Shown here: piece after piece, positions 1-64,000 of the stretch
How the letters are laid out: every line of letters starts with the position of its first letter
How positions within the stretch are numbered: the first letter of the stretch is position 1
NCBI RefSeq assembly: GCF_040581405.1
Contig: NZ_CP137157.1
Coordinates: 624,001-688,000 of the forward strand
Length of the DNA stretch: 64,000 nt
Reading direction: 5' to 3'
Source of the DNA: Komagataeibacter sucrofermentans DSM 15973
GTDB lineage: Bacteria > Pseudomonadota > Alphaproteobacteria > Acetobacterales > Acetobacteraceae
Notes under the pieces: generated by a model
Told to the model about the DNA's origin: nothing
What the model saw: the letters and a program-made list of their open reading frames with translations, nothing else
Database searches by the model: none
Translations under genes and position numbers: made by a program

Positions 1-23
1 CCGGAAACCTTGATTGCTTTCGG

Positions 24-1031
24 TCAGCGTCGCCGTAATGTCCGGCCAAGCAGAGCCATGGCTGTTACGCCCGCCAGTGTCTGGATCAGGCATGCGCGAC
101 GGTACAATGCCAGTGCGCGGTACAGGTCAGCCGGGCGCAGGTCGGGCGTGCCATCGCCCACCCATGGCTCGGCCACGCGCACGCCGTTATAGGCGCGTGG
201 GCCAGACAGGCGGATGCCCAGCGCCCCCGCCATGGCCGCTTCCGGCCAGCCCGCATTGGGTGAGCGGTGGGTGCGGGCATCACGCCGCAGCACGCGCAGG
301 GAACCACGCGCATCCATGCCGGGCAGGCTCAGGGCGGCAAGGATGATCCACAGGGCGGACAGGCGCGAGGCGGGCAGGTTGACCAGATCATCAAGCCGTG
401 CCGCCGCATAGCCAAAGGCTTCATGGCGGGGCGTGCGGTGGCCGATCATGCTGTCAGCCGTATTGACTGCCTTGTAGAACACCGCCCCCGGCAACCCGCC
501 CAGCGCCATCCAGAACAGCGGGGCCACGATCCCGTCGGAGAAGTTTTCGGCCAGCGTCTCGGTGGCCGCGCGTAGCACGGCGGCCTCATCAAGCTGTTCG
601 GGGTCACGGCCCACGATGTGCGAGACTGCGCGCCGGGCGGCAGGCAGGCTGACCTGCGCCTGTTGGGCCACGGCCAGCACATGGTCATGCAGCGAGCGCT
701 GGGCCACCAGCGAACTGGCCAGCACGCCGGTCAACGGCAGGGCCAGGCTGCGCGGCAGGATGCGGCGGATGCTGCGTTCAAGGGCTATGGCGGCCAGGGT
801 TGGCACGGCCACGATCACGGCACTCGCCACAAAGCCGTTGGCCCGGCGGCGGGCGGGGGTGCGTTCGGGCGTGTTAAGGCGACGGTCCAGCCCACTGATC
901 AGGCGGCCAATCCAGATCACGGGGTGCCCGATCCGGCTGACAAGCGCCTGCGGGTAACCAGCCATGGCATCGGTGACCGAGGCCACGCATGCGGTGCTGA
1001 CAGGGCGAAGCAGAAAACGGGAAAGGCGCAT
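24..1031 (-). CDS. cobD: Adenosylcobinamide-phosphate synthase (CobD/CbiB)
   Basis: Integral membrane enzyme of late cobalamin synthesis that joins the aminopropanol arm to adenosylcobyric acid. The family hallmarks are present: an N-terminal GHPVIWIGRLI segment, the central TLAENFSDGIVAPLFW block, then KAVNTADSMIGH and the RLDDLVNLPASR stretch, with several hydrophobic helices. About 335 aa with this start, close to the usual 310-330. The frame stays open to an ATG at 1148, but that 39-residue extension is Arg/Lys rich and unlike the family, so the internal ATG is preferred. It is the only cobalamin gene visible; any partners would lie left of position 1. No cobalamin riboswitch was recognised upstream. 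Family assignment is strong; the exact start is uncertain. Confidence 0.88.
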   Translation of the reverse strand: MRLSRFLLRPVSTACVASVTDAMAGYPQALVSRIGHPVIWIGRLISGLDRRLNTPERTPARRRANGFVASAVIVAVPTLAAIALERSIRRILPRSLALPLTGVLASSLVAQRSLHDHVLAVAQQAQVSLPAARRAVSHIVGRDPEQLDEAAVLRAATETLAENFSDGIVAPLFWMALGGLPGAVFYKAVNTADSMIGHRTPRHEAFGYAAARLDDLVNLPASRLSALWIILAALSLPGMDARGSLRVLRRDARTHRSPNAGWPEAAMAGALGIRLSGPRAYNGVRVAEPWVGDGTPDLRPADLYRALALYRRACLIQTLAGVTAMALLGRTLRRR

Positions 1032-1420
1032 GCCCGATGGATATTGCGCCCCCTGCACACGGTCAAGGGAGGCGATAACGGACGATGCGCGGGTTTTCCG
1101 CCATGGCGCGTGAACGTGCTTTTGGCGGGCAATGCAGGTCCTGCGCATGGCAGATATAGGACTTATGGGGTTCTATTGCTGCATGTGAGGTAATTATAGT
1201 GGTGACAACTGTGGGACTGAAATCTTTTTAAGGTATATGTAAAAAACTACAATAAAAATAACCTGTATTTTATTGGCAGAATAATACGGAAAAGGGAAGC
1301 CGTGGCCAGACTTCAAAAAAACGGCAGGCCTGCCGCGCGCGTGTGGACCGTTGATGCCACAACCATCCGGCCATGGGGTCGAATATCAGGATGAATGTCG
1401 CTGTGATCTACGGGAAAGAA
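1032..1420. other. AT-rich divergent intergenic region
   Basis: Non-coding stretch between the divergent cobD and lipoprotein genes. The part from about 1190 to 1300 is strikingly AT rich against the GC-rich surroundings, with A and T runs (for example around 1238-1275). It probably holds the promoter of the lipoprotein gene, but no pair of -35/-10 boxes stands out clearly enough to mark. If cobD uses the upstream ATG at 1148, the left 117 bases would be coding. Confidence 0.4.
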
Positions 1421-2053
1421 ATGCGTCATAACAATAAAATTAAAAAACTGTTTTTTCCAATGCTGATTTTACCACTTCTTGGTGGCTGCATTCATCCGCA
1501 CCCACCTGCAATGCCATTCAACAGCAGTGAGGTGGCATGGGCGCAAAAGCCGGGTCATGCGGCCATCAGGGGGTGTGTCAGTGGGGCAATATTTACAAAA
1601 CAGACGTCTACGCCCATGACTTTTGGAAATGAAACGGTCTATACGTTTCATGATGTACCGAGTTCCATCATGCAGATACCGCGAGGCCATTTTACAGTAG
1701 AGCTGCTTCCGGAAAGTGAATATATGCATGCGCTGTCAAAAAAGATGGAGTTTTACAGTACCCGGCTTATCGGCCCCACGGCCGTAAATGATCCCCGTTG
1801 GGTTGATCCGTCGGTGCTGTCTTTCATCCGGCGTATTTCCTGCCCGGTTGCCGGTCCGGATATCTGTACGTCTGTTGGTCATTTTCTCTGGACCAATCTT
1901 CCCGCGGGTCAGTGGTATATCGTTACGTCATATGACGCAGCAAACGTAGATGACAGTAGTGTCGTTGATGTACAGAAAATAACCACGGTTGACGGCAAGA
2001 CGGTTCCGTTTCTTTCATGGACCGGCACGAGAAGGGTCCTATGCAGTTCGTGA
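1421..2053 (+). CDS. Putative lipoprotein of unknown function
   Basis: About 210 aa. The N-terminus is a classical lipoprotein signal: a Lys/Arg-rich start (MRHNNKIKK), a hydrophobic core, and LLGGC with the lipidated Cys at about residue 23, so the mature protein should be anchored to a membrane facing the periplasm. In-frame ATGs lie at 1373 and 1391, but only the start at 1421 puts the signal peptide at the N-terminus, with GGGA five bases upstream. The mature part contains several cysteines and no domain I recognise. Its base composition and codon use are clearly more AT rich than the neighbours, which suggests an accessory or recently acquired gene. Function unknown. Confidence 0.7.
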   Translation: MRHNNKIKKLFFPMLILPLLGGCIHPHPPAMPFNSSEVAWAQKPGHAAIRGCVSGAIFTKQTSTPMTFGNETVYTFHDVPSSIMQIPRGHFTVELLPESEYMHALSKKMEFYSTRLIGPTAVNDPRWVDPSVLSFIRRISCPVAGPDICTSVGHFLWTNLPAGQWYIVTSYDAANVDDSSVVDVQKITTVDGKTVPFLSWTGTRRVLCSS

Positions 2054-2214
2054 AGCCTGCCACGGGCGGATGACACCACGACCCCGGCATATTCCCTGTG
2101 CCGCGCCTTAAATCCCGGATCATTTTTTCTTGCATTAAGGGAAATCATGCAAAAGGCTGCTAGGCAGCCTGTCCTGCCTCACGGATAAAGTGAGGGCAGG
2201 AGGCCGGTAGAGGC

Positions 2215-2934
2215 ATGGCGTCAGGGGGAAGGCAGTTTTTGGGTATCAACGGTTCAGGGTTCATTTCATCGCGGCGGCGCTTCATGCAGGGGCTGGCTGG
2301 TGTTGCTACCTGCGGCACGGTATCTGCTTCCGGCACGGGGGCGGCCGCTCCGCCAAAGGCATACACGCCGGTTTTCTTTAACGTGGCGGAATGGAATTTT
2401 CTCCTGGCCGCCTGTGATCGCCTGATCCCGGCTGATGCCAGCGGCCCCGGCGCGTTGGCACTCAACGTGCCCCGCTTCATCGACCAGCAGATGACCACGC
2501 CCTACGCGCAGGGCGCACAATGGTACATGGCCGGCCCCTTCGTGCAGGGACCGGATAATCTGGGCTACCAGTTGCCTTACCCCCCGCGCGACCTGTACCG
2601 CCACGGCATCGCAGGCATGGATGCGCATGCCACCACCCGCCACGCCAGACCCTTTGCGGCCCTCGCGCCCGATGTGCAGGATGACCTGCTGCGGGCTGCC
2701 GAAGGCGGCAAGCTGGTGTTTGGCGATGTGCCATCGGCTGCGTTTTTCGATCAGCTTCTGGCCAATGTGATGGAAGGCGCGTTCAGCGACCCCATTCATG
2801 GTGGCAATACTGGTCTTGGCGGCTGGGCCATGCTGGGCTTTCCCGGCGCGCGGGCGGATTTCATGGATTGGGTGGACCGCTACGGGGCGCATTACCCGCT
2901 GGGCAGTGTCTCCATAACGGGGGAAACGGCATGA
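2215..2934 (+). CDS. FAD-dependent membrane dehydrogenase, small subunit (gluconate 2-dehydrogenase subunit 3 family)
   Basis: Small subunit of a three-subunit flavin/cytochrome dehydrogenase of the type that oxidises gluconate, 2-ketogluconate, sorbitol or glucose at the outer face of the cytoplasmic membrane. 239 aa. A twin-arginine motif (SRRRFMQG, about residues 19-26) followed by a hydrophobic, Ala-rich stretch indicates Tat export, known in this family to carry the folded large subunit with it. The body has the family pattern of an FFNVAEWNFLLAACDRLIPAD-like start and an FDQLLANVMEGAFSDP block. An AGGAGG Shine-Dalgarno lies at 2199-2204. Its stop overlaps the large-subunit start (ATGA). 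The substrate cannot be read from the sequence. Confidence 0.9.
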   Translation: MASGGRQFLGINGSGFISSRRRFMQGLAGVATCGTVSASGTGAAAPPKAYTPVFFNVAEWNFLLAACDRLIPADASGPGALALNVPRFIDQQMTTPYAQGAQWYMAGPFVQGPDNLGYQLPYPPRDLYRHGIAGMDAHATTRHARPFAALAPDVQDDLLRAAEGGKLVFGDVPSAAFFDQLLANVMEGAFSDPIHGGNTGLGGWAMLGFPGARADFMDWVDRYGAHYPLGSVSITGETA

Positions 2935-4718
2935 GCGATGATGCACGCAAACTCGGGCAGGTTGACGTAGTGGTGGTGGGCGGCGGTTGGGCGGGGTCCA
3001 TCATGGCCAAGGAAATGACCGAGGCCGGGCGCTCGGTTGTCATGCTCGAACGCGGACCCGACCGGAGCACGGCGGGGGAGGGGGCCTATCCGGCCTCAAT
3101 CGACGAGCTTGAGGCCAATTTCCGCTACAAACTGTTCCAGGACCTTTCCAAAAATACCGTCACCATCCGCAACAACGGCAACCAGACGGCGCTGCCCTAT
3201 CGGCGCATGGCCGCCTTTTTGCCGGGCGAGGGCGTGGGTGGGGCGGGGCTGCACTGGTCGGGCGTGCATTTCCGCATCCCGCCCGATGACCTGCGCCTGC
3301 GCTCGCGCGTGATCGAGAGATACGGCGCCAAATTCATCCCCGAAGGCATGAACCTTCAGGATTACGGCGTGACCTATGAGGAACTCGAACCCTTTTTTGA
3401 CAAGGCCGAGAAAGTGTTCGGCACCTCGGGCGAGGCCTATAAGGTCAATGGCCAGGTCGTGGGGCAGGGCAATGTGTTCGCACCCTCGCGCTCGGATCAT
3501 TTCCCCCTGCCGCCGCTCAAGGATGTCTATACTGCCCACCTGTTCCGCAAGGCGGCGGCGGAAGTGGGTTTTCATCCCTATTCGCTGCCCGCGGCCAATG
3601 CCTCGCAGCAATATACCAACCCGTATGGGGTGCAGATGGGGCCGTGCAATTTCTGTGGTTATTGCAGCGGCTATGCCTGTTACATGTATTCCAAGGCCTC
3701 GCCCAACGTGAACATCCTGCCGGTGCTGCGCAGACATCCGTTGTTCGAGCTTCGGCCCAACTGCCATGTGCTCAGGGTGGAACGCGACAGCACGGGCAAA
3801 CGCGCCACGGGTGTTACCTATACCGATGCCGATGGCAAGGTCGTGACCCAGCCTGCGGAAATGGTGATCCTGACCGCCTTCCAGTTCCATAACGTGCGGC
3901 TGATGCTGCTTTCGGGCATTGGCAAGCCGTATGACCCGCTCAAGAACGAAGGCGTTGTGGGGCGCAATTTTGTCTACCAGAACGTAACCACCAGCACGGT
4001 GTGGCTCGACCCGAAGGTGGAGACCAACCAGTATATCGGCGCAGGCGGCGGCGGCGTTGCGTTTGATGACTTCAACAGCGAGAACTTTGACCACGGGCCG
4101 CTCGGCTTCGTGGGTGGTTCGCCGGTGTGGGTCAACCAGGCAGGGGTCAGGGCCATTGCGGCGGCACATTCCGGCGGCCCGCCGGGCACGCCACGCTGGG
4201 GCAGTGCGTGGAAGGCGGGCATGATCGACACCTATCGCCACTCCCTGCGCATCGACGCGCATGGGGCGAACATGGCTTACCGCGATGTCTATCTCGATCT
4301 CGACCCGACATGGAAGGACGCCTACGGCCAGCCGCTGCTGCGCATGACGTTTGACTGGAAGGACAACGACATCCGCATGAACCGCTACGTGGTGGATAAA
4401 ATTGGTGACGTGGCGAAAGCCATGGGCGCGCGTGACGTGCATCTGACCAGGCGTGAATTCGGCAGGCCATTCGATACGCGCCAGTACCAGACCACCCATC
4501 TGGGTGGTGGCGCCGTGATGGGCACGGACCCGCAGACAAGCGCGCTTAACCGCTACATGCAGTCATGGGATGTGCATAATGTGTTCGTGATCGGGGCCAA
4601 CGCCTTCCCGCAGGGCACGGGCTACAACCCCACCGGCATGGTCGCGGCCCTGGCCTACTGGGCGGCGCACCACATCCGCACCACCTACCTTGCCCATCCC
4701 GGCCCGCTGGCCGGATGA
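2931..4718 (+). CDS. GMC-type FAD dehydrogenase large subunit (gluconate 2-dehydrogenase-like)
   Basis: Catalytic flavoprotein, 595 aa, of the complex begun by the gene before. N-terminal Rossmann FAD-binding motif VVVGGGWAGS at about residues 14-23. The C-terminal GMC active-site region has THLGGG (catalytic His) and GTGYNPTGM (Asn). A cysteine cluster at residues 239, 242, 245 and 250 (CNFCGYCSGYAC) resembles the region that in characterised FAD glucose and fructose dehydrogenases carries a 3Fe-4S cluster; that role is inferred here. No signal peptide, consistent with piggy-back Tat export by the small subunit. The start is the ATG of an ATGA overlap with the upstream stop, and its own stop overlaps the cytochrome start in the same way. 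Known relatives produce 2-keto- or 2,5-diketogluconate, or fructose from sorbitol; which one applies is open. Confidence 0.92.
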   Translation: MSDDARKLGQVDVVVVGGGWAGSIMAKEMTEAGRSVVMLERGPDRSTAGEGAYPASIDELEANFRYKLFQDLSKNTVTIRNNGNQTALPYRRMAAFLPGEGVGGAGLHWSGVHFRIPPDDLRLRSRVIERYGAKFIPEGMNLQDYGVTYEELEPFFDKAEKVFGTSGEAYKVNGQVVGQGNVFAPSRSDHFPLPPLKDVYTAHLFRKAAAEVGFHPYSLPAANASQQYTNPYGVQMGPCNFCGYCSGYACYMYSKASPNVNILPVLRRHPLFELRPNCHVLRVERDSTGKRATGVTYTDADGKVVTQPAEMVILTAFQFHNVRLMLLSGIGKPYDPLKNEGVVGRNFVYQNVTTSTVWLDPKVETNQYIGAGGGGVAFDDFNSENFDHGPLGFVGGSPVWVNQAGVRAIAAAHSGGPPGTPRWGSAWKAGMIDTYRHSLRIDAHGANMAYRDVYLDLDPTWKDAYGQPLLRMTFDWKDNDIRMNRYVVDKIGDVAKAMGARDVHLTRREFGRPFDTRQYQTTHLGGGAVMGTDPQTSALNRYMQSWDVHNVFVIGANAFPQGTGYNPTGMVAALAYWAAHHIRTTYLAHPGPLAG

Positions 4719-6061
4719 GGGGGGTATGGAAATCCGGGCTGCGCCTCATGGCCGCAGTCCTGCTGGTCCTGTCGGCTCGGGGTGCCCCGCCTGCGCGGGC
4801 GCAGGAGGCGCAGGCTCCGGCAGATCTGGTCACGCGTGGGGAATATGTGGCCGAGGCGGCGGATTGCGGCGCCTGCCACACCGTGCCCGGTGGCCCGCAC
4901 TTTGCAGGCGGGATGGCCTTTCACCTGCCCACCGGCACGCTGTATGCGCCCAACATCACGCCGGATGCAAAGGCGGGGATCGGCCAGTATTCCGAAGCCG
5001 AATTCATCCGCGCCATACGCAATGGCATCCGCCGCGACGGGGCCACGCTGTACCCGGCCATGCCCTATCCCTCCTACGCCCGCATGACCGATGACGACCT
5101 GCATGCGCTTTATGCCTATTTCATGCAGGGGGTTAAGCCTGTCGCTACGCCGGTGGTGCAGGATGGCATGCACTGGCCGTTGTCCATGCGCTGGCCGCTC
5201 ACGGTATGGCGCAGGCTGTTTGCCCCTGATCCGGCGGCAACGCTAAAGGGGGCTACGGCGCGTAATTTCCCCGACCCGGTGGTGGCGCGCGGGGCCTATC
5301 TGGTCGAAGGGCCAGGCCATTGCGGGGCCTGCCACACGCCGCGCGCCGTGACCATGCAGGAAAAAGCCCTGACGGCGGAGGATGGTGCGCTCTACCTGTC
5401 TGGCGGGGCCCCGGTTGATGGCTGGCGGCCTGTCAGCCTGCGTGGCGAGAACCGTACCGGGCTGGGGCGGTGGAGCGAGCAGGATATCGTGCGCTTTCTG
5501 GCCACCGGGCGCATGCCACTTGGTGCTGCCTTTGGGGGCATGACCGATGCCATCAACCACGGCACCCAGCACATGACGGCGGATGACCAACTCGCCATTG
5601 CCCGCTACCTCAAGACCCTCTCGCCCACAACACCTGCAAAGGCGCCGGGCTGGGCATATGACCCTGCCGCCACCAATGCCCTGCGCGCGGGTGATATGGG
5701 CGCGCGCGGCGCGCGGCATTACGTGGATAGCTGTGCCGCCTGCCACCGCACCGACGGGCACGGCTACCCCACAACCTTCCCGCCGCTGGCGGGCAACCCG
5801 GTGGTGATGGACCCGACACCGGATTCGCTCATTCGCATCGTGCTGGAGGGCAATACGCTGCGGGCGACGAAGCAGGCCCCTTCCGCCTTTGTCATGCCCG
5901 GTTTTGCCGCCCGCATGGATGATGCGGCGGTGGCCGATACCGTAAGCTTCATCCGCGCCGCATGGGGTAATGATGCGCCTGCTGTGAATGTGGCCGATGT
6001 TGCGCGCATCCGGCGCAGCCTGTCGCCTGAACACCCGCCCGCCTCGCTGCCCATGAACTGA
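4715..6061 (+). CDS. Tri-haem cytochrome c subunit of the membrane dehydrogenase
   Basis: Electron-transfer subunit, 448 aa, that passes electrons from the flavin subunit to ubiquinone. Sec signal peptide at residues 1-30 (hydrophobic core LMAAVLLVLS, then AQA-like cleavage region). Three c-type haem sites are visible: CGACH near residue 51, CGACH near 203 and CAACH near 340, each starting a cytochrome c domain, as in gluconate, sorbitol and alcohol dehydrogenase cytochrome subunits. The C-terminus is polar, as in the family where membrane attachment is by an amphipathic end. It starts in an ATGA overlap with the large subunit, so the three genes are translationally coupled. Haem attachment would depend on the ccm operon at 34.1-39.5 kb. 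Confidence 0.93.
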   Translation: MRGVWKSGLRLMAAVLLVLSARGAPPARAQEAQAPADLVTRGEYVAEAADCGACHTVPGGPHFAGGMAFHLPTGTLYAPNITPDAKAGIGQYSEAEFIRAIRNGIRRDGATLYPAMPYPSYARMTDDDLHALYAYFMQGVKPVATPVVQDGMHWPLSMRWPLTVWRRLFAPDPAATLKGATARNFPDPVVARGAYLVEGPGHCGACHTPRAVTMQEKALTAEDGALYLSGGAPVDGWRPVSLRGENRTGLGRWSEQDIVRFLATGRMPLGAAFGGMTDAINHGTQHMTADDQLAIARYLKTLSPTTPAKAPGWAYDPAATNALRAGDMGARGARHYVDSCAACHRTDGHGYPTTFPPLAGNPVVMDPTPDSLIRIVLEGNTLRATKQAPSAFVMPGFAARMDDAAVADTVSFIRAAWGNDAPAVNVADVARIRRSLSPEHPPASLPMN

Positions 6062-6153
6062 TTGTGAACGCCATGCGGCGCGTGGCGCGATTGCCCTTGC
6101 GGTCCTGACTTGCATGAATGGGCGCGGGCCGCACAAACCGGGGGAGAATATCC

Positions 6154-7359
6154 ATGACCATGCACAGGCGTGATCTGCTGTTCGGTGCGGCTCTCGTGGC
6201 GGTAGCGGGTTCTGCTTCCCTGGCGCAGGCGGCTGAACCCGCGCAGATGCCCATCAATCACGACCATGGCGCCGCCCCCGAAGGCCCGTTCGAGATCGTG
6301 GCCCGTTTCGATGGTCCCGGCCCGTCGGGCATTGCGGTCACGGGCGGGCGGGTGTTCGTGGGGTTTCCGCGCCATGCGGTCAACCACAGGGGCGCGACGC
6401 TGGCCGAACTGAAAAATGGCCGTCTTCTGCCCTATCCCGATGCCGCTACCGCCATGCCCTCAGGCCGGCCGCCTGCCACCCGGCTCATGTCCATCCACGG
6501 CATGACCACCGATGCGAAGGGGCGGCTCTGGGCCATTGATGATGGCAAGCTGGCAGGCGAGCCACTGGCGGCGGGGGCGGCCAAGGTGATCGGCATCGAC
6601 CCGGCCACCAACCACATCTTCGCCAGTATCGTGCTGACTGCGCCCACCCTCCTGCCCGACAGCCACATGAACGACCTGCGCGTGGACCTGACGCATGGAC
6701 CGCAGGGCACGGTGTTCATTACCGATTCCTCGTTTGGCCAGTCGCCCGCCCTCGTGGTGGTGGATGTAGCGAGTGGCCGCCAGCGCCGGGTGCTGGCAAG
6801 TCACCCCTCCATTCAGGCCGAACACCCCTTCATGGCGGTGGTGGAGGGGCGGCCGCTGGTGTTTGACCCGCCTGCGCACAAGCCTGCCTTTGTCTCGGGC
6901 GGGGTGGATGGCATCACGCTCTCGCCCGACAGCGCCACGCTGTATTACAGCCCGCTGACCAGCAGGCGGCTGTACAGTATTCCCACCGCCCTGCTGGCCG
7001 ATTTTGACAAAACCGATGCGCAGCTTGCCGCAGCCATAAGCGATCTGGGCGAAAAGGGTGTGGCTGACGGGCTGGCCACTGATGCGCAGGGCCGCATCTA
7101 CACCACCAATTTCGAGCATGACGCCATCTTCCGCCGCAATACCGATGGCTCGTTCGACACCATGGTGCGCGACCCGCGCGTGCTCTCGCCCGATGGCATT
7201 TTTGTTGATGGCACCATGGTTTACTGCACGCTGGGCCAGTGGAACCGCCTTGGTGGCCTCAACGGGGGCCATGATCTGCGCGTGCCGCCCTATTACCTGA
7301 TCCGCTTCCCCACCGATGCGCCAGCACCGGTTGATGCCACAAAGCCCTTGCCGGGTTAG
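6154..7359 (+). CDS. Exported MRJP/yellow-family beta-propeller protein
   Basis: About 401 aa. The N-terminus MTMHRRDLLFGAALVAVAG has a Tat-like RRDLLFG motif and a signal peptide ending near AQAAEP. The body matches the major royal jelly protein/yellow fold: PSGIAVTGGRVFVGFPR, SIHGMTTDAKGRLWAIDDG, MNDLRVD, FITDSSFGQSPALVVVDV, GGVDGITLSPDSATLYYSPLTSRRLYSIPT, GVADGLATDAQGRIYTTNFEHDAI. A GGGGAG Shine-Dalgarno precedes the ATG. The gene lies 92 bp behind the cytochrome subunit on the same strand, so a joint transcript is likely. Bacterial members are mostly uncharacterised; the related SMP-30 propellers are lactonases, so a role on a lactone product of the dehydrogenase is an attractive but unproven inference. 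Confidence 0.82.
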   Translation: MTMHRRDLLFGAALVAVAGSASLAQAAEPAQMPINHDHGAAPEGPFEIVARFDGPGPSGIAVTGGRVFVGFPRHAVNHRGATLAELKNGRLLPYPDAATAMPSGRPPATRLMSIHGMTTDAKGRLWAIDDGKLAGEPLAAGAAKVIGIDPATNHIFASIVLTAPTLLPDSHMNDLRVDLTHGPQGTVFITDSSFGQSPALVVVDVASGRQRRVLASHPSIQAEHPFMAVVEGRPLVFDPPAHKPAFVSGGVDGITLSPDSATLYYSPLTSRRLYSIPTALLADFDKTDAQLAAAISDLGEKGVADGLATDAQGRIYTTNFEHDAIFRRNTDGSFDTMVRDPRVLSPDGIFVDGTMVYCTLGQWNRLGGLNGGHDLRVPPYYLIRFPTDAPAPVDATKPLPG

Positions 7360-7403
7360 TTGCCCCTTTCCCCCGGCGCTGAATTGCGGCAACAATCGTG
7401 GCC

Positions 7404-8480
7404 ATGAATATTATGTCGCGCATGATCCTGCCCCTGATGCGGCGCCTGGAGCCCGAGGCCGCCCATCATATTGCTCTTGATGCCCTGCAACTTGGCCTTG
7501 GCGGCGTCTCCTGCCCCGGTAATGACGACCCGGCGCTGTCCGTCCGCGCCATGGGGCTGCGCTTTCCCAACCCCATCGGCATGGCGGCGGGGTTTGACAA
7601 GAACGCCGTGGTGGTGCGCCCGCTCACGCGCGCGGGCTTCGGCTTTGTCGAGGCCGGCACCGTCACTCCGCGCCCGCAGCCCGGCAACCCGCAGCCGCGC
7701 CTGTTCCGCCTGACCGAAGACCGCGCCATCATCAACCGCATGGGCTTCAACAACCAGGGCATCGACCGCTTTGCCGTGCGCATGGCGCGGCTGCATCGCG
7801 TGTCCTCGCCGCGCCGCAAGCCCGGCGCGCAGGTGCCGGTGGGGGCCAACCTTGGCATCAACAAGGTGGGTGCAGACCCCGAGCGCGATTACCCCATGCT
7901 GGTGGGGCGCGTTAAGCACTATGCCGATTATATCGTCATCAACCTGTCATCGCCCAACACGCCGGGGCTGCGCGACCTGCTTGAGGCATCACGGCTCAAG
8001 GGCATTCTTGACGCCATCAATGCAGCCCACCCCGAGCGCCCGCCGCTGCTGGTCAAGATCTCGCCCGATATCGCGCATGATGATGTCGAAGCCGTGGTCG
8101 AGGCCGCCATTGCCGGCGGCGCGCAGGGGCTGATCGTGTCCAACACCACCATCTCGCGCCCGGCGGGGCTGCTCAGCCCCTACGCTACCGAGACCGGAGG
8201 GCTGTCGGGCCGCCCGCTGCGCCCGCTGGCGCAGGACATGCTGACCCGCGTGGCGAAGGTGGCGGCAGGCCGCGTGGCGCTGGTGGCCAGCGGTGGCATC
8301 GAGACCGGCGTGGACATTCTCGACCGGGTCAAGGCCGGGGCCGACCTTGTGCAGATCTATACGGCTTATGTGTACGAAGGGCCGGGCATTCTCAAGCGCC
8401 TCAAGGCCGAGACGCTCCGCGCCCTGCGGGCCGAAGGTTTCGAGACGCTGGCCGATGCCAAAGGGGCCGCCCTTAAATGA
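7404..8480 (+). CDS. pyrD: Dihydroorotate dehydrogenase (quinone), class 2
   Basis: Fourth step of pyrimidine synthesis: oxidation of dihydroorotate to orotate with quinone as acceptor, at the inner membrane. About 358 aa, the usual length of class 2 enzymes. The N-terminal amphipathic segment (RMILPLMRRLEPEAAHHIALDAL) is the membrane/quinone tunnel region. Conserved FMN/substrate blocks: NPIGMAAGFDKNA, GFGFVEAGTVTPRPQPGNPQPRLFRL, INRMGFNNQG, GANLGINK, INLSSPNTPGLR with the catalytic Ser region, VKISPD, LIVSNTT, GGLSGRPL, ALVASGGIETG and YTAYVYEGPGI. A GTG at 7398 is an alternative start. It overlaps the next gene by 4 bp. Confidence 0.96.
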   Translation: MNIMSRMILPLMRRLEPEAAHHIALDALQLGLGGVSCPGNDDPALSVRAMGLRFPNPIGMAAGFDKNAVVVRPLTRAGFGFVEAGTVTPRPQPGNPQPRLFRLTEDRAIINRMGFNNQGIDRFAVRMARLHRVSSPRRKPGAQVPVGANLGINKVGADPERDYPMLVGRVKHYADYIVINLSSPNTPGLRDLLEASRLKGILDAINAAHPERPPLLVKISPDIAHDDVEAVVEAAIAGGAQGLIVSNTTISRPAGLLSPYATETGGLSGRPLRPLAQDMLTRVAKVAAGRVALVASGGIETGVDILDRVKAGADLVQIYTAYVYEGPGILKRLKAETLRALRAEGFETLADAKGAALK

Positions 8481-9352
8481 AATGGCATGATGGCCTGGCC
8501 GCGCTAAGCCTTGATTATGATGGCTATATCCTCGACCTGTGGGGCGTGGTGCATAATGGCGTAGTACCTTATCCCGGCGTGCTGGAATGCCTGCAACGCC
8601 TGCGCGAGGCGGGCAAGCGGGTGGTCCTGCTCTCCAACGCGCCGCGGCGCACCGCCACGGTGGAGCCGGGCCTGCGCCGCATGGGCGTGAGTGCGGACCT
8701 GTATGATGGCATCATGACCAGCGGCGAGTGCACGCATCGCATGCTTGCCGCCCGCACCGACCCGTGGTTTGCGGGGCTGGGCCGCCGCATGGTCCATCTC
8801 GGCCCCGACAAGGACGTGGATGTCTATGCCGGGCTTGACCTTGATGTGGTGACCGACCCCGCTCAGGCAGATTTCGTGCTCAATACCGGGCCGGACGCCG
8901 AACTGGGCGAGGAGGAAATTACCCCCTACCTGCCCCTGCTGGAGCAGTGCGCGGCCCGCAGCCTGCCCATGATCTGCGCCAACCCCGACCAGCAGGTGAT
9001 TCGCGGCAGCCAGCGCCTGATCTGCGCGGGTGCGATGGCAAGCTGGTATGAAAGCCGCAACCGTGCCGTGCGCTGGATTGGCAAGCCCTACCCGGAAGTC
9101 TACGCGCTGGCGTTATCGCTACTTGATGTGCCGGGCGAGCGCGTGCTGGCGCTAGGCGATGCGCTGGCCACCGACATGCGTGGTGCCGCCACGGCAGGCA
9201 TTGACGGCTGCTGGGTGCTGGGCGGCATCCATCAGGAAATGCTGGGCGGCAGCTGGGAGCACAACCGCAACCCCGATTACGATCTGGCGGTGGCGGAAGC
9301 GACCGCAGCCGGGCTAACCCCGGTCGCCTGCGTGCCGTCGCTGCGCTGGTAG
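8477..9352 (+). CDS. HAD-superfamily class IIA phosphatase (TIGR01459 type)
   Basis: 291 aa member of the NagD-like HAD IIA phosphatases. Motif I is LDYDGYILDLWGVVHNG (nucleophile Asp in the DLWGV-type variant typical of this alphaproteobacterial subgroup), motif II VVLLSNAPRR, the cap contains CANPDQ, and motif III/IV is GKPYPEVYALAL followed by VLALGDALATDMRGAATAGIDGCWVLGG with the metal-binding Asp pair. The physiological substrate is not known for this subgroup. The start ATG overlaps the pyrD stop (ATGA), so the two genes form an operon. It faces yqgE convergently across a palindromic repeat. Confidence 0.88.
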   Translation: MKWHDGLAALSLDYDGYILDLWGVVHNGVVPYPGVLECLQRLREAGKRVVLLSNAPRRTATVEPGLRRMGVSADLYDGIMTSGECTHRMLAARTDPWFAGLGRRMVHLGPDKDVDVYAGLDLDVVTDPAQADFVLNTGPDAELGEEEITPYLPLLEQCAARSLPMICANPDQQVIRGSQRLICAGAMASWYESRNRAVRWIGKPYPEVYALALSLLDVPGERVLALGDALATDMRGAATAGIDGCWVLGGIHQEMLGGSWEHNRNPDYDLAVAEATAAGLTPVACVPSLRW

Positions 9353-9404
9353 GCCATATGCGTCTGGCCCGGCGCATGTGACATCCGCAATGCCCTGAAA
9401 TGAT

Positions 9405-9479
9405 AAAAGTTTTTGGCGACGTTTTTCAAAAAGCTTCGAAAGACGTCGCCTTTAAAAAAGGCGATACCCAAAAACTTTT
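9405..9479. repeat. Intergenic three-armed palindrome, copy 1
   Basis: Outer inverted repeat AAAAGTTTTTGG (9405-9416) and CCCAAAAACTTTT (9467-9479). Inside, GCGACG and CGTCGC pair, enclosing a TTTTTCAAAAAGCTTC segment, followed by a short GCCTTTAAAAAAGGC hairpin. It is the most diverged of the full copies but keeps the outer stem perfectly. It lies between the convergent HAD phosphatase and yqgE genes. The reverse strand after the outer stem gives a T-rich tract, so it may serve as a bidirectional terminator (inference). Relatives lie at 12684, 41304 and 52198, partial ones at 13119 and 33825. Confidence 0.75.
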
Positions 9480-9623
9480 CTTCTGTAAAACAAGTCCGGA
9501 TGGATCGCGTGTTTCACTGTCCCATCGATCAGGATACGCGCGCCAGGGTCTGGCGTGATTGCATGCAGTTTGAAAGATTCTGCCAAGGCGGCCTGCACGT
9601 GTGGCAGCCGGTCCTGACTGACG

Positions 9624-10208
9624 TCAGGCGTGGCCCGCCGCCCCGGTAAACCACGCCGGGTCAATGCGCACGCTGGCCAGCGCCTGCCGCCACTTGGCGT
9701 TATGGTCGGGGCCGAACACGATGGCCTCGGTGGCGGGGGCGGCAACCCAGGCATTGTGGTGCAGCATCTCGTCTTCCAGCTGGCCTGCCTCCCAGCTGGC
9801 ATGGCCCATGGCCAGCATGGCGTGGGCCGGGCCGTTGCCATCGGCAATGTCACGCAGCACGTCAAGGCTGGCGGTCAGCGTCGTGCTGTCATCGACCGGC
9901 AGGCTGCCATCGCCGCTCCAGTCCGATGTATGCAGCACGAAGCCGCGCCCGTTATCCATCGGGCCGCCCGCGCACAGATTGATGCGGCGGCGGGGCGGCA
10001 CGGGCGCAATGCCAAGCTGTTCAAGCACATCATCAAGTACGGGTTGCGACAGCCTGCGGTTGACGACCAGCCCCATTGCGCCATCCTCGGGCGTATGGGC
10101 GCATAGATAGATGACACTCCGCGCGAAGGCGGGGTCGGTCAGGGCAGGGGTGGCCACCAGCAGGTGACCGGTCAGGCTACGGCCTGGAGATGTCGCGAAG
10201 GAAGCCAT
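9624..10208 (-). CDS. YqgE/AlgH family protein (UPF0301)
   Basis: About 194 aa, the full length of the family. Conserved blocks: LTGHLLVATPALTDPAFARSVIYLCAHTPEDGAMGLVVNR at the N-terminus, then LCAGGPMDNGRGFVLHTSDW, AMLAMGHASWEAGQLEDEMLHHNAWVA and FGPDHNAKWRQAL. Predicted cytoplasmic. The family is named after AlgH of Pseudomonas, but its molecular function is not settled. An ATG 12 codons upstream (10244) is possible; the internal one at 10208 aligns better with the family's MAS...LTGHLL beginning. The divergent SDR gene starts 130 bp away. Confidence 0.9.
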   Translation of the reverse strand: MASFATSPGRSLTGHLLVATPALTDPAFARSVIYLCAHTPEDGAMGLVVNRRLSQPVLDDVLEQLGIAPVPPRRRINLCAGGPMDNGRGFVLHTSDWSGDGSLPVDDSTTLTASLDVLRDIADGNGPAHAMLAMGHASWEAGQLEDEMLHHNAWVAAPATEAIVFGPDHNAKWRQALASVRIDPAWFTGAAGHA

Positions 10209-10337
10209 ACACCACCATAGAACCGGATTTGCCCTCTTTTGCAACCATTTCAGCTTCGGGTTGTATGGTTGTTAGCCCCCATGACGGGAGGCGACGGATA
10301 TGCAAGGCTGACCACCGACACAGCAGGAGAAAAGACC

Positions 10338-11096
10338 ATGAAGCAGATTGCACTGGTAACGGGGGCCACGGCCGGATTCGGCAAGGCAATCGCCACGCGG
10401 CTCGTGCGTGATGGGTATCGTGTCATTGCCACCGGCCGCAGGCGCGAACGCCTTGATGCGCTGGCGGCCGAACTCGGGCCGGACCTGCTGGCCTTCGAGC
10501 TGGACATGACCGATGCCGCAGCCATTGCCGCCCTGCCGGGCAGCCTGCCCGAGGGCTGGCGCGATGTGGATGTGCTGGTCAATAACGCGGGTCTCGCCCT
10601 GGGCATGGAAAAGGCGCAGGAGGCGGACGTGGCCAACTGGCAGACCATGATCGCCACCAACGTGACCGGCATGGCCGAACTGACGCGCGTGCTGCTGCCT
10701 GGCATGGTGGCGCGCGACCGCGGGCATGTCGTGACGCTGGGCAGCACGGCGGGCATCTATCCCTATACCGGCGGCAATGTGTATGGCGCGACCAAGGCGT
10801 TCGTGCGCCAGTTCACCCGCAACCTGCGCTGCGACCTGCTGGGCCATAATGTGCGCGTGACCAATATCGAGCCGGGCCTGTGTGGCGGCAGCGAGTTCAG
10901 CACCGTGCGCCTGCGCGACCCGGCCAGGGCGGCGGCGGTGTATGAAGGGACCAAGCCCCTGCTGCCCGAGGATATTGCCGAGACCCTGTCCTGGATCATT
11001 GCGCTGCCGCGTCATGTGAATATCAACGAGGTGGAGATGATGCCGACCTGTCAGGCGGCTGGTGGCCTCGCGGTGGCGCGGGGCATGAAGGATTGA
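10338..11096 (+). CDS. SDR family NAD(P)-dependent oxidoreductase (YdfG-like)
   Basis: 252 aa classical short-chain dehydrogenase. Cofactor motif TGATAGFGKAIA at the N-terminus, Arg residues after the second strand (ATGRRRERL) that favour NADP, VNNAG motif, Ser of the TLGSTAG segment and catalytic YGATK (Tyr and Lys). The C-terminal block RVTNIEPGLCGGSEFSTVR and the NINEVEMMPTCQ end are typical of the YdfG subgroup, which reduces 3-hydroxy acids such as L-allo-threonine or malonic semialdehyde. The start is set by the GGAGAAAAG Shine-Dalgarno just upstream; the longer open frame from 10239 lacks homologous character. The ppk2 start lies at its stop codon. Confidence 0.9.
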   Translation: MKQIALVTGATAGFGKAIATRLVRDGYRVIATGRRRERLDALAAELGPDLLAFELDMTDAAAIAALPGSLPEGWRDVDVLVNNAGLALGMEKAQEADVANWQTMIATNVTGMAELTRVLLPGMVARDRGHVVTLGSTAGIYPYTGGNVYGATKAFVRQFTRNLRCDLLGHNVRVTNIEPGLCGGSEFSTVRLRDPARAAAVYEGTKPLLPEDIAETLSWIIALPRHVNINEVEMMPTCQAAGGLAVARGMKD

Positions 11097-11098
11097 GT

Positions 11099-12025
11099 AT
11101 GGCCCGCAAGAAAACGACCACAAACACGCTCGCGCGGCGTTTCAGCGTGCATAATGGCAAGGGGTTCTCCCTTGCCGACTGCCCGACCCGGGCAGCGGAG
11201 GCCTGCGGGCTGGACAAGAAAACCGGCAAGCAGCTGCTCAGGGAGCGCATCCGTCACCTCTCGCAACTGCAGGCCCTGCTATACGCCAACAACACATGGT
11301 CGGTGCTGGTCGTGCTGCAGGCCCTTGATGCGGGCGGCAAGGATGGCGTGATCAAGCATGTCATGTCGGGCATCAACCCGCAGGGGGTCAGTGTCTCGTC
11401 ATTCAAGCAGCCCGGCCCGGTCGAGCTGGCGCATGGTTATCTGTGGCGCGAGCACATGGTGGCGCCTGCTGCTGGCCGCATCGGCATCTTCAACCGCAGC
11501 CATTATGAGGAAGTGCTCGTCACCCGCGTGCACCCCGAACTGCTCGAGCACGAATGCCTGCCGCTGAGCCTGCGCCGCAGGCCCACCTTCTGGAAGGACC
11601 GTTACGAGGATATCAGCAGTTTCGAGCGCTACATGGCCCGGCAGGGCACGATCGTGCTGAAGTTCTTCCTGCATCTTTCCAAGGAGGAGCAGCGCCTGCG
11701 CTTTTTGAAGCGCATCAGGCACCGCGCCAAGAACTGGAAGTTCTCACCTGCCGATATTCATGAGCGTCAGTACTGGGATGACTACCAGAACGCCTATGAG
11801 GAAGCGATCCGTCACACGGCCCACCCCGATGCACCGTGGTTTGTCGTGCCCGCCGACCAGAAATGGTTCGAGCGCCTGGTCGTGATCGAGGCGATCATCG
11901 ACGCGCTGGAGAAGCTGCACCTGAAAATGCCCGCCATGGACCCCGCCATGGAGGCGGATATGGAAAAGGCCCGCAGGCAGCTTGAGGCGGAAGCCCCCCG
12001 GCCCGCGCATAACCCCGTTCATTGA
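11099..12025 (+). CDS. ppk2: Polyphosphate kinase 2 family protein
   Basis: 308 aa single-domain PPK2, which transfers phosphate between polyphosphate and nucleotides. Walker A-like LQALDAGGKDGVIKHVMSGINPQG, the following FKQPGPVELAHGYLWR, a Walker B-like region GRIGIFNRSHYEEVLVTRVHP, and the lid LRRRPTFWKDRYEDISSFE with KFFLHLSKEEQRLRFLKRI are all present. The domain layout fits the PPK2-related subgroup that phosphorylates AMP or ADP; direction and nucleotide preference cannot be read here. A TTG at 11093 overlapping the SDR stop is an alternative start. Gene order SDR-ppk2 suggests co-transcription without a clear functional link. Confidence 0.92.
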   Translation: MARKKTTTNTLARRFSVHNGKGFSLADCPTRAAEACGLDKKTGKQLLRERIRHLSQLQALLYANNTWSVLVVLQALDAGGKDGVIKHVMSGINPQGVSVSSFKQPGPVELAHGYLWREHMVAPAAGRIGIFNRSHYEEVLVTRVHPELLEHECLPLSLRRRPTFWKDRYEDISSFERYMARQGTIVLKFFLHLSKEEQRLRFLKRIRHRAKNWKFSPADIHERQYWDDYQNAYEEAIRHTAHPDAPWFVVPADQKWFERLVVIEAIIDALEKLHLKMPAMDPAMEADMEKARRQLEAEAPRPAHNPVH

Positions 12026-12044
12026 CGCCGCCGCCCGCGCACCG

Positions 12045-12064
12045 CAAAAGATTGTAATCTTTTG
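12045..12064. promoter_or_regulatory. Perfect 9-bp inverted repeat upstream of the DUF3465 gene
   Basis: CAAAAGATT (12045-12053) and its exact reverse complement AATCTTTTG (12056-12064) separated by GT. It sits between ppk2 and the DUF3465 gene, right before that gene's GAGGGAGA Shine-Dalgarno. It could be an operator for a dimeric regulator or a weak ppk2 terminator; the sequence alone does not decide. Confidence 0.4.
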
Positions 12065-12082
12065 AAGAGGGAGAACATTCAG

Positions 12083-12673
12083 ATGGCGGCAATGCGCTGG
12101 CAGCGATGCGTGATGACGGGGCTCGGGGCGGTCGTGGCACTGCAGATGGGGAGTATTGCGCCCGCCCATGCGCGGCACCACCACCACCGGCACGAAAGTG
12201 AATACACGCGTGATGAGACGCAGGACACGCAGGGCGCGCAAAGCGGCCGCGAGGGCGGCAGCTCACGCCCGCAGCCCATTGCCAGCCCCGTGCCCACGGC
12301 CTGCGATGACGGCAAATTCCTAGCCGATCTTCAGGCTGCGGAAGCCAGCAGCAGCGAAGCCCACCCCGACCGGGTCGAGCATGTGTGCGGGAAGGTCATC
12401 GCCGTTTCGGCGTCCAAGCGCACGCGCAGCGGCCTGCACGGGTATTTTTATGTTGACGTGGGGCATGGCGTGTCCATCCGCATCGTGTCGGATCTGGACC
12501 GGATGACAGCACCCACATGGCCTTGGGTGGCCAAGGACGACCAGGCCGATGTGCTGGGCCGCTATTATTATGATAATGCCCGCCGCCAGGGCATTGACTG
12601 GACCCATCATGGCACCGGGCGGAGCTGGCCGGTTGAGGGCTATGTCAGCGTCAACGGCACCCGTTACCAGTAA
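12083..12673 (+). CDS. Secreted DUF3465-type protein with His-rich N-terminus
   Basis: About 196 aa. Sec signal peptide (TGLGAVVALQMGSIAPAHA), then immediately a histidine cluster (RHHHHRHESE), a low-complexity polar linker, and a C-terminal domain matching DUF3465: HVCGKVIAVSASKRTRSGLHGYFYVDVGHG, an APTWPWV block, DVLGRYYYD and DWTHHGTGRSWPVEGYVSVNGTRYQ. The domain resembles an OB-like fold of unknown function found in periplasmic proteins. The start is set by GAGGGAGA ten bases upstream. The His run may bind metal (inference). It faces YnfA convergently across repeat copy 2. Confidence 0.8.
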   Translation: MAAMRWQRCVMTGLGAVVALQMGSIAPAHARHHHHRHESEYTRDETQDTQGAQSGREGGSSRPQPIASPVPTACDDGKFLADLQAAEASSSEAHPDRVEHVCGKVIAVSASKRTRSGLHGYFYVDVGHGVSIRIVSDLDRMTAPTWPWVAKDDQADVLGRYYYDNARRQGIDWTHHGTGRSWPVEGYVSVNGTRYQ

Positions 12674-12683
12674 TCACGTTGAT

Positions 12684-12764
12684 AAGAGTTTTTGGGGGCC
12701 GCCTTTTTTCAAAAAGGCGGCGTTCTTCTGAAGCGTTTTGAAAAATGCTTCTCCAGAAACTCTT
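12684..12764. repeat. Intergenic three-armed palindrome, copy 2
   Basis: Outer arms AAGAGTTTTTGG (12684-12695) and CCAGAAACTCTT (12753-12764). Inner hairpin 1 is GCCGCC TTTTTTCAAAAA GGCGGC (12699-12722); inner hairpin 2 is GAAGCGTTTTGAAAAATGCTTC (12730-12751), joined by TTCTTCT. Compared with the other copies the fourth base pair of the outer stem is changed on both sides (AAAAGT/ACTTTT to AAGAGT/ACTCTT), a compensatory change. Between convergent genes. Confidence 0.85.
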
Positions 12765-12765
12765 G

Positions 12766-13095
12766 TCAGGGATGGGCGCGTGGAGCGAACAGGATCAGCC
12801 CTGCACCCGCAAGGCAGATCGCGGCGCCCAGTATATCCCACCGATCAGGCGGCAGGCCTTCGACCAGCCAGGACCAGATCAGGCTGGCCACGATGTACAC
12901 GCCACCATAAATGGCATAGGCCCGCCCCGCGTTATCAGCAGGGCTGAAGGTCAGCAGCCACGCAAAAACCACCAGCGACAGGCAGCCCGGCACCAGCACG
13001 AACGGCGAGCGGCCAAGGCGCATCCAGGCCCAGAAACAGAAGCAGCCGCCAATCTCGGCAAAGGCTGCGGGAATGTAGATGGCGGCGGTGAGCAT
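12766..13095 (-). CDS. YnfA family small membrane protein (UPF0060)
   Basis: 109 aa with four predicted transmembrane helices and little else. The family signature is clear: [49 protein letters not shown] and [23 protein letters not shown]. The fold resembles small multidrug-resistance-type exporters, but the function of YnfA proteins is not established in general. An AGGAAG Shine-Dalgarno lies directly before the start. It lies between repeat copy 2 on its 3' side and the truncated repeat 3 on its 5' side. Confidence 0.9.
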
Positions 13096-13118
13096 GGTCT
13101 TCCTGTAGAAAAAAGATC

Positions 13119-13166
13119 AGAAGTTTTTAGTGAAGCTTTTTTCAAAAAAGCAGCGCTAAAAAAAAC
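13119..13166. repeat. Truncated palindrome, copy 3, joined to the clpA terminator
   Basis: AGAAGTTTTTAG followed by TGAAGCTTTTTTCAAAAAAGCAGC and CTAAAAAAAAC: one outer half, one inner hairpin (GCTTTTTTCAAAAAAGC) and a degenerate closing half. The other inner hairpin is missing. Its A tract forms the T tail of the adjoining clpA terminator on the minus strand. It is the only copy not between convergent genes: it lies 5' of ynfA and 3' of clpA. Confidence 0.6.
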
Positions 13167-13190
13167 AGGAGCCATTTCTGGCTCCTGTTC
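13157..13190 (-). terminator. Rho-independent terminator of clpA
   Basis: Read on the minus strand: AACAGGAGCCA, loop GAAA, TGGCTCCTGTT, then a run of T residues (the A tract at 13157-13164 on the plus strand). It lies 27 bp beyond the clpA stop. Confidence 0.85.
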
Positions 13191-13216
13191 TTGTTTTCAG
13201 GTTAAGCGGATTACGC

Positions 13217-15547
13217 TCAGTCAGCAGCTTCGGCTTCGCGGGTGCTGTCGCCTTCATCGCCTTCGGGGGAATCGTTTTCCGCCTGCGAGATATATTCAAA
13301 GTCGAGCTTGCCATCCTTGAGCGTGATCTTGGCAACCCCGCCCTTGGTCAGCTTGCCAAACAGCAGTTCCTCGGCCAGCGGCTTCTTGATGTTTTCCTGA
13401 ATGACACGGCCCAGGGGGCGCGCGCCATACAGGCGGTCGTAGCCACGTTCGGCCAGCCATTCCCGCGCGGCGGACGAGATCTCGATCATCACGTTGCGAT
13501 CAGCCAACTGGGCTTCAAGCTGGAAGATGAACTTCTCCACCACCCGGTCCACCACATGCGGCGACAGGTTGGCGAACGGAATGATCGCATCAAGCCGGTT
13601 GCGGAACTCCGGCGTGAACAGGCGCTTGATCGCATCCTCGTCCTCGCCTTCGCGACTGGTGCGGCCAAAACCGATGGCCTCCTTGCTCAGGTCGGCGGCG
13701 CCCGCGTTCGTGGTCATGATCAGCACCACGTTGCGGAAATCGACCGTCTTGCCGTTATGGTCGGTCAGCCGCCCATGGTCCATCACCTGCAGCAGCACGT
13801 TATACAGATCCTGATGCGCCTTCTCGATTTCATCAAGCAGCAGGACCGCATGCGGGTGCTGGTCAATGGCATCGGTCAGCAGGCCACCCTGGTCAAAGCC
13901 CACATAGCCCGGCGGTGCGCCGATCAGCCGCGAGATCGAATGCCGCTCCATGTATTCCGACATGTCGAAGCGGATCAGCTCAATGCCCAGCGTTGCCGCA
14001 AGCTGCTTGGCCACTTCCGTCTTGCCCACGCCCGTGGGGCCGGAGAACAGGTAGTTGCCAATCGGCTTTTCCGGGTCGCGCAGGCCCGCGCGTGACAGCT
14101 TGATCGCGGCCGTCAGGGCCTCGATCGCCTTGTCCTGCCCGTACACCATGCCCTTGAGGTCACGCTCGAGCGAACGCAGGGTTTCCTTGTCGTCCGACGA
14201 GACGCTCTTGGGCGGGATGCGGGCGATCTTCGCCACGATGTCTTCCACATCCTTCAGCGTAACGGTCTTGCGGCGGCGGTTCTCGGGCACCAGCATGCGC
14301 GAGGCGCCAACCTCGTCAATCACGTCGATGGCCTTGTCGGGCAGCTTGCGGTCGTGGATGTACTTGGCGGCAAGTTCCACCGCCCCACGGATCGCATCAT
14401 CGGTGTAGCGCACCTTGTGGTGCTTCTCGTAATTGACCTTGAGGCCACGCAGGATCTTGATCGCATCCTCGACCGAAGGCTCCGCCACGTCGATCTTCTG
14501 GAACCGGCGTACGAGTGCACGGTCTTTCTCGAAGTGCTGGCGGTATTCCTTGTAGGTGGTCGAGCCCATGCAGCGCAGCGTGCCGGCGGCAAGGGCGGGC
14601 TTGAGCAGGTTGGAGGCATCCATCGCCCCGCCCGAGGTGGCGCCCGCGCCAATCACGGTATGGATCTCGTCAATGAACAGGATCGAGCCGGGATTGTTGT
14701 CGAGTTCGGTCACGACCGCCTTCAGCCGTTCCTCGAAGTCGCCACGGTAGCGCGTGCCCGCAAGCAGCGCGCCCATGTCGAGCGAGTAGATGGTGGCGTT
14801 GAGCAGCACTTCAGGCACGTCGCCTTCAACGATGCGCTTGGCCAGCCCTTCGGCAATGGCGGTCTTGCCCACGCCGGGGTCGCCTACGTAAAGCGGGTTG
14901 TTCTTGGTGCGGCGGCACAGGATCTGGATCGTGCGCTCGATTTCAGAGTCGCGGCCGATCAGCGGGTCGACCTTGCCTTCCTGCGCCTTGTCATTGAGGT
15001 TGGTGCAGTAGGTGGACAGCGCATCCTGGTTCTTCTGCCCGGTCTTGCCGCGCTCCTCGGTCTCGCCGCCTTCGGGCGGGCTGCCCGCAACCGGGCGGCG
15101 CGTGGAGCGGTCGGGTGCCTTGGCAATGCCGTGGGAGATGAAGTTGACCGCATCAAGCCGCGTCATGTCCTGCAACTGCAGGAAGTAAACGGCATGGCTC
15201 TCGCGCTCGGCAAACAGGGCTACAAGCACGTTGGCCCCGGTCACCTCGTCGCGCCCGGTGGACTGCACGTGAATGGCCGCGCGCTGAATTACGCGCTGGA
15301 AAGCGGCCGTGGGCTTGGGGTCAACGGTGCGGTCGGCCGCGAGGCCTGCGAGATCCTTGTCAAGAAAATCGGTCAGGTCGGTGCGCAGCTTGTTCAGATC
15401 GACCCCGCAGGCGCGGAATACCGTTACGGCATCAGGGTCATCGATCAGCGCGAGGAGGAGGTGTTCAAGCGTTGCGTATTCGTGCCGGCGGTCGCCAGCC
15501 AGTGTCAGCGCACGGTGAAGCGTCTGTTCAAGATTACGTGACAACAT
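13217..15547 (-). CDS. clpA: ATP-dependent Clp protease ATP-binding subunit ClpA
   Basis: 776 aa AAA+ unfoldase that partners with ClpP and receives N-degron substrates through ClpS. N-terminal double Clp-N repeat ([35 protein letters not shown]), AAA-1 Walker A GDPGVGKT near residue 222 with a downstream DEIHT Walker B, AAA-2 Walker A GPTGVGKT near residue 502 with LLDEIEKAH, and a C-terminal D2-small domain with [10 protein letters not shown]. The ClpP-contact loop tripeptide is IGF (KEAIGFGR), as in ClpA. The acidic C-terminal tail is typical. The start is the MLSRNLEQ Met; a frame extension to 15568 is possible. clpS lies 161 bp upstream on the same strand. Confidence 0.97.
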
Positions 15548-15708
15548 GCCGAGACGCTCCTTTTCCAAGTGGGGCCACCAGAGCCCCGGAGATCATAACC
15601 GGTAAGCCAGGACAATCCTTGCCCTGTTGCGATGGAAATGCCAGCACAAAATGCCATGGAACGCGATCGGATCGCGACGGGGGCGTTAAGATGCGCTTGC
15701 TCGTGGGC

Positions 15709-16140
15709 TCAGTCCTTTTCGATCGTGCATTGCAGCGGGTGCTGGTTCTGGCGCGCGAGGTCCATCACCTGCGTTACCTTGGTTTCGGCAACCTCGTACG
15801 TAAAGACCCCGCACACGCCCACGCCACGTTTGTGAACGTGGAGCATGATGTCAGTCGCTTCCTCGCGGTTTTTCTGGAAAAAGCGCTCGAGCACATGCAC
15901 CACGAATTCCATGGGCGTGTAATCATCATTGAGCATCAGCACCTTGTACATCGCCGGCTTGCGGGTCTGTGGCCGGGTGCGGATGACCACGTCGATCATG
16001 CCGTCATCATTGCCCGGCGGCGAGTCCTGCCCGCCGTTACGGCGCGGGGGCGTATTGCCCCCATGCCCATATGGGCGCGGGCTGTCCGCGCAGGGTCGGG
16101 GCGCGGGGTGGGGCAGGGAAACTTGAGCAATAGAAGACAT
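15709..16140 (-). CDS. clpS: ATP-dependent Clp protease adapter ClpS (with N-terminal extension)
   Basis: Adapter that delivers proteins with destabilising N-terminal residues to ClpA. The core is clear: [25 protein letters not shown] with the N-degron pocket [10 protein letters not shown], then [32 protein letters not shown]. With this start the protein is 143 aa, some 40 longer than usual, because of a Pro/Gly-rich segment ([19 protein letters not shown]) before the core. The shorter alternative starts at the ATG ending at 15999 ([11 protein letters not shown]) and gives about 96 aa. Neither has a strong Shine-Dalgarno. Position directly upstream of clpA is the conserved arrangement. Confidence 0.93.
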
Positions 16141-16399
16141 GACAGGTACCATATTGGAACTTTGCCGCCGGTTGAAAGGGGCGAGCGCCGGGGGGCAGGG
16201 ATTTTTTTGCATGTGCCCTGATCCGCTGCCGCCCGCGTTTATGGAATGGCAAGGATATAAATACGCTCTGGACGAATAGAAAACCTTTCTTTTAGAATGG
16301 TTGCAGCCAAGCAACCCGTGAATGGATGGAGGGGTGCCGGGTAACCCCGTGCGCCCGAAGCCGTATGATGATGATTGCACGCGCAGGTTTCGCCATCCC
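16141..16399. other. Divergent clpS/D,D-carboxypeptidase intergenic region
   Basis: About 260 bp with an AT-rich middle (16245-16300) that presumably carries the two outward promoters. A small inverted repeat GGTTGC-AGCCAA-GCAACC sits at 16299-16316. No convincing sigma-70 or heat-shock promoter pair was identified by eye. Confidence 0.35.
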
Positions 16400-17521
16400 A
16401 TGAGCCGTTTATCCGCTACCCGTTTTTCCCGCCTCAAGGTCACTGTAACCGTGGGGCTGTGTGTCGGCCTTGGGGGCATGCAGGCGGCAAGGGCGCAATA
16501 TGTGGGGCAGGTCAGCTCCATCGTGGTCGATGCCCGCACCGGGGCCGTGCTGTCGCAGCAGGATTCGGACCTGCGTCGCTACCCCGCCAGCCTGACCAAG
16601 CTGATGACGCTTTACCTCGCTTTCAAGGCCGTGCGCACGGGGCAGGTTGCATTTAATCAGGAAATGCCGGTTTCGGTTCACGCCGCCTCGATGGAGCCCT
16701 CCAAGCTTGGCCTGCGTCCGGGTTCGCAGCTTACGGTGGAGCAGGCGGTGCTCGCACTGGTCACCAAGTCCGCCAATGACGCGGCCTGCGCGCTTGGCGA
16801 GTTCCTTGGCGGTGGTGACGAGACCCGCTTCGCCGCGATGATGACGCGCGAGGCCGGCAGGCTTGGCATGTATGACACCGTGTTCCGCAACGCGTCCGGC
16901 CTGCCCAACCCCGAGCAGATGACATCGGCGCGTGACCTCGCCATCCTGGCGCGCCACCTGATCGTGGATTATGGCGAGTACTATCATTATTTCGCGGTGC
17001 CGGGCTTCTATTTCCACGGGCGCGAAGTGCCCAACCATGATCCGATGCTCGGCGCCTATCCCGGCGCCGATGGCCTCAAGACCGGTTATACGGATGAGGC
17101 GGGGCATAACCTCGTCACCTCCGCCGTGCGCGACAACGTGCGCCTGATCGGCGTGGTGATGGGGGCGAAGTCCAATACGCGGCGCAACACCACCATGGCC
17201 GCCCTGCTTGACACGAGCTTTGCGGCCGAGGGCGTGGCCCCCGTGGCACGTCCTGCCACAAGGCCGCTGCTATTGGCGCGTGCGGGCGGCAGGTCTGCCC
17301 TCGGCCGCCATGGCATGACGCTGGCCTCCGCGCGGCTGCGGGCCGAGACAGCGGATGAAGTGGCCGAGGCCCCGGCCATTCCCGCCTCTTACACCCGCAT
17401 CCGGCGCGGGCATGGCACGGTGGTGCACGTGCACCCAGCCCCCGTGCGGGCGCATGTGCATCTGGTCAGCATGGGGCATGTGGCGCACGCCACGCACGCA
17501 CGCGCCAAGTCACGAAGCTGA
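16400..17521 (+). CDS. D-alanyl-D-alanine carboxypeptidase (penicillin-binding protein, S11 family)
   Basis: 373 aa periplasmic enzyme that trims the terminal D-Ala of peptidoglycan pentapeptides. Signal peptide of about 32 residues ([20 protein letters not shown]). The three active-site motifs are present: SLTK with Ser at about residue 64, SAN in [15 protein letters not shown], and KTG in [15 protein letters not shown]. The C-terminal 100 residues are Ala/Arg/His rich ([25 protein letters not shown]) and do not look like the beta-rich C-terminal domain and amphipathic anchor of E. coli PBP5, so membrane attachment is uncertain. The start is placed so the signal peptide begins at MSRLSATRF. 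Confidence 0.93.
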
Positions 17522-17658
17522 CAGCACGCGTCGGGCAGGGTATAGAAGGCACGATTATCCATCCGGCGCGGCTGGCAGGCGGGTCAGGCGTGTTCCTGTT
17601 GTCCCTCTCATGACTGCGGGCGGGTGGTCATGCACAGATGACAGGAAAGGTTAGCGGC

Positions 17659-18465
17659 ATGGAAGGCGATATGCACGGCGGCGCGGTAAAGATTCACACG
17701 CCAGAAGACTTCGTGGGCATGCGGGCAGCGGGCCAGCTTGCCGCCCGCACGCTCGACATGATCACCCCGCACGTGCGCGAGGGGGTCACCACGGGCGAAC
17801 TCGACCGCCTCATTCATGATTACATGCTGGCCAATGATGCGGTGCCCGCCACGCTGGGCTATCGCGGCTACCCGGCCTCGAGCTGCATTTCGATCAATCA
17901 TGTCGTCTGCCACGGCATTCCGGGCGAAAAGACGCTGAAGGATGGCGACATCCTCAACATCGACGTGACCGTCATCCTTGATGGCTGGTACGGTGATACG
18001 AGCCGGATGTACACCGTGGGCAAGGTCAAGCTGCGCGCGCAGAAGCTGATCGAGGCGACCTACGAATCCCTCATGCTGGCCATTGATGCCGTGCGCCCCG
18101 GCGCGACGCTGGGCGATATCGGGCACATCATCCAGACCTATGCCGAGGCGCGGCGCTTTTCAGTGGTGCGTGATTTCTGCGGGCATGGAATCGGGCGCAC
18201 CTTCCACGCGCCGCCCAACGTGCTGCATTACGGCAACCCCGGCGAGGACCTGGTGCTGCGTCCGGGCATGTTCTTCACCATCGAGCCCATGCTCAATATC
18301 GGCCGCCCGGACGTGAAGATCCTTGAGGACAAATGGACCGCCGTGACGCGCGACCGTTCGCTGTCCGCCCAGTTCGAGCACATGATGGGTGTGACGGAGG
18401 ACGGGTGCGAGGTCTTCACCCTCTCGCCCGCAGGCTATACCTGCCCGCCCTATCCGCAGGCGTAA
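17659..18465 (+). CDS. map: Methionine aminopeptidase, type I
   Basis: 268 aa cytosolic enzyme that removes the initiator Met from nascent proteins. All five metal ligands can be placed: the two Asp in LNIDVTVILDGWYGDTSRMY, His in GHGIGRTFHAPP, Glu in MFFTIEPMLNIG and Glu in SAQFEHMMGVTEDG. The HGIPGEKTLKDGDILNIDV block is diagnostic of type Ia/b. Start chosen at 17659 because AGGAAAGG (17642-17649) is well placed; an ATG at 17638 is also in frame. Confidence 0.96.
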   Translation: MEGDMHGGAVKIHTPEDFVGMRAAGQLAARTLDMITPHVREGVTTGELDRLIHDYMLANDAVPATLGYRGYPASSCISINHVVCHGIPGEKTLKDGDILNIDVTVILDGWYGDTSRMYTVGKVKLRAQKLIEATYESLMLAIDAVRPGATLGDIGHIIQTYAEARRFSVVRDFCGHGIGRTFHAPPNVLHYGNPGEDLVLRPGMFFTIEPMLNIGRPDVKILEDKWTAVTRDRSLSAQFEHMMGVTEDGCEVFTLSPAGYTCPPYPQA

Positions 18466-18530
18466 TACGCTGCCCCCCGCCGCCGCGCGCGGGGGATAAG
18501 GATACCGACGACACCCGAGAGGAAACGCCC

Positions 18531-20306
18531 ATGCCTTCTGCCCGTGGCCCGCACTACCGCGCGCTCCTTCTTTCATGCTTTGTCGCCGCCCTGCCGGTGG
18601 CGGGGCAGGCCGCGGTGGTGGACCCGCTGGCATTTGAGAACACGCCGGGCGGGCAGGCCATCGGCATGGCCCCCACGCCGGGGCGCAATGGCATGGTGGT
18701 CGTAGCCCAGGATCTCGCGGCGCATGTAGGGGCCGATATTCTTGCGCGTGGCGGCAACGCGGTCGATGCCGCCGTTGCGGTGGGCTACGCCATGGCGGTG
18801 GTCTACCCCGCCGCGGGCAATATCGGCGGCGGCGGGTTCATGACCCTGCGCCTGCCCGACGGGCAGGCCACCTTTGTTGATTTCCGCGAACGCGCGCCGG
18901 GGGCGGCCACCGCCACCATGTATCAGGATGCGGCGGGCCACGTCCTTGCCGGGGCCTCCACCAGGGGGTGGAAGGCTGTTGCCATTCCCGGCACCGTGGC
19001 AGGGCTGGAGCAGGTGCATGACCGGTGGGGCAAGCTGCCGCGCGCGGATGTCATGGCGCCTGCCATAACGCTGGCGCGTGACGGGTTCATCCTCAAGCCC
19101 AGCGATGCGGACCTGCTGCATACCTCCACGGCGGCCTTTGCCAAAGATCCTTATGCCAGCAGGATATTCCTGCACCCCGATGGCACGCCGCTCATGGCGG
19201 GCGAGCGGCTGGTGCAGCCTGATCTTGCCCGCACGCTCGAGCGGATCGCGCGCAAGGGGGCCAGCGGCTTTTATGAAGGGCCGGTGGCGAAAGAGATCGT
19301 CAGAAGCAGCGAAAAGGGCGGTGGCATCCTGTCGCGCAAGGATTTTGCCAGTTACCACACCCGCATGATGGCGCCGCTGACCTGCGACTATCGCGGCTAT
19401 CATATTGATACGGCCCCGCCGCCGAGTGGTGGCGGTGTTGCGCTGTGCGAGATGCTCAACATCCTGTCGGGCTATGACATGCATGCGCTCGGGCTGCACA
19501 CGGCCGCGGGCGTGCAGCGCGAGGTCGAGGCCATGCGCCACGCCTATGCCGACCGGCAGGACCTTGGCGACCCCGCCTTCGTCAATAACCCGATCGCGCA
19601 CCTGACAGACCCGGCTTACGCAGCGCAGGTGCGCCAGCACCTGCCGGCGGGCCATGCCGTTTCCTCCGCCAGCCTGCGCCCCGGCGCGCCGGAAGGCGAG
19701 AAGGAGGAAACCACCCATTATTCCATCGCCGACCAGTCGGGCATGACGGTGGCCGTGACCTATACGCTCAATGGCTGGTTTGGCGCGGGCGTGGTGGCGG
19801 GCAGCACCGGCGTGGTCATGAATGACGAGATGGATGACTTCGCCACCCGGCCGGGCGAGCCGAACATGTTCGGTATCGTGGGCAGCCAGGCCAATGCCAT
19901 AGCCCCCGGCAAGACGCCGCTTTCCTCCATGGCGCCGACCATTGTTTCGCATGATGGCCAGCCCGCCATGGTGCTCGGCAGCCCCGGCGGCTCGCGCATT
20001 CCCACCATTATCCTGTCGGTGCTGACCGGCATGGTCGATTACGGGCTCGACGTGCAGCAGGCGGTCGACCTGCCGCGCATTCATGAGCAGTGGCAGCCCG
20101 ATGTGGTGCAGGTGGAACGCGGCGCGCTGTCGCCCGCTGTCATCCGCACGCTCACCCATGAAGGCTACACGGTGGAGGAACATGCGCCCTGGGGTGTTGC
20201 CGAGAGCATTCTCGTTGGTGGCCCGCGCATCGGCAAGGTAGGACAGGCGCGTTATTATGGCGGAGCCGACCTGCGCCACCAGTCCGGCGCGGCCGTGGGG
20301 GAATAA
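18531..20306 (+). CDS. ggt: Gamma-glutamyltransferase (glutathione hydrolase)
   Basis: 591 aa periplasmic Ntn-hydrolase that cleaves or transfers the gamma-glutamyl group of glutathione. It has a signal peptide (ALLLSCFVAALPVAGQAAV), the large-subunit core GGNAVDAAVAVGYAMAVVYPAAGNIGGGGFM with VDFRERAP, and the autocleavage site TTHYSIAD with the catalytic Thr near residue 394. The lid and glycine loop are GSTGVVMNDEMDDF and SSMAPTIV followed by LGSPGGSRI. The ATG is preceded by GAGAGGAAACG. The frame is open further upstream, overlapping map, but that part has no family character. Confidence 0.96.
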   Translation: MPSARGPHYRALLLSCFVAALPVAGQAAVVDPLAFENTPGGQAIGMAPTPGRNGMVVVAQDLAAHVGADILARGGNAVDAAVAVGYAMAVVYPAAGNIGGGGFMTLRLPDGQATFVDFRERAPGAATATMYQDAAGHVLAGASTRGWKAVAIPGTVAGLEQVHDRWGKLPRADVMAPAITLARDGFILKPSDADLLHTSTAAFAKDPYASRIFLHPDGTPLMAGERLVQPDLARTLERIARKGASGFYEGPVAKEIVRSSEKGGGILSRKDFASYHTRMMAPLTCDYRGYHIDTAPPPSGGGVALCEMLNILSGYDMHALGLHTAAGVQREVEAMRHAYADRQDLGDPAFVNNPIAHLTDPAYAAQVRQHLPAGHAVSSASLRPGAPEGEKEETTHYSIADQSGMTVAVTYTLNGWFGAGVVAGSTGVVMNDEMDDFATRPGEPNMFGIVGSQANAIAPGKTPLSSMAPTIVSHDGQPAMVLGSPGGSRIPTIILSVLTGMVDYGLDVQQAVDLPRIHEQWQPDVVQVERGALSPAVIRTLTHEGYTVEEHAPWGVAESILVGGPRIGKVGQARYYGGADLRHQSGAAVGE

Positions 20307-20320
20307 GCGTGATTTTTTTG

Positions 20321-20345
20321 CCCGCCCCCTTGTGCATGGGGCGGG
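20321..20345. terminator. GC-rich hairpin between ggt and the SRP RNA gene
   Basis: CCCGCCCC (20321-20328) and GGGGCGGG (20338-20345) form a perfect 8-bp stem with a 9-base loop, 14 bp after the ggt stop. There is no T tract behind it, so it is a weak terminator candidate. TTGTGC in and after the loop (20330-20335), spaced 17 bp from GTTAGA (20353-20358), could instead be part of the SRP RNA promoter, with a start near 20366. Both readings are tentative. Confidence 0.35.
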
Positions 20346-20365
20346 TGTATGTGTTAGAACCCGCT

Positions 20366-20461
20366 CGGGAGATCGGTTGTAGACGGATACCTTGCTAACC
20401 TGGTCAGATCCGGAAGGAAGCAGCCATAGTGAGTTTCGTCCGGGTTATGGCCGGTCTCTCA
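20366..20461 (+). ncRNA. ffs: Signal recognition particle RNA, small bacterial (4.5S) type
   Basis: The universally conserved domain IV tetraloop region GGTCAGATCCGGAAGGAAGCAGCC lies at 20402-20425 (split here as GGTCAG, GGAAGGAAGCAGCC). The 5' end GGGAGATCGG (20367-20376) pairs with the 3' end CCGGTCTCTC (20451-20460) with only G-U wobbles, closing a hairpin of about 95 nt without an Alu domain. Location directly upstream of dnaX is the usual alphaproteobacterial arrangement. Ends are estimated from the closing stem. Confidence 0.95.
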
Positions 20462-20531
20462 CCTGAAACACGTTTCTGTGCCGCCATCGCGCCGCGTACG
20501 TCATGGCCACTTCTCCAGCCCGGATGCATCA

Positions 20532-22532
20532 ATGACCGTTTCGTCGGATCAGGATCGTTCCGAGGAGGCCGGGCTGCCTGCACCGCCCGCAGATGGCCCC
20601 GGCCTGTTTGGTGACACCCCCCCGCCATCGGCGCCCCCCGCCGTAGCTGATGCCGCACCCGCCGCGCCTTACCGCGTGCTGGCCCGCAAATATCGCCCCA
20701 CCACATTCGATGACCTGATCGGTCAGGAAACCACAGTCCGCATCCTGCGCAACGCCTTTGCGCTCGGGCGTGTGGCGCATGCCTTCATGCTGACCGGCGT
20801 GCGTGGCGTGGGCAAGACCACCACGGCGCGCATCATTGCCCGTGCGCTCAACTGCACCGGGCCTGATGGCAATGGTGGCCCCACGGCGGACCCGTGCGGC
20901 GTGTGCCCCAACTGCGTGGCTATCCTCGCCGACCGCCACCCCGATGTGCTGGAGATGGATGCCGCCTCGCGCACCGGCGTGGACGACGTGCGCGAGATCA
21001 TCGAGGCGACCCGTTTCCGTCCCATGCAGGGGCGCATGAAGGTCTTCATCATCGATGAGGTCCACATGCTCTCGCGCAACGCGTTCAACGCGCTGCTCAA
21101 GACGCTGGAAGAACCGCCCGCGCAGGTTACCTTCATCTTCGCCACGACCGAACTGCGCAAGGTGCCGGTCACCGTGCTGTCACGGTGCCAGACATTTGCG
21201 CTGCGCCGCGTGCCGCAGGTGGAACTCGCCGCCCATTTCGACCGCGTGGCCCGCGCCGAAAACGTCACCTTCACTCCCGATGCGCTGGCCCTGATCGCGC
21301 GCGCGGCTGATGGCTCGGTGCGTGATGGGCTGTCGCTGCTCGATCAGGCCATAGCCCAGGGCACGCTTGATGGCGAGGGCGGCACGGATGCAGCCCCCAT
21401 CGGGCTGGACCTTGTGGCGGGCATGCTCGGCCTGGCCGATCGCGGGCTGGTGTTCGACCTGCTCGATGCCGTGCTGGAAGGCCGCCCCGAGCGCGCGCTG
21501 GCCATTACCGGCGATGTTTATGAGCGCGGCGGCGATCTGGGCGTGATGCTCGGCGATGTGCTGGAACTTGTGCATACCGTTTCGCGCCTCAAGGCCATTC
21601 CCGCCCTGCGCGACAACCCCGAGATGCCCGAGGCCGAGCGCCAGCGCGGTTCTGCGCTGGCCGAGCGCGTGCCGGTGCCGGTGCTGGGCCGCACCTGGCA
21701 GATGCTGCTCAAGGGCGTGGCTGAGGTCGAGCAGGCGCCTGACCGCAGGCAGGCTGCCGAGATGGTGCTGATCCGCCTGTGCTACGTGGCTGACCTGCCG
21801 CCGCCGGGCGACCTCGTGCGCCGCGTGCTGGGGCAGGATGCCGCCGCCGCACCCGTGCAGGTTTCCGCATCACCTGCCGGGCCCACGGGTGGCGGCGTGC
21901 AGGCAGGCGCATCGTCCAGTGTCACAACGGGGCCAGAGGGGGGTGGTGGCGGCGCGATCCGCATGGTGGCCAATGGTGGCGTGCGGGTGGATGCCATGCC
22001 GCAGCACGCGCCCGATATGGGCCGGGTGGAGGATGAGGCGCTTGCGCCTTCGCCACGCACATGGCGCGAGACGCTGGCGCTTGTGTCCGGGCGGGACGCC
22101 ATGCTGCACGGCCATCTTTATCATGCGGTGCATCTTGTTGCGTTTGCGCCGCCGCTGATCACGATCCGGGTGGAGCGCAACAGCCTGCCCGGCCTGGCCC
22201 GGCGGCTCGAAACCTTCCTGCGCGACATGACGGGCGATGCCACATGGCAGGTCCGTCAGTCCGAGGAGGAAGGCGAGGCCACGATTGCCGAGCAGGGCGC
22301 CGAGATCATCGAGTTGTACCGTGCGCAGGCCGAGGCCCATCCGCTGGTGCAGGCGGTGCTCGCGGTCTTCCCCACCGCCCGGCTTGGCGCCGTGACCGAT
22401 CATGCGCTTGATGATTACGGCCTGCCACCCGAAGAACTGGCGCTAGAAAGTCTGGCGCCAGACCTCGAATTCGCCCCTCTTGATGCCGATCTGGTAGAAG
22501 AGGATGATCTGGATGCAGATGATTTTGCCTGA
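20532..22532 (+). CDS. dnaX: DNA polymerase III subunit gamma/tau
   Basis: 666 aa clamp-loader ATPase. After a Pro-rich N-terminal extension of about 45 residues comes YRVLARKYRPTTFDDLIGQE, Walker A GVRGVGKTT near residue 89, the zinc knuckle with four Cys (CTGPDG...CGVCPNC, about 107-128), Walker B FIIDEVHML and the sensor-1/SRC finger TVLSRCQTFALRR. The C-terminal tau-like domain ends in an acidic tail (DADLVEEDDLDADDF). No obvious slippery frameshift heptamer was noted, so only full-length product is proposed. Followed at 15 bp by ybaB. Confidence 0.96.
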   Translation: MTVSSDQDRSEEAGLPAPPADGPGLFGDTPPPSAPPAVADAAPAAPYRVLARKYRPTTFDDLIGQETTVRILRNAFALGRVAHAFMLTGVRGVGKTTTARIIARALNCTGPDGNGGPTADPCGVCPNCVAILADRHPDVLEMDAASRTGVDDVREIIEATRFRPMQGRMKVFIIDEVHMLSRNAFNALLKTLEEPPAQVTFIFATTELRKVPVTVLSRCQTFALRRVPQVELAAHFDRVARAENVTFTPDALALIARAADGSVRDGLSLLDQAIAQGTLDGEGGTDAAPIGLDLVAGMLGLADRGLVFDLLDAVLEGRPERALAITGDVYERGGDLGVMLGDVLELVHTVSRLKAIPALRDNPEMPEAERQRGSALAERVPVPVLGRTWQMLLKGVAEVEQAPDRRQAAEMVLIRLCYVADLPPPGDLVRRVLGQDAAAAPVQVSASPAGPTGGGVQAGASSSVTTGPEGGGGGAIRMVANGGVRVDAMPQHAPDMGRVEDEALAPSPRTWRETLALVSGRDAMLHGHLYHAVHLVAFAPPLITIRVERNSLPGLARRLETFLRDMTGDATWQVRQSEEEGEATIAEQGAEIIELYRAQAEAHPLVQAVLAVFPTARLGAVTDHALDDYGLPPEELALESLAPDLEFAPLDADLVEEDDLDADDFA

Positions 22533-22547
22533 GGAGAGACACGGAAC

Positions 22548-22871
22548 ATGAAAAATCTTGCCGGCCTGATGAAACAGGCCACCCAGATGCAGGCCCGCAT
22601 GGAAGAAATGCAGGCCAAGCTTGAAGACATGGTCATTGAAGGCAGCGCGGGCGCTGGCATGGTCACGCTGACCATGAACGGCAAGGGCGACATGAAGTCG
22701 ATCACCATCGACCCCAAGCTGGCCGATCCCGGTGAGATGGAAATGCTGCAGGATCTGATCCTTGCCGCCAGCGCCGATGCCCGCAAGAAGCTCGACGCCA
22801 CTGCCAGCGAGGAAATGAAGAAGGTCACTGGTGGCCTGAACCTGCCGGGCGGGATGAAATTCCCGTTCTGA
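22548..22871 (+). CDS. ybaB: YbaB/EbfC family nucleoid-associated protein
   Basis: 107 aa DNA-binding protein of the YbaB fold. The family pattern is complete: N-terminal helix [25 protein letters not shown], strands with [27 protein letters not shown], and the C-terminal [48 protein letters not shown] precedes the ATG. The conserved dnaX-ybaB-recR order links it with replication and repair genes. Confidence 0.96.
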
Positions 22872-22893
22872 GCCATGGCGCGGGAGGGGATGC

Positions 22894-23490
22894 ATGAGCG
22901 GGCGGGGTGAGATTGACCGGCTGGTGACCCTGCTGGGCCGCCTGCCGGGGCTCGGGCCCCGCTCGGCCCGCCGGGCGGCGCTGGCCCTGCTGCGCCAGCC
23001 CCATGCCCGCATGCTGCCGCTTGCACAGGCCATGGAGCAGGCGGCGCGCGCCGTGCGCACCTGCTCGACCTGCGGCAATCTGGACACGACCGATCCCTGC
23101 GCCATCTGCGCCGACCCCACCCGCGATGCGGGGCTGGTGTGCGTGGTGGAGAATGTAGGTGATTTGTGGGCGCTCGAGCGCGCGGGCGTGCATCGCGGCG
23201 TGTATCAGGTGCTTGGCGGCACACTGTCGGCCCTATCCGGCATCGGGCCGGATGACCTGAACGTGCAGCCGTTGCTTGACCGCATTGCCCAAGGCGGCGT
23301 GCGCGAAGTGATCCTGGCCTTGGGTGCCACGGTGGAAGGGGCCACCACCATGCACTGGCTGCATGAACGGCTGGCTCGGTTCGACATCAAGATCAGCCGT
23401 GTGGGGCAGGGCGTGCCGGTAGGGGGCGCGCTTGATGTGCTTGATGATGGCACGCTGGCCGCCGCCATCATGGCGCGCAGGCCCGCATGA
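22894..23490 (+). CDS. recR: Recombination protein RecR
   Basis: 198 aa member of the RecFOR pathway that loads RecA at gaps. Helix-hairpin-helix region LVTLLGRLPGLGPRSARRAALALL, C4 zinc finger (CSTCGNLDTTDPCAICADPTRD), then the Toprim domain VCVVENVGDLWALERAGVHRGVYQVLGGTLS and a C-terminal block with VILALGATVEGATTMHWLHERL and SRVGQGVPVGGALDVLDDGTL. A strong GGGAGGGGA Shine-Dalgarno lies at 22882-22890. The stop overlaps the next gene's start (ATGA). Confidence 0.96.
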   Translation: MSGRGEIDRLVTLLGRLPGLGPRSARRAALALLRQPHARMLPLAQAMEQAARAVRTCSTCGNLDTTDPCAICADPTRDAGLVCVVENVGDLWALERAGVHRGVYQVLGGTLSALSGIGPDDLNVQPLLDRIAQGGVREVILALGATVEGATTMHWLHERLARFDIKISRVGQGVPVGGALDVLDDGTLAAAIMARRPA

Positions 23491-24266
23491 GCATGGTCTG
23501 GCCCGTGCCTGCCGGTATGCCGCGCGTAGCCCTTGTTACCGGCGGGGCGGCCCGTCTTGGCCGCGCCATTGCGCTGGAACTGGCGCGCGCGGGCTTTGAT
23601 GTTGCGCTGCATTACAACACCTCCGCACAGGCGGCGGAACAGACCGCCGCCGGGATCCACGCGCTGGGCCGCAGGGCCGTGCTGCTGCCCGCCGATCTGG
23701 CGCAGGAGACAATGGTCACGCCGCTCATGGCCGAGGCGACCCGCAAGCTTGGCCCGGTGGGCGTGCTGGTCAACAACGCCAGCGTGTTCATGCGCGATGA
23801 ATGGGACAGCGCGACAAGGGCAGGGTGGGATGCCCACATGGAGCCCAACACCCGCGCGCCGTTCGTGCTGATGCAGGAATTCGCCCGCCTGCTGCCCGAG
23901 AGCGCGCAGGGCATGGTGCTGAACATGCTTGATGAGCGCGTATGGTCGCTCACGCCTCATTTTGTCAGCTATACCGTGTCCAAGGCGGCGTTGTGGACCC
24001 TGACGCAGACCATGGCGCTCGCACTTGCTCCACGCCAGATTCGCGTCAACGCCATCGGTCCCGGCCCCGTGCTGCCCACGCCAAGGCAGACGGCGGAACA
24101 GTTTGCCCGCCAGTGCGCTTCCGTGCCGCTAGGCCAGGGTGCAACACCCGATGAGATCGCGCGCGCGGCCCTGTCGCTTGTGTGCCTGCCATCGGTTACC
24201 GGGCAGATGCTCGCCCTTGATGGCGGACAGCACATGCAGTGGTCGCCCGCCCCCCCCGTGCGCTGA
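23487..24266 (+). CDS. SDR oxidoreductase, pteridine reductase/FolM-like
   Basis: 259 aa short-chain dehydrogenase. The cofactor motif VTGGAARLGRAIALELA contains the Arg typical of the pteridine reductase/dihydromonapterin reductase group (TGxxxRxG) in place of the usual Gly. Also present: VLVNNASVFMRD, catalytic YTVSK and RVNAIGPGPVLP. The gene is coupled to recR by ATGA and lies 26 bp upstream of folB, so a role in pterin reduction (FolM or PTR-like) is a reasonable inference from motif and context. Substrate not proven. Confidence 0.82.
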   Translation: MSMVWPVPAGMPRVALVTGGAARLGRAIALELARAGFDVALHYNTSAQAAEQTAAGIHALGRRAVLLPADLAQETMVTPLMAEATRKLGPVGVLVNNASVFMRDEWDSATRAGWDAHMEPNTRAPFVLMQEFARLLPESAQGMVLNMLDERVWSLTPHFVSYTVSKAALWTLTQTMALALAPRQIRVNAIGPGPVLPTPRQTAEQFARQCASVPLGQGATPDEIARAALSLVCLPSVTGQMLALDGGQHMQWSPAPPVR

Positions 24267-24292
24267 CCCTCTCCCGACTGACAGGAAGAACC

Positions 24293-24691
24293 ATGTCCGT
24301 ATTCCCGCCGTGGAATGAACCCGACCACCTGCGCTGCCTGTTCGTGCGCAATATGGTGCTTGATGCCCGTATCGGCGTGTTTGAACACGAGCAGGGCGTG
24401 ACCCAGCGCATTCGCGTCAATGTGATGTTTGGCGTGCCCGACAGCGCCTCGCTGGAGGTGGGGGCGGATGATCTGGCCCGCACTGTATCATATGAACGTG
24501 TGGTGCTGCTGGTGCGCGAACTGGTGGGGCAAGGGCACATAGCCCTGGTAGAAACGCTGGCCGAGCGAATCGCGGCTGGCGTGCTGGCGGAAAAGCGCGT
24601 GCGCATCACGCGCGTCAGCATCGAAAAACTCGACATTTTCGATGATGCCGAATCGGTTGGCGTCGAGATCGAGCGCCGCAACCCCGCCTGA
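24293..24691 (+). CDS. folB: Dihydroneopterin aldolase
   Basis: 132 aa folate-pathway enzyme converting dihydroneopterin to hydroxymethyl-dihydropterin and glycolaldehyde. Family blocks: CLFVRNMVLDARIGVFEHEQGVTQRIRVNVMFGVP, the TVSYERVVLLVRELV segment, LVETLAERIAAGVL with the conserved Glu, and VSIEKLDIFDDAESVGVEIER. The ATG at 24293 has AGGAAGAA just upstream; the open frame before it overlaps the SDR gene and is spurious. Confidence 0.93.
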   Translation: MSVFPPWNEPDHLRCLFVRNMVLDARIGVFEHEQGVTQRIRVNVMFGVPDSASLEVGADDLARTVSYERVVLLVRELVGQGHIALVETLAERIAAGVLAEKRVRITRVSIEKLDIFDDAESVGVEIERRNPA

Positions 24692-24694
24692 TGC

Positions 24695-24723
24695 AAAAAC
24701 GGCCCGGAGCGTGCTCCGGGCCG
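24695..24723 (-). terminator. Terminator of the TIGR02300 gene
   Basis: GGCCCGGAGC-GT-GCTCCGGGCC stem (24701-24722). On the minus strand it is followed by GTTTTTGC, a short T tract, so it best serves the minus-strand gene ending at 24731. It also lies directly behind folB and may stop transcripts from both sides. Confidence 0.8.
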
Positions 24724-24730
24724 GTCAGGC

Positions 24731-25069
24731 TCAGTTGTCGTGGTCGTCCTTGTCGGTTTTTACGTCGATGTCAGCGCTGCTGATGTCGTCGTCATCATCG
24801 TCGTCAAGGCCTGCGTCATCCGGCAGAACGGCGTCGGAATCCTCATCCGCATCGGCGTCGAGATCGACATCCACGTCGTTATCGACCGCGTTCTCGCCGG
24901 TCTTGGGCTTGGATTCGGGGGCAGCTTCCACCGGGCGGCGCAGGCGGGGCAGTTCCACGGGCTGTTCAGCGCCGCATTTGGGGCAGACGGCCGGATTCTT
25001 GTTCAGATCGTAGAAACGGGCGCTGCAGGAGACACAGACACGTTTGGTGCCGAGGTTGGACTGAGCCAT
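24731..25069 (-). CDS. TIGR02300 family zinc-ribbon protein with acidic tail
   Basis: 112 aa. The N-terminal 40 residues form a zinc ribbon (CVSCSARFYDLNKNPAVCPKCG: two CxxC pairs 14 residues apart), preceded by the family's MAQSNLGTKR start. The rest is an extremely acidic, low-complexity tail of Asp, Glu and Val (for example DNDVDVDLDADADEDSD and GLDDDDDDDISSADIDV). TIGR02300 proteins occur in Alphaproteobacteria and have no assigned function; the zinc ribbon suggests nucleic-acid or protein binding. Divergent from aroA, convergent with folB. Confidence 0.88.
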   Translation of the reverse strand: MAQSNLGTKRVCVSCSARFYDLNKNPAVCPKCGAEQPVELPRLRRPVEAAPESKPKTGENAVDNDVDVDLDADADEDSDAVLPDDAGLDDDDDDDISSADIDVKTDKDDHDN

Positions 25070-25249
25070 CTTGAACCTGTCGATCCTGTTTTTAATGATG
25101 AATGGAGCCACCGTATCCGGAAGTGGCAAAAGGCGCAGCCCCATGCCAGTTTGCGCGGCTGATGTCAAACATTGCCCCCGCATCCCGGCATCCCGATCAT
25201 GCCGATCTGTGATTGACTTTGTCACCCGGAATACGGAATGGGATGCGTT

Positions 25250-26602
25250 ATGAAAACCGATCATGCCCCTTCTTCCGTTCGCGCGCTGACGGTTCATGCC
25301 CCGCGCGCGCCCCTGTCCGGTTCGGTCCATGTGCCGGGTGACAAGTCGATCAGCCACCGCTCGCTGATGTTTGCCGCCCTCGCGCGCGGCACGACCCACA
25401 TCACCGGCCTGCTGGAAGGCGAGGACGTGCTGCGTACCGCCGATGCCATGCGTGCCCTTGGCGCCGACATCACCCGCGAGGGTGCGGGGCAGTGGCGCGT
25501 GCAGGGCTGCGGGCTCGACGGGCTGCGTGAACCGGCCGATGTGCTGGACATGGGCAATTCCGGCACGGCGGCACGCCTGCTGTCGGGCATTCTGGCCAGC
25601 CACGGCTTCACCTCGGTCATGACGGGCGATGCCAGCCTGCGCGGCCGCCCGATGAAGCGCGTGACCGACCCGCTGGCCGCCACGGGGGCAACCTTCCTCT
25701 CGCGCCACGGCGGGCGGCTGCCGCTGGCCATTGCGGGCAACGCCAACCCGCCGCCGCTGGCCTACCGGCTGCCGGTAGCCTCGGCACAGGTCAAGTCCGC
25801 CGTGCTGCTGGCCGGGCTGAACGCGGTGGGCGAGACACGGGTGGAAGAGCCAGTTGCCACCCGCGACCATACGGAAAACATGCTGCGCCACTTTGGCGCG
25901 CAGGTGCAGGTCGAACCCATGGGTGCGGGCGGGCGTGTCATCACCCTTCAGGGCCGCCCCGACCTTGTGGCGCGTGACATCGTGGTGCCGGGCGATCCGT
26001 CCTCGGCTGCCTTCGTGCTCGTCGCGGCCCTGCTGGTGCCCGGCTCGAGCGTGCGCGTGCAGGGCGTGGGGCTGAACCCGCTGCGCACCGGGCTGTTCAC
26101 CTCGCTGCGCGAGATGGGGGCCGACCTTGCCATCAGCAACGAGCGCATTGAAGGCGGCGAACCCGTGGGCGACCTGACCGCGACCGCAGGCGCGCTGCAT
26201 GGCGTGGACGTGCCCGCCATCCGCGCGCCGTCAATGATCGATGAATATCCGGTTCTGGCCGTGGCCGCCGCCCATGCTGCGGGGCAGTCGCGCTTTCGCG
26301 GGCTGGAGGAGCTGCGCGTGAAGGAAAGCGACCGCCTTGCCGCCACAGTGGCGCTGCTTGAGGCCAACGGCATCAAGGTGGACGTGGTGGGCGATGACAT
26401 GATCGTGCACGGCACCGGCGGCGCCATTCCCGGTGGCGGGCTGGTCGAGACCCGCATGGACCACCGCCTGGCCATGAGCGCCATCGTGATGGGCCTTGCA
26501 GCACAAAAGCCGGTCAGCGTGGATGACACCGCCTTCATCGACACGAGCTTCCCCGGATTCGTGGGGCTGATGAACAGCATCGGTGCGGGGCTTGCGGCAT
26601 GA
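25250..26602 (+). CDS. aroA: 3-phosphoshikimate 1-carboxyvinyltransferase (EPSP synthase)
   Basis: 450 aa shikimate-pathway enzyme joining PEP to shikimate-3-phosphate. Conserved PGDKSISHRSLMFAALARG, LDMGNSGTAARLLSGIL, MTGDASLRGRPMKRV, catalytic SAQVKSAVLLAGL, PSMIDEYPVLAVAAA, LRVKESDRLAA and DHRLAMSA. The NSGTAARLL motif with Ala after the Thr (GNSGTAAR rather than GNAGTAMRP) suggests the class II type, which is common in this order. An ATG at 25238 is also in frame. Its stop overlaps the cmk start by ATGA. Confidence 0.96.
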   Translation: MKTDHAPSSVRALTVHAPRAPLSGSVHVPGDKSISHRSLMFAALARGTTHITGLLEGEDVLRTADAMRALGADITREGAGQWRVQGCGLDGLREPADVLDMGNSGTAARLLSGILASHGFTSVMTGDASLRGRPMKRVTDPLAATGATFLSRHGGRLPLAIAGNANPPPLAYRLPVASAQVKSAVLLAGLNAVGETRVEEPVATRDHTENMLRHFGAQVQVEPMGAGGRVITLQGRPDLVARDIVVPGDPSSAAFVLVAALLVPGSSVRVQGVGLNPLRTGLFTSLREMGADLAISNERIEGGEPVGDLTATAGALHGVDVPAIRAPSMIDEYPVLAVAAAHAAGQSRFRGLEELRVKESDRLAATVALLEANGIKVDVVGDDMIVHGTGGAIPGGGLVETRMDHRLAMSAIVMGLAAQKPVSVDDTAFIDTSFPGFVGLMNSIGAGLAA

Positions 26603-27240
26603 CGCAGCGCCTGGTCATAGCGGTTGACGGCCCGGCCGCTGCGGGCAAGGGCACGCTGGCCCGCAGCCTGGCCGAGGCGCTGGGCCTGCCCTATCTCGAT
26701 ACCGGCCTGCTCTACCGCGCCACCGGGCGGCGCATGATCGATGCGGGCCACGACCCCGCCACCGCCCCGGCGGAGGAATTTGCGGCGGGTGTCGGCATGG
26801 AAGACCTGCGCCGCACCGACCTGCGCGTGCCCGAGGTGGACCGCGCCGCAAGCCTCGTCGCGGCCCAGCCCGCCGTGCGCCGGATGCTCGTTGATGTGCA
26901 GCGCCGCTTTGCCGGCGCCCATGGCGCGGTGCTCGACGGGCGCGATATCGGCACGGTCATTTTTCCCGATGCGCAGGTCAAGCTCTACATCACCGCTTCG
27001 GCCCGCACGCGCGCCGAGCGGCGATGGGAGCAGATGGCCACCGACCTCAACGCCCCTGACCGCGCGGCGCAGATAGCGCAGGTGGAGCGCGAGATCGCCG
27101 CGCGTGACGCCGCCGATTCCGCCCGCGCCACCGCGCCCTTGCGCCCGGCGGAGGATGCCGTGCATATCGAGACCGACCACCTCGATGCCGCCGCCGTGCT
27201 GGCCGAGGCCCTGCGGATCGTGGCGCTAAGGACGCGATAG
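26599..27240 (+). CDS. cmk: Cytidylate kinase
   Basis: 213 aa nucleoside monophosphate kinase that phosphorylates CMP and dCMP. P-loop VDGPAAAGKGTLARSLAE at the N-terminus, YLDTGLLYRATGRRMID for the substrate, VLDGRDIGTVIFPDAQVKLYITAS and the lid/Arg region RTRAERRWEQM. The C-terminus has the family DHLDAAAVLAEAL ending. The aroA-cmk-rpsA gene order is widely conserved; here aroA and cmk are translationally coupled. Confidence 0.96.
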   Translation: MTQRLVIAVDGPAAAGKGTLARSLAEALGLPYLDTGLLYRATGRRMIDAGHDPATAPAEEFAAGVGMEDLRRTDLRVPEVDRAASLVAAQPAVRRMLVDVQRRFAGAHGAVLDGRDIGTVIFPDAQVKLYITASARTRAERRWEQMATDLNAPDRAAQIAQVEREIAARDAADSARATAPLRPAEDAVHIETDHLDAAAVLAEALRIVALRTR

Positions 27241-27515
27241 CGCGCTTTTGTGCGCGAACCCTTGGCCCCCGGCACGGTTTTTATTGACATCCGCCGCCCA
27301 TAGGGTGTCTGTGCTGAGCGGTATATGCCCCGCGCGCCTGCGTTGGGGCATGGCATTTCAACATCTGGCCCGCAGGCGTGCCGCGACCGTGTCGTGGCGG
27401 GGAGCCCGGGCAAGCCGTTCCCATGTTACCGCGCAGGCGGGCAGGCGGGGGCGCAGGATTGTCCACATCCACCGCCGCGCGGTCGTGATGTGGTTACAGG
27501 ATTTACGAGTAACTC
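27241..27515 (+). promoter_or_regulatory. rpsA upstream leader region
   Basis: 275 bp without a convincing gene. A consensus-like -35 box TTGACA lies at 27284-27289, but no clear -10 box was found at 16-18 bp downstream. The bases before the rpsA ATG (TTACGAGTAACTC) hold no good Shine-Dalgarno; the nearest purine-rich word AGGA is about 15 bases away. In E. coli the rpsA leader is also Shine-Dalgarno poor and serves autoregulation by S1, so a structured leader is plausible here. Confidence 0.4.
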
Positions 27516-29213
27516 ATGGCTTCAGCCACAACACAGCCCGTCGAGAACTTTGCCGATCTCCTCGAGGAAACCCTCGGTCGCGATTCCGCGTTTGACGGTT
27601 CCGTCGTCACCGGTCGCGTCGTTCGCCTGACGGATGAATACGCCATCGTCGATGTCGGCCTGAAAAGCGAAGGGCGCGTTTCCCTCAAGGAATTCGGCCC
27701 GCCGGGCGTTACCCCCGATGTCAAGCCGGGTGATGTCATCGAACTGTTCGTCGAGCGGTACGAAGATCGTGACGGGTCCATCGTCCTGTCGCGCGAGAAG
27801 GCCCGCCGCGAGGAAGCCTGGTCGAACCTTGAAAAGGCGTTCGAAGGCAACCAGCGCGTCAACGGCACCATCTATGGCCGCGTCAAGGGTGGCTTCACCG
27901 TCGACCTCGGCGGCGCGATGGCGTTCCTGCCCGGCTCGCAGGTCGATATCCGCCCCGTGCGCGATGTGACCCCGCTGATGGGCGTGCCCCAGCCGTTCCA
28001 GATCCTGAAGATGGACCGCGCACGCGGCAACATCGTCGTGTCGCGTCGCGCCGTGCTCGAAGAGACCCGTGCGGAGCAGCGCAGCGAGCTGATCCAGGGC
28101 CTGAAGGAAGGTATGATCCTCGATGGCGTGGTCAAGAACATCACCGATTACGGTGCGTTCGTTGATCTTGGCGGCGTCGATGGCCTGCTGCATGTGACCG
28201 ATATCGCATGGAAGCGCATCAACCACCCGTCCGAGGCGCTGCAGATCGGCCAGCCGGTCCGCGTGCAGGTCATCCGCTTCAACCCCGACACGCAGCGTAT
28301 CTCGCTGGGCATGAAGCAGCTTGAGGCTGACCCGTGGGAGAACGTGGCGATCAAGTACCCGCCGGGTGCCCGCTACACCGGTCGCGTCACGAACATCACC
28401 GACTACGGTGCGTTCGTCGAGCTCGAGCCGGGCGTCGAAGGCCTGGTGCACGTGTCCGAGATGTCCTGGACGAAGAAGAACGTCCATCCGGGCAAGATCG
28501 TCGCCACTTCTCAGGAAGTCGATGTGATGGTTCTGGATGTGGACAGCGCGAAGCGCCGCATCTCGCTGGGCCTGAAGCAGGTGCAGCGCAACCCGTGGGA
28601 GCAGTTCGCCGAGGAACACAAGGTTGGTTCCGTGGTGGAAGGCGAGATCCGCAACATCACCGAGTTCGGCCTGTTCATCGGCCTGTCCGCCGACATCGAT
28701 GGCATGGTTCACATGTCCGACCTGTCGTGGGACGAGCCGGGCGAAGTCGCCATGAGCCACTACGAGAAGGGCCAGGTCGTAAAGGCCAAGGTTCTGGACG
28801 TGGACGTGGAGAAAGAGCGTATCTCGCTGGGCATCAAGCAGCTGCATGAAGACCCCGCCGCTGACACGCTGAGCAAGGTGCAGAAGGGTGCGGTCGTGAC
28901 CTGCATCGTTACCGCGGTGCAGGCGAACGGCATCGAGGTGAAGGTTGACGACGTTCTGACCGGCTTCATCCGCCGTGCGGAACTGGCCCGTGACAAGGCC
29001 GACCAGCGCCCCGAGCGCTTCGCCGTTGGCGAACGCGTCGATGCGAAGGTCGTGTCGGTTGACCGCGCAGCCCGCAAGCTGGCCCTGACCATCCGCGGCC
29101 GTGAGGTCGAGGAAGACAAGCAGGCGATCTCCGACTACGGTTCTTCCGATAGCGGTGCTTCGCTGGGTGACATTCTGGGTGCCGCGATCCGTCGCCGTAA
29201 CGCCGAGAGCTGA
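27516..29213 (+). CDS. rpsA: 30S ribosomal protein S1
   Basis: 565 aa with six S1/OB-type RNA-binding repeats. Repeats are seen as GRVVRLTDEYAIVDVGLKSEGRV, GRVKGGFTVDLGGAMAFLPGSQVD, GVVKNITDYGAFVDLGGVDGLLHVTD, GRVTNITDYGAFVELEPGVEGLVHVSE, GEIRNITEFGLFIGLSADIDGMVHMSD and a diverged last one (CIVTAVQANGIEVKVDDVLTGFI). Each is followed by RISLG-type linkers (RISLGMKQLEADPWE, RISLGLKQVQRNPWE). It recruits mRNA to the 30S subunit. The coding sequence shows the strongest codon bias of the window, as expected for a highly expressed gene. Confidence 0.97.
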   Translation: MASATTQPVENFADLLEETLGRDSAFDGSVVTGRVVRLTDEYAIVDVGLKSEGRVSLKEFGPPGVTPDVKPGDVIELFVERYEDRDGSIVLSREKARREEAWSNLEKAFEGNQRVNGTIYGRVKGGFTVDLGGAMAFLPGSQVDIRPVRDVTPLMGVPQPFQILKMDRARGNIVVSRRAVLEETRAEQRSELIQGLKEGMILDGVVKNITDYGAFVDLGGVDGLLHVTDIAWKRINHPSEALQIGQPVRVQVIRFNPDTQRISLGMKQLEADPWENVAIKYPPGARYTGRVTNITDYGAFVELEPGVEGLVHVSEMSWTKKNVHPGKIVATSQEVDVMVLDVDSAKRRISLGLKQVQRNPWEQFAEEHKVGSVVEGEIRNITEFGLFIGLSADIDGMVHMSDLSWDEPGEVAMSHYEKGQVVKAKVLDVDVEKERISLGIKQLHEDPAADTLSKVQKGAVVTCIVTAVQANGIEVKVDDVLTGFIRRAELARDKADQRPERFAVGERVDAKVVSVDRAARKLALTIRGREVEEDKQAISDYGSSDSGASLGDILGAAIRRRNAES

Positions 29214-29263
29214 TCCGAGCCACAGGTTCTGGCCCGCGCATGCGTGGGCTGGAGCCGGGCATG

Positions 29264-29298
29264 AAAAAGGGCGGTGCAGAAATGCACCGCCCTTTTTT
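29264..29298. terminator. Bidirectional terminator between rpsA and the M16 peptidase gene
   Basis: AAAAAGGGCGGTGCA-GAAA-TGCACCGCCCTTTTTTT: an 11-bp GC-rich stem flanked by an A tract on one side and a T tract on the other, so it can stop transcription from both convergent genes. It lies 50 bp behind rpsA. Confidence 0.92.
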
Positions 29299-29327
29299 TA
29301 TGTCGAGAGAGAAGAAAAAAAGTTTTT

Positions 29328-32018
29328 TTACCGTGTTGCAGGCGGTCCCTTAATGATCTCGGCCAGATCGTCAGGACGGATCCATTTGCGGAAGGCATCG
29401 CGGATCGCCTCGGCACTCAGGGTGTAATAGGCCTGGGCTGCAATATCGTTCTGGTTGAGCGGCAGGCCAAGATCGCTGAAATGCAGGTAACCTGCCGCGA
29501 TGGTGTCGAGGCTGGCTGATTGCAGCGCCAGGCCGCGCAGCATGCCCGCGCGCGCCATGGCCAGTTCATCCGCGCTGACAGGCTGGGCCTGCATGGCGGT
29601 GATGTCCTGTATCGCAGCACGCCGTGCGGCATCCACCTTCTGCGGGTCAGCGCCGAACGAAATGCTGTAGGCCGCGCGCTGGCGCTTCCATGTCAGGTGG
29701 CTGCGCACGGTATAGACATAGCCGGTGCGCACCCGCAGGTCGCGATACAGACGGGATGAAAAGCCCGAGCCCAGAATCTCGTTGCCCAGGTTGAGCGCGA
29801 AATGCTCCGGGTTGCTTGCCGTCAGCCCAAGGCTTTCGGGCAGGGAAACCGTGGCCTGCGTGCTTGATGGGTCGGGCACGCGGGTCACGCTGGCCCTGCT
29901 GTCGGGGCGCGGCGGCAGGTCAACTGCGGGCGTGGGGCCGGTGGCCCGCCATGCGCCAAAGGTGCGGGCAATGGCCTTGTAGGCGGCATCGGGCGTGATG
30001 TCGCCGGTAATGACGATGGTGGTCAGGTCAGGCCGATAGGCGGCGGCGTAAAAGGCACGGCAGTCCGCTACATTCAGCTTCATGATGCCTGCAGGCTCGG
30101 CCTGCCGCAGCGACGGATCGCCCTTGGGCGAGACAGCGGCCTGCATTGCACGGCCAAACAGATAGTCAGGCGAATGCAGCAGCCCGGACAGCGAGGCCGC
30201 CGCATTGGCCTGCACCACCTTGAAAGCCGCTTCGGGCAGGGCGGGGTGCAGTTCATTTTCCGCCAGCAGGTCAAGTCCGCGCCCGAAATCGGGGGTGAGC
30301 ACGCTCAGGCTGAAATCGGAGCCCGCGCTTTCCGTTGCGGCAATATCATCAAGCGCCTTTTGCAAGCCGATCCGGTCATGCGTGGTGCTGCCGTAGCGGA
30401 ACATCTCATCGGTGATGTCGGCAATGCCTTCCTTGCCCTTTGGTTCCTGCATGTCCTCATTCTGGCGGATGGTGCCGTACAGGCTGACCGTATGGCTGAC
30501 ATTGGCCGGGCGCACGATCAGGCGCAGCCCGTTGGGCAATGTAAAGGCGGCAGGCTGGGCGGAGGGCGTGGGGGCGGTCACGCCCATCAGGCTGTCATTG
30601 GCCCATTGCGGCAGGCTGACGGGGTGATCGGGTGTCGCGGCAAAGGATTCCGAGCCGCCAAAACCCTTGCCCTCAACCGGATGGCCACCATCACGCGGGG
30701 TAAGGATGGCGGTAATGGATTGCTGCGGGTCAAGCACCTGCCGGGCCAGGCGGTTGACATCCTCCGGGGTTACGGCGGCAAAGGCGGTGGCTTCATCATC
30801 GGGCGATTGCAGGCCCATGATGGCCTGTGCCTCCGACCAGCTTTCCGCAAGACCCGCAATGCTGTTGGCGGCAAAACCGAGCTGGGCCAGTTCCTTGCGT
30901 TTCGCGGCGTCTACCAGATCGGCGGGCACGCCGTTTTCACGCAGGGTTTTCAGTATTTCCTGCATGCGGGCCTGCAGGGGGGCTGCCTCGCCGCCCTTGG
31001 GGAAGGCAGCAATGGCAATGCCGATGCCTGCATCCGCCTTGGTGACGAAATCGAAGCTCGACAGCAGCGCGCGGCCCTGCGGCACGAGTTCGTACAATGC
31101 TCCGCGCTGGCTGCACAGTACATCGGCCAGAATGCGGGCGGCGGCATAATCATGGCTGTTCTGGCCGGGCATGCGGCTGGCAATGGCCACCAGCCCCACC
31201 GGGTAATCGGTGGGGAAGTGCAGTGTCTGGGCATGGACCGGGCCGGGGTGGACCTGCGGGCGGGCAGGCAGCGCGCGGGCGGGAATGGCGCTAAAGGCCG
31301 CGCGCACCTGCGCCATGGCGCGGGCGGGGTCAACATCACCGGCAATGACCAGAATGGCGTTGTTGGGCGCGTACCAGTCGCGGTAGAACCGGCGCAGCAG
31401 GGCGGTATCAGTCTTGTCAAAGGATGGCCTGCTGCCCAGCGCATCATGCTCATAGGGCGTGCCCGCGAACAGGATGGATTGCAGCCGGGCCAGATACACA
31501 TAGCCGGGGCTCGACAGATCGCGTGAGACTTCCTGCTCGATCGCGCCGCGCTCATGCGCCCAGTCATCAGCCGCCAGTGTCAGGCCCTTCATGCGCAGGG
31601 CTTCGATATGCAGCAGCACGTCAAGGTTTTCCGCCGGGGCGGTATAAAAGAACTGCGTTACGTTTTCCGTCGTGTCGGCATTGTAGTTGCCGCCCAGCCG
31701 CGCCCCGATGGCGGCAAGCTGGTCGCGGTCCAGCCCCTCGCTGCCACGGAACATCATGTGCTCGAGCGCATGCGCCGTGCCGGGAAAGCCCGCCGGTGCG
31801 GCGGCCGAACCGGCCAGATAGTTGATCTCGGTGCTCACAACCGGGGCCAGCCGGTCGGGCACGATCACGACCCGCAGCCCGTTGGGCAGGGTGGCCTGCA
31901 CCGGCATGTCGGGCTGGGGCGCGGCACTTGCGGCCCGCGCGGGGGGCAGCGTGGCAAGGGCGCTCCCACATAACAGGAGGGAGAGACATAATGTCTTGGA
32001 AAACAGGCGTGCTATCAT
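29328..32018 (-). CDS. M16 family zinc metallopeptidase, double-domain, exported
   Basis: 896 aa. N-terminal signal peptide (TLCLSLLLCGSALATLPPARA). The first M16 domain carries the inverted zinc motif HALEH (His83, Glu86, His87) in FPGTAHALEHMMFRGSEG, followed by GGNYNADTTENVTQFFYTAP and a distal Glu in ERGAIEQEVSRD. The second, inactive M16 domain is in the C-terminal half (ITGDITPDAAYKAIARTFG, ILGSGFSSRLYRDLRVRTGYVYTVRS). The layout matches the pitrilysin-like bacterial peptidases fused as one chain, acting in the periplasm on peptides. Divergent from the serine hydrolase gene, with 74 bp between them. Confidence 0.93.
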   Translation of the reverse strand: MIARLFSKTLCLSLLLCGSALATLPPARAASAAPQPDMPVQATLPNGLRVVIVPDRLAPVVSTEINYLAGSAAAPAGFPGTAHALEHMMFRGSEGLDRDQLAAIGARLGGNYNADTTENVTQFFYTAPAENLDVLLHIEALRMKGLTLAADDWAHERGAIEQEVSRDLSSPGYVYLARLQSILFAGTPYEHDALGSRPSFDKTDTALLRRFYRDWYAPNNAILVIAGDVDPARAMAQVRAAFSAIPARALPARPQVHPGPVHAQTLHFPTDYPVGLVAIASRMPGQNSHDYAAARILADVLCSQRGALYELVPQGRALLSSFDFVTKADAGIGIAIAAFPKGGEAAPLQARMQEILKTLRENGVPADLVDAAKRKELAQLGFAANSIAGLAESWSEAQAIMGLQSPDDEATAFAAVTPEDVNRLARQVLDPQQSITAILTPRDGGHPVEGKGFGGSESFAATPDHPVSLPQWANDSLMGVTAPTPSAQPAAFTLPNGLRLIVRPANVSHTVSLYGTIRQNEDMQEPKGKEGIADITDEMFRYGSTTHDRIGLQKALDDIAATESAGSDFSLSVLTPDFGRGLDLLAENELHPALPEAAFKVVQANAAASLSGLLHSPDYLFGRAMQAAVSPKGDPSLRQAEPAGIMKLNVADCRAFYAAAYRPDLTTIVITGDITPDAAYKAIARTFGAWRATGPTPAVDLPPRPDSRASVTRVPDPSSTQATVSLPESLGLTASNPEHFALNLGNEILGSGFSSRLYRDLRVRTGYVYTVRSHLTWKRQRAAYSISFGADPQKVDAARRAAIQDITAMQAQPVSADELAMARAGMLRGLALQSASLDTIAAGYLHFSDLGLPLNQNDIAAQAYYTLSAEAIRDAFRKWIRPDDLAEIIKGPPATR

Positions 32019-32092
32019 GCCACAAGGTTACGCCGCTTTGCGGGCGGGGGCCAGTTCGCGTGTTGCGCTGCCAGCCATGAAGGAGCACGGTC

Positions 32093-33262
32093 ATGTCCAT
32101 AACCCAGCCGGAAACGACCCGCATGGCCGCGCGGGTGCACGATGTCATGGAAAGTGCGGTGGCCGCGGGCCGTCTGGTCGGCGCAGTGGTGCTGATCTCC
32201 GTTGATGGCGATGTGGTGGTGCGCGAAGCCGTGGGCCTTGCTGACCGTGAGGGCCGCCGCCCGATGCGGGTCGAGACTCCTTTTCGCCTCGCCTCGCTGA
32301 CCAAGCCGGTCATCACCGCCGTGGCGCTGGCCCTGGCGGAGGCGGGACGGCTTGATCTTCATGCCCCGATTACGCGCTATCTGCCTGATTTCCGTCCTGC
32401 CCTGCCTGATGGTGCGCCCTGTCAGATCACGTCTCATCAGTTGCTTACCCATACCAGCGGGCTGGCATACAGCTTCTCCTTCCCGCAAAATGATAATCCC
32501 TATACCCGCGCAGGCGTGTCGGACGGCATTGCCGAGCCGGGGCTGTCGCTGGCGGATAATCTGGCGCGGCTGGCTTTGACGCGCCTCATCTTCGCGCCGG
32601 GGCAGGGATGGGCCTATTCGCTGGGGCTGGACGTGATGGGTGGCGTGATCGAATCCGTGGCCAGGTGCACGTTGCCTGAGGCGCTGCACCATTATGTGGG
32701 TGGCCCGCTGGGCTGGAAGCAGACAGGCTTTACCCCGCCAGAACCCGGCATGCTGGCTACCTGCTACGCCGATGGCAGACCCGCCCCCATCCGTATGGGC
32801 GCGGAATACGTGCTGCCCCGCCTGCTGCCCGGTGGCGGGGTGGGGGCCATCCGTTTTGCGCCCGACCGGATCTATAACCCGGCCTCCTATCCTTCAGGTG
32901 GGGCAGGCATGGTGGGCAATGCTCCGGAATTCCTTGCATTTCTCGAGGCAGTGCGGCTCGGCGGTGAGGGGCTGCTCTCGCCCGCATCAGCCATGCTGTT
33001 CGGGCGCAATGCCACAGGTGCGATCGAGATGGGGCCGCTCATGCGTGGGCGCGGCTTCGGTTATGGCGGGGCGGTGATAACCGACTCCACCGCCGCGCGC
33101 ACGCCGCTCAGCGCGGGGAGTTTTACATGGGGGGGTGTGTACGGGCATCAATGGGCGGTGGACCGGGCGCGCGGCATGAGCATTGTCATGCTCAGCAACA
33201 CCGCGCTGGCTGGAATGGCGGGCAGCTACCCCGATGCGGTCGTGGCCGCCGCCTGCGCGTGA
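32093..33262 (+). CDS. Serine hydrolase, beta-lactamase/PBP4* family (class C-like)
   Basis: 389 aa. Active-site SLTK at residues 68-71 (FRLASLTKPVITAVALALAEAG), the YSLG tyrosine motif in GWAYSLGLDVMGGVIESV, and the family blocks LTHTSGLAYSF, RYLPDF and GGGVGAIRF. The third motif appears as GVYGHQWAVD near the C-terminus. No clear signal peptide, so probably cytoplasmic. Members include esterases and D-amino-acid peptidases as well as lactamases, so antibiotic resistance should not be assumed. AAGGAG precedes the ATG. The next gene follows at 24 bp. Confidence 0.87.
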   Translation: MSITQPETTRMAARVHDVMESAVAAGRLVGAVVLISVDGDVVVREAVGLADREGRRPMRVETPFRLASLTKPVITAVALALAEAGRLDLHAPITRYLPDFRPALPDGAPCQITSHQLLTHTSGLAYSFSFPQNDNPYTRAGVSDGIAEPGLSLADNLARLALTRLIFAPGQGWAYSLGLDVMGGVIESVARCTLPEALHHYVGGPLGWKQTGFTPPEPGMLATCYADGRPAPIRMGAEYVLPRLLPGGGVGAIRFAPDRIYNPASYPSGGAGMVGNAPEFLAFLEAVRLGGEGLLSPASAMLFGRNATGAIEMGPLMRGRGFGYGGAVITDSTAARTPLSAGSFTWGGVYGHQWAVDRARGMSIVMLSNTALAGMAGSYPDAVVAAACA

Positions 33263-33286
33263 TGAGAAAGAAGGCTGGAAACTGTC

Positions 33287-33805
33287 ATGTCATTTGGTGA
33301 ACGCGTCAATAAGTTAGACGCCTGGCTGCTGGAGCGGGTTTTTCAGCCTGTTGCCGATGCACTACCCGAGCGCCTGACGGCGATGGACGTGGGCATGAGC
33401 TTTCTGATCGGCGCGGTCCTGCTTTCCGCTGCCGCCATTTCTGCCCTGCTGCTGCTTGATGGCATGACGATAAACAACCTCATCACCAATGTGCTGGGCT
33501 GGTTTTTCGAGGTTATTTTCTACATGGGCATTCACCGCATGCGGGCCATGGTGCGGCCGGGTTACCTGAACCCTTTTCGCGTCATGCTGGTAGGCATGCG
33601 GCCCATTTCCATTCCGTTTGCGGCCTATGCGCTGTATCAGGCCGTGACGGCGGATGCGGTGTATGAACTCGCGCTGTGGTTCAATTCGCTCTCGCAGCTT
33701 GTGTTCGTGGCCGGGCTTTACCTGATCTCGTGCAATGTGCCGCCGCCGGGGCATCGCGCGCGGCAGACATCCTTCGGGCGTGGCCCGCTGCCCAACGAAC
33801 TCTGA
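33287..33805 (+). CDS. Membrane protein of unknown function
   Basis: 172 aa. A soluble N-terminal segment of about 35 residues (MSFGERVNKLDAWLLERVFQP) is followed by about four hydrophobic helices (MSFLIGAVLLSAAAISALLLLD, NLITNVLGWFFEVIFYMGIH, an IPFAAYALYQAV stretch and SLSQLVFVAGLYLIS), with a short polar C-terminus (PPPGHRARQTSFGRG). I do not recognise a family. It lies 24 bp behind the serine hydrolase and probably shares its transcript. Confidence 0.75.
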   Translation: MSFGERVNKLDAWLLERVFQPVADALPERLTAMDVGMSFLIGAVLLSAAAISALLLLDGMTINNLITNVLGWFFEVIFYMGIHRMRAMVRPGYLNPFRVMLVGMRPISIPFAAYALYQAVTADAVYELALWFNSLSQLVFVAGLYLISCNVPPPGHRARQTSFGRGPLPNEL

Positions 33806-33824
33806 GCAGAAACCCAATAAGAAT

Positions 33825-33848
33825 GCCGCCTTTTTGAAAAAAGGCGGC
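33825..33848. repeat. Partial palindrome, copy 4 (single hairpin)
   Basis: GCCGCCTTTTTGAAAAAAGGCGGC is the first inner hairpin of the intergenic palindrome family without its second hairpin. The flanks (AGAAACCCAATAAGAAT and ACCCGGAAACGTCTGTC) hold only remnants of the outer arms. It lies between the convergent membrane-protein and SdhAF4 genes and could still act as a terminator. Confidence 0.7.
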
Positions 33849-33890
33849 ACCCGGAAACGTCTGTCATTTAAAATTTCCGAAGCGTCGGGA

Positions 33891-34070
33891 TCAGAAATCC
33901 ACACAGCGGCCCTTCACCGTCCAGTCGCCGTACCGGGTGGGTTCCGGCCCCTTGGGGCCACCCACTTCATCGGCCTCGGCGGGCTGTTTCAGCAATGCGG
34001 CTTCCTTGGCCGCTTCATCCTGCGCGCTATCAGCCACAGGGGCGGGTGTGGGGGATGTGTCCTTGCTCAT
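33891..34070 (-). CDS. Succinate dehydrogenase assembly factor 4 family protein (DUF1674)
   Basis: 59 aa. The C-terminal half carries the family signature EVGGPKGPEPTRYGDWTVKGRCVDF, which in SdhAF4/Sdh8 proteins binds and protects the flavinylated SdhA subunit before assembly. The N-terminal half is polar and Ala/Pro rich. The ATG ending at 34070 gives the usual short length; extension to 34163 adds unrelated sequence. It is the last gene behind the ccm operon, 70 bp after ccmI. Confidence 0.87.
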   Translation of the reverse strand: MSKDTSPTPAPVADSAQDEAAKEAALLKQPAEADEVGGPKGPEPTRYGDWTVKGRCVDF

Positions 34071-34140
34071 ACCCACCATTTTCCGCCCGGCACGGGCGGG
34101 CTGGCAAGCGCAAAAGACCGCATCAGGCCACAGTAGCGCG

Positions 34141-34863
34141 TTATTGATGTTCAGACTGGGCAATGCGCTGCTGCACCGTCATGCGCCACGGGGCATTCGC
34201 AGGGGCGGCGTCAAGCGCGCGGCGGTACAGATCGGCGGTTTCGGGTGAGATATGGCCATCATCGGCCATCATCTGCGCTTCTGCGGCCCGGGCTGCTACC
34301 TCGGGGTCGAAACGCTGCTCGATGGCGCTGCGCCAGGCCTGGGCGGCGGCGGCGTAATGGTCGCGCCCGGCCTCGGCCTGACCAAGCAGCACGTAACCCT
34401 GGAACAGGCTCGGATCACCCGGCGGGATCTGCCTGAGCTGGTCGCGCAGGCGGTCGATCAGCGCGTCGTTGCGGTGGTCTTCCTTCTGCAGCGCCACAAG
34501 GCGCGGGGCCAGCGGCTGGGCAGGCAGGCCGGGGTGGCCCACGGTCATGTACAGCGCAATGGCCGCAACCGGCAGGCCAATGAGGGCTGCCGCAATGGCT
34601 CCGGTCGAAGCACCCTTGCGCGCAATGAAGGCAGGCAGCATGTCAGCCCCGAGCACGCGGCGCTGGATTTCCAGCCGGGCGCTGTCGTGCTCGGTGGGCG
34701 CGATCATGCCTTCGGCCAGGTCGCGCTCGAGTTCGGCCAACTGGGCCTGATGCAGCACCAGCGCGCTCTCGCGCTCGTCACGCAGGAGCGTGGCGCGGCG
34801 GAACGACAGGAGTGCTGGCACAAGCGCGATCACGCCAAGCAGGCAGATACCAATCCAGATCAT
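34141..34863 (-). CDS. ccmI: Cytochrome c maturation protein CcmI
   Basis: 240 aa. Two N-terminal membrane helices flank a Leu/Arg/Glu-rich cytoplasmic loop (RRATLLRDERESALVLHQAQLAELERDLAEGMI), the second helix being AIAAALIGLPVAAIALYMTV, followed by a periplasmic C-terminal TPR-like domain (PSLFQGYVLLGQAEAGRDHYAAAAQAWRSAIE). CcmI acts as chaperone for apocytochrome c and partners CcmF/CcmH at haem ligation. The start lies 7 bp behind the ccmH stop. Confidence 0.9.
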   Translation of the reverse strand: MIWIGICLLGVIALVPALLSFRRATLLRDERESALVLHQAQLAELERDLAEGMIAPTEHDSARLEIQRRVLGADMLPAFIARKGASTGAIAAALIGLPVAAIALYMTVGHPGLPAQPLAPRLVALQKEDHRNDALIDRLRDQLRQIPPGDPSLFQGYVLLGQAEAGRDHYAAAAQAWRSAIEQRFDPEVAARAAEAQMMADDGHISPETADLYRRALDAAPANAPWRMTVQQRIAQSEHQ

Positions 34864-34870
34864 ATCAATC

Positions 34871-35350
34871 TCAGCGTGTTTCGGTCAGGTCGGACAGGCG
34901 GCGGCGTTCTTCATCCGAAAGCGGCGGCGGCGTGGGCGCGCGCGGGCGGCGGAAGGTCCACCACGCAATGCCGATGCCAATGCAAAGCGCCAGCAGCGGC
35001 ATGACCCATAGCAGCAGCGTGCCAATGGTGAAGGGGGGCTTGAGCCGGATGAAATTGCCGTAGCGGTTGACCATCCAGTCCATGATCTGCTGGTTGCTCT
35101 CGCCCTTGGCCACATGCTCGCGCACCACGTGGCGCAGGTCGCGCGCCAGGTCGGCGCTGCTGTCCTCGATCGATTCGTTCTGGCACACAAGGCAGCGCAG
35201 TTGTGCGCCAATGGCCTCGGCGCGCTGCTCCTGCGCCGGGTCGGGCAGCATTTCCGATGGGTCATCCACCGCCAGCGCGACGAGCGGCGCAAAGATCAGG
35301 CAGGCCAGCAGGGCGATCAGGCCACCACGGCGTAGGGGATGTGTCTTCAT
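34871..35350 (-). CDS. ccmH: Cytochrome c maturation protein CcmH
   Basis: 159 aa. Signal peptide (GGLIALLACLIFAPLVALA), then the periplasmic CxxC domain LRCLVCQNESIEDSSADLARDLR (Cys53, Cys56) and RYGNFIRLKPPF, a C-terminal membrane helix (TLLLWVMPLLALCIGIGIAWW) and a short cytoplasmic tail. It reduces the apocytochrome CxxCH disulfide. ATGA overlap with ccmG. Confidence 0.95.
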   Translation of the reverse strand: MKTHPLRRGGLIALLACLIFAPLVALAVDDPSEMLPDPAQEQRAEAIGAQLRCLVCQNESIEDSSADLARDLRHVVREHVAKGESNQQIMDWMVNRYGNFIRLKPPFTIGTLLLWVMPLLALCIGIGIAWWTFRRPRAPTPPPLSDEERRRLSDLTETR

Positions 35351-35919
35351 GATTTGAGGCTGTCCGCCAGCGGCATGATGGTGTTGGTGATCATGGCCTC
35401 GGTGATGGGGGAGGCGGTGTGCCAGCGAATGATCCCGCCCGGCCCGACCAGGAAGGTTTCCGGCACGCCGGACACGCCCCAGTCAATCGCGGCCAGCCCG
35501 TCATGGTCGGCGGCGATGCGGGCATAGGGGTTGCCCGCGCGCTGCACGAAACCCAGCGCATGCTCGGGCTTGTCCTTATATGCAATGCCCCAGATCGGCA
35601 GCCTGTCCTTCAGCACGTTGAGCACCGGCATCTCGGCCACGCAGGGAATGCACCATGAGGCGAAATAGTTCACCAGCACCGGCGCCTTCAGCCCCCGCAG
35701 GTCGGCGGCTGAAAAGCCTGTGCCCGGCGCCTGGTCGGGCAGCGTGAAATCGGGCACGGGGCGGTTGAGTGCCGGGGCATGGATGTCATGCGGATCGAAC
35801 GAGCCCCTGGTCATGCCCGAGAGCATGCGCCAGAAGCCCACGCCAACCCCGCCCGCCACAACCAGCGGGGCCGCCATGAGCAGGCGGCGGCGCGTGGGGG
35901 AAGAAGGCTGTTCGCTCAT
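35347..35919 (-). CDS. ccmG: Thiol:disulfide interchange protein CcmG/DsbE
   Basis: 190 aa membrane-anchored thioredoxin-like protein. One N-terminal helix (RRRLLMAAPLVVAGGVGVGFW), then the thioredoxin fold with WCIPC (Cys90, Cys93) in VNYFASWCIPCVAEMPVL, the family insert WGIAYKDKPEHALGF and the cis-Pro region GVSGVPETFLVG. It keeps CcmH or apocytochrome thiols reduced in the periplasm. Coupled to ccmF and ccmH by ATGA overlaps. Confidence 0.95.
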   Translation of the reverse strand: MSEQPSSPTRRRLLMAAPLVVAGGVGVGFWRMLSGMTRGSFDPHDIHAPALNRPVPDFTLPDQAPGTGFSAADLRGLKAPVLVNYFASWCIPCVAEMPVLNVLKDRLPIWGIAYKDKPEHALGFVQRAGNPYARIAADHDGLAAIDWGVSGVPETFLVGPGGIIRWHTASPITEAMITNTIMPLADSLKS

Positions 35920-37895
35920 TGCGCCACCACCACATCAACGGTTTTGGCCCGGCGTGGCGCGCCCACGCGCACGCGCCGGTCGGACAGGGAAAGCGCGCCG
36001 CCAAAGGCCATGATAAGGCCCCCCAGCCACATCCACGGCGCCAGCGGGTTGTAGTGCAGGCGCAGCACGTAGGTCGGGTTGGCGTCATCGCCATGCTTGT
36101 CGCCCAGCACGCCATAGATGTCGGCCATGAGGTTGGTGTGGATCGCAACCTCGGTCGTGGTCTGGTGCTGGCTGGCAAAGGTGCGCTTGGAGGGGTGCAG
36201 CGTGGTGACCAGTTTGCCGTTGTGGCGCACTTCAATGGTTGCCACCAGCGCGGTGTAGTTCGGGCCCTCGGCCGGTTTCACGTCGGTCAGGGTCCAGCTA
36301 TCGCCCGCCAGCATCTCGCTTTGGCCCACATGCACCTCGACAATGCGGTGTGCCGCCTGCGACATGCCGGCAATGCCCAGCACCACAATGCCCACGCCCG
36401 CATGGGCCAGGGCCGCGCCAAATACCGCACGCGGCAGGCTGCGCGCGCGCTGCCAGCTCTGGCCCAGAGGCTGGCGGAACAGGCGCAGGCGCTCGGCAAT
36501 ATCAGCAACACTCGAGCAGATCACCCACACGGCGGTGGCCGTGGCCAGCACCGGCAGGATCTCGCGCATCTGGAAAGTGGCCACCACGAGCGCCACAGCG
36601 GTCACGCAGGCGGCCCACCACAGGCGGCGCAGCACCGGCCACATCTGCGCGCGCTTCCACGGCATCATGGGGCCGAAGCCCATGAACACCATGAGCGGAA
36701 TGGCCAGCGGAATGGTGGTTGCATCAAAGAACGGCTTGCCGACCGAAATGGTCTTGCCGAACAGCAGCGACATGAAGGGCGGATACATCGTGCCCGTCAA
36801 CACCACCGCACAGATCGAGCACAGCAGGATGTTGTTGAGCACAAGCAGCCCCTCGCGCGAGACGGGGGCAAACAGGCCGCCTGTGGTCAGTTGCGGGGCG
36901 CGGATGGCGAACAGCAGCAGCGAGCCGCCAATGACAAGGGCCAGCAGGCCAAGGATGAACACGCCACGCGCGGGGTCATTGGCAAAGGCATGCACCGAGT
37001 TGAGAATGCCCGAGCGCACGAGGAACGTGCCCGAAAGCGAGAACGAGAACGTGCCGATGGCCAGCAGCACGGTCCAGATCTTCAGCGCCTCGCGCTTTTC
37101 CACCACGATGGCCGAATGCACCAGCGCCGTGCCCGTCAACCACGGAATGAGGGAGGCGTTCTCCACCGGGTCCCAGAACCAGTAGCCGCCCCAGCCCAGC
37201 ACGTAATACGACCACCATGACCCCATGGCGATGCCACAGGTCAGGAAGCACCATGCCGCTACCGCCCACGGGCGCACCCAGCGGCCCCAGGCGGCATCCA
37301 CCCGCCCCTCGATCAGGGCGGCGATGGCAAAGGCGAAAGGCACGGCAAAGCCGACATAGCCGGTGTAGAGAATGGGCGGATGAAAGGCGAGGCCGGGGTC
37401 CTGCAGCAGGGGGTTCATGCCCTGTCCGTCCATGGGGGCGGGCCACACGCGGGCAAACGGGTTGGATGTGGTGAGGCAGAACAGCTCAAAGCCTGCTGCA
37501 ACCCCGCCGAGCACCGCAATCACGCGCGCCTGGAGTGCTGAGGGCAGGTTGCGGCCAAACAGGGCCACTGCGCCACCACATATGGACAGGATCATCGCCC
37601 ACAGCAGCACCGAGCCCTCATGGTTGCCCCACACGCCGGTGATCTTGTACAGCAGCGGCTTGCTGACCGCACTGTTGGCCGCCACGTTCTGCACCGAAAA
37701 GTCATTGGTGATGGCAGCATGGATCAGGCAGGCAAACGAGGTGATGAGCGCGATCATCTGCCCCACCGCCAGCGCCGGTGCCAGCGCCATCAGGCGCGCA
37801 TCGCGGCGGCTTGCGCCAATCAAGGGCAGGATGGCCTGTCCGGCGGCCATGCAGCATGCCAGCGCCAGCGCAAAATTTCCAAGTTCCGGGTTCAT
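35916..37895 (-). CDS. ccmF: Haem lyase subunit CcmF
   Basis: 659 aa polytopic membrane protein, the core of the cytochrome c synthetase. Contains the periplasmic haem-handling WWD-type motif WGGYWFWDPVENASLIPWLTGTALVHS, the HEGSVLLWAMILS region, and the C-terminal periplasmic domain with a final helix (WMWLGGLIMAFGGALSL). Length matches the family. 19 bp separate it from ccmE. Confidence 0.97.
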   Translation of the reverse strand: MNPELGNFALALACCMAAGQAILPLIGASRRDARLMALAPALAVGQMIALITSFACLIHAAITNDFSVQNVAANSAVSKPLLYKITGVWGNHEGSVLLWAMILSICGGAVALFGRNLPSALQARVIAVLGGVAAGFELFCLTTSNPFARVWPAPMDGQGMNPLLQDPGLAFHPPILYTGYVGFAVPFAFAIAALIEGRVDAAWGRWVRPWAVAAWCFLTCGIAMGSWWSYYVLGWGGYWFWDPVENASLIPWLTGTALVHSAIVVEKREALKIWTVLLAIGTFSFSLSGTFLVRSGILNSVHAFANDPARGVFILGLLALVIGGSLLLFAIRAPQLTTGGLFAPVSREGLLVLNNILLCSICAVVLTGTMYPPFMSLLFGKTISVGKPFFDATTIPLAIPLMVFMGFGPMMPWKRAQMWPVLRRLWWAACVTAVALVVATFQMREILPVLATATAVWVICSSVADIAERLRLFRQPLGQSWQRARSLPRAVFGAALAHAGVGIVVLGIAGMSQAAHRIVEVHVGQSEMLAGDSWTLTDVKPAEGPNYTALVATIEVRHNGKLVTTLHPSKRTFASQHQTTTEVAIHTNLMADIYGVLGDKHGDDANPTYVLRLHYNPLAPWMWLGGLIMAFGGALSLSDRRVRVGAPRRAKTVDVVVAQ

Positions 37896-37914
37896 TGTCG
37901 GATGTCAGTTTCCG

Positions 37915-38439
37915 TTAAGGCGTCTGGGTGGCCGGTTTTTTCGCATTGTCGGCGGCGGTCATGGTGTTCCAGCTCGCGGCGTCAGGAGCCTTGCCGAAGC
38001 GCGGATCCCACTTGCCGCTGCGGCGCAGCTCCTCGGCCACTTCCTTGGGCATGTAGGTCTCGTCATGCTTGGCCAGCACTTCGCTGGCGCGGAACGTGCC
38101 ATCGGGGTTGACCGTGCCCACCGCCACCACGCTTTGCCCCTCGCGGAACAGGTCGGGCAGGATGCCCTCGTAGCGCACGGTCACGGCGGCCTGCCCGTCG
38201 GTTACGTCAAAAATGGCGACCGGGGCGTCCTTCACCTTCTCCTGGTGCACGCTGCCTGCCACCACCATGCCGCCCAGGCGGATGGTGCGGTCGGCTGGCG
38301 GCGGCTTGCTGTGCACCTGCGAGGGCGCCATGAAGAACACGATATTGGAGGAAAAGGCATTGAGCGTAAGGGCGGCTGCCGAGCCCAGCCCGATCATGCA
38401 CGCCACCACCAGCCACAGGCGTCTGCTCTTGCGGGTCAT
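37915..38439 (-). CDS. ccmE: Cytochrome c maturation haem chaperone CcmE
   Basis: 174 aa, one N-terminal membrane anchor (RLWLVVACMIGLGSAAALTLNAF) and an OB-fold periplasmic domain. The haem-binding His is His125 in VLAKHDETYMPKEV; the RLGGMVVAGSV and YEGILPDLFREGQSVVAVG blocks are diagnostic. It carries haem from CcmC to CcmF. ATGA overlap with ccmD. Confidence 0.96.
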   Translation of the reverse strand: MTRKSRRLWLVVACMIGLGSAAALTLNAFSSNIVFFMAPSQVHSKPPPADRTIRLGGMVVAGSVHQEKVKDAPVAIFDVTDGQAAVTVRYEGILPDLFREGQSVVAVGTVNPDGTFRASEVLAKHDETYMPKEVAEELRRSGKWDPRFGKAPDAASWNTMTAADNAKKPATQTP

Positions 38440-38582
38440 GAGGGCTGGCGTGTCCGGGGCTGTTCAATGGCGGCAAGGCGCCTGCGGGCCTGGCGCAGGC
38501 GCACGGTGGCATTGACCGACAGGATGGCGGCAACGCCAAGGGTCAGGCCATAGGCGGCCACGATATAGGGCAGGTGGGTCAT
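38436..38582 (-). CDS. ccmD: Haem exporter protein CcmD
   Basis: 48 aa single-helix protein (MTHLPYIVAAYGLTLGVAAILSV, then basic ATVRLRQARRRLAAIEQPR), the typical CcmD layout. It overlaps ccmC and ccmE by ATGA on both sides. It is known to release holo-CcmE from CcmC. Confidence 0.9.
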   Translation of the reverse strand: MTHLPYIVAAYGLTLGVAAILSVNATVRLRQARRRLAAIEQPRTRQPS

Positions 38583-39454
38583 GGGGTGGCGCGATCGGGC
38601 TGGGGGGCGGCAGCGGCGGACTGGCGGCCCCGGTTGGCGGCAAGGATGGTACGCACGCGGCTTTCCATGACCGAGGCGCGCAGCCGGGCGAGCACGATGG
38701 CGGCGAAGCCGAGCGTAAAGCCCAGTGTAGTCAGACCGAGCGGCCACAGCATGGAGGTGGACATGGTGGGCGCGCCGGTAACCGTAATGCTGTCGGGCTG
38801 GTGGAGCGTGTTCCACCACTGCACGCTGAACTTGATGATGGGCAGGTCAACCGCGCCTGCAAGGCCAAGGATGGCGGCGGCGCGGTAGCCGCGCTGCGGT
38901 TCGTCAAACGCGCGGATGAGCGCGATATGGCCCAGATACAGGAAGAACAGCACCAGCACCGAGGTCAGCCGCGCATCCCACACCCACCATGTGCCCCACA
39001 TCGGCTTGCCCCAGAGCGAGCCGGTGGCCAGGCACACGGCGGTGATGGAAGCACCCACCGGCCCGATTTCCACCGCCGCAAGGTCGGCCAGCGGATGGCG
39101 CCACACCAGCGAGAGCAGCGAGCACACCGCCAGACCCATATAACCTGATGATGCCAGCCATGCAGTGGGCACATGCACGTACATGATGCGCACACTGTCG
39201 CCCTGCTGCCAGTCAGCGGGGGAGAAGAACAGCCCCCACACGATTCCGGCAACCGACAGCGCAAGGGCGGGCCATGTCAGCCACGGCTGCAGCTTGGCCC
39301 CCATGCGCAGGAAACGGCCAGGGTTGGCATAACGGTGAAAAAGGTTACCGGTTCGCGCGGTAAGGCTCTGCGTTGCGTTCAAGGTTGATCCATCCGTGCC
39401 GGGGGCACCTGTCCCTGCAATGAAAACGGTCAAGAAATTCCGGCCTTCCCCCAT
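38579..39454 (-). CDS. ccmC: Haem exporter/handling protein CcmC
   Basis: Membrane protein with six helices and the WWD motif WGTWWVWDARLTSVLVLFFLYLG; MYVHVPTAWLASSGYMG and WWNTLHQP give the flanking periplasmic His residues. It attaches haem to CcmE. With this start it is 291 aa, about 45 longer than usual; the family-like N-terminus is LFHRYANPGRFLRMG about 39 residues in, so the true start may be a downstream non-ATG codon. First gene of the ccmCDEFGHI run; the ABC components CcmA and CcmB are not in the window. Confidence 0.94.
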   Translation of the reverse strand: MGEGRNFLTVFIAGTGAPGTDGSTLNATQSLTARTGNLFHRYANPGRFLRMGAKLQPWLTWPALALSVAGIVWGLFFSPADWQQGDSVRIMYVHVPTAWLASSGYMGLAVCSLLSLVWRHPLADLAAVEIGPVGASITAVCLATGSLWGKPMWGTWWVWDARLTSVLVLFFLYLGHIALIRAFDEPQRGYRAAAILGLAGAVDLPIIKFSVQWWNTLHQPDSITVTGAPTMSTSMLWPLGLTTLGFTLGFAAIVLARLRASVMESRVRTILAANRGRQSAAAAPQPDRATP

Positions 39455-39559
39455 GGGTGGGTAGGGGCTGACGTTTTGTTGCTCTACACTATCGCGTTAA
39501 AAAAGACACGGCCAGTCCTGTCCCAATCATGAGGCAGCAGGCCCACAGGAGGATAAAAC

Positions 39560-39853
39560 ATGCTGTTTGCCATCATCTGCACCGACAAGCCCGGCAGCCT
39601 CGAAACCCGCAAGGCAACCCGCGAGCGCCACCTTGCCTACCTTGAGCAGCACCGGTCGCATCTCGTGCACGGCGGACCGCTGCTGGACGCGGAAAACCGC
39701 CCCTGCGGCAGCCTGCTGGTAGCGGATCTGGCCGACCGCGCGGCCGCCGAGGGATTCGCGGCGGAAGACCCGTATGCCAAGGTGGGCCTGTTCGAGAGCG
39801 TGGTGATCCGTCCGTTCCGTTCAGTTTTTCGTGATGGGCTGCGGGTGGAGTAG
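39560..39853 (+). CDS. YciI-like protein
   Basis: 97 aa, a dimeric ferredoxin-like fold with the conserved N-terminal MLFAIICTDKPGS, His in RERHLAYLEQHRSHLVHGGPLLD and DPYAKVGLFESVVIRPF. These proteins are thought to be small hydrolases or binding proteins with a His-Asp pair; function not assigned. GGAGGAT precedes the ATG. The EVE gene follows at 9 bp. Confidence 0.92.
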   Translation: MLFAIICTDKPGSLETRKATRERHLAYLEQHRSHLVHGGPLLDAENRPCGSLLVADLADRAAAEGFAAEDPYAKVGLFESVVIRPFRSVFRDGLRVE

Positions 39854-39862
39854 AAAACGGTC

Positions 39863-40276
39863 ATGGCCTACTGGCTGATCAAGTCCGAGCCGGACGCGTT
39901 TTCATGGGCCGAGCAGGTGGAAAACGGTGTTGAACCCTGGACCGGCGTGCGCAACCACCAGGCGAAGAAAAACCTCGCCGCCATGCAGGTGGGCGACAGG
40001 GCGTTTTTCTATCACTCCAACGTGGGCCGCGAGATCGTGGGCGTGGTTGAAGTCGTGCGCGAAGCCTATCCCGACCCCACGGCGGCGGATGGCAAGTGGG
40101 TGTGCGTGGACGTGCGCGCCGCAGGCCCGATGCCACGCCCCGTAACGCTGGCCGAAATCAAGGCCGATCCGGCGCTGGCCGACCTGGCGCTGGTGCGGCA
40201 GTCGCGGCTTTCCGTCGTGCCGGTATCGGAGGCGCACTGGGCGCATCTGTGCCGCATGGGGGGCTGGAACAGCTAG
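39863..40276 (+). CDS. EVE domain-containing protein
   Basis: 137 aa, one EVE domain: AYWLIKSEPDAFSWAEQV, WTGVRNHQAKKNLAAMQVGDRAFFYHSNVGREIVGVVEV and the C-terminal SRLSVVPVSEAHWAHLCRMGG. EVE domains are PUA-like and bind modified nucleobases; the thymocyte nuclear protein 1 type seen here is widespread in Proteobacteria. Close spacing to the YciI gene implies one transcript. Confidence 0.94.
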   Translation: MAYWLIKSEPDAFSWAEQVENGVEPWTGVRNHQAKKNLAAMQVGDRAFFYHSNVGREIVGVVEVVREAYPDPTAADGKWVCVDVRAAGPMPRPVTLAEIKADPALADLALVRQSRLSVVPVSEAHWAHLCRMGGWNS

Positions 40277-40454
40277 GCTACGCCCGCGTTTCATGGCGGC
40301 GGGCATGGTCATGCCCGTTGCAAGAACGCCATCATGGTGCTGAAACGGTGGCAATTGCCACATGGGCGTCGCGGCTGGCCATGTGGGGCCGCGCCGCCAC
40401 GGCGCGGCCCGCAGGCTGGCGCGCGGTACGATAGATCAGGCGAAGGGCATTGTA

Positions 40455-41300
40455 ATGAGTGCAGGTTCCGCAAACGAACTGGCACCGCTGACGCTGGACA
40501 GCGCGTGTATCACTGAACTCCAGCAGGCGCTGGAACGTGTCGAGACCGGGCGGGGCGTGCTGGTGCGCCTTGCCGACCTCATGGGGGGTGCCGTGGGGCA
40601 GGCGGCCATGCTGGGCATGCGCACGCTGGGGCTTGCGCCCACGCTGCAGGCCAAGTTGCAGGCCACGGCGGAGGCGGCCATCCGCCGCGCGTTCGACCTT
40701 GCGGTGGTGGGCATGGACCGCCCGCATGATGTCTCGGCCGAGGCCAGCGCCGGGAGCACGTGGCGCGACCCCGCGCTGAAGGCGGCGGTGACCGTGTCGG
40801 GCGCCGTGGGCGGCTTTACCGGCCTGCCGGGGCTGGTGGCTGACGTGAGCTTCACCACCATGGCCATCATGCGTGATATCGCCCGCATCGCGCGCGAGAA
40901 TGGCGAGGATCTCTCCACCGAAGCCTCGCGCGCGGCCTGTCTTGAGGTCTTTGCGCTGCGGGCCTTCCCATTTGGCGCAAGGAAAGGCCCGGCGGAAGAA
41001 AGCGAGCTTGGCTACTTCTCCGCCCGCGCCATGCTGCGTGGCCGCCCGGTGGTGATGCTGGTCAGCGAGGTGGCCACCCATTACGGGCTGGGCCTGTCGC
41101 GCAAATTCGCGGTGCAGATGATGCCGGTGGCGGGCGCTCTGTGCGGGGCCTCGCTCAATGCGGCGTTCCTGTCGCATTATCGCGCGGTGGCGCAGGCGCA
41201 TTTCACCATTCGCAGGCTCGAGCGTGAATACGGACCCGAAGTGCGCCGCACCGCAGCCGACCTCAAGGCCCATGCCGCCACCCAGGCGCGTGAGGCCTGA
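40455..41300 (+). CDS. EcsC family protein
   Basis: 281 aa. Matches EcsC-like proteins by the hydrophobic core VSGAVGGFTGLPGLVADVSFTTMAIMRDIARIARENGEDL, the ACLEVFAL segment and the Gly/Ala-rich helices VQMMPVAGALCGASLNAAFLSHYRAVAQAHFTIRRLE. The family is named from a gene of the Bacillus ecs ABC-transporter operon, but its function is unknown. The ATG at 40455 is preceded by GAAGGG; further upstream codons are not family-like. The 3' end faces a palindromic repeat. Confidence 0.86.
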   Translation: MSAGSANELAPLTLDSACITELQQALERVETGRGVLVRLADLMGGAVGQAAMLGMRTLGLAPTLQAKLQATAEAAIRRAFDLAVVGMDRPHDVSAEASAGSTWRDPALKAAVTVSGAVGGFTGLPGLVADVSFTTMAIMRDIARIARENGEDLSTEASRAACLEVFALRAFPFGARKGPAEESELGYFSARAMLRGRPVVMLVSEVATHYGLGLSRKFAVQMMPVAGALCGASLNAAFLSHYRAVAQAHFTIRRLEREYGPEVRRTAADLKAHAATQAREA

Positions 41301-41303
41301 GAT

Positions 41304-41384
41304 AGAAGTTTTTGGGGTGCCGCCTTTTTTCAAAAAGGCGGCGTTCTTCTGAAGTTTTTAAAAAAAGCTTCACCAAAAACTTTT
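41304..41384. repeat. Intergenic three-armed palindrome, copy 5
   Basis: Outer arms AGAAGTTTTTGG (41304-41315) and CCAAAAACTTTTG (41373-41385). Inner hairpin 1 GCCGCCTTTTTTCAAAAAGGCGGC (41319-41342), spacer GTTCTTCT, inner hairpin 2 GAAGTTTTTAAAAAAAGCTTC (41351-41371). Same orientation as copy 2. Between the convergent EcsC and small membrane protein genes. Confidence 0.87.
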
Positions 41385-41396
41385 GTTTTTAAAGAG

Positions 41397-41588
41397 TTAA
41401 GGCTGTTTCAGGCCCTCTTTTGCCACGGCGGGGCGGAAGGCATTGCGCAGTTCAATGCACGTCGCCACCAGCATGAAGCCCAGATAGAACTTCAGCAGCG
41501 TGCCCAGAATGCCCCCATAGCGGGGGGCCAGCAGGTCCAGCCCGATGGTGATCAGCGTGAAGATAACGAAAATACCGGCAATGCCCAT
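41397..41588 (-). CDS. Small membrane protein of unknown function
   Basis: 63 aa with two hydrophobic helices (MGIAGIFVIFTLITIGLDLLA and TLLKFYLGFMLVATCIEL) and a basic, polar C-terminus. A well placed ACGGAGAA Shine-Dalgarno precedes the ATG, and the gene lies 26 bp behind the hydroxyacid dehydrogenase on the same strand, both supporting a real gene. No family recognised. Confidence 0.6.
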   Translation of the reverse strand: MGIAGIFVIFTLITIGLDLLAPRYGGILGTLLKFYLGFMLVATCIELRNAFRPAVAKEGLKQP

Positions 41589-41614
41589 GTCTGTTTCTCC
41601 GTAAAGGGGGCGGG

Positions 41615-42589
41615 TCAGCCCTTGACCGGGGTCAGGGCGGCGCGTCCGTTCAGCACGGCCTCCACGTTATCGAGTGCCAGCATGCCCATGTCGCTGCGTG
41701 TCTCGGTGGTGGCGCTGCCCACATGCGGGGTCAGGAACACGTTGGGCAGTTCGAGAAAGCGCGGATCGGGGTTGGGTTCGTTGCGGTACACATCCAGCCC
41801 GGCGGCGGCAAGCTGGCCGCTTTTCAGCGCCGCGATCAGCGCATCCTCATCCACCAGCGCGCCACGGGCGGCATTGATGAAAATGGCCCCCCTAGGCAGG
41901 CGGCCGAGCAGGTCGGCATTGATCATGCCGTCGGTCTCGGGTGCCGCAGGCAGGTGCAGGCTCAGGATATCGCAATGCGGCAGCATGTCGGTCACGGTGC
42001 TGAAATAGGTTGCCCCTTCCTCCTGCCCGGCAGGCAGGCGGCGGCGGTTGGAATACATCACCTGCATGTCAAACCCGCGCGCGCGTTTCGCCACGGCGCG
42101 GCCAATGCGCCCCATGCCCACAATGCCCAGCCGCTTGCCGCTGATGCGCGTGCCCAGCATCTCGTCCATGGCCAGGCCGCGCCCCCAGCCCTGGCGCATC
42201 AGCGTGGTGTATTCGCCCGCCCGGCGCGCTGCGGCAAGCATAAGCAGCATAGCCATGTCGGCATTGCAGTCGGTCAGCACGTCGGGCGTGTTGGTCACGA
42301 TGATGCCGCGCGCGTGCAGGGCGGATATGTCGAGATGGTCAGTGCCGACGCTGACGGTGGCCACGATTTTCACGCAGTCGGGCAATTGGGCCACATCGTC
42401 GTGGCGCAGCGGCAGGCTGGTGGAAATCAGGATGGCCTGCGGCTGGAACGCCCGGGCAGCATCAAGCAGTTCGCGCGTTGTGAGTTTATGCTCCGATACG
42501 CCAGATATGTTAAAACTCTGTTCAATACGCTGCATTACGGGAAGGGTCTGGCGCTGGGTCAGCAGAAGGCGGGGACGGGTGTCGGACAT
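41615..42589 (-). CDS. D-2-hydroxyacid dehydrogenase (glyoxylate/hydroxypyruvate reductase-like)
   Basis: 324 aa. NAD(P)-binding motif [31 protein letters not shown] (Arg residues after the second strand favour NADPH), substrate-loop [21 protein letters not shown], catalytic Arg in [15 protein letters not shown], Glu in [12 protein letters not shown] and His in [17 protein letters not shown]. The pattern is close to glyoxylate reductase (GyaR/GhrB group). In acetic acid bacteria such enzymes also reduce 2-ketogluconate, but substrate is not proven here. Confidence 0.92.
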
Positions 42590-42672
42590 GGGGTATGGTT
42601 TCTCCTGCCAGATGGGTGCATGCGGGGGGCGGTCATGCCCATGATTGCGTGCGAAAGGGTTATCCTAAGAAC

Positions 42673-43356
42673 ATGACGGGTCAAGAGACGGTTTCCATCA
42701 CGCCGGACCTTATGCTGCGTGCCTACAGGGCGGGGCTGTTTCCCATGGCGCCCGATGCCCGTTCCGATGATCTGGAATGGTTCTATCCCGAGATGCGGGG
42801 CATCCTGCCGCTTGATGATGGCTTCCATGCATCGCGCAGGCTCATGCGCACGGTGCTGTCGCCGCGTTTCGAGGTCACGACCGACCACGATTTCCCCGCC
42901 GTGATGGATGGCTGCGCGGAACCTGCGCCAGGGCGCGAGAATACATGGATCAACCCGCGCATCCGCGCCCTGTTCTGCCAGCTTCATGGCATGGGCCATG
43001 CCCATAGCGTGGAAGTGCGCCATGAGGGCCGTCTGGTGGGCGGGCTGTATGGCGTGGTGATCGGGCAGGCCTTTTTTGGCGAGAGCATGTTCAGCCGCAT
43101 GCGTGATGCCTCGAAGGTGGCGCTGGTGCATCTGGTCGCCCGGCTGCGTCTGGGCGGATTCACGCTGCTCGATACGCAGTTCGGCACCACCCACCTTGCC
43201 GGGTTTGGCGGGGTCGAGATCCCGGCCGATGACTACATGCGCCTGCTGGGCCGCGCGGTTGCGGGGCAGGCGGCATGGGTGGGCAATGATGAGGGCACGC
43301 GGCTGCATGCCGCCCTGCTGGCCCTGCGGGGCGGGGTGGAGGGGGCAGGCGGTTGA
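42673..43356 (+). CDS. aat: Leucyl/phenylalanyl-tRNA-protein transferase
   Basis: 227 aa. It attaches Leu or Phe to N-terminal Arg/Lys of proteins, creating N-degrons read by ClpS. Conserved [81 protein letters not shown] and [19 protein letters not shown]. Open frame upstream to 42595 is not homologous. The clpS and clpA genes lie in the same window (13.2-16.1 kb). Confidence 0.96.
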
Positions 43357-43406
43357 CAGGGCCACGCATGCGGGCTTCCGTCTGCGCAGATGAAAGGGAA
43401 TATGTG

Positions 43407-44087
43407 ATGAAGCATGCAACGGCCCGCCCGGCGCGGCGCGCGATGATGAGGCGCATGCGGCTGCCGGGCCGGGTGGCGCTCGTGGCGGCGGCGCTGTCCG
43501 CCACGGGGCTGTGCGCCGCGCGCGCGCAGGATGGCGCGAGTGTGCATCCGCCGCTTACCCCCACCCGCGACGTGCAGGTGGACTATAACGTGCAGCCCGA
43601 TGGCGTGCCCGAGCCCAAGCCCATCCGCACATGGTTCGCCTATAATGGCGGGCTGATGCGAATCGACAGCCCGCAGGGCATGGGCGAGACGATTCTCAAC
43701 CGCATGAGCCGCCAGGTCACCATCATCATCAACCCGCAGAAGGTGTACAGCCAGCTCGATGCCCGCTATGGCATCCGCAACCCCTTCCTGCTTGACCTGT
43801 CCATGACGTTTGCGCGCAAGGGCACGTCGAGCGTTGCAGGTGTGGCCTGCACGCAGTGGGATGTCACGACCGACCAGGGCAACGCCACCGCCTGCGTGAC
43901 CGATGATGGCGTGGTGCTGCAGGAGATCGGGGTGGATGGCGACGGGCTGAAAGGCCGGCTTGAGGCGACGAAAGTGGTCTACGGCCCCATACCCGACAGC
44001 ATGTTCCAGCCGCCCGAGGGCTACCGCAAGGTCGAGCCGCCACCGCCGCCCGGCACGCCTGCGGCCAAGGACAACAAGGGCGGCTGA
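43407..44087 (+). CDS. Secreted protein of unknown function, tandem paralogue A
   Basis: About 226 aa, with a long Arg-rich n-region and signal peptide (GRVALVAAALSATGLCAARAQ). The mature domain begins DVQVDYNVQPDG and contains TWFAYNGGLMRIDSPQGMG, VTIIINPQKVYSQLD, VAGVACTQWDVTTDQGNATACVTDDGVVLQE and ends in a Pro-rich tail (VEPPPPPGTPAAKDNKGG). It resembles DUF4412-like periplasmic proteins in layout, and the downstream gene encodes a related domain. An AAAGGGA Shine-Dalgarno lies seven bases before the ATG. Function unknown. Confidence 0.78.
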   Translation: MKHATARPARRAMMRRMRLPGRVALVAAALSATGLCAARAQDGASVHPPLTPTRDVQVDYNVQPDGVPEPKPIRTWFAYNGGLMRIDSPQGMGETILNRMSRQVTIIINPQKVYSQLDARYGIRNPFLLDLSMTFARKGTSSVAGVACTQWDVTTDQGNATACVTDDGVVLQEIGVDGDGLKGRLEATKVVYGPIPDSMFQPPEGYRKVEPPPPPGTPAAKDNKGG

Positions 44088-44120
44088 CCGCCAGCCCGTT
44101 TTTTTCAAGGATTGCATGAC

Positions 44121-44717
44121 GTGACACGGATTACCCCAGCCCTGGGCCGGGCCTGCCTGCTGGCCTGCCTGCTGGCGGCTGGCGCAGGCAGCGCGCGGGC
44201 CGCCGATGAGGCTTCATCCCCCTATGTCACCCCGCAGGCCGATGTGGACGTGACCTACACCATCTACCCCCCGCACGACACGAGCCAGACCATGAGCCAG
44301 CGCATGCGGTGGTCGGCCAGCCGCATGATGCAGCGCGTCGATCCCGCCAATGCCACCACCTACATGATTACCGATTACCGCGCGGGCACGCTGACGGTGG
44401 TGAACGCCGACCAGAAGATCAAGACCATCATTCCCGCCCCCGGGGCTGCCAATGTGCAGATGGGCCAGCGCGCGCAGGGCAGCTGGCTGCGCACCGGCGT
44501 CTCAAAAGTGGCGGGCCTGCCCTGCGCCCTGTGGCAGACGCAGGACACCGACCAGCGCTCCAGCGAGATCTGCTACACCGATGATGGCGTGATGCTTGAG
44601 GTTATCCGCGATGGCAAGGTCATGGTCGAGGCGACATCGGTCAACCATGCCACGCAGGATGCGAGCGTGTTCGAGACCCCGCCGGGGCTGAAGGAACTGC
44701 GCGCGGCCCATCCGTAA
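44121..44717 (+). CDS. Secreted protein of unknown function, tandem paralogue B
   Basis: About 198 aa with a signal peptide (ALGRACLLACLLAAGAGSARAA). It shares with the preceding protein the order of motifs: ADVDVTYTIYPPHD at the mature N-terminus, RWSASRMMQRVD, KIKTIIPAP, then VAGLPCALWQTQDTDQRSSEICYTDDGVMLEV with the two Cys in equivalent places. GTG at 44121 is chosen because AAGG lies ten bases upstream; no in-frame ATG is available. 33 bp separate the two genes, so they are probably co-transcribed. Function unknown. Confidence 0.74.
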   Translation: MTRITPALGRACLLACLLAAGAGSARAADEASSPYVTPQADVDVTYTIYPPHDTSQTMSQRMRWSASRMMQRVDPANATTYMITDYRAGTLTVVNADQKIKTIIPAPGAANVQMGQRAQGSWLRTGVSKVAGLPCALWQTQDTDQRSSEICYTDDGVMLEVIRDGKVMVEATSVNHATQDASVFETPPGLKELRAAHP

Positions 44718-44842
44718 CGCTCCGGTCCGCTTTATGGCATGAAAAGGGCACCCCCTGCCCGTAAATCGCCATGTCCATCTGGTCTAGACGGTTCTGGCGG
44801 GGCTGTGTGCCCCACCGGAACAGGACAATCAGGAAACAGGTC

Positions 44843-45151
44843 ATGAAGAACATGGGGCGTATTGCAGCGGGGCTGACCCTTCTTGCCGCAATGGCAGTGG
44901 CGGCGCCGCAGGCCCAGGCCCATGGGCGTGGCGCGGGCGATGCGTTTGCAGGCGGGCTGGTGGGTGGCCTGGTGGGCGGTATCGTTGGCGGTGCCATGGT
45001 TGATGCCTTTGGCCCGCCGCCGCCCCCTCCGCCGCCGGTCTATTACCGCCCGCCGCCGCCGCCCCCACCGGTGGCCTATTATGCGCCGCCGCCTCCGCCC
45101 CCGCCGGGCGCGTTCTATGGCCCGTATGGCCCGCCGCGCCCGTATTACTGA
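44843..45151 (+). CDS. Glycine-zipper, proline-rich exported protein
   Basis: 102 aa. Signal peptide (RIAAGLTLLAAMAVAAPQAQA), a short Gly-zipper segment (FAGGLVGGLVGGIVGGAMVDAFG) likely to insert into a membrane, and a C-terminal half made of Pro runs separated by Tyr-rich units (VYYRP, VAYYAP, GAFYGPYGPPRPYY). Such proteins are seen in acetic acid bacteria as outer-membrane or envelope structural candidates; the function is unknown. AGGAAACAGG precedes the ATG. Its last 7 bases overlap the 3' end of the convergent peroxiredoxin gene. Confidence 0.75.
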   Translation: MKNMGRIAAGLTLLAAMAVAAPQAQAHGRGAGDAFAGGLVGGLVGGIVGGAMVDAFGPPPPPPPPVYYRPPPPPPPVAYYAPPPPPPPGAFYGPYGPPRPYY

Positions 45152-45654
45152 CCTTTGGCGCCAGCCTGTAGTGTGAGGGCTGTAATGGCCTTGCGCACGG
45201 CAGCCACATGGTTCGTGACCTTGACCTTGCGCCATGCATGCACGAGGTGGCCGGTTGCATCGACAAGGAAGGTCGCGCGTTCGATGCCCATGTATTTGCG
45301 GCCATACATCGATTTTTCCACCCACACGCCATAGGCCTCGGTCACGCTTCCATCCGTGTCGGAGGCAAGCGGAAAGGTGAGGGCATGGTCGGCTGCGAAT
45401 TTCTCGATGGCGGCCATGCCATCGCGCGAGACGCCGATCACGCTCACGCCATCTTTCTGCAGGTCGGCCAGGGCGGCCTCGAATTCACAGGCCTCCTTCG
45501 TGCAGCCCGAGGTATTGGCCTTGGGGTAGAAATACAGCACGAAGGGATGGCCCTTCTCGTCCTTCAGGCTGACCGTGCGGCCGCCGCTTGCGGGCATGTC
45601 AAAATCGGGGACGGCGCTACCGGGTTCGGGAAAGGGGATGGAAGCCTTGCTCAT
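45145..45654 (-). CDS. bcp: Thioredoxin-dependent peroxiredoxin (BCP/PrxQ type)
   Basis: 169 aa cytosolic thiol peroxidase. Peroxidatic Cys51 and resolving Cys56 in YFYPKANTSGCTKEACEFEAAL, the pair spaced by four residues as in BCP/PrxQ. Flanking VIGVSRDG, FPLASDTDGSVTEAYGVW and RATFLVDATGHLVHAWRKVKVTNHV fit the family. The frame extends upstream to 45687, but the MSKASIP start fits better. Confidence 0.95.
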   Translation of the reverse strand: MSKASIPFPEPGSAVPDFDMPASGGRTVSLKDEKGHPFVLYFYPKANTSGCTKEACEFEAALADLQKDGVSVIGVSRDGMAAIEKFAADHALTFPLASDTDGSVTEAYGVWVEKSMYGRKYMGIERATFLVDATGHLVHAWRKVKVTNHVAAVRKAITALTLQAGAKGQ

Positions 45655-45738
45655 GACCTGCCTTGCTGCTCTGGGTGCGGGAGCCACGTCACGCGCTGGC
45701 CCCCGGCGGGGTTGAAACGGGGGCGATCATGCAACGCT

Positions 45739-48700
45739 TCAGGCGGCGGGGAAACCACCGTCATGCCCATCATGCGCGCCATCGGGCGCATCCGTGAGCG
45801 GAATCAGCCGATCGAACACGCCTGTGACATCATTGGCCATGCGGTCCATGCGGCGCAGCAGCCCCGCCGCATCGGCGGCCCCGACCTCGCCCGTCAGGAT
45901 CTCAAGGCTTGCGGGCGCAATGGTGTCGGGCACGTCATGGCCACAGATGATGCGGATCAGCCCCTGCAACGCCCGCCAGAACAGATCGGCCCGGCGCAGC
46001 AGGCGAGCATCGGCCATGCTGATCTCGCCCAGCCGCGCCAGCCGCAGCAGCGCCGTGCGGGTGGACTGGCTGCGGCATGCGGGCGAGCGCGCCACGAGCT
46101 GCAGCCCTTGGGCCACGAATTCCACATCCATCAGCCCGCCCCGGCGGCGCTTTATGTCCCACGGGCTGGAGGCGGGGCGTTCGCGCGCCAGGCGTTCGCG
46201 CATGTGGCGCACGTCATGGAGCACCCGTGCGCGGGCCTGCGCCGTGTCGGGCGCGTGGTCAAGCGCGGTGGCAATGGCGGCATTCAGCGGGCCTGCAAGC
46301 CCGGGCGGCCCGGCCACCACCCGCGCGCGGGTCAGCGCCATGCGCTCCCATGTCCAGGCGGATTCGGCATGGTAGCGGCGGAAGGCGGAGAGCGAGACCG
46401 CCACGGGCCCCTTCGAACCCGAGGGGCGCAGCCGCATGTCCACCTCATAGAGCGGGCCTTCGCGCCCCGGCGCGGTCAGCGCCGCGACAAAGGCATGCGC
46501 CAGCCGCACGTAATAGGTTCCGGCGGAAAGGGGGCGGGCACGCGGGCCATCGCTGGCGCTGACCACGCTCTCGCCCGCCTCCTCGGGGTGGTCGAACACC
46601 ACCATCAGGTCCAGGTCCGAGCCGGGCATCATCTCGCGCGAGCCGACCTTGCCCAACGCCACCACCGCCACCGCGCCGCCGGGCACGATGCCGTGGCGCT
46701 GGCGGTGCTCGGCGCTGACCAGGCGCAGCAGGCCGCGCATGACCGTCTCGGCCATGGCGGTGCGGGCGCGGGCGGCGCGGTCTTCGCTCATGCGGTGCTC
46801 AAGGCGGGCGACCGACAGGCGGAACTCCTCGCCACAGACCAGCCCGCGCAGCACCGGCAGCACCTGCTCGGCCGACTGCGCCGCCGCCACCTGCCGCCGC
46901 GCCAGGGCTGTCACCGTGCTGACCGCGCCGGGGCCGCCATCCATGTCAAGCAGGCCATCGAGCGCGGAGGGGGTCTCGGCCAGGTGGTCCGCCAGGAAGG
47001 GCGCGCAGTCCAGCACGGTCACGATGCGGTGGATCAGGGCGGGATTGCGCTCGAGCAGCGACAGGAACTGCACCCCCGCCCACTGCCGCTCGAGCAGCGC
47101 ATCGAAGCGGCGCAGCACGGCCAGCGGCTGCTGGCGGCGGCCCATCTCGGCCAGCAGGCCGGGCAGCAGGCGGCGCAGCAGCTTGCGGGCGCGGTCCGAG
47201 CGCAGGGCGCGCAGGCGGTTGCCTTCCCACCGGTTGAGAATGGCCAGCGCGTCGTTGATGTCAGCCGCGGGAAAGCCGTGCGCGCGCAGGCGGTCGGCGG
47301 CATCGGCATCCTCGGGGGCGATGGTGATGTCCTCGCGGCCGCTTTCGGCAAACTGCTGGTCAAAGATGCGCCGCGAACGCTGCATGACCGCAAGCAGGCT
47401 GCTGGGCAGTTCATCGGGCGGGCCCATGTTCATGAAGGTGGCGAAGCGCGCGAATCCGTCCTCCGTGTCGGGCAGGCTGTGGGTCTGGTGGTCGAGGCGC
47501 ATCTGCAGCCGGTGCTCGGCCTGCCGCAATATGCGGTAATTGCGGGCCAGTATTGCGGATTGTTCACGCGCCAGCAGGCCTGCCCGGCGCAGCCTGCGCA
47601 GCGCGCCCAGCGTGGTGGGGTCGCGCAGTTCCGGCCTTCTGCCACCCCATACAAGCTGCAGGGCCTGAGCTACGAATTCCACCTCGCGGATGCCGCCCTG
47701 CCCGAGCTTGACATTCTGGCCCAGCAGCCAGCGCAAGGCAGTGTCGGGGTTGCTGATATCTTCCGCGCGCAGGCTGTCCAGATTGGCGTGCCCTGCGTTA
47801 CGGTGGCGGTCGATGCGGGCTTTCATGTCATGCAGATCATCAATTACCGCGAAATCCAGATGGCGGCGCCAGATGAACGGATGAATGGTTTTGAGGAAAC
47901 GGCGCCCCGCCGTGATGTCGCCCGCCACGGGCCGCGCCTTGGTCATGGCCGCGCGTTCCCATGTGCGGCCCATGCTCTCGTAATACTGTATGGCGGCGGG
48001 AAACGACACGGCGGCGGGGGTCGCGCTCGGATCGGGTCGCAGCCGCAGGTCCATGCGGAAAACGTAACCATTTGCATCACGCGCTTCCATAAGCGTGACA
48101 AGATCGCTAGTCATGCGCACAAAGGTATGTCGCAGTTCCCCATTGCCGGGGTGGCGGTCCGGGTCATACAGAATGATCAGGTCTATGTCCGAGGAGTAGT
48201 TCAGTTCCCGCGCGCCCAGCTTCCCCATCGCCAGAACCACGAAGCCGCTGCCCCGGCACGGGGTTTCGGGGTAACGCAGGCGCAGGCGTCCGGTCTCGTG
48301 CGCGTGGAGCAGCAGATGCCTGAGTGCCGTGTTCAGCGCGTTCTCGGCCAGTTCGCTCAGCGCCAGGGTCACCTGCTCCAGCGACCATGCGCCCCCGATA
48401 TCGGCCAGCGCTATGGCCAGCGCCGCCTGACGCTTGGCCTCGCGCAGTTCGGCCATGATCTCGGCGCGGGGCGTTGCGGGCGGCACGGTATCGAGTGCGG
48501 TAAGGATGCGCCGCACGCAGGTTTCCGCGCCTTCATGCACAAGGGTGGCGAAGGCTTCCGTATCACGCAGTGCCAGGTCGGACAGGTAGGGGCTGTTGCC
48601 CCCCAGCGCATCAAGCATGGGCATGATGCCCGGCGTGGCCGCCAGGTCGGGCAGGCCTGCGCGCGCGCACGCATCGGACAGGTTCTCGCGCAGGATGCGG

Positions 48701-48786
48701 GCGGCACGTGGGTCGGCGGGTCGGGGCCATGTGCATCCCTGCCACGAGGCATGTGGCGCGGGCAGGGGCGGGGTTGGCTGATCCAT
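45739..48786 (-). CDS. glnE: Bifunctional glutamine synthetase adenylyltransferase/adenylyl-removing enzyme
   Basis: 1015 aa. It adds and removes AMP on glutamine synthetase according to nitrogen status, under PII control. Two nucleotidyltransferase domains: GSGFVVLAMGKLGARELNYSSDIDLIILYD in the N-terminal half (deadenylylase) and VAVVALGKVGSREMMPGSDLDLMVVFD in the C-terminal half (adenylylase), each with the GS/D-x-D metal motif and a following RLRPSG/RLRPDPS block, plus a linker rich in helices. GlnE is usually about 950-1000 aa. Divergent from the AsmA-like gene with 65 bp between starts. Confidence 0.95.
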   Translation of the reverse strand: MDQPTPPLPAPHASWQGCTWPRPADPRAARILRENLSDACARAGLPDLAATPGIMPMLDALGGNSPYLSDLALRDTEAFATLVHEGAETCVRRILTALDTVPPATPRAEIMAELREAKRQAALAIALADIGGAWSLEQVTLALSELAENALNTALRHLLLHAHETGRLRLRYPETPCRGSGFVVLAMGKLGARELNYSSDIDLIILYDPDRHPGNGELRHTFVRMTSDLVTLMEARDANGYVFRMDLRLRPDPSATPAAVSFPAAIQYYESMGRTWERAAMTKARPVAGDITAGRRFLKTIHPFIWRRHLDFAVIDDLHDMKARIDRHRNAGHANLDSLRAEDISNPDTALRWLLGQNVKLGQGGIREVEFVAQALQLVWGGRRPELRDPTTLGALRRLRRAGLLAREQSAILARNYRILRQAEHRLQMRLDHQTHSLPDTEDGFARFATFMNMGPPDELPSSLLAVMQRSRRIFDQQFAESGREDITIAPEDADAADRLRAHGFPAADINDALAILNRWEGNRLRALRSDRARKLLRRLLPGLLAEMGRRQQPLAVLRRFDALLERQWAGVQFLSLLERNPALIHRIVTVLDCAPFLADHLAETPSALDGLLDMDGGPGAVSTVTALARRQVAAAQSAEQVLPVLRGLVCGEEFRLSVARLEHRMSEDRAARARTAMAETVMRGLLRLVSAEHRQRHGIVPGGAVAVVALGKVGSREMMPGSDLDLMVVFDHPEEAGESVVSASDGPRARPLSAGTYYVRLAHAFVAALTAPGREGPLYEVDMRLRPSGSKGPVAVSLSAFRRYHAESAWTWERMALTRARVVAGPPGLAGPLNAAIATALDHAPDTAQARARVLHDVRHMRERLARERPASSPWDIKRRRGGLMDVEFVAQGLQLVARSPACRSQSTRTALLRLARLGEISMADARLLRRADLFWRALQGLIRIICGHDVPDTIAPASLEILTGEVGAADAAGLLRRMDRMANDVTGVFDRLIPLTDAPDGAHDGHDGGFPAA

Positions 48787-48851
48787 GGAGAAATGTCCGG
48801 CAAGAGACTGGGAATGAACGCTTATTGGCGCGGGAGCGTAGCGTGGACGGC

Positions 48852-51800
48852 ATGACGCAGGCAGGTCAAGCCTCGCCGCCGCCCGGTGGCACGCCGCAAC
48901 GCCCGAGCCGCGTGCGCCGCGCGGTACTGGCCGCGGGCCGCGTGGTGGTGTGGCTGGTGCTGCTGTGCATTACGCTGCCTGCGGTGCTGCTGCTGGTGCT
49001 GACCCTACGCCTTTCGGCAGGGCCGCTTGAGGTCACGCCGGTGGTGCGCCTGTTCATGCCGCTGCCCGTGGCCCATGGGCGCAGGCATGCGGATATTATT
49101 GGCAGCCTGTCGGCGGCGCATGTGCGGCTGGGCTGGAATGCGATGCATGAGGGGCTGCGCGCGCCGTTCGTGATCTGGGTGGAGGATGTGCGCATCGCGC
49201 GGCGCGATGGCGCCGTGGCCGATACGCTGCGCCGGGGGCGCATTACGCTCGATAGCCCGGCGCTGGCGCATGGCGTTGTCCGTATTCTTGAACTGTCGGT
49301 CTCGCACGGGCGGTTGCAGCTTGCGCGTAGCCGCGAGGGCAAGATCGGCCTCGACCTGGGGCCGGATACTCCCTACCCGCCGCATGAGAAGGAAGAACCC
49401 TCGCCGCTGGACATGAGCGCGCTGCGCAGGGCCATGGTGTCGGACACGCATGTGCAGTTCACCGATCGCATGACCGGGCGCAACTGGCGGCTGGGCGAGG
49501 CGGATGCCCGGCTGAAGGTGGTGAACGATACCGGGCAGAAAGGGGTGGAAGGCGATATCCGCCTCGGGCTGGAAGGCAATGGCGAGCGGCTGGTGCTGCA
49601 CGGCCAAGGCATCCATGCCGGCCCCCGCCATGTTGACTGGACCCTAGTGCTCGACCCCATCAGCCCGGCGGCCTTTGCGCCGGGGCAGAAGCAGGTCGCC
49701 CCGCTTGACCTGCCGGTGGGCGGGCGGTTGCAGGTTGCTTTCCGTGATGGGGGGCAGGATCAGGGCTTCCTCATGCCGCGTGATTTCACGCTGCACCTCG
49801 ATGCGGGCAACGGGCAGGTCACCACGCGCAAGGCCGGGCAGTTTTTGGTGGGCGAGGGGGTGGCCGACCTTGTCGGTTCACTGGGGCCGGGACCGGCCAA
49901 CGCGCCGTTTGATGGCCCGCTGAAGGTGGCGCTGCGCAACCTTGAACTGCATCTGCGCGCACCGGGCCATGCCGATGATGATGGCAGCGGCCCCACGCTG
50001 AACGCCACGGCCGCACTCAGCGCCGCATCACTGATGAAGCCTGCCAACGTCCAGCTTGACGTAGGCGCGCATGCGCGGGCGCTGGAGTTTGAAACGCTGG
50101 GTGCGTTCTGGCCGCCCGCCGCCATGAAGGGCGCGCGCCGGTGGGTGACCGAAAACATACCGCATGGCCATGTGCGGCAGTTGCAGGTCAATATGGGCCT
50201 GACCAGCCACAAGGGCTGGGGGGGGCTGGATCTCGCCTCGCTTGGCGGCACGATCGATGCCGACGCGATGGAACTGCACTGGCTCAGCCCCATTCCGCCG
50301 CTGCACGACATGGATGCCCACCTGACCTTTGATGGTCCCGACGAGATCATGATCCATTTCGGCCATGCGTACCAGCTTGTTGACCTTGCGGGGCGGCATG
50401 TCGATGCCACCGGCACCGGGCGGATCGAGGTCGGCCCCGGCTCCATGCGCATTACCGGCCTGAACGAGAAGGTGCAGGTAGGCGACATCAACGTGACCCT
50501 GCTGGGCAATGCGCGCGACGTGCTGGCGCTGCTGGCCGAGCCCCGGCTCAATGTACTCTCGCGCCACCCCATGTCGTTCACGCACCCGTCGGGGCGGGCC
50601 AATGTGTCGCTGCACATAGCCCTGCCGCTCGATGCGCATGTGCGCCTCGACCAGATCGACCTGCGCAGCCATACCGATCTTGCGCAGGTGCATCTGGGCA
50701 ATGTGGTGGTGGGGCGCCCGCTTGATAATGGCATCCTGGGCATCGACGCCACCACCAACGGCCTGCTGCTGCAGGGCACGGGCGTGCTGGCGGGCATTCC
50801 CTCGAGCGTGATCTACACCATGGACTTCCGCAGCGGGCCGATGGTCCATGCGGTGGAAAGCGCCAGCCTGCAGGGCCATGTCACGCCGGAGGGGGTGAAG
50901 CGGGCCGGATTTGAGATGGGCGAGCATTTCTCGGGCAGCGCCCTGCTTGATGTGGATTACGACCGCTACGTGGGCGGCAAGGCGCAGGTGAATATCGACC
51001 TCGATCTTGATCGCGCGGCGCTGGCCATACCCATCTGGTCCAAGAAGGTGGGGCAGGAGGCCAATGCCTCGGTCGAGCTTGACCTCGACCATGGGCAGAT
51101 TGCAGGCATCGAGAACATGCGCGCCGTAGGCCCCGACCTGCTGATTGATGGCCATGCCGAGACCGCAGGCGGGGTGACGCGCCGGCTGGTGCTGCGTGGC
51201 TTCCGTATCGGGCGCTCGATGGGCAATGCCTCGGTGCTGCTGCCGCAGCGCGAGAACGACCCCATTGGCGTGAACGTGGCGGCCAGGGTGCTTGACCTCT
51301 CGCCGCTGGTCTCGTTCCAGACCGCGCCCGACAGCACGGCGGCGACCAAGGTGGCCGCCCACCAGGGCGATAGCGGTGGCTACCACATGCCTGAAATGGC
51401 GACCGGACGGGTCAACGGCCCGCCGGGCCGCCGGTGGGATCTGAACGTGGATGCCCGCACCCTGTATTACGGCCCCACCGATACGCTGACCAACGTGCAT
51501 AGCCACCTTGAAACCAATGGCGTGCGCCTGACCCGTGGCGTGCTGACGGTGGAAGGCCCGGTGCCCGCGCAGGCGCACCTGACCCAGCAGGGCAATGTCC
51601 GCCTGCTTGACGTGCATGTGGCAAGCCTGGGCGACCTGCTGCACAACATGAAGGTGACTGACGAGATGCAGGGTGGCGTGACCGACATCACCGGCCAGTT
51701 CGATGACAGTTCGGCCACCGCCCCCTTCTCGGGCACGGTGCATATGGGGCCGTTCAAGCTGCGCAACGTGCCTGCCGTGGTCAGGCTGGCCAATAATGCC

Positions 51801-52187
51801 TCGATCTATGGCTGGCTGCGCGCGCCGCATGCGCCGGGCATGCAGATCGAGCAGCTGAACGCGCCGGTGAAGATGGATGAAGGCGACATCCATATCTCCG
51901 ACGGGCTGGTCAGCAATGCCTCCCTCGGGGCCACGGTGTCAGGCGAGGTGAACCTGGAGAAGAAGACCCTTAACCTTGATGGCACCATCATCCCCGCCTT
52001 TGCGGTCAATGCGGCACCCGGCCACCTGCCGGGCCTGCTGGGCTGGCTGTTCAGCCCGGAGAAGAACGGGGGCGTGCTCTCGGCCACCTATCAGGTGACC
52101 GGGCCGATGGGCAACCCGGCAGTGCATGTGAACCCCTATGCCATGCTGCTGCCCGGCTTCCTGCGCAACCTGATGCATGTGCATTGA
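48852..52187 (+). CDS. AsmA-like/DUF3971 large envelope protein (YhdP-type)
   Basis: 1111 aa. One N-terminal membrane helix (VVVWLVLLCITLPAVLLLVLTLRL) followed by a very long periplasmic beta-rich region. A DUF3971-like middle and a C-terminal AsmA-like domain (NVPAVVRLANNASIYGWLRAP, MDEGDIHISDGLVSNASLGATVSGEVNLEKKTLNLDGTIIPAF, LPGLLGWLFSPEKNGGVLSATYQVTGPMGNPAVHVNPYAML) match the YhdP/TamB-like bridge proteins thought to move phospholipids between the membranes. Upstream in-frame codons overlap glnE and are ignored. Confidence 0.9.
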   Translation: MTQAGQASPPPGGTPQRPSRVRRAVLAAGRVVVWLVLLCITLPAVLLLVLTLRLSAGPLEVTPVVRLFMPLPVAHGRRHADIIGSLSAAHVRLGWNAMHEGLRAPFVIWVEDVRIARRDGAVADTLRRGRITLDSPALAHGVVRILELSVSHGRLQLARSREGKIGLDLGPDTPYPPHEKEEPSPLDMSALRRAMVSDTHVQFTDRMTGRNWRLGEADARLKVVNDTGQKGVEGDIRLGLEGNGERLVLHGQGIHAGPRHVDWTLVLDPISPAAFAPGQKQVAPLDLPVGGRLQVAFRDGGQDQGFLMPRDFTLHLDAGNGQVTTRKAGQFLVGEGVADLVGSLGPGPANAPFDGPLKVALRNLELHLRAPGHADDDGSGPTLNATAALSAASLMKPANVQLDVGAHARALEFETLGAFWPPAAMKGARRWVTENIPHGHVRQLQVNMGLTSHKGWGGLDLASLGGTIDADAMELHWLSPIPPLHDMDAHLTFDGPDEIMIHFGHAYQLVDLAGRHVDATGTGRIEVGPGSMRITGLNEKVQVGDINVTLLGNARDVLALLAEPRLNVLSRHPMSFTHPSGRANVSLHIALPLDAHVRLDQIDLRSHTDLAQVHLGNVVVGRPLDNGILGIDATTNGLLLQGTGVLAGIPSSVIYTMDFRSGPMVHAVESASLQGHVTPEGVKRAGFEMGEHFSGSALLDVDYDRYVGGKAQVNIDLDLDRAALAIPIWSKKVGQEANASVELDLDHGQIAGIENMRAVGPDLLIDGHAETAGGVTRRLVLRGFRIGRSMGNASVLLPQRENDPIGVNVAARVLDLSPLVSFQTAPDSTAATKVAAHQGDSGGYHMPEMATGRVNGPPGRRWDLNVDARTLYYGPTDTLTNVHSHLETNGVRLTRGVLTVEGPVPAQAHLTQQGNVRLLDVHVASLGDLLHNMKVTDEMQGGVTDITGQFDDSSATAPFSGTVHMGPFKLRNVPAVVRLANNASIYGWLRAPHAPGMQIEQLNAPVKMDEGDIHISDGLVSNASLGATVSGEVNLEKKTLNLDGTIIPAFAVNAAPGHLPGLLGWLFSPEKNGGVLSATYQVTGPMGNPAVHVNPYAMLLPGFLRNLMHVH

Positions 52188-52197
52188 GAACATAAGG

Positions 52198-52279
52198 AAA
52201 AGTTTTTGGTGAAGCTTTTTTCAAAAAGCTTCAGAAGAAAGCCACCTTTTTGAAAAAAGGCGGCGCCCAAAAACTTTTA
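52198..52279. repeat. Intergenic three-armed palindrome, copy 6 (inverted orientation)
   Basis: Outer arms AAAAGTTTTTGG (52198-52209) and CCCAAAAACTTTT (52266-52278). Here the GAAGCTTTTTTCAAAAAGCTTC hairpin (52211-52232) comes first, then the AGAAGAAAG spacer and CCACCTTTTTGAAAAAAGGCGG (52243-52264): the reverse complement arrangement of copies 2 and 5. Between the convergent AsmA-like and MFS genes. Confidence 0.87.
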
Positions 52280-52288
52280 TCTTTGATT

Positions 52289-53590
52289 TCAGGCTTCCGG
52301 CGTGATTCGGTCATGGCCGGGCAGCACGAACAGCACGGTCAGCAGCGAGCAGGCGATGCAGCCGGTCACGTACCAGTAAAACAGACCCTCATGCCCGATC
52401 TGCTTGAACCATAGCGCCACATATTCCGCCGTGCCGCCAAACACCGATACGGTTAGCGCATAGGGCAGCGCCACACCCAGCGCGCGCACGCGGGTGGGAA
52501 AGAGTTCGGCCTTCACCACCGCGTTGATCGATGTGTAGCCTGAAATGCCGATCAGTGCCGCCGTGACCAGGCCAAAGGCCGCCAGCGGTGAGTGCACGGT
52601 GGAAATGGCCTGCATGAGCGGCACGGTGCCCAGGCAGCCGATCACGCCAAAGGACAGCAGCAGCCGCCTGCGGCCCACCCGGTCGGACAGCGCGCCAAAG
52701 GCGGGCTGGATCAGCGCGAACACGAACAGCGATGCGGTCGAGACCAGCGTGGACTGCTCCTTGGCCAGCCCCGCCGTGTTGACCAGATATTTCTGCATGT
52801 AGATGGTGAAGGTGTAGAACGCCACCGTGCCGCCCAGCGTCAGGCCGCATACGCCCAGTACCTCGCGCGGGTGCTGCAGCAGCACGCGCAGGCCGCCATG
52901 TGTGTTCCTGTCTTTCGTGGCGGCGCTGAACTGCTCGCTTTCGGCCATGCCGCGGCGGAACCACAGGATGGATAGCGCCAGCAATGCGCCAATGCCAAAC
53001 GGCACCCGCCAGCCCCATGCGCCAAGCTGTGCCGGGCTGAGCAGTACGAACTGCAGTGCGAGCAGCACCACGAGTGCGAGCAACTGCCCCATCACCAGCG
53101 TGACATACTGGAAGCTGGCATAGAACCCGCGCTGGGCCGGTGGCGCGATTTCGGAAAGGTAGGTCGCACTCGCCCCGTATTCCCCGCCAAGGCTCAACCC
53201 CTGCAACAGCCGGGCGAGCAGCAGGACGGAGGGCGCCGCCAGCCCGATCTGCTCATAGGTCGGGCACAGGGCAATGGCCAGCGAGCCCGCGCACATGGCG
53301 ATGATCGACACGCTCAGCGCCGCCCGCCTGCCATGGCGGTCAGCCATCAGCCCCATCAGCCACCCGCCCACCGGGCGCATCAGGAAGCCGATGGCAAACA
53401 CCGCAGCACTGCGCAGCAGTTCGCTTGTCGGGTTGCCGGGCGGAAAGAACGAATGGGCAAAATACATGGAAAATGCCGCATAGACGTACCAGTCGTAATA
53501 TTCGATCAGATTTCCCGATGAACCCGCAACAATGCTTCGTATTCTTTGCGCGGTGGTCAGTGCGCCAGTCTGGGGCTTGAAAACAGGCAT
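52289..53590 (-). CDS. MFS transporter, metabolite:H+ symporter type
   Basis: 433 aa with about 12 membrane helices. N-terminal GSSGNLIEYYDWYVYAAFSMYFAHSFFP and the loop GWLMGLMADRHGRRAALSVSI are typical of the metabolite:H+ symporter group (KgtP, ProP, ShiA and relatives), as is LLQGLSLGGEYGASATYLSEIAPPAQRGFYASFQYV. Substrate may be a di- or tricarboxylate, 2-oxoglutarate or an osmolyte; it cannot be fixed from sequence. It follows dctA on the same strand with 50 bp between, hinting at organic-acid uptake. Confidence 0.88.
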   Translation of the reverse strand: MPVFKPQTGALTTAQRIRSIVAGSSGNLIEYYDWYVYAAFSMYFAHSFFPPGNPTSELLRSAAVFAIGFLMRPVGGWLMGLMADRHGRRAALSVSIIAMCAGSLAIALCPTYEQIGLAAPSVLLLARLLQGLSLGGEYGASATYLSEIAPPAQRGFYASFQYVTLVMGQLLALVVLLALQFVLLSPAQLGAWGWRVPFGIGALLALSILWFRRGMAESEQFSAATKDRNTHGGLRVLLQHPREVLGVCGLTLGGTVAFYTFTIYMQKYLVNTAGLAKEQSTLVSTASLFVFALIQPAFGALSDRVGRRRLLLSFGVIGCLGTVPLMQAISTVHSPLAAFGLVTAALIGISGYTSINAVVKAELFPTRVRALGVALPYALTVSVFGGTAEYVALWFKQIGHEGLFYWYVTGCIACSLLTVLFVLPGHDRITPEA

Positions 53591-53640
53591 GTTATGAAAC
53601 CTATGGACGCAAATGAAGAGACGAGAGGGAAAACAGGGCG

Positions 53641-55002
53641 TTAGTGAATGGTAGGCCGAGGGTGGTCATCGGCGGGCATGACGGGCGTATCGGCCTGCGC
53701 GTTGCTGATCCGCCCCGACAGGGCGGCGGCAAGGCGCTGTGTATCGAGCGCGCCTTCCCACCGGGCCAGAACGATGGTCGCCACCGCGTTGCCGATGATG
53801 TTGGTCAGCGACCGGCATTCGGACATGAAGCGGTCAATGCCAAGGATCAGCCCCATCCCCGCCACCGGCACGTCAGGCACTACCGCCAGCGTTGCGGCAA
53901 GGGTAACGAAACCGGCTCCGGTCACGCCTGCCGCGCCCTTTGAGCTGATCATGGCCACGAGCAGCAGGCTGATCTGCTGGCCCAGCCCCAGATGCACGTC
54001 GGTCGCCTGGGCGATGAACAGGGCCGAGAGCGACATGTAGATGTTGGTGCCATCAAGATTGAAGGAATAGCCCATCGGCACCACAAGCCCGACCACGGAG
54101 GGGGCGCAGCCTGCGTTTTCCAGCCGGGTGATGAGGGTGGGCAGGGCGGATTCAGATGAACTCGTGCCCAGCACGATCAGCAGTTCCTCGCGCAGGTAGC
54201 GCAGCAGCGGCAGGATGCGAAACCCGTTCCACCGCGCCACGGCCCCCAGAATGACCAGCACGAACAGGGCGGAGGTGGCATAGAACGTGGCTACCAGAAA
54301 GGCGAGGTGCAGTACCGCGCCAATGCCAAAGCGCCCGATGGTGAACGCCATGGCACCCAGCGCCCCGATGGGGGCTGCGTACATGACCAGCCGCACCACG
54401 CCAAACACCAGCTGCGTCAGCTGCTTGAGCAGGGTCAGGATGGCCTGCCCTTTGCTGCCCATGCGCGACAGGCTGATGCTGAACAGGATGGCGACCAGCA
54501 GCACCTGCAATATGTCGCCTGACACAAAGGCGCTGACCACCGTATCGGGGATGATGTTGAGCACGAAATCGCTGAATGAATGCGCCTGCGCCTTTGCCGT
54601 ATAGGCAGCCACCGCATGCGCATCGAGCGTTGCGGGGTTGGCGTGGATATGCGCGCCCGGCTGCACCACGTTGGCCACGATCATGCCCACCACCAGCGCA
54701 AGCGTGGAGAAGGCGATGAAATAGACCATCGCCTTGCCCGCAAGCCTGCCCGCCTGCCCAAGGTCGGACAGGCCGGCAACGCCTGTGACCACGGTGAGGA
54801 AGATGACCGGCGGGATCACCATCTTGACCAGGCGGATGAACCCGTCGCCCAGCGGCTTGAGGGCCACGGCCGCATGCGGGCAGAAATGCCCCAGCGCAAT
54901 GCCCGCCACCACCGCGATGATCACCTGCGCGTACAGGCTGGTGAACAGGGATCTGCCGCGCGCGGGCTGGCCCTGCGGGCAGGTCGGCGTTGGCTTGGGC
55001 AT
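53641..55002 (-). CDS. dctA: C4-dicarboxylate:cation symporter (DctA)
   Basis: 453 aa of the glutamate/aspartate-type (DAACS) family, importing succinate, fumarate and malate. [49 protein letters not shown], the serine-rich reentrant loop [71 protein letters not shown] and [36 protein letters not shown] are all diagnostic. The MPKPTP Met is preferred over the upstream one for family length, with AAGGA upstream. Confidence 0.95.
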
Positions 55003-55246
55003 GGTAAGGCTGGTCCTTGGGGTCGTGTCGGTTCTATGGGCCGTAAACAGGCGGGGTGACGGCATGCCGGGGGCACGCTAGTGGGTTTTGGCGCGGCGCG
55101 AACCTGAAAATCAGGTGAGATGCAGATTGTTTCGGTTGGTGCATATCATCGGTTGCCAGATATTCCAAAAAAACATGATGACTTTACATCAGCCGCATGA
55201 CAGGGCACGGACATGGTTTGTTCTTTTTTGTGGGAAATGGTTCATC
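55003..55246. other. Divergent dctA/rmuC intergenic region
   Basis: About 240 bp; the right half (55120-55245) is AT rich and should hold the promoters. A short inverted repeat CCTGA-AAA-TCAGG lies at 55103-55115. No specific regulator site can be named. Confidence 0.3.
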
Positions 55247-56563
55247 ATGGCTGATCTGTCCGCATCGCCCGTTATCTGGATTGGTCTGTTGTGCGCTGTC
55301 CTGTCGTGCCTGGTGTCGTTTATCGTGCTGCGCAGGCTGTCTTTCATGGGGGGCGGGCAGGATGCGGAATTGCTCGGGCGGCTATGCGTGATGATGGAGC
55401 GCGAGACCGCCGCCCGCATGGCCGGGAGCGAGGCCCAGCGCGCCCGCATGGCCGAGATCGAGCGCGCACTTTCCAACCGTTTCGACCAGCGCCATCAGGA
55501 ACTGACCGAGACCTTCAACCGCATTGCCCGCATGATGGGCCGCGACCTGTCCGAGATGCGTGTGACCCAGTCCGAATCCCTGCGCGAGATGGCGGAGGAG
55601 GGCAGGCGCAACAGCGATGAACTCCGCGCCGCCGTAAACGAGCGCCTGCATGAGGCGGTGGAAAAGCAGATGCAGACCTCCTTCCAGCGCGTGCTCGAGC
55701 AGATCGGCGCGATGCAGAAGGCAATGGGCGAGGTCTCGGCCATGACCGCGCAGGTGGGTGACCTCAAGCGGCTGTTCTCCAACGTCAAGACCCGTGGCGG
55801 CTGGGGCGAGGCGCAGTTGCGCACCATCCTTGATGACGTGCTGCCCGCAGGCAGCTACGACACCAACCGCCGCCTGCGCGATGATAGCCGCGAGGTGGTG
55901 GAATTTGCCGTGCGCATGCCGGTGCGCGCCACCGTGCCGCCGGTGCTGGCCATTGATTCCAAATTCCCCACCGAAGCCTATGAGCGCCTGCTACAGGCCG
56001 TGGAGGACTGCAACCCCGATGCCGAGCGCGCCGCCCGCCGCGCGCTTGAAACCACGCTGCGCATCGAGGCCCGCAAGATCGCCACCAAATACATCGTGCC
56101 GCCCGTTACGGTGGAATTTGCGGTGCTGTACCTGCCCACCGATGGGCTTTATGCCGAGGTGGCGCGTATTCCCGGCCTGCTTGATGAAATCGGGCGCACC
56201 TACCGCGTTATCGTGATGGGGCCGGGGCTGATGCCCGCTATGCTGCGCACCATTCATCTTGGCTACGTGACCCTTGCGCTCGAACGCCGCACCGATGACA
56301 TCGCCCGCCTGCTCGGCGCCACACGGCAGGAAATGCTGCGCATGGATGGCGTGCTGGAGAAACTGGCCCGCAATGCGTCCGCCATGTCCTCCTCGATTGA
56401 TGAGGCCCGCCGCCGCACCGGGCTTGTCAGCCGCAGGCTGCGCGAGCTTGATGTCGATACGCAGGAGGCGGGAGCACCCGATTCCGCCGCCACGCCCCCC
56501 GCTCCTGACGCGCAGGGCGACATGACCGCGCGGTGGGGGCATGAGGGTGCTCCGCCTCGCTGA
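55247..56563 (+). CDS. rmuC: DNA recombination protein RmuC
   Basis: 438 aa. An N-terminal membrane helix (VIWIGLLCAVLSCLVSFIVL), a long coiled-coil region (RETAARMAGSEAQRARMAEIERALS...QKAMGEVSAMTAQVGDLKRLF) and the C-terminal RmuC core: NVKTRGGWGEAQLRTILDDVLPAGSYDTN, VLAIDSKFPTEAYERLL, YIVPPVTVEFAVLYLPTDGLYAEVAR and VMGPGLMPAMLRTIHLGYVTLALE. The core is a restriction-nuclease-like fold thought to limit inversions and foreign DNA. The open frame upstream of 55247 is not homologous. Confidence 0.94.
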   Translation: MADLSASPVIWIGLLCAVLSCLVSFIVLRRLSFMGGGQDAELLGRLCVMMERETAARMAGSEAQRARMAEIERALSNRFDQRHQELTETFNRIARMMGRDLSEMRVTQSESLREMAEEGRRNSDELRAAVNERLHEAVEKQMQTSFQRVLEQIGAMQKAMGEVSAMTAQVGDLKRLFSNVKTRGGWGEAQLRTILDDVLPAGSYDTNRRLRDDSREVVEFAVRMPVRATVPPVLAIDSKFPTEAYERLLQAVEDCNPDAERAARRALETTLRIEARKIATKYIVPPVTVEFAVLYLPTDGLYAEVARIPGLLDEIGRTYRVIVMGPGLMPAMLRTIHLGYVTLALERRTDDIARLLGATRQEMLRMDGVLEKLARNASAMSSSIDEARRRTGLVSRRLRELDVDTQEAGAPDSAATPPAPDAQGDMTARWGHEGAPPR

Positions 56564-56614
56564 AATTGATTTTAATTGGCCGCGTTTGGCCACGCGCGGC
56601 ATAAGGAGCAGGTG

Positions 56615-57352
56615 ATGAGTGTTCCGTCTGAAAACCTGCCGCCCGACCCCATGCCCACCGTGCCCCGGCCCGAGGCCACGCCGCGCGTGCTGCTGGTGGA
56701 GGATGATGGCAAGATCGCGCAGGAAGTGATCGAGGAACTGGAAAGCCGGCACTTCGTGGTGCAGCACGAGTTTTCGGGGGCGGCGGGGCTGTCCATTGGG
56801 CTGAACGCGCATTTTGATGTGATGATCGTTGACCGCATGCTGCCCGAACTCGATGGCCTGACGCTGATCGAGACCCTGCGCGAGCGGCAGGTGCACGTGC
56901 CGGTGCTGGTGCTTTCCGCCCTTTCGGCGGTGGATGACCGGGTGAGCGGGCTCAAGGCGGGGGGCGACGACTACCTGACCAAGCCGTTTGCCATGGAGGA
57001 ACTCGCCGCCCGCCTCGAGGCCCTGCTGCGCCGCCCCGACACCTCGCGCCACACCATGCTGCGCGCGGGCCCGCTGGAGATGGACCTCATCACCCGCACC
57101 GTGCGGCGCGATGGCGAGCTGATCGAGTTGCTGCCGCGTGAGTTCAGGCTGCTCGAATACCTCATGCGCCGCCCCAACCAGGTGCTCACGCGCAACATGC
57201 TGCTTGAGGATGTGTGGAACTACCGCTTCATTCCCCAGACCAACCTCGTGGACGTGCATATCGGCAAGCTGCGCCGCAAGATTGATGAAACGGGTCGCCC
57301 GCCCCTGATCCAGAGCATTCGCGGCGCGGGGTTCATGCTGCGTGTTTCGTAA
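56615..57352 (+). CDS. Two-component response regulator, OmpR/PhoB family
   Basis: 245 aa. Receiver domain with phosphorylatable Asp73 in FDVMIVDRMLPELDGLTLIETLR, the acidic pair in VLLVEDDGKIA and the Lys of DDYLTKPFAMEEL. The C-terminal winged helix has LEYLMRRPNQVLTRNMLLEDVWNYRF and VDVHIGKLRRKID with the GAGFMLR end. An AAGGAG Shine-Dalgarno lies six bases before the ATG. It shares 11 bp with the sensor kinase gene behind it. Confidence 0.95.
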   Translation: MSVPSENLPPDPMPTVPRPEATPRVLLVEDDGKIAQEVIEELESRHFVVQHEFSGAAGLSIGLNAHFDVMIVDRMLPELDGLTLIETLRERQVHVPVLVLSALSAVDDRVSGLKAGGDDYLTKPFAMEELAARLEALLRRPDTSRHTMLRAGPLEMDLITRTVRRDGELIELLPREFRLLEYLMRRPNQVLTRNMLLEDVWNYRFIPQTNLVDVHIGKLRRKIDETGRPPLIQSIRGAGFMLRVS

Positions 57353-58739
57353 CGAGCTGTTCCGCACCGCCACCTTCCGCCTCACGCTGGCGGTCGTGGC
57401 GGCGATGATCGGCTCGGCGGCGTTGCAGTTCTTTTTTGGCTACAGCCAGGCGAATGTGTTCGAGGCCAAGCGTTCGGACACCCTGCTGCTGCGTGAGGCC
57501 AGCATCCTGCAGCACGAAACCCCGGAAGCGCTGGAGCAGCAGGTGCGCGACCGCGCCACCGATGACCTGCGCATCATCATGAACGCCACCACCCTGTTCG
57601 ATGCCGGGCAGCATTACATCGTGGGCGACCTGCATAGCTGGCCCACCGGGCTGGTGGCCGACGGGCGCGTGCATGTCATAGCCCCCGAGGCCACGGGGGG
57701 CAGTTCGGTCACCGTGCTGCGCATGGTGGCGGTGAGCGTGCCCGGCGGGCGCTATCTGGTGCTCGGGCGCAGCCGGCAGATGCGCACCGAACTGCGGCTG
57801 ATGATGCGGCATTCCATGCTGGTCTCGATCGTGCCGACCGTGCTGTTCGCGCTCATTACCGGCATCATTCTCAGCCACCGCGCGCTCTCGCGCGTCAAGG
57901 TCATGCATGAGGCGATTGACCGCATCATGGAAGGCGACCTGCATGAGCGCCTGCCCGCGGGGCGGCAGAATGACGACCTCCAGCGCCTTGCGGGCAGCGT
58001 CAACCGCATGCTCGACCGCCTCGAGCAGCTGCTTGATGAAATACGCGACGTGGGCAACGACATCGCCCACGACCTGCGCACGCCGCTCGCCCGCGTGCGC
58101 GCCCGGCTTGACCGCGCGCTCAACGCCGATCACTCGGCGGAGGCGCTGCGCAATGTCATCGCCCGCACCATTGATGATCTTGACCAGTCCTTTGCCATCA
58201 TCACCGCGCTGCTGCGCATAGGCGAGATCGAGAACGGGCGCAGGCGGGCCGGGTTCGGCACGGTGGACCTCGGTGCGCTGGTGGCCGATATCGTCGATCT
58301 GTATGAACCCATAGCCGAAACCAAGGGTATCATCCTGGCCTGCGCCGCCCGCGAGGCGCCCATCAGGGTGCAGGGCGACCGCGACCTCCTGATCGAGGTG
58401 CTGGCCAACCTGGTGGACAACGCCATCAAATTCACCCCCGGCGGCGGCCGGGTTGAAATTCATACCGCAATGAACGGGGAGTGCGCCCTGCTGCAGGTGA
58501 TCGATACGGGCATCGGCATCCCGGCAGCCGAGCGCAAGGCGGTGACGGGGCGCTTCTACCGCTCGGACAAAAGCCGCCACATTCCCGGATCAGGCCTGGG
58601 GCTGAGCCTGGTCTCCGCCATCGTGGCGCTGCATCATGCGCAGCTCGACATCACGCCCACGCGTGTGCACGAGCGGCGACCGGGCGTTACCATGACCATA
58701 ATTTTTCCGCCTTTCTGTGTGGTGCAGGCCGGAAACTAA
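57342..58739 (+). CDS. Sensor histidine kinase
   Basis: 465 aa. Two membrane helices flank a periplasmic sensor domain of about 125 residues (first helix LTLAVVAAMIGSAALQFFFG, second SMLVSIVPTVLFALITGIIL). Then HAMP, HisKA with His243 in DIAHDLRTPLARVRARLDRAL, and the ATPase N (LANLVDNAIKFTP), G1 (DTGIGIP) and G2 (GSGLGLSLVSAI) boxes. The overall layout is CusS/HssS-like. Start is GTG inside the regulator gene's last codons. The RND efflux operon begins 159 bp downstream, so it may control that operon (inference). Confidence 0.94.
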   Translation: MFRNELFRTATFRLTLAVVAAMIGSAALQFFFGYSQANVFEAKRSDTLLLREASILQHETPEALEQQVRDRATDDLRIIMNATTLFDAGQHYIVGDLHSWPTGLVADGRVHVIAPEATGGSSVTVLRMVAVSVPGGRYLVLGRSRQMRTELRLMMRHSMLVSIVPTVLFALITGIILSHRALSRVKVMHEAIDRIMEGDLHERLPAGRQNDDLQRLAGSVNRMLDRLEQLLDEIRDVGNDIAHDLRTPLARVRARLDRALNADHSAEALRNVIARTIDDLDQSFAIITALLRIGEIENGRRRAGFGTVDLGALVADIVDLYEPIAETKGIILACAAREAPIRVQGDRDLLIEVLANLVDNAIKFTPGGGRVEIHTAMNGECALLQVIDTGIGIPAAERKAVTGRFYRSDKSRHIPGSGLGLSLVSAIVALHHAQLDITPTRVHERRPGVTMTIIFPPFCVVQAGN

Positions 58740-58806
58740 ATTGAAATTTCATTTGCCACCTGACGCACCCCCATTAACACCGAATGGACAGACGGGGAGA
58801 CGAGAG

Positions 58807-58902
58807 ATGCAAGAACACCACCTGTCCCGGCCCGGGCCGCGCTGCGCGGGCTTCATGGGGCCGGGCCTGCCGACAGGGCAGGGGGCAACAGGCCGCGCAT
58901 GA
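58807..58902 (+). CDS. Possible 31-codon leader peptide upstream of the RND permease
   Basis: Short ORF starting ATG at 58807 with GGGGAG seven bases upstream (58794-58799), encoding MQEHHLSRPGPRCAGFMGPG and ending RA with a TGA at 58900-58902 that overlaps the permease ATG (58899). This gives an ATGA coupling like that between the other genes of the operon. It may be a regulatory leader or translational coupler; no homologue is known to me and it may not be expressed. Confidence 0.4.
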   Translation: MQEHHLSRPGPRCAGFMGPGLPTGQGATGRA

Positions 58903-61900
58903 ACGGTATTGTCGTTACCGCGCTCAAGCGGCCCTATACTTTTGTTGTCCTGTCCATTCTCATCGTCGTGTTCGGTGTCCGTGGCCTGCTCCGCACGCCA
59001 ACCGATGTCTTCCCCAGCATCAACATTCCCGTGGTGGCGATCTGCTGGACCTATACCGGCCTCATGCCCGAAGACATGTCCGGCCGCGTGGTCTATTATT
59101 ACGAGCGCGCGCTGACCGCCACGGTCAACAACATCGAACATATCGAGAGCCAGTCCTATTACGGGCGTGGTATCGTCAAGGTGTTCTTCCAGCCCGGCAC
59201 CAACACCGCCGTGGCGCAGACGCAGATCACCGCCGTCTCCCAGACCGTCATCAAACAGATGCCCGCCGGCATGACGCCGCCGCTGGTGCTGACCTACAAT
59301 GCCTCGTCTGTGCCGGTGCTGACGTTACAGGTCTCATCGGATTCCATGACGGCGTCGCAGATCTACGACATGTCCTCCAACCTGATCCGGCCCGCGCTGG
59401 TTTCGGTCGCGGGGGCGGCCATCCCCAACCCCTATGGTGGCCAGCCGGGCAACATCATGGTCGATCTCGACCAGAGCAAGTTGCTGGCGCACGGGCTTTC
59501 GGCCACCGATATCGGCAATGCGCTGAGCAAGCAGAACATCGTGCTGCCAGCAGGCGACCAGCAGATCGGCGCGTTTGACTGGATGGTGCAAACCAACGCC
59601 TCGCCTGACGAGATCGACAGTTTCAACAACATGCCCATCAAGCAGGAGGGGAATTCCGTCGTCTACCTGCGCGATGTGGCGTGGGTGCACGCAGGCGGGC
59701 CGCCACAGACCAACATGGTGCTGGTCAAGGGGCACCAGGCGGTGCTGATCGTCATCATGAAAAGCGGCGATGCCTCGACGCTTTCGGTGGTGAGCGGGAT
59801 CAAGGCGCTGCTGCCCTCCATCGTGCGCACGCTGCCGCCCGGCGTTGACATTACCGTGCTGGGCGATGCCTCGACCTTCGTGAAGGAGGCGGTGCGCGAC
59901 GTGGTGCAGGAAATGGGCACCGCCGCCCTGCTGACCAGCCTTGTCGTGCTGCTGTTCCTTGGCTCGTGGCGATCGACCGTCATCATCGCCACCTCCATCC
60001 CGCTGGCCATGCTGTGCTCGGTCGTTGGGCTGGGGGCTGCGGGCCAGACCATCAATGTCATGACGCTTGGCGGCCTCGCGCTGGCCGTGGGCATCCTGGT
60101 CGATGATGCGACGGTGATGATCGAGAACATCGATGCGCATCTGGAAATGGACAAGGATCTGGAAACGGCCATCATCGACGCCGCCAACCAGATCGTCATT
60201 CCCACCTTCGTCTCGACATTGTGCATCTGTATCGTGTGGATGCCGCTGTTCCAGCTGACGGGCGTTGCGGGCTGGCTGTTCATGCCCATGGCCGAAGCCA
60301 TCATCTTCGCCATGATCGCCTCGTTCATCCTGTCGCGCACGCTGGTGCCGACCATGGCCAAATACATGCTCGCAGCCCAGGTCGCGGCACACGCCAGGGC
60401 CAAGGCGGAGGGCGGCCATCATGAGCCGACCAATATCTTCGGCCGCTTCCAGCAGGGTTTTGAGCGCCGCTTCGTCACCTTCCGCAACCGCTACAAGGCG
60501 CTGCTCGAGCACCTGCTGCTCATCCGCGGGCGTTTCGTGCCGATCTTTGGCGTCGCGGCCTTCGCCTCGCTGGGCCTGCTGCTGTTTGCCGGGCAGGACT
60601 TCTTCCCCGAGATCAATTCCAACGCGCTGGCCATTCACATGCGCGCGCCCATGGGCACCAAGATCGCGGAAGCAGGCAAGATCGCCATGCTGGTCAATGG
60701 CGAGATCGAGCGCCTGCTGCCCGGTCAGGTCGAGGGCATTGTCAATAACTGTGGCCTGCCGTTCAGCCCGCTCAACCAGGCCTTCATCCCCACGCCCACC
60801 GTCGGCGCGCAGGACTGCGACCTGACCGTGACGCTGAAGGACGAGGAAGCGCCGGTGGCGAAGTTCCGCGGCATCCTGCGCAAGGGGCTGGCCGAAAAAT
60901 TCCCCGGCACCGACATCACCTTCATGCCAGCCGACCTGACCGCCAAGATCCTGAATTTCGGGCTGCCCGCGCCGCTCGACGTGCAGGTATCGGGGCGCAA
61001 CCTGTATGACAATTTCGATTTTGCCGAGAAGCTGGCCGAGAAGCTGCGCCACGTCACCGGCATTGCCGACGTGTCGGTGCAGGAGCCGCTCAACACGCCC
61101 ACGCTGCGCGTCAACGCCCGCCGTACCTACGCGCTGGGCACGGGGCTGACGGAATCGGACGTGGCCAATAACGCGCTCGCCGTGCTGTCGGGCAGCGGGC
61201 AGGTGGCGCCGACCTACTGGCTCGATCCCAAGACCGGGGTCTCGCATCTGGTCGATATCCAGACGCCGCTGCAGTTCCTGCAGACCATGAACGACCTCGA
61301 GACCATTCCCATCGACAAGGGCGATGGCAACCCGTCCGACAAGGCGCCCCAGATCCTTGGCGGCCTGAGCGAGATCGTGCAGACCGGCACGCCGGGCGAG
61401 GTGTCGCACTACAACATCATGCCCGTGTTCAACATCTATGCCTCGAACGAGGGGCTGGACCTTGGCGCGGTCTCGCGTGAGGTCGAGCGCGTGGTTGATG
61501 AAACCCGCAAGGAACTGCCGCAGGGCTCGAGCCTGACGATCTACGGCCAGGCCTCGACCATGAACGGAGCCTATACCCAGCTTATCGGCGGGCTCGCGAT
61601 GTCGATTTTGCTGGTGTACCTGATCATTGTCGTCAACTTCCAGTCGTGGCTTGACCCGTTCATCATCATCACCGCGCTGCCCGGCGCCCTTGGCGGCATC
61701 GCGTGGGCACTGTTCCTCACGCACACGGCGCTGTCGGTTCCGGCGCTGACGGGCGCGATCATGTGCATGGGCACGGCCACGGCCAACTCCATCCTTGTCG
61801 TGTCATTCGCGCGTGAGCGGATGGACCTGCATGGCGATGCGGTGAAGGCCGCGATCGAGGCGGGCTACGAGCGTATCCGCCCGGTGCTGATGACGGCATC

Positions 61901-62090
61901 TGCCATGATCATCGGCATGCTGCCCATGTCGCTGAGCAATTCGCAGAATGCGCCGCTCGGGCGCGCGGTGATGGGGGGGCTGCTGGTCGCCACCTGCGCC
62001 ACGCTGTTGTTCGTGCCGTGCGTTTTTGCGCTGATCCATTCCAGAAAGTCCAAGAAAGCCGCCGCTGCTGGCGAAGGAGAGCACGCATGA
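58899..62090 (+). CDS. RND efflux transporter, permease subunit
   Basis: 1063 aa proton-driven pump of the inner membrane. Architecture: N-terminal helix ALKRPYTFVVLSILIVVFGV, porter domain, helices TM2-TM6 with the proton-relay pair in GGLALAVGILVDDATVMIENID (two Asp, the HAE pattern rather than the metal-pump pattern), a second porter domain, and TM8-TM12 with GAIMCMGTATANSILVVSFARERM and LPMSLSNSQNAPLGRAVMGGLLVATCATLLFVP. Substrate unknown; the DD pair argues for organic compounds rather than metals. Coupled by ATGA to the adaptor gene behind it and possibly to the leader ORF before it. Confidence 0.95.
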   Translation: MNGIVVTALKRPYTFVVLSILIVVFGVRGLLRTPTDVFPSINIPVVAICWTYTGLMPEDMSGRVVYYYERALTATVNNIEHIESQSYYGRGIVKVFFQPGTNTAVAQTQITAVSQTVIKQMPAGMTPPLVLTYNASSVPVLTLQVSSDSMTASQIYDMSSNLIRPALVSVAGAAIPNPYGGQPGNIMVDLDQSKLLAHGLSATDIGNALSKQNIVLPAGDQQIGAFDWMVQTNASPDEIDSFNNMPIKQEGNSVVYLRDVAWVHAGGPPQTNMVLVKGHQAVLIVIMKSGDASTLSVVSGIKALLPSIVRTLPPGVDITVLGDASTFVKEAVRDVVQEMGTAALLTSLVVLLFLGSWRSTVIIATSIPLAMLCSVVGLGAAGQTINVMTLGGLALAVGILVDDATVMIENIDAHLEMDKDLETAIIDAANQIVIPTFVSTLCICIVWMPLFQLTGVAGWLFMPMAEAIIFAMIASFILSRTLVPTMAKYMLAAQVAAHARAKAEGGHHEPTNIFGRFQQGFERRFVTFRNRYKALLEHLLLIRGRFVPIFGVAAFASLGLLLFAGQDFFPEINSNALAIHMRAPMGTKIAEAGKIAMLVNGEIERLLPGQVEGIVNNCGLPFSPLNQAFIPTPTVGAQDCDLTVTLKDEEAPVAKFRGILRKGLAEKFPGTDITFMPADLTAKILNFGLPAPLDVQVSGRNLYDNFDFAEKLAEKLRHVTGIADVSVQEPLNTPTLRVNARRTYALGTGLTESDVANNALAVLSGSGQVAPTYWLDPKTGVSHLVDIQTPLQFLQTMNDLETIPIDKGDGNPSDKAPQILGGLSEIVQTGTPGEVSHYNIMPVFNIYASNEGLDLGAVSREVERVVDETRKELPQGSSLTIYGQASTMNGAYTQLIGGLAMSILLVYLIIVVNFQSWLDPFIIITALPGALGGIAWALFLTHTALSVPALTGAIMCMGTATANSILVVSFARERMDLHGDAVKAAIEAGYERIRPVLMTASAMIIGMLPMSLSNSQNAPLGRAVMGGLLVATCATLLFVPCVFALIHSRKSKKAAAAGEGEHA

Positions 62091-63373
62091 CCGCCTCAGG
62101 GGAAAACCAGACGCCGCGCATGTCCAGGCGTGGGCGGCTGTACGTGACCCTTGGCGGGGTTGTGGTGGCTGCCATTGTTGCCGGGGGTATTCTCGAGCGG
62201 CGCATCCATGTCTCGAACCTGAAGGAGGCGGCGCAGGATGCCGCCATCCCGCGCGTGCAGGTCATCACGGCTGAAAAAGGCCCCACCACCCGCACGCTCG
62301 ACCTGCCGGGCAACATCTCGGCATGGTACCAGGCGCCGATCTACGCGCAGGTCTCGGGCTATGTGCAGATGTGGTACAAGGATATCGGCGCCAAGGTGAA
62401 GGCGGGCGAGATCCTGGCCACCATCGACACGCCGGGCCTTGATGCGCAGTATGCGGCCTCAAAGGCCAATTTTGACGTGGCGATGGCGCGGTACCGCCTT
62501 GCGCAGATCACGGCCAAGCGCTGGCGCGCGCTGCAGGGCACGCAGGCTGTCTCGCAGCAGGAGGTGGACGTGCAGGCCGCCGATGCCGAGGCCCGTCAGG
62601 CCGAGGTCGAGGCCGCCCGCCACGAGGTCTCGCGCTATGCGGCCCTGATCGGGTTCAAGCAGCTTGTCGCCCCGTTTGATGGCGTTGTCACCAACCGTCT
62701 TGCTGACGTGGGCGATTACGTGAATGCGGGTGGCGGCGATGTTTCCTCACGCGGCACGGCCACCGAGCTGTTCAGCGTGGCCGATGTGCATCGCATGCGC
62801 GTGTTCGTGTCCGTGCCGCAGGATTATGCCGATATCATCAGCCCCAAGCTGGAGGGTGATGTGTCGGTGCCGCAATATCCGGGCCGGGTGTTCAAGGCCA
62901 AGTTCCTTGCCACCGCCAAGGCGTTCAACGCGGGCACCCGCACCGTGACCACCGAACTGGTGGTCGATAACGACAAGCGCGAACTGTGGCCTGATTCTTA
63001 CGCCAATGTACACTTTGTCGCACCCGGCGACCCCGATATCCTGATAGTGCCTGAAGGCGCGCTTGTATTTCGCGCGCAGGGCATGCAGGTGGCGATCGTG
63101 GACAAGGACGACCGCATCCGCCTGCATAACGTGACGGTGGGGACGAACCTGGGTACCAAAGTGCAGATCCTGGCGGGCATCGGCCCGCAGGACCGGATTG
63201 TGAACAACCCGTCGGCAGGGCTGCTCGAAGGCCAGAAGGTCTATCTGGTCGGGTCGACGCCCGGCTATAACGATGCCGGCGCCACGGCCACGGCCGCCGT
63301 GGGCAAGGGAGATGATGTGCGCGCCATGCCAGCAGGAGACAGCAGTGCGAGTGACGCGGGAGTGCGTCAATGA
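62087..63373 (+). CDS. RND efflux periplasmic adaptor (membrane fusion protein)
   Basis: 428 aa. N-terminal helix (LYVTLGGVVVAAIVAGGILER), then a lipoyl-like half (YAQVSGYVQMWYKDIGAKVKAGEILATIDTPGLDAQ), an alpha-helical hairpin (RYRLAQITAKRWRALQGTQAVSQQEVDVQAADAEARQAEVEAA), the second lipoyl half with APFDGVVTNRLADVGDYVNAGG, and the beta-barrel and membrane-proximal domains. AAGGAG precedes the ATG, which overlaps the permease stop; the stop overlaps the outer-membrane gene start (ATGA). Confidence 0.93.
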   Translation: MTASGENQTPRMSRRGRLYVTLGGVVVAAIVAGGILERRIHVSNLKEAAQDAAIPRVQVITAEKGPTTRTLDLPGNISAWYQAPIYAQVSGYVQMWYKDIGAKVKAGEILATIDTPGLDAQYAASKANFDVAMARYRLAQITAKRWRALQGTQAVSQQEVDVQAADAEARQAEVEAARHEVSRYAALIGFKQLVAPFDGVVTNRLADVGDYVNAGGGDVSSRGTATELFSVADVHRMRVFVSVPQDYADIISPKLEGDVSVPQYPGRVFKAKFLATAKAFNAGTRTVTTELVVDNDKRELWPDSYANVHFVAPGDPDILIVPEGALVFRAQGMQVAIVDKDDRIRLHNVTVGTNLGTKVQILAGIGPQDRIVNNPSAGLLEGQKVYLVGSTPGYNDAGATATAAVGKGDDVRAMPAGDSSASDAGVRQ

Positions 63374-64000
63374 GTGCAGCGCCGCGCAGCCGGTCACGTC
63401 ATATCCTGTCCCGTCGCATGCTTTCCCGTCGTATGCTCTCTCTGGCCGGATGCGCCGCCCTTGCGGGCAGCCTGGCCGGGTGCGTGGATCTGGCGCCCAA
63501 ATATCGCCACCAGCATTATCTCCTGCCCGATAACTGGAAGGGCGACAGCCTGATGCAGTACGGCACGCCGCAGGATGGCGCGTCGCGCGGGGACTGGTGG
63601 ACCGTTTTCAACGACTCCACCCTCGATGACCTCGAGGATCGCGCCAGCCGCATGAACCCCAACCTGCAGGCCGATGCGGAAACCTTCACCCAGGCGCGTG
63701 ACATCGCCGCCGAGGCGCAGTCCAACCTGTATCCGCAGATATCGGGCAACACCGGGGCCTCGAATAACCAGGCCTCCTCGCACAGGCTGTGGCGTGGCGC
63801 GGGCTCGACGGGGCCGATCTACATGTCATCGGAGCAGTACAGCGCCACTGCGCGGTGGGAGCCGGATTTCTGGTCGGCCATCCGTAACCGCAGGCGGGTG
63901 CAGCAGCGCATGGCGCAGGCGGCGGCGGCCGATTTTGCAGTGGCCCGGCTGAGCATCCAGTCCGAGCTGGCCAATGATTACATGCAGCTACGTGGCATGG
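63370..64000 (+). CDS. RND efflux outer-membrane lipoprotein (NodT/OprM family), 5' part
   Basis: Runs off the right edge; 210 codons are visible. The signal peptide ends in a lipobox (GSLAGC near residue 38, lipidated Cys), followed by the family start APKYRHQHYLLPDNWKG, GDWWTVFNDSTLDDLEDRASRMNPNLQ and EARWEPDFW-like text (ATARWEPDFWSAIRNRRRVQQRM) of TolC-type channels. ATGA overlap with the adaptor. Because the gene is cut, total length and the second repeat cannot be seen. Confidence 0.92.
   Translation, partial: MSAAPRSRSRHILSRRMLSRRMLSLAGCAALAGSLAGCVDLAPKYRHQHYLLPDNWKGDSLMQYGTPQDGASRGDWWTVFNDSTLDDLEDRASRMNPNLQADAETFTQARDIAAEAQSNLYPQISGNTGASNNQASSHRLWRGAGSTGPIYMSSEQYSATARWEPDFWSAIRNRRRVQQRMAQAAAADFAVARLSIQSELANDYMQLRGM

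Follow-up and report, generated by a model that had tools for sequence, protein, structure and literature searches.

The window analysed here, a stretch of 64,000 nucleotides from Komagataeibacter sucrofermentans DSM 15973 (contig NZ_CP137157.1, positions 624,001 to 688,000), carries a dispersed family of three-armed palindromes lying mostly between convergent genes, which raises the question of where these copies came from and what, if anything, they do at the ends of genes. Four full and two partial copies had been proposed from the sequence alone. All six were found at the proposed positions: the full copies score 74.7 to 106.7 bits with our covariance model (R1), and the partial ones 42.0 and 24.7 bits. 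Five convergent junctions hold a copy, as originally described; the total of convergent junctions is seven in our gene calls, where eight had been counted, and the copy at 13119 is the only one at a tandem junction. Genes were called with a purpose-written script, which missed a likely gene at 44841-45150. The copies, and the trace of a lost one, are as follows.

9405..9479, minus strand (GC arm first on that strand): full core, 74.7 bits, AT arm altered; convergent junction 9352/9624.
12684..12764, plus strand: full core, 98.2 bits; convergent junction 12673/12766.
13119..13166, minus strand: partial core (outer arms and AT arm), 24.7 bits; tandem junction 13095/13217.
29290..29330, strand not applicable: lost copy, fused outer-arm letters; adjoins a conserved ordinary hairpin terminator.
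33824..33849, minus strand: GC arm only, 42.0 bits (match 33761-33867; the hairpin alone 23.7 bits); convergent junction.
41304..41384, plus strand: full core, 96 bits; convergent junction 41300/41397.
52198..52278, minus strand: full core, 106.7 bits; convergent junction 52187/52289.

Read with the GC arm first, the consensus has an outer stem, AAAAGTTTTTGG/CCAAAAACTTTT, which encloses the GC arm (GCCGCC-T-run/A-run-GGCGGC), a pyrimidine-rich linker and the AT arm (GAAGC-T-run/A-run-GCTTC), and the whole three-armed core measures ∼83 bp. The outer arms form an inverted repeat of 12–17 bp, and the core is flanked by an A-run and a T-run. On both strands, the folding of the four full window copies beat all 200 shuffles (z −4.0 to −9.3). 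The exact paired outer stem occurs at 28 sites in the genome and at none for the reversed control; for the half stem, the numbers are 97 and 1. The genome-wide covariance search that the original prediction had proposed was performed with R1, built from 15 copies including the four full window copies, and gave at least 150 matches in the 3.44-Mb genome (E up to 0.01). Among 200 aligned copies, many stem pairs are altered on both sides (T-A replaces C-G at one GC-arm pair in 33 copies, and G-C replaces A-T in the outer stem in 13), and some of these changes represent inherited subfamilies rather than separate events. The element was said to belong to no named family, and it matches no Rfam family at the gathering score; in a lax search, the 52198 copy reached at best 25.5 bits, where the gathering score is 64. 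We recognised no description of the element among the open-licence papers listed. The only Rfam match in the window is a small bacterial SRP RNA gene (20368-20462; RF00169, 55.2 bits).

To score placement, contig C1 was sampled at even intervals in 60 stretches of 20 kb (1.2 Mb in total). They contain 153 convergent, 701 tandem and 145 divergent junctions. We observed the following. Among 66 copies of at least 40 bits, 34 are at convergent and 31 at tandem junctions, one is at the edge of a stretch, and none is at a divergent junction. Among 32 weaker matches (25–40 bits), two are at divergent junctions and none lies within a gene. Copies inside genes, named beforehand as evidence against a terminator role, were found neither in this sample (0/66) nor among 103 scorable exact copies from 105 named loci, of which 64 are convergent, 38 tandem and 1 divergent, with 13 more at edges (119 such loci were listed, and 14 from other taxa that have no inner arms were left out). 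A model-based count of 99 of the 105 loci gave a similar picture (72 convergent, 47 tandem, 2 divergent, 13 at edges, none inside genes). The copies are also close to the stop codons: in the K. sucrofermentans sample, 61 of the 100 stop codons that face a core are 0–20 nt away from it.

The origin of the family became apparent from K. swingsii, where the likeness of aligned copies extends well past the core and stops at inverted repeats, GAGRCTGTTTGAAAA. These define a MITE of ∼162 bp with 3-bp TNA target duplications. With up to 4 mismatches allowed over the two ends together, 46 distinct copies carry both, 138–164 bp apart; the core is present in all of them, and 33 are flanked by identical TNA triplets. 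This count followed the fetching of 20 regions by the end pattern. In the 18 both-ended copies not fetched in this way, identical flanks are found in 10, all of them TNA, and in the remaining 28, for which the search pattern itself had TNA at one end, in 23; an earlier subset of 19 both-ended copies had 10 with identical triplets, again all TNA. One filled and empty pair was also found: K. xylinus NBRC 15237 (locus L021) has a 151-bp element, flanked by TAA and by CAA (altered at one base), at a site where K. xylinus CGMCC 21569 (L093) has none. End-pattern counts at 2 mismatches were dropped since the AT arm of the core matches the pattern too. This arm, GAAGCTTTTTGAAAA, differs from the MITE end at two positions and may be derived from a duplicated MITE end.

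TNA followed by the end sequence occurs in 16 of 19 genomes of the genus, 57 times in K. swingsii G005 and 0–16 times in each of the other 18, which suggests a recent burst in G005. In K. sucrofermentans, the single intact copy lies on contig C2 between two TTA triplets. The end sequence (TNA included, one mismatch) occurs seven times in this genome, with two occurrences at this copy, two at one IS element and three beside damaged cores. End remnants (up to 4 mismatches) were found near 53 of 197 copies, compared with 5 of 197 for the reversed control, and near 39 of 176, compared with 4 of 176, when K. swingsii is excluded. They are clustered at 32 and 38–41 nt from the model match, and are present in Komagataeibacter, Acetobacter and Novacetimonas; in K. 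sucrofermentans itself, 7 of 65 copies have one (1 in the control). We are fairly confident that the element descended from a MITE, and the proposal that it is a non-autonomous element stands in this form, with terminal repeats and TNA target duplications.

A reversed history would start from the core, as an ancient terminator family of which one member was captured by IS-like ends, most chromosomal copies never having been MITEs. It would explain why end remnants are missing from the Gluconobacter (0/7) and the window (0/6) copies, and why the core is nearer to the stop codon than the ends would permit without a deletion. Late capture in one genus would not be expected, however, to leave remnants whose distances agree between Komagataeibacter, Acetobacter and Novacetimonas, and we regard this history as quite unlikely. 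We favour the order MITE first and bare core later; for the window and Gluconobacter copies, descent from the MITE would follow from the likeness of the core only.

Elements of the IS5/IS1031 group start with GAG and duplicate TNA. The ends and the TNA duplications point to mobilisation in trans by an IS5-type transposase, and IS1031-type elements are known in Komagataeibacter, as stated in an excerpt of PMC6559022. Like the MITEs of the IS5 family, the element is short and geneless, has inverted ends and TNA duplications and is present in many copies; it differs in that a three-armed core persists without the ends, adjoins stop codons and flips, and in that no exact parent IS was found. In the search for an autonomous parent none was found, the nearest full-length IS matching 13 of 15 end letters. 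This IS (in genome G015) has a DUF4096 transposase, and its flanking triplets are not identical. IS elements with a DUF4096 transposase and the ends GAGCCTGTTTGGAAA were found in the genus, and in K. sucrofermentans an IS with MITE-like ends and TAA on both sides has a second IS or transposase nested inside it (L196, 10192-11917). Locus L372, considered as the parent, is really a different, DUF4096 IS inserted in the AT arm of an element copy in K. swingsii (positions 1340-2320), and the same IS adjoins a half core in L364 of that genome; the palindrome may itself be an IS target.

The original prediction had also called the element REP-like. It resembles the REP/BIME and GTAG/CGTC palindromes in being dispersed and intergenic, with proposed roles in termination or mRNA stability (PMC3733652, in part). 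According to the same excerpt, the units of those palindromes measure 20–40 bp, and CGTC repeats are reported missing in Acetobacteraceae. A REP element moved by a RAYT (Y1) transposase would also be palindromic, intergenic and present in many copies. However, PF01797, the Y1 transposase, has no match in the K. sucrofermentans genome, although the same search was positive in 5 of 14 control genomes, and terminal repeats with TNA duplications are of the cut-and-paste type. In the RAYT sense, the REP-like description finds no support, and the probability left to it is close to negligible.

How does a MITE come to lie at the ends of genes? Two of the TNA triplets, TAA and TGA, are stop codons (TTA and TCA when read in reverse), so that an insertion at precisely such a codon can keep the gene intact. 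Intact copies abut a stop codon exactly in 11 of 35 cases with both neighbours called, against 5.6 expected from a simulation in which any TNA of the same gap was equally likely (P 0.005). Loss of harmful insertions could contribute to part of this excess. TAG beside old copies showed at most a slight depletion (5/76 and 8/106, compared with 118/1023 and 82/683 genes; p about 0.25 each).

At orthologous junctions, the element is frequently shared, and it is also lost or eroded. In the stretches fetched from genome G004, an orthologous junction was available for 21 of 85 K. sucrofermentans copies, and 19 of these have the element in both genomes; in the reverse direction, this holds for 24 of 27. 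The two partial copies of the window have fuller counterparts elsewhere, the 13119 core in G003 (K. xylinus CGMCC 21569) and G004, and the 33824 arm in G002, G003, G009 and K. xylinus NBRC 15237 (L072). At junction 41300 the element is intact only in the window genome, being shortened in G004, devoid of the GC arm in G003 and absent from G002, G009 and G013. At junction 29213/29328, on the other hand, all five relatives have the element (partial in G013) and the window genome has lost it. The copies of G004 and G003 at this junction are in opposite orientations, and in G002 and G009 the core is kept though the rest of the gap no longer aligns. Next to the lost copy, an ordinary GC-rich hairpin with a T-run (29250-29300) follows a gene for six S1 domains (27516-29213) and is kept in all six genomes compared. 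At another orthologous junction, L026 has a plain hairpin with a T-run where L090 has the element.

The opposite orientations at junction 29213 are one case of a more general behaviour. Orientation was read from 300 full-length matches, some from loci that repeat each other, for which it was unambiguous (strand margin of at least 23 bits). Orthologous pairs were in the same orientation in 72 cases and inverted in 27; these pairs are not independent. After merging near-identical members, both orientations were seen between genomes in 12 of 37 convergent junction families and in none of 9 tandem families (Fisher p 0.09). At 90–99% flank identity, the number of edits was 9.2 for inverted pairs (n = 12) and 9.9 for pairs in the same orientation (n = 38), compared with 21.4 for paralogs within K. 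sucrofermentans and 17.1 for random pairs. Since inverted pairs are as similar as pairs in the same orientation, the flip concerns one and the same copy, which has not been replaced. The clearest flip is in Gluconobacter, where L057/L084 and L058/L076 have private core letters in common and the flanks are unchanged up to the 16-bp inverted repeat. Taken together, the alignments make it highly probable that the core flips in place. The inverted-repeat outer arms would permit an occasional inversion through recombination or template switching. The flips are evidence for short intergenic inversions in bacteria, which ordinary alignments would score as divergence. A similar event is described in part of PMC2903610 for the plastid trnH-psbA spacer, in which a segment of 25–27 bp flips between inverted repeats of at least 18 bp and the hairpin is thought to aid mRNA stability. 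That case concerns one plastid locus, whereas here a dispersed bacterial family is involved, whose core has two more hairpins.

The aforementioned data led us to the following history. A small non-autonomous MITE of acetic acid bacteria would insert; the surviving copies are intergenic, and nearly all have the end of one or two genes beside them; over time the MITE ends would decay and the core would remain near the stop codon. A transcript of the core, from either strand, would fold into the outer stem and two hairpins, and the core would act as a bidirectional terminator, a 3′-end stabiliser or both. The ends, duplications, single empty site, placement, erosion and flips can be read in the sequences themselves. 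A role as bidirectional terminator or stabiliser, to which we give modest preference, would fit the placement after stop codons, the two-way folding, the flips at convergent junctions and the survival of the core beyond the ends. T-runs stand at both outer edges of the core, the downstream one having no advantage at tandem junctions. The account as a whole, from MITE core and landing near stops to decay, flips and a terminator or stabiliser role, we consider reasonably probable.

The bidirectional terminator of the original prediction thus agrees with the placement of the copies; recent insertions share this placement, though, and neither of two strand-specific tests supported a terminator. 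Among the 46 both-ended copies, taken as recent, 18 are convergent, 16 tandem, 1 divergent and none inside genes (11 unscored). As recent insertions are distributed like the other copies, placement alone is no proof of function. Wobble pairs have no bias to the transcribed strand (96 vs 90). At tandem junctions, the T-run found downstream is less rich than the A-run found upstream (4.94 vs 5.32, p 0.008), against the expectation for a terminator. The loss of the copy at junction 29213 from the window genome, next to an ordinary terminator, also speaks against a function. A preference for the GC arm first at tandem junctions was slight (47/78, p 0.09). The similar placement of recent and old copies and the two strand tests would be consistent with the copies being functionless MITE debris, which lies after genes because copies landing in genes or promoters disappear and TNA is found at stop codons and in gaps, and the loss or erosion of copies at orthologous junctions would also be consistent with neutrality. 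Debris would not be expected, on the other hand, to have a core that outlives the ends (at least 150 cores and 3 near-exact ends beside damaged cores in K. sucrofermentans), many stem pairs altered on both sides, or cores that persist where the rest of the gap has lost its alignment (junction 29213 in G002 and G009). We therefore consider neutrality unlikely, though it carries some weight.

For a functional core, a more specific scenario can be put forward tentatively. The element may be a self-installing, invertible terminator: TNA targeting of stop codons would add a ready-made bidirectional transcript end with the gene unharmed, after which the core would be kept, the ends shed, and the core free to flip where genes converge, its orientation being held where one gene reads in. 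If the history above is true, many transcript ends in industrially used bacteria derive from one transposon family that is visible at every stage, from the fresh insertion with its target duplication to the bare core. A 100-bp bidirectional terminator region after GOX0028 of Gluconobacter oxydans, picked as lying between convergent genes, is efficient by RNA-seq and used in vectors, according to excerpts of PMC7055074, PMC9429829 and PMC8426231; by this description, it is the closest functional lead for the core. The cores are candidate bidirectional terminators for the engineering of Komagataeibacter and Gluconobacter, and the natural pairs of one copy in both orientations offer a direct test of terminator polarity.

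The copies are not evenly spread along the chromosome. By halves of the distance from the skew-inferred origin, 53 copies fall in the near and 13 in the far half, which have 74 and 79 convergent junctions (p 2e-5), and the 84 copies of at least 72 bits on C1 fall by fifths as 36, 22, 18, 5 and 3. The same gradient was observed in G004 C1 (64 of 143 matches listed) and G009 C3 (41 of 116 matches listed), whose origins were judged from ten stretches each. Such a concentration near the origin could indicate a binding site for a chromosome-organising protein that is excluded from the terminus region. A site of this kind would not, however, need to be placed tightly after stop codons or be absent from divergent junctions, and the gradient would also follow from a greater share of old core genes around the origin, which leaves this reading very improbable.

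The taxonomic spread of the family was sampled with the model and with exact patterns. With the model at E up to 1e-10, all 18 other Komagataeibacter genomes were positive, with 8 to at least 108 copies each, and none of 5 genomes from other genera of the family or of 16 from other families. The exact outer-stem pattern was found in 7 of 200 genomes of the family (K. sucrofermentans counted) and in 3 of 102 genera, one of which contributes only the G218 copy described below. Among the matches listed in a scan of named genomes, further taxa were Acetobacter, Gluconobacter, Novacetimonas, Gluconacetobacter entanii and an Acidocella MAG. The window aligns with K. xylinus contigs L043 and L072 at 92–93% identity, and with G003 at 95% over 5.2 kb. 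Outside the genus but within the family, a lone copy (G218:C1:442443-442493) encloses one long GC hairpin in the outer stem described above and is perhaps a simpler relative. The 52198 copy had no match in a phage collection, and phage carriage was rejected as an explanation. Among 72,556 plasmid records, the core was matched in 4 and the intact element in 6; L165 and L166 are plasmid copies with both MITE ends. In G015, two intact MITEs in the same orientation flank a frame resembling a c-type cytochrome (CxxCH motif by eye), the whole measuring ∼1.05 kb end to end (L325, 2045-3090).
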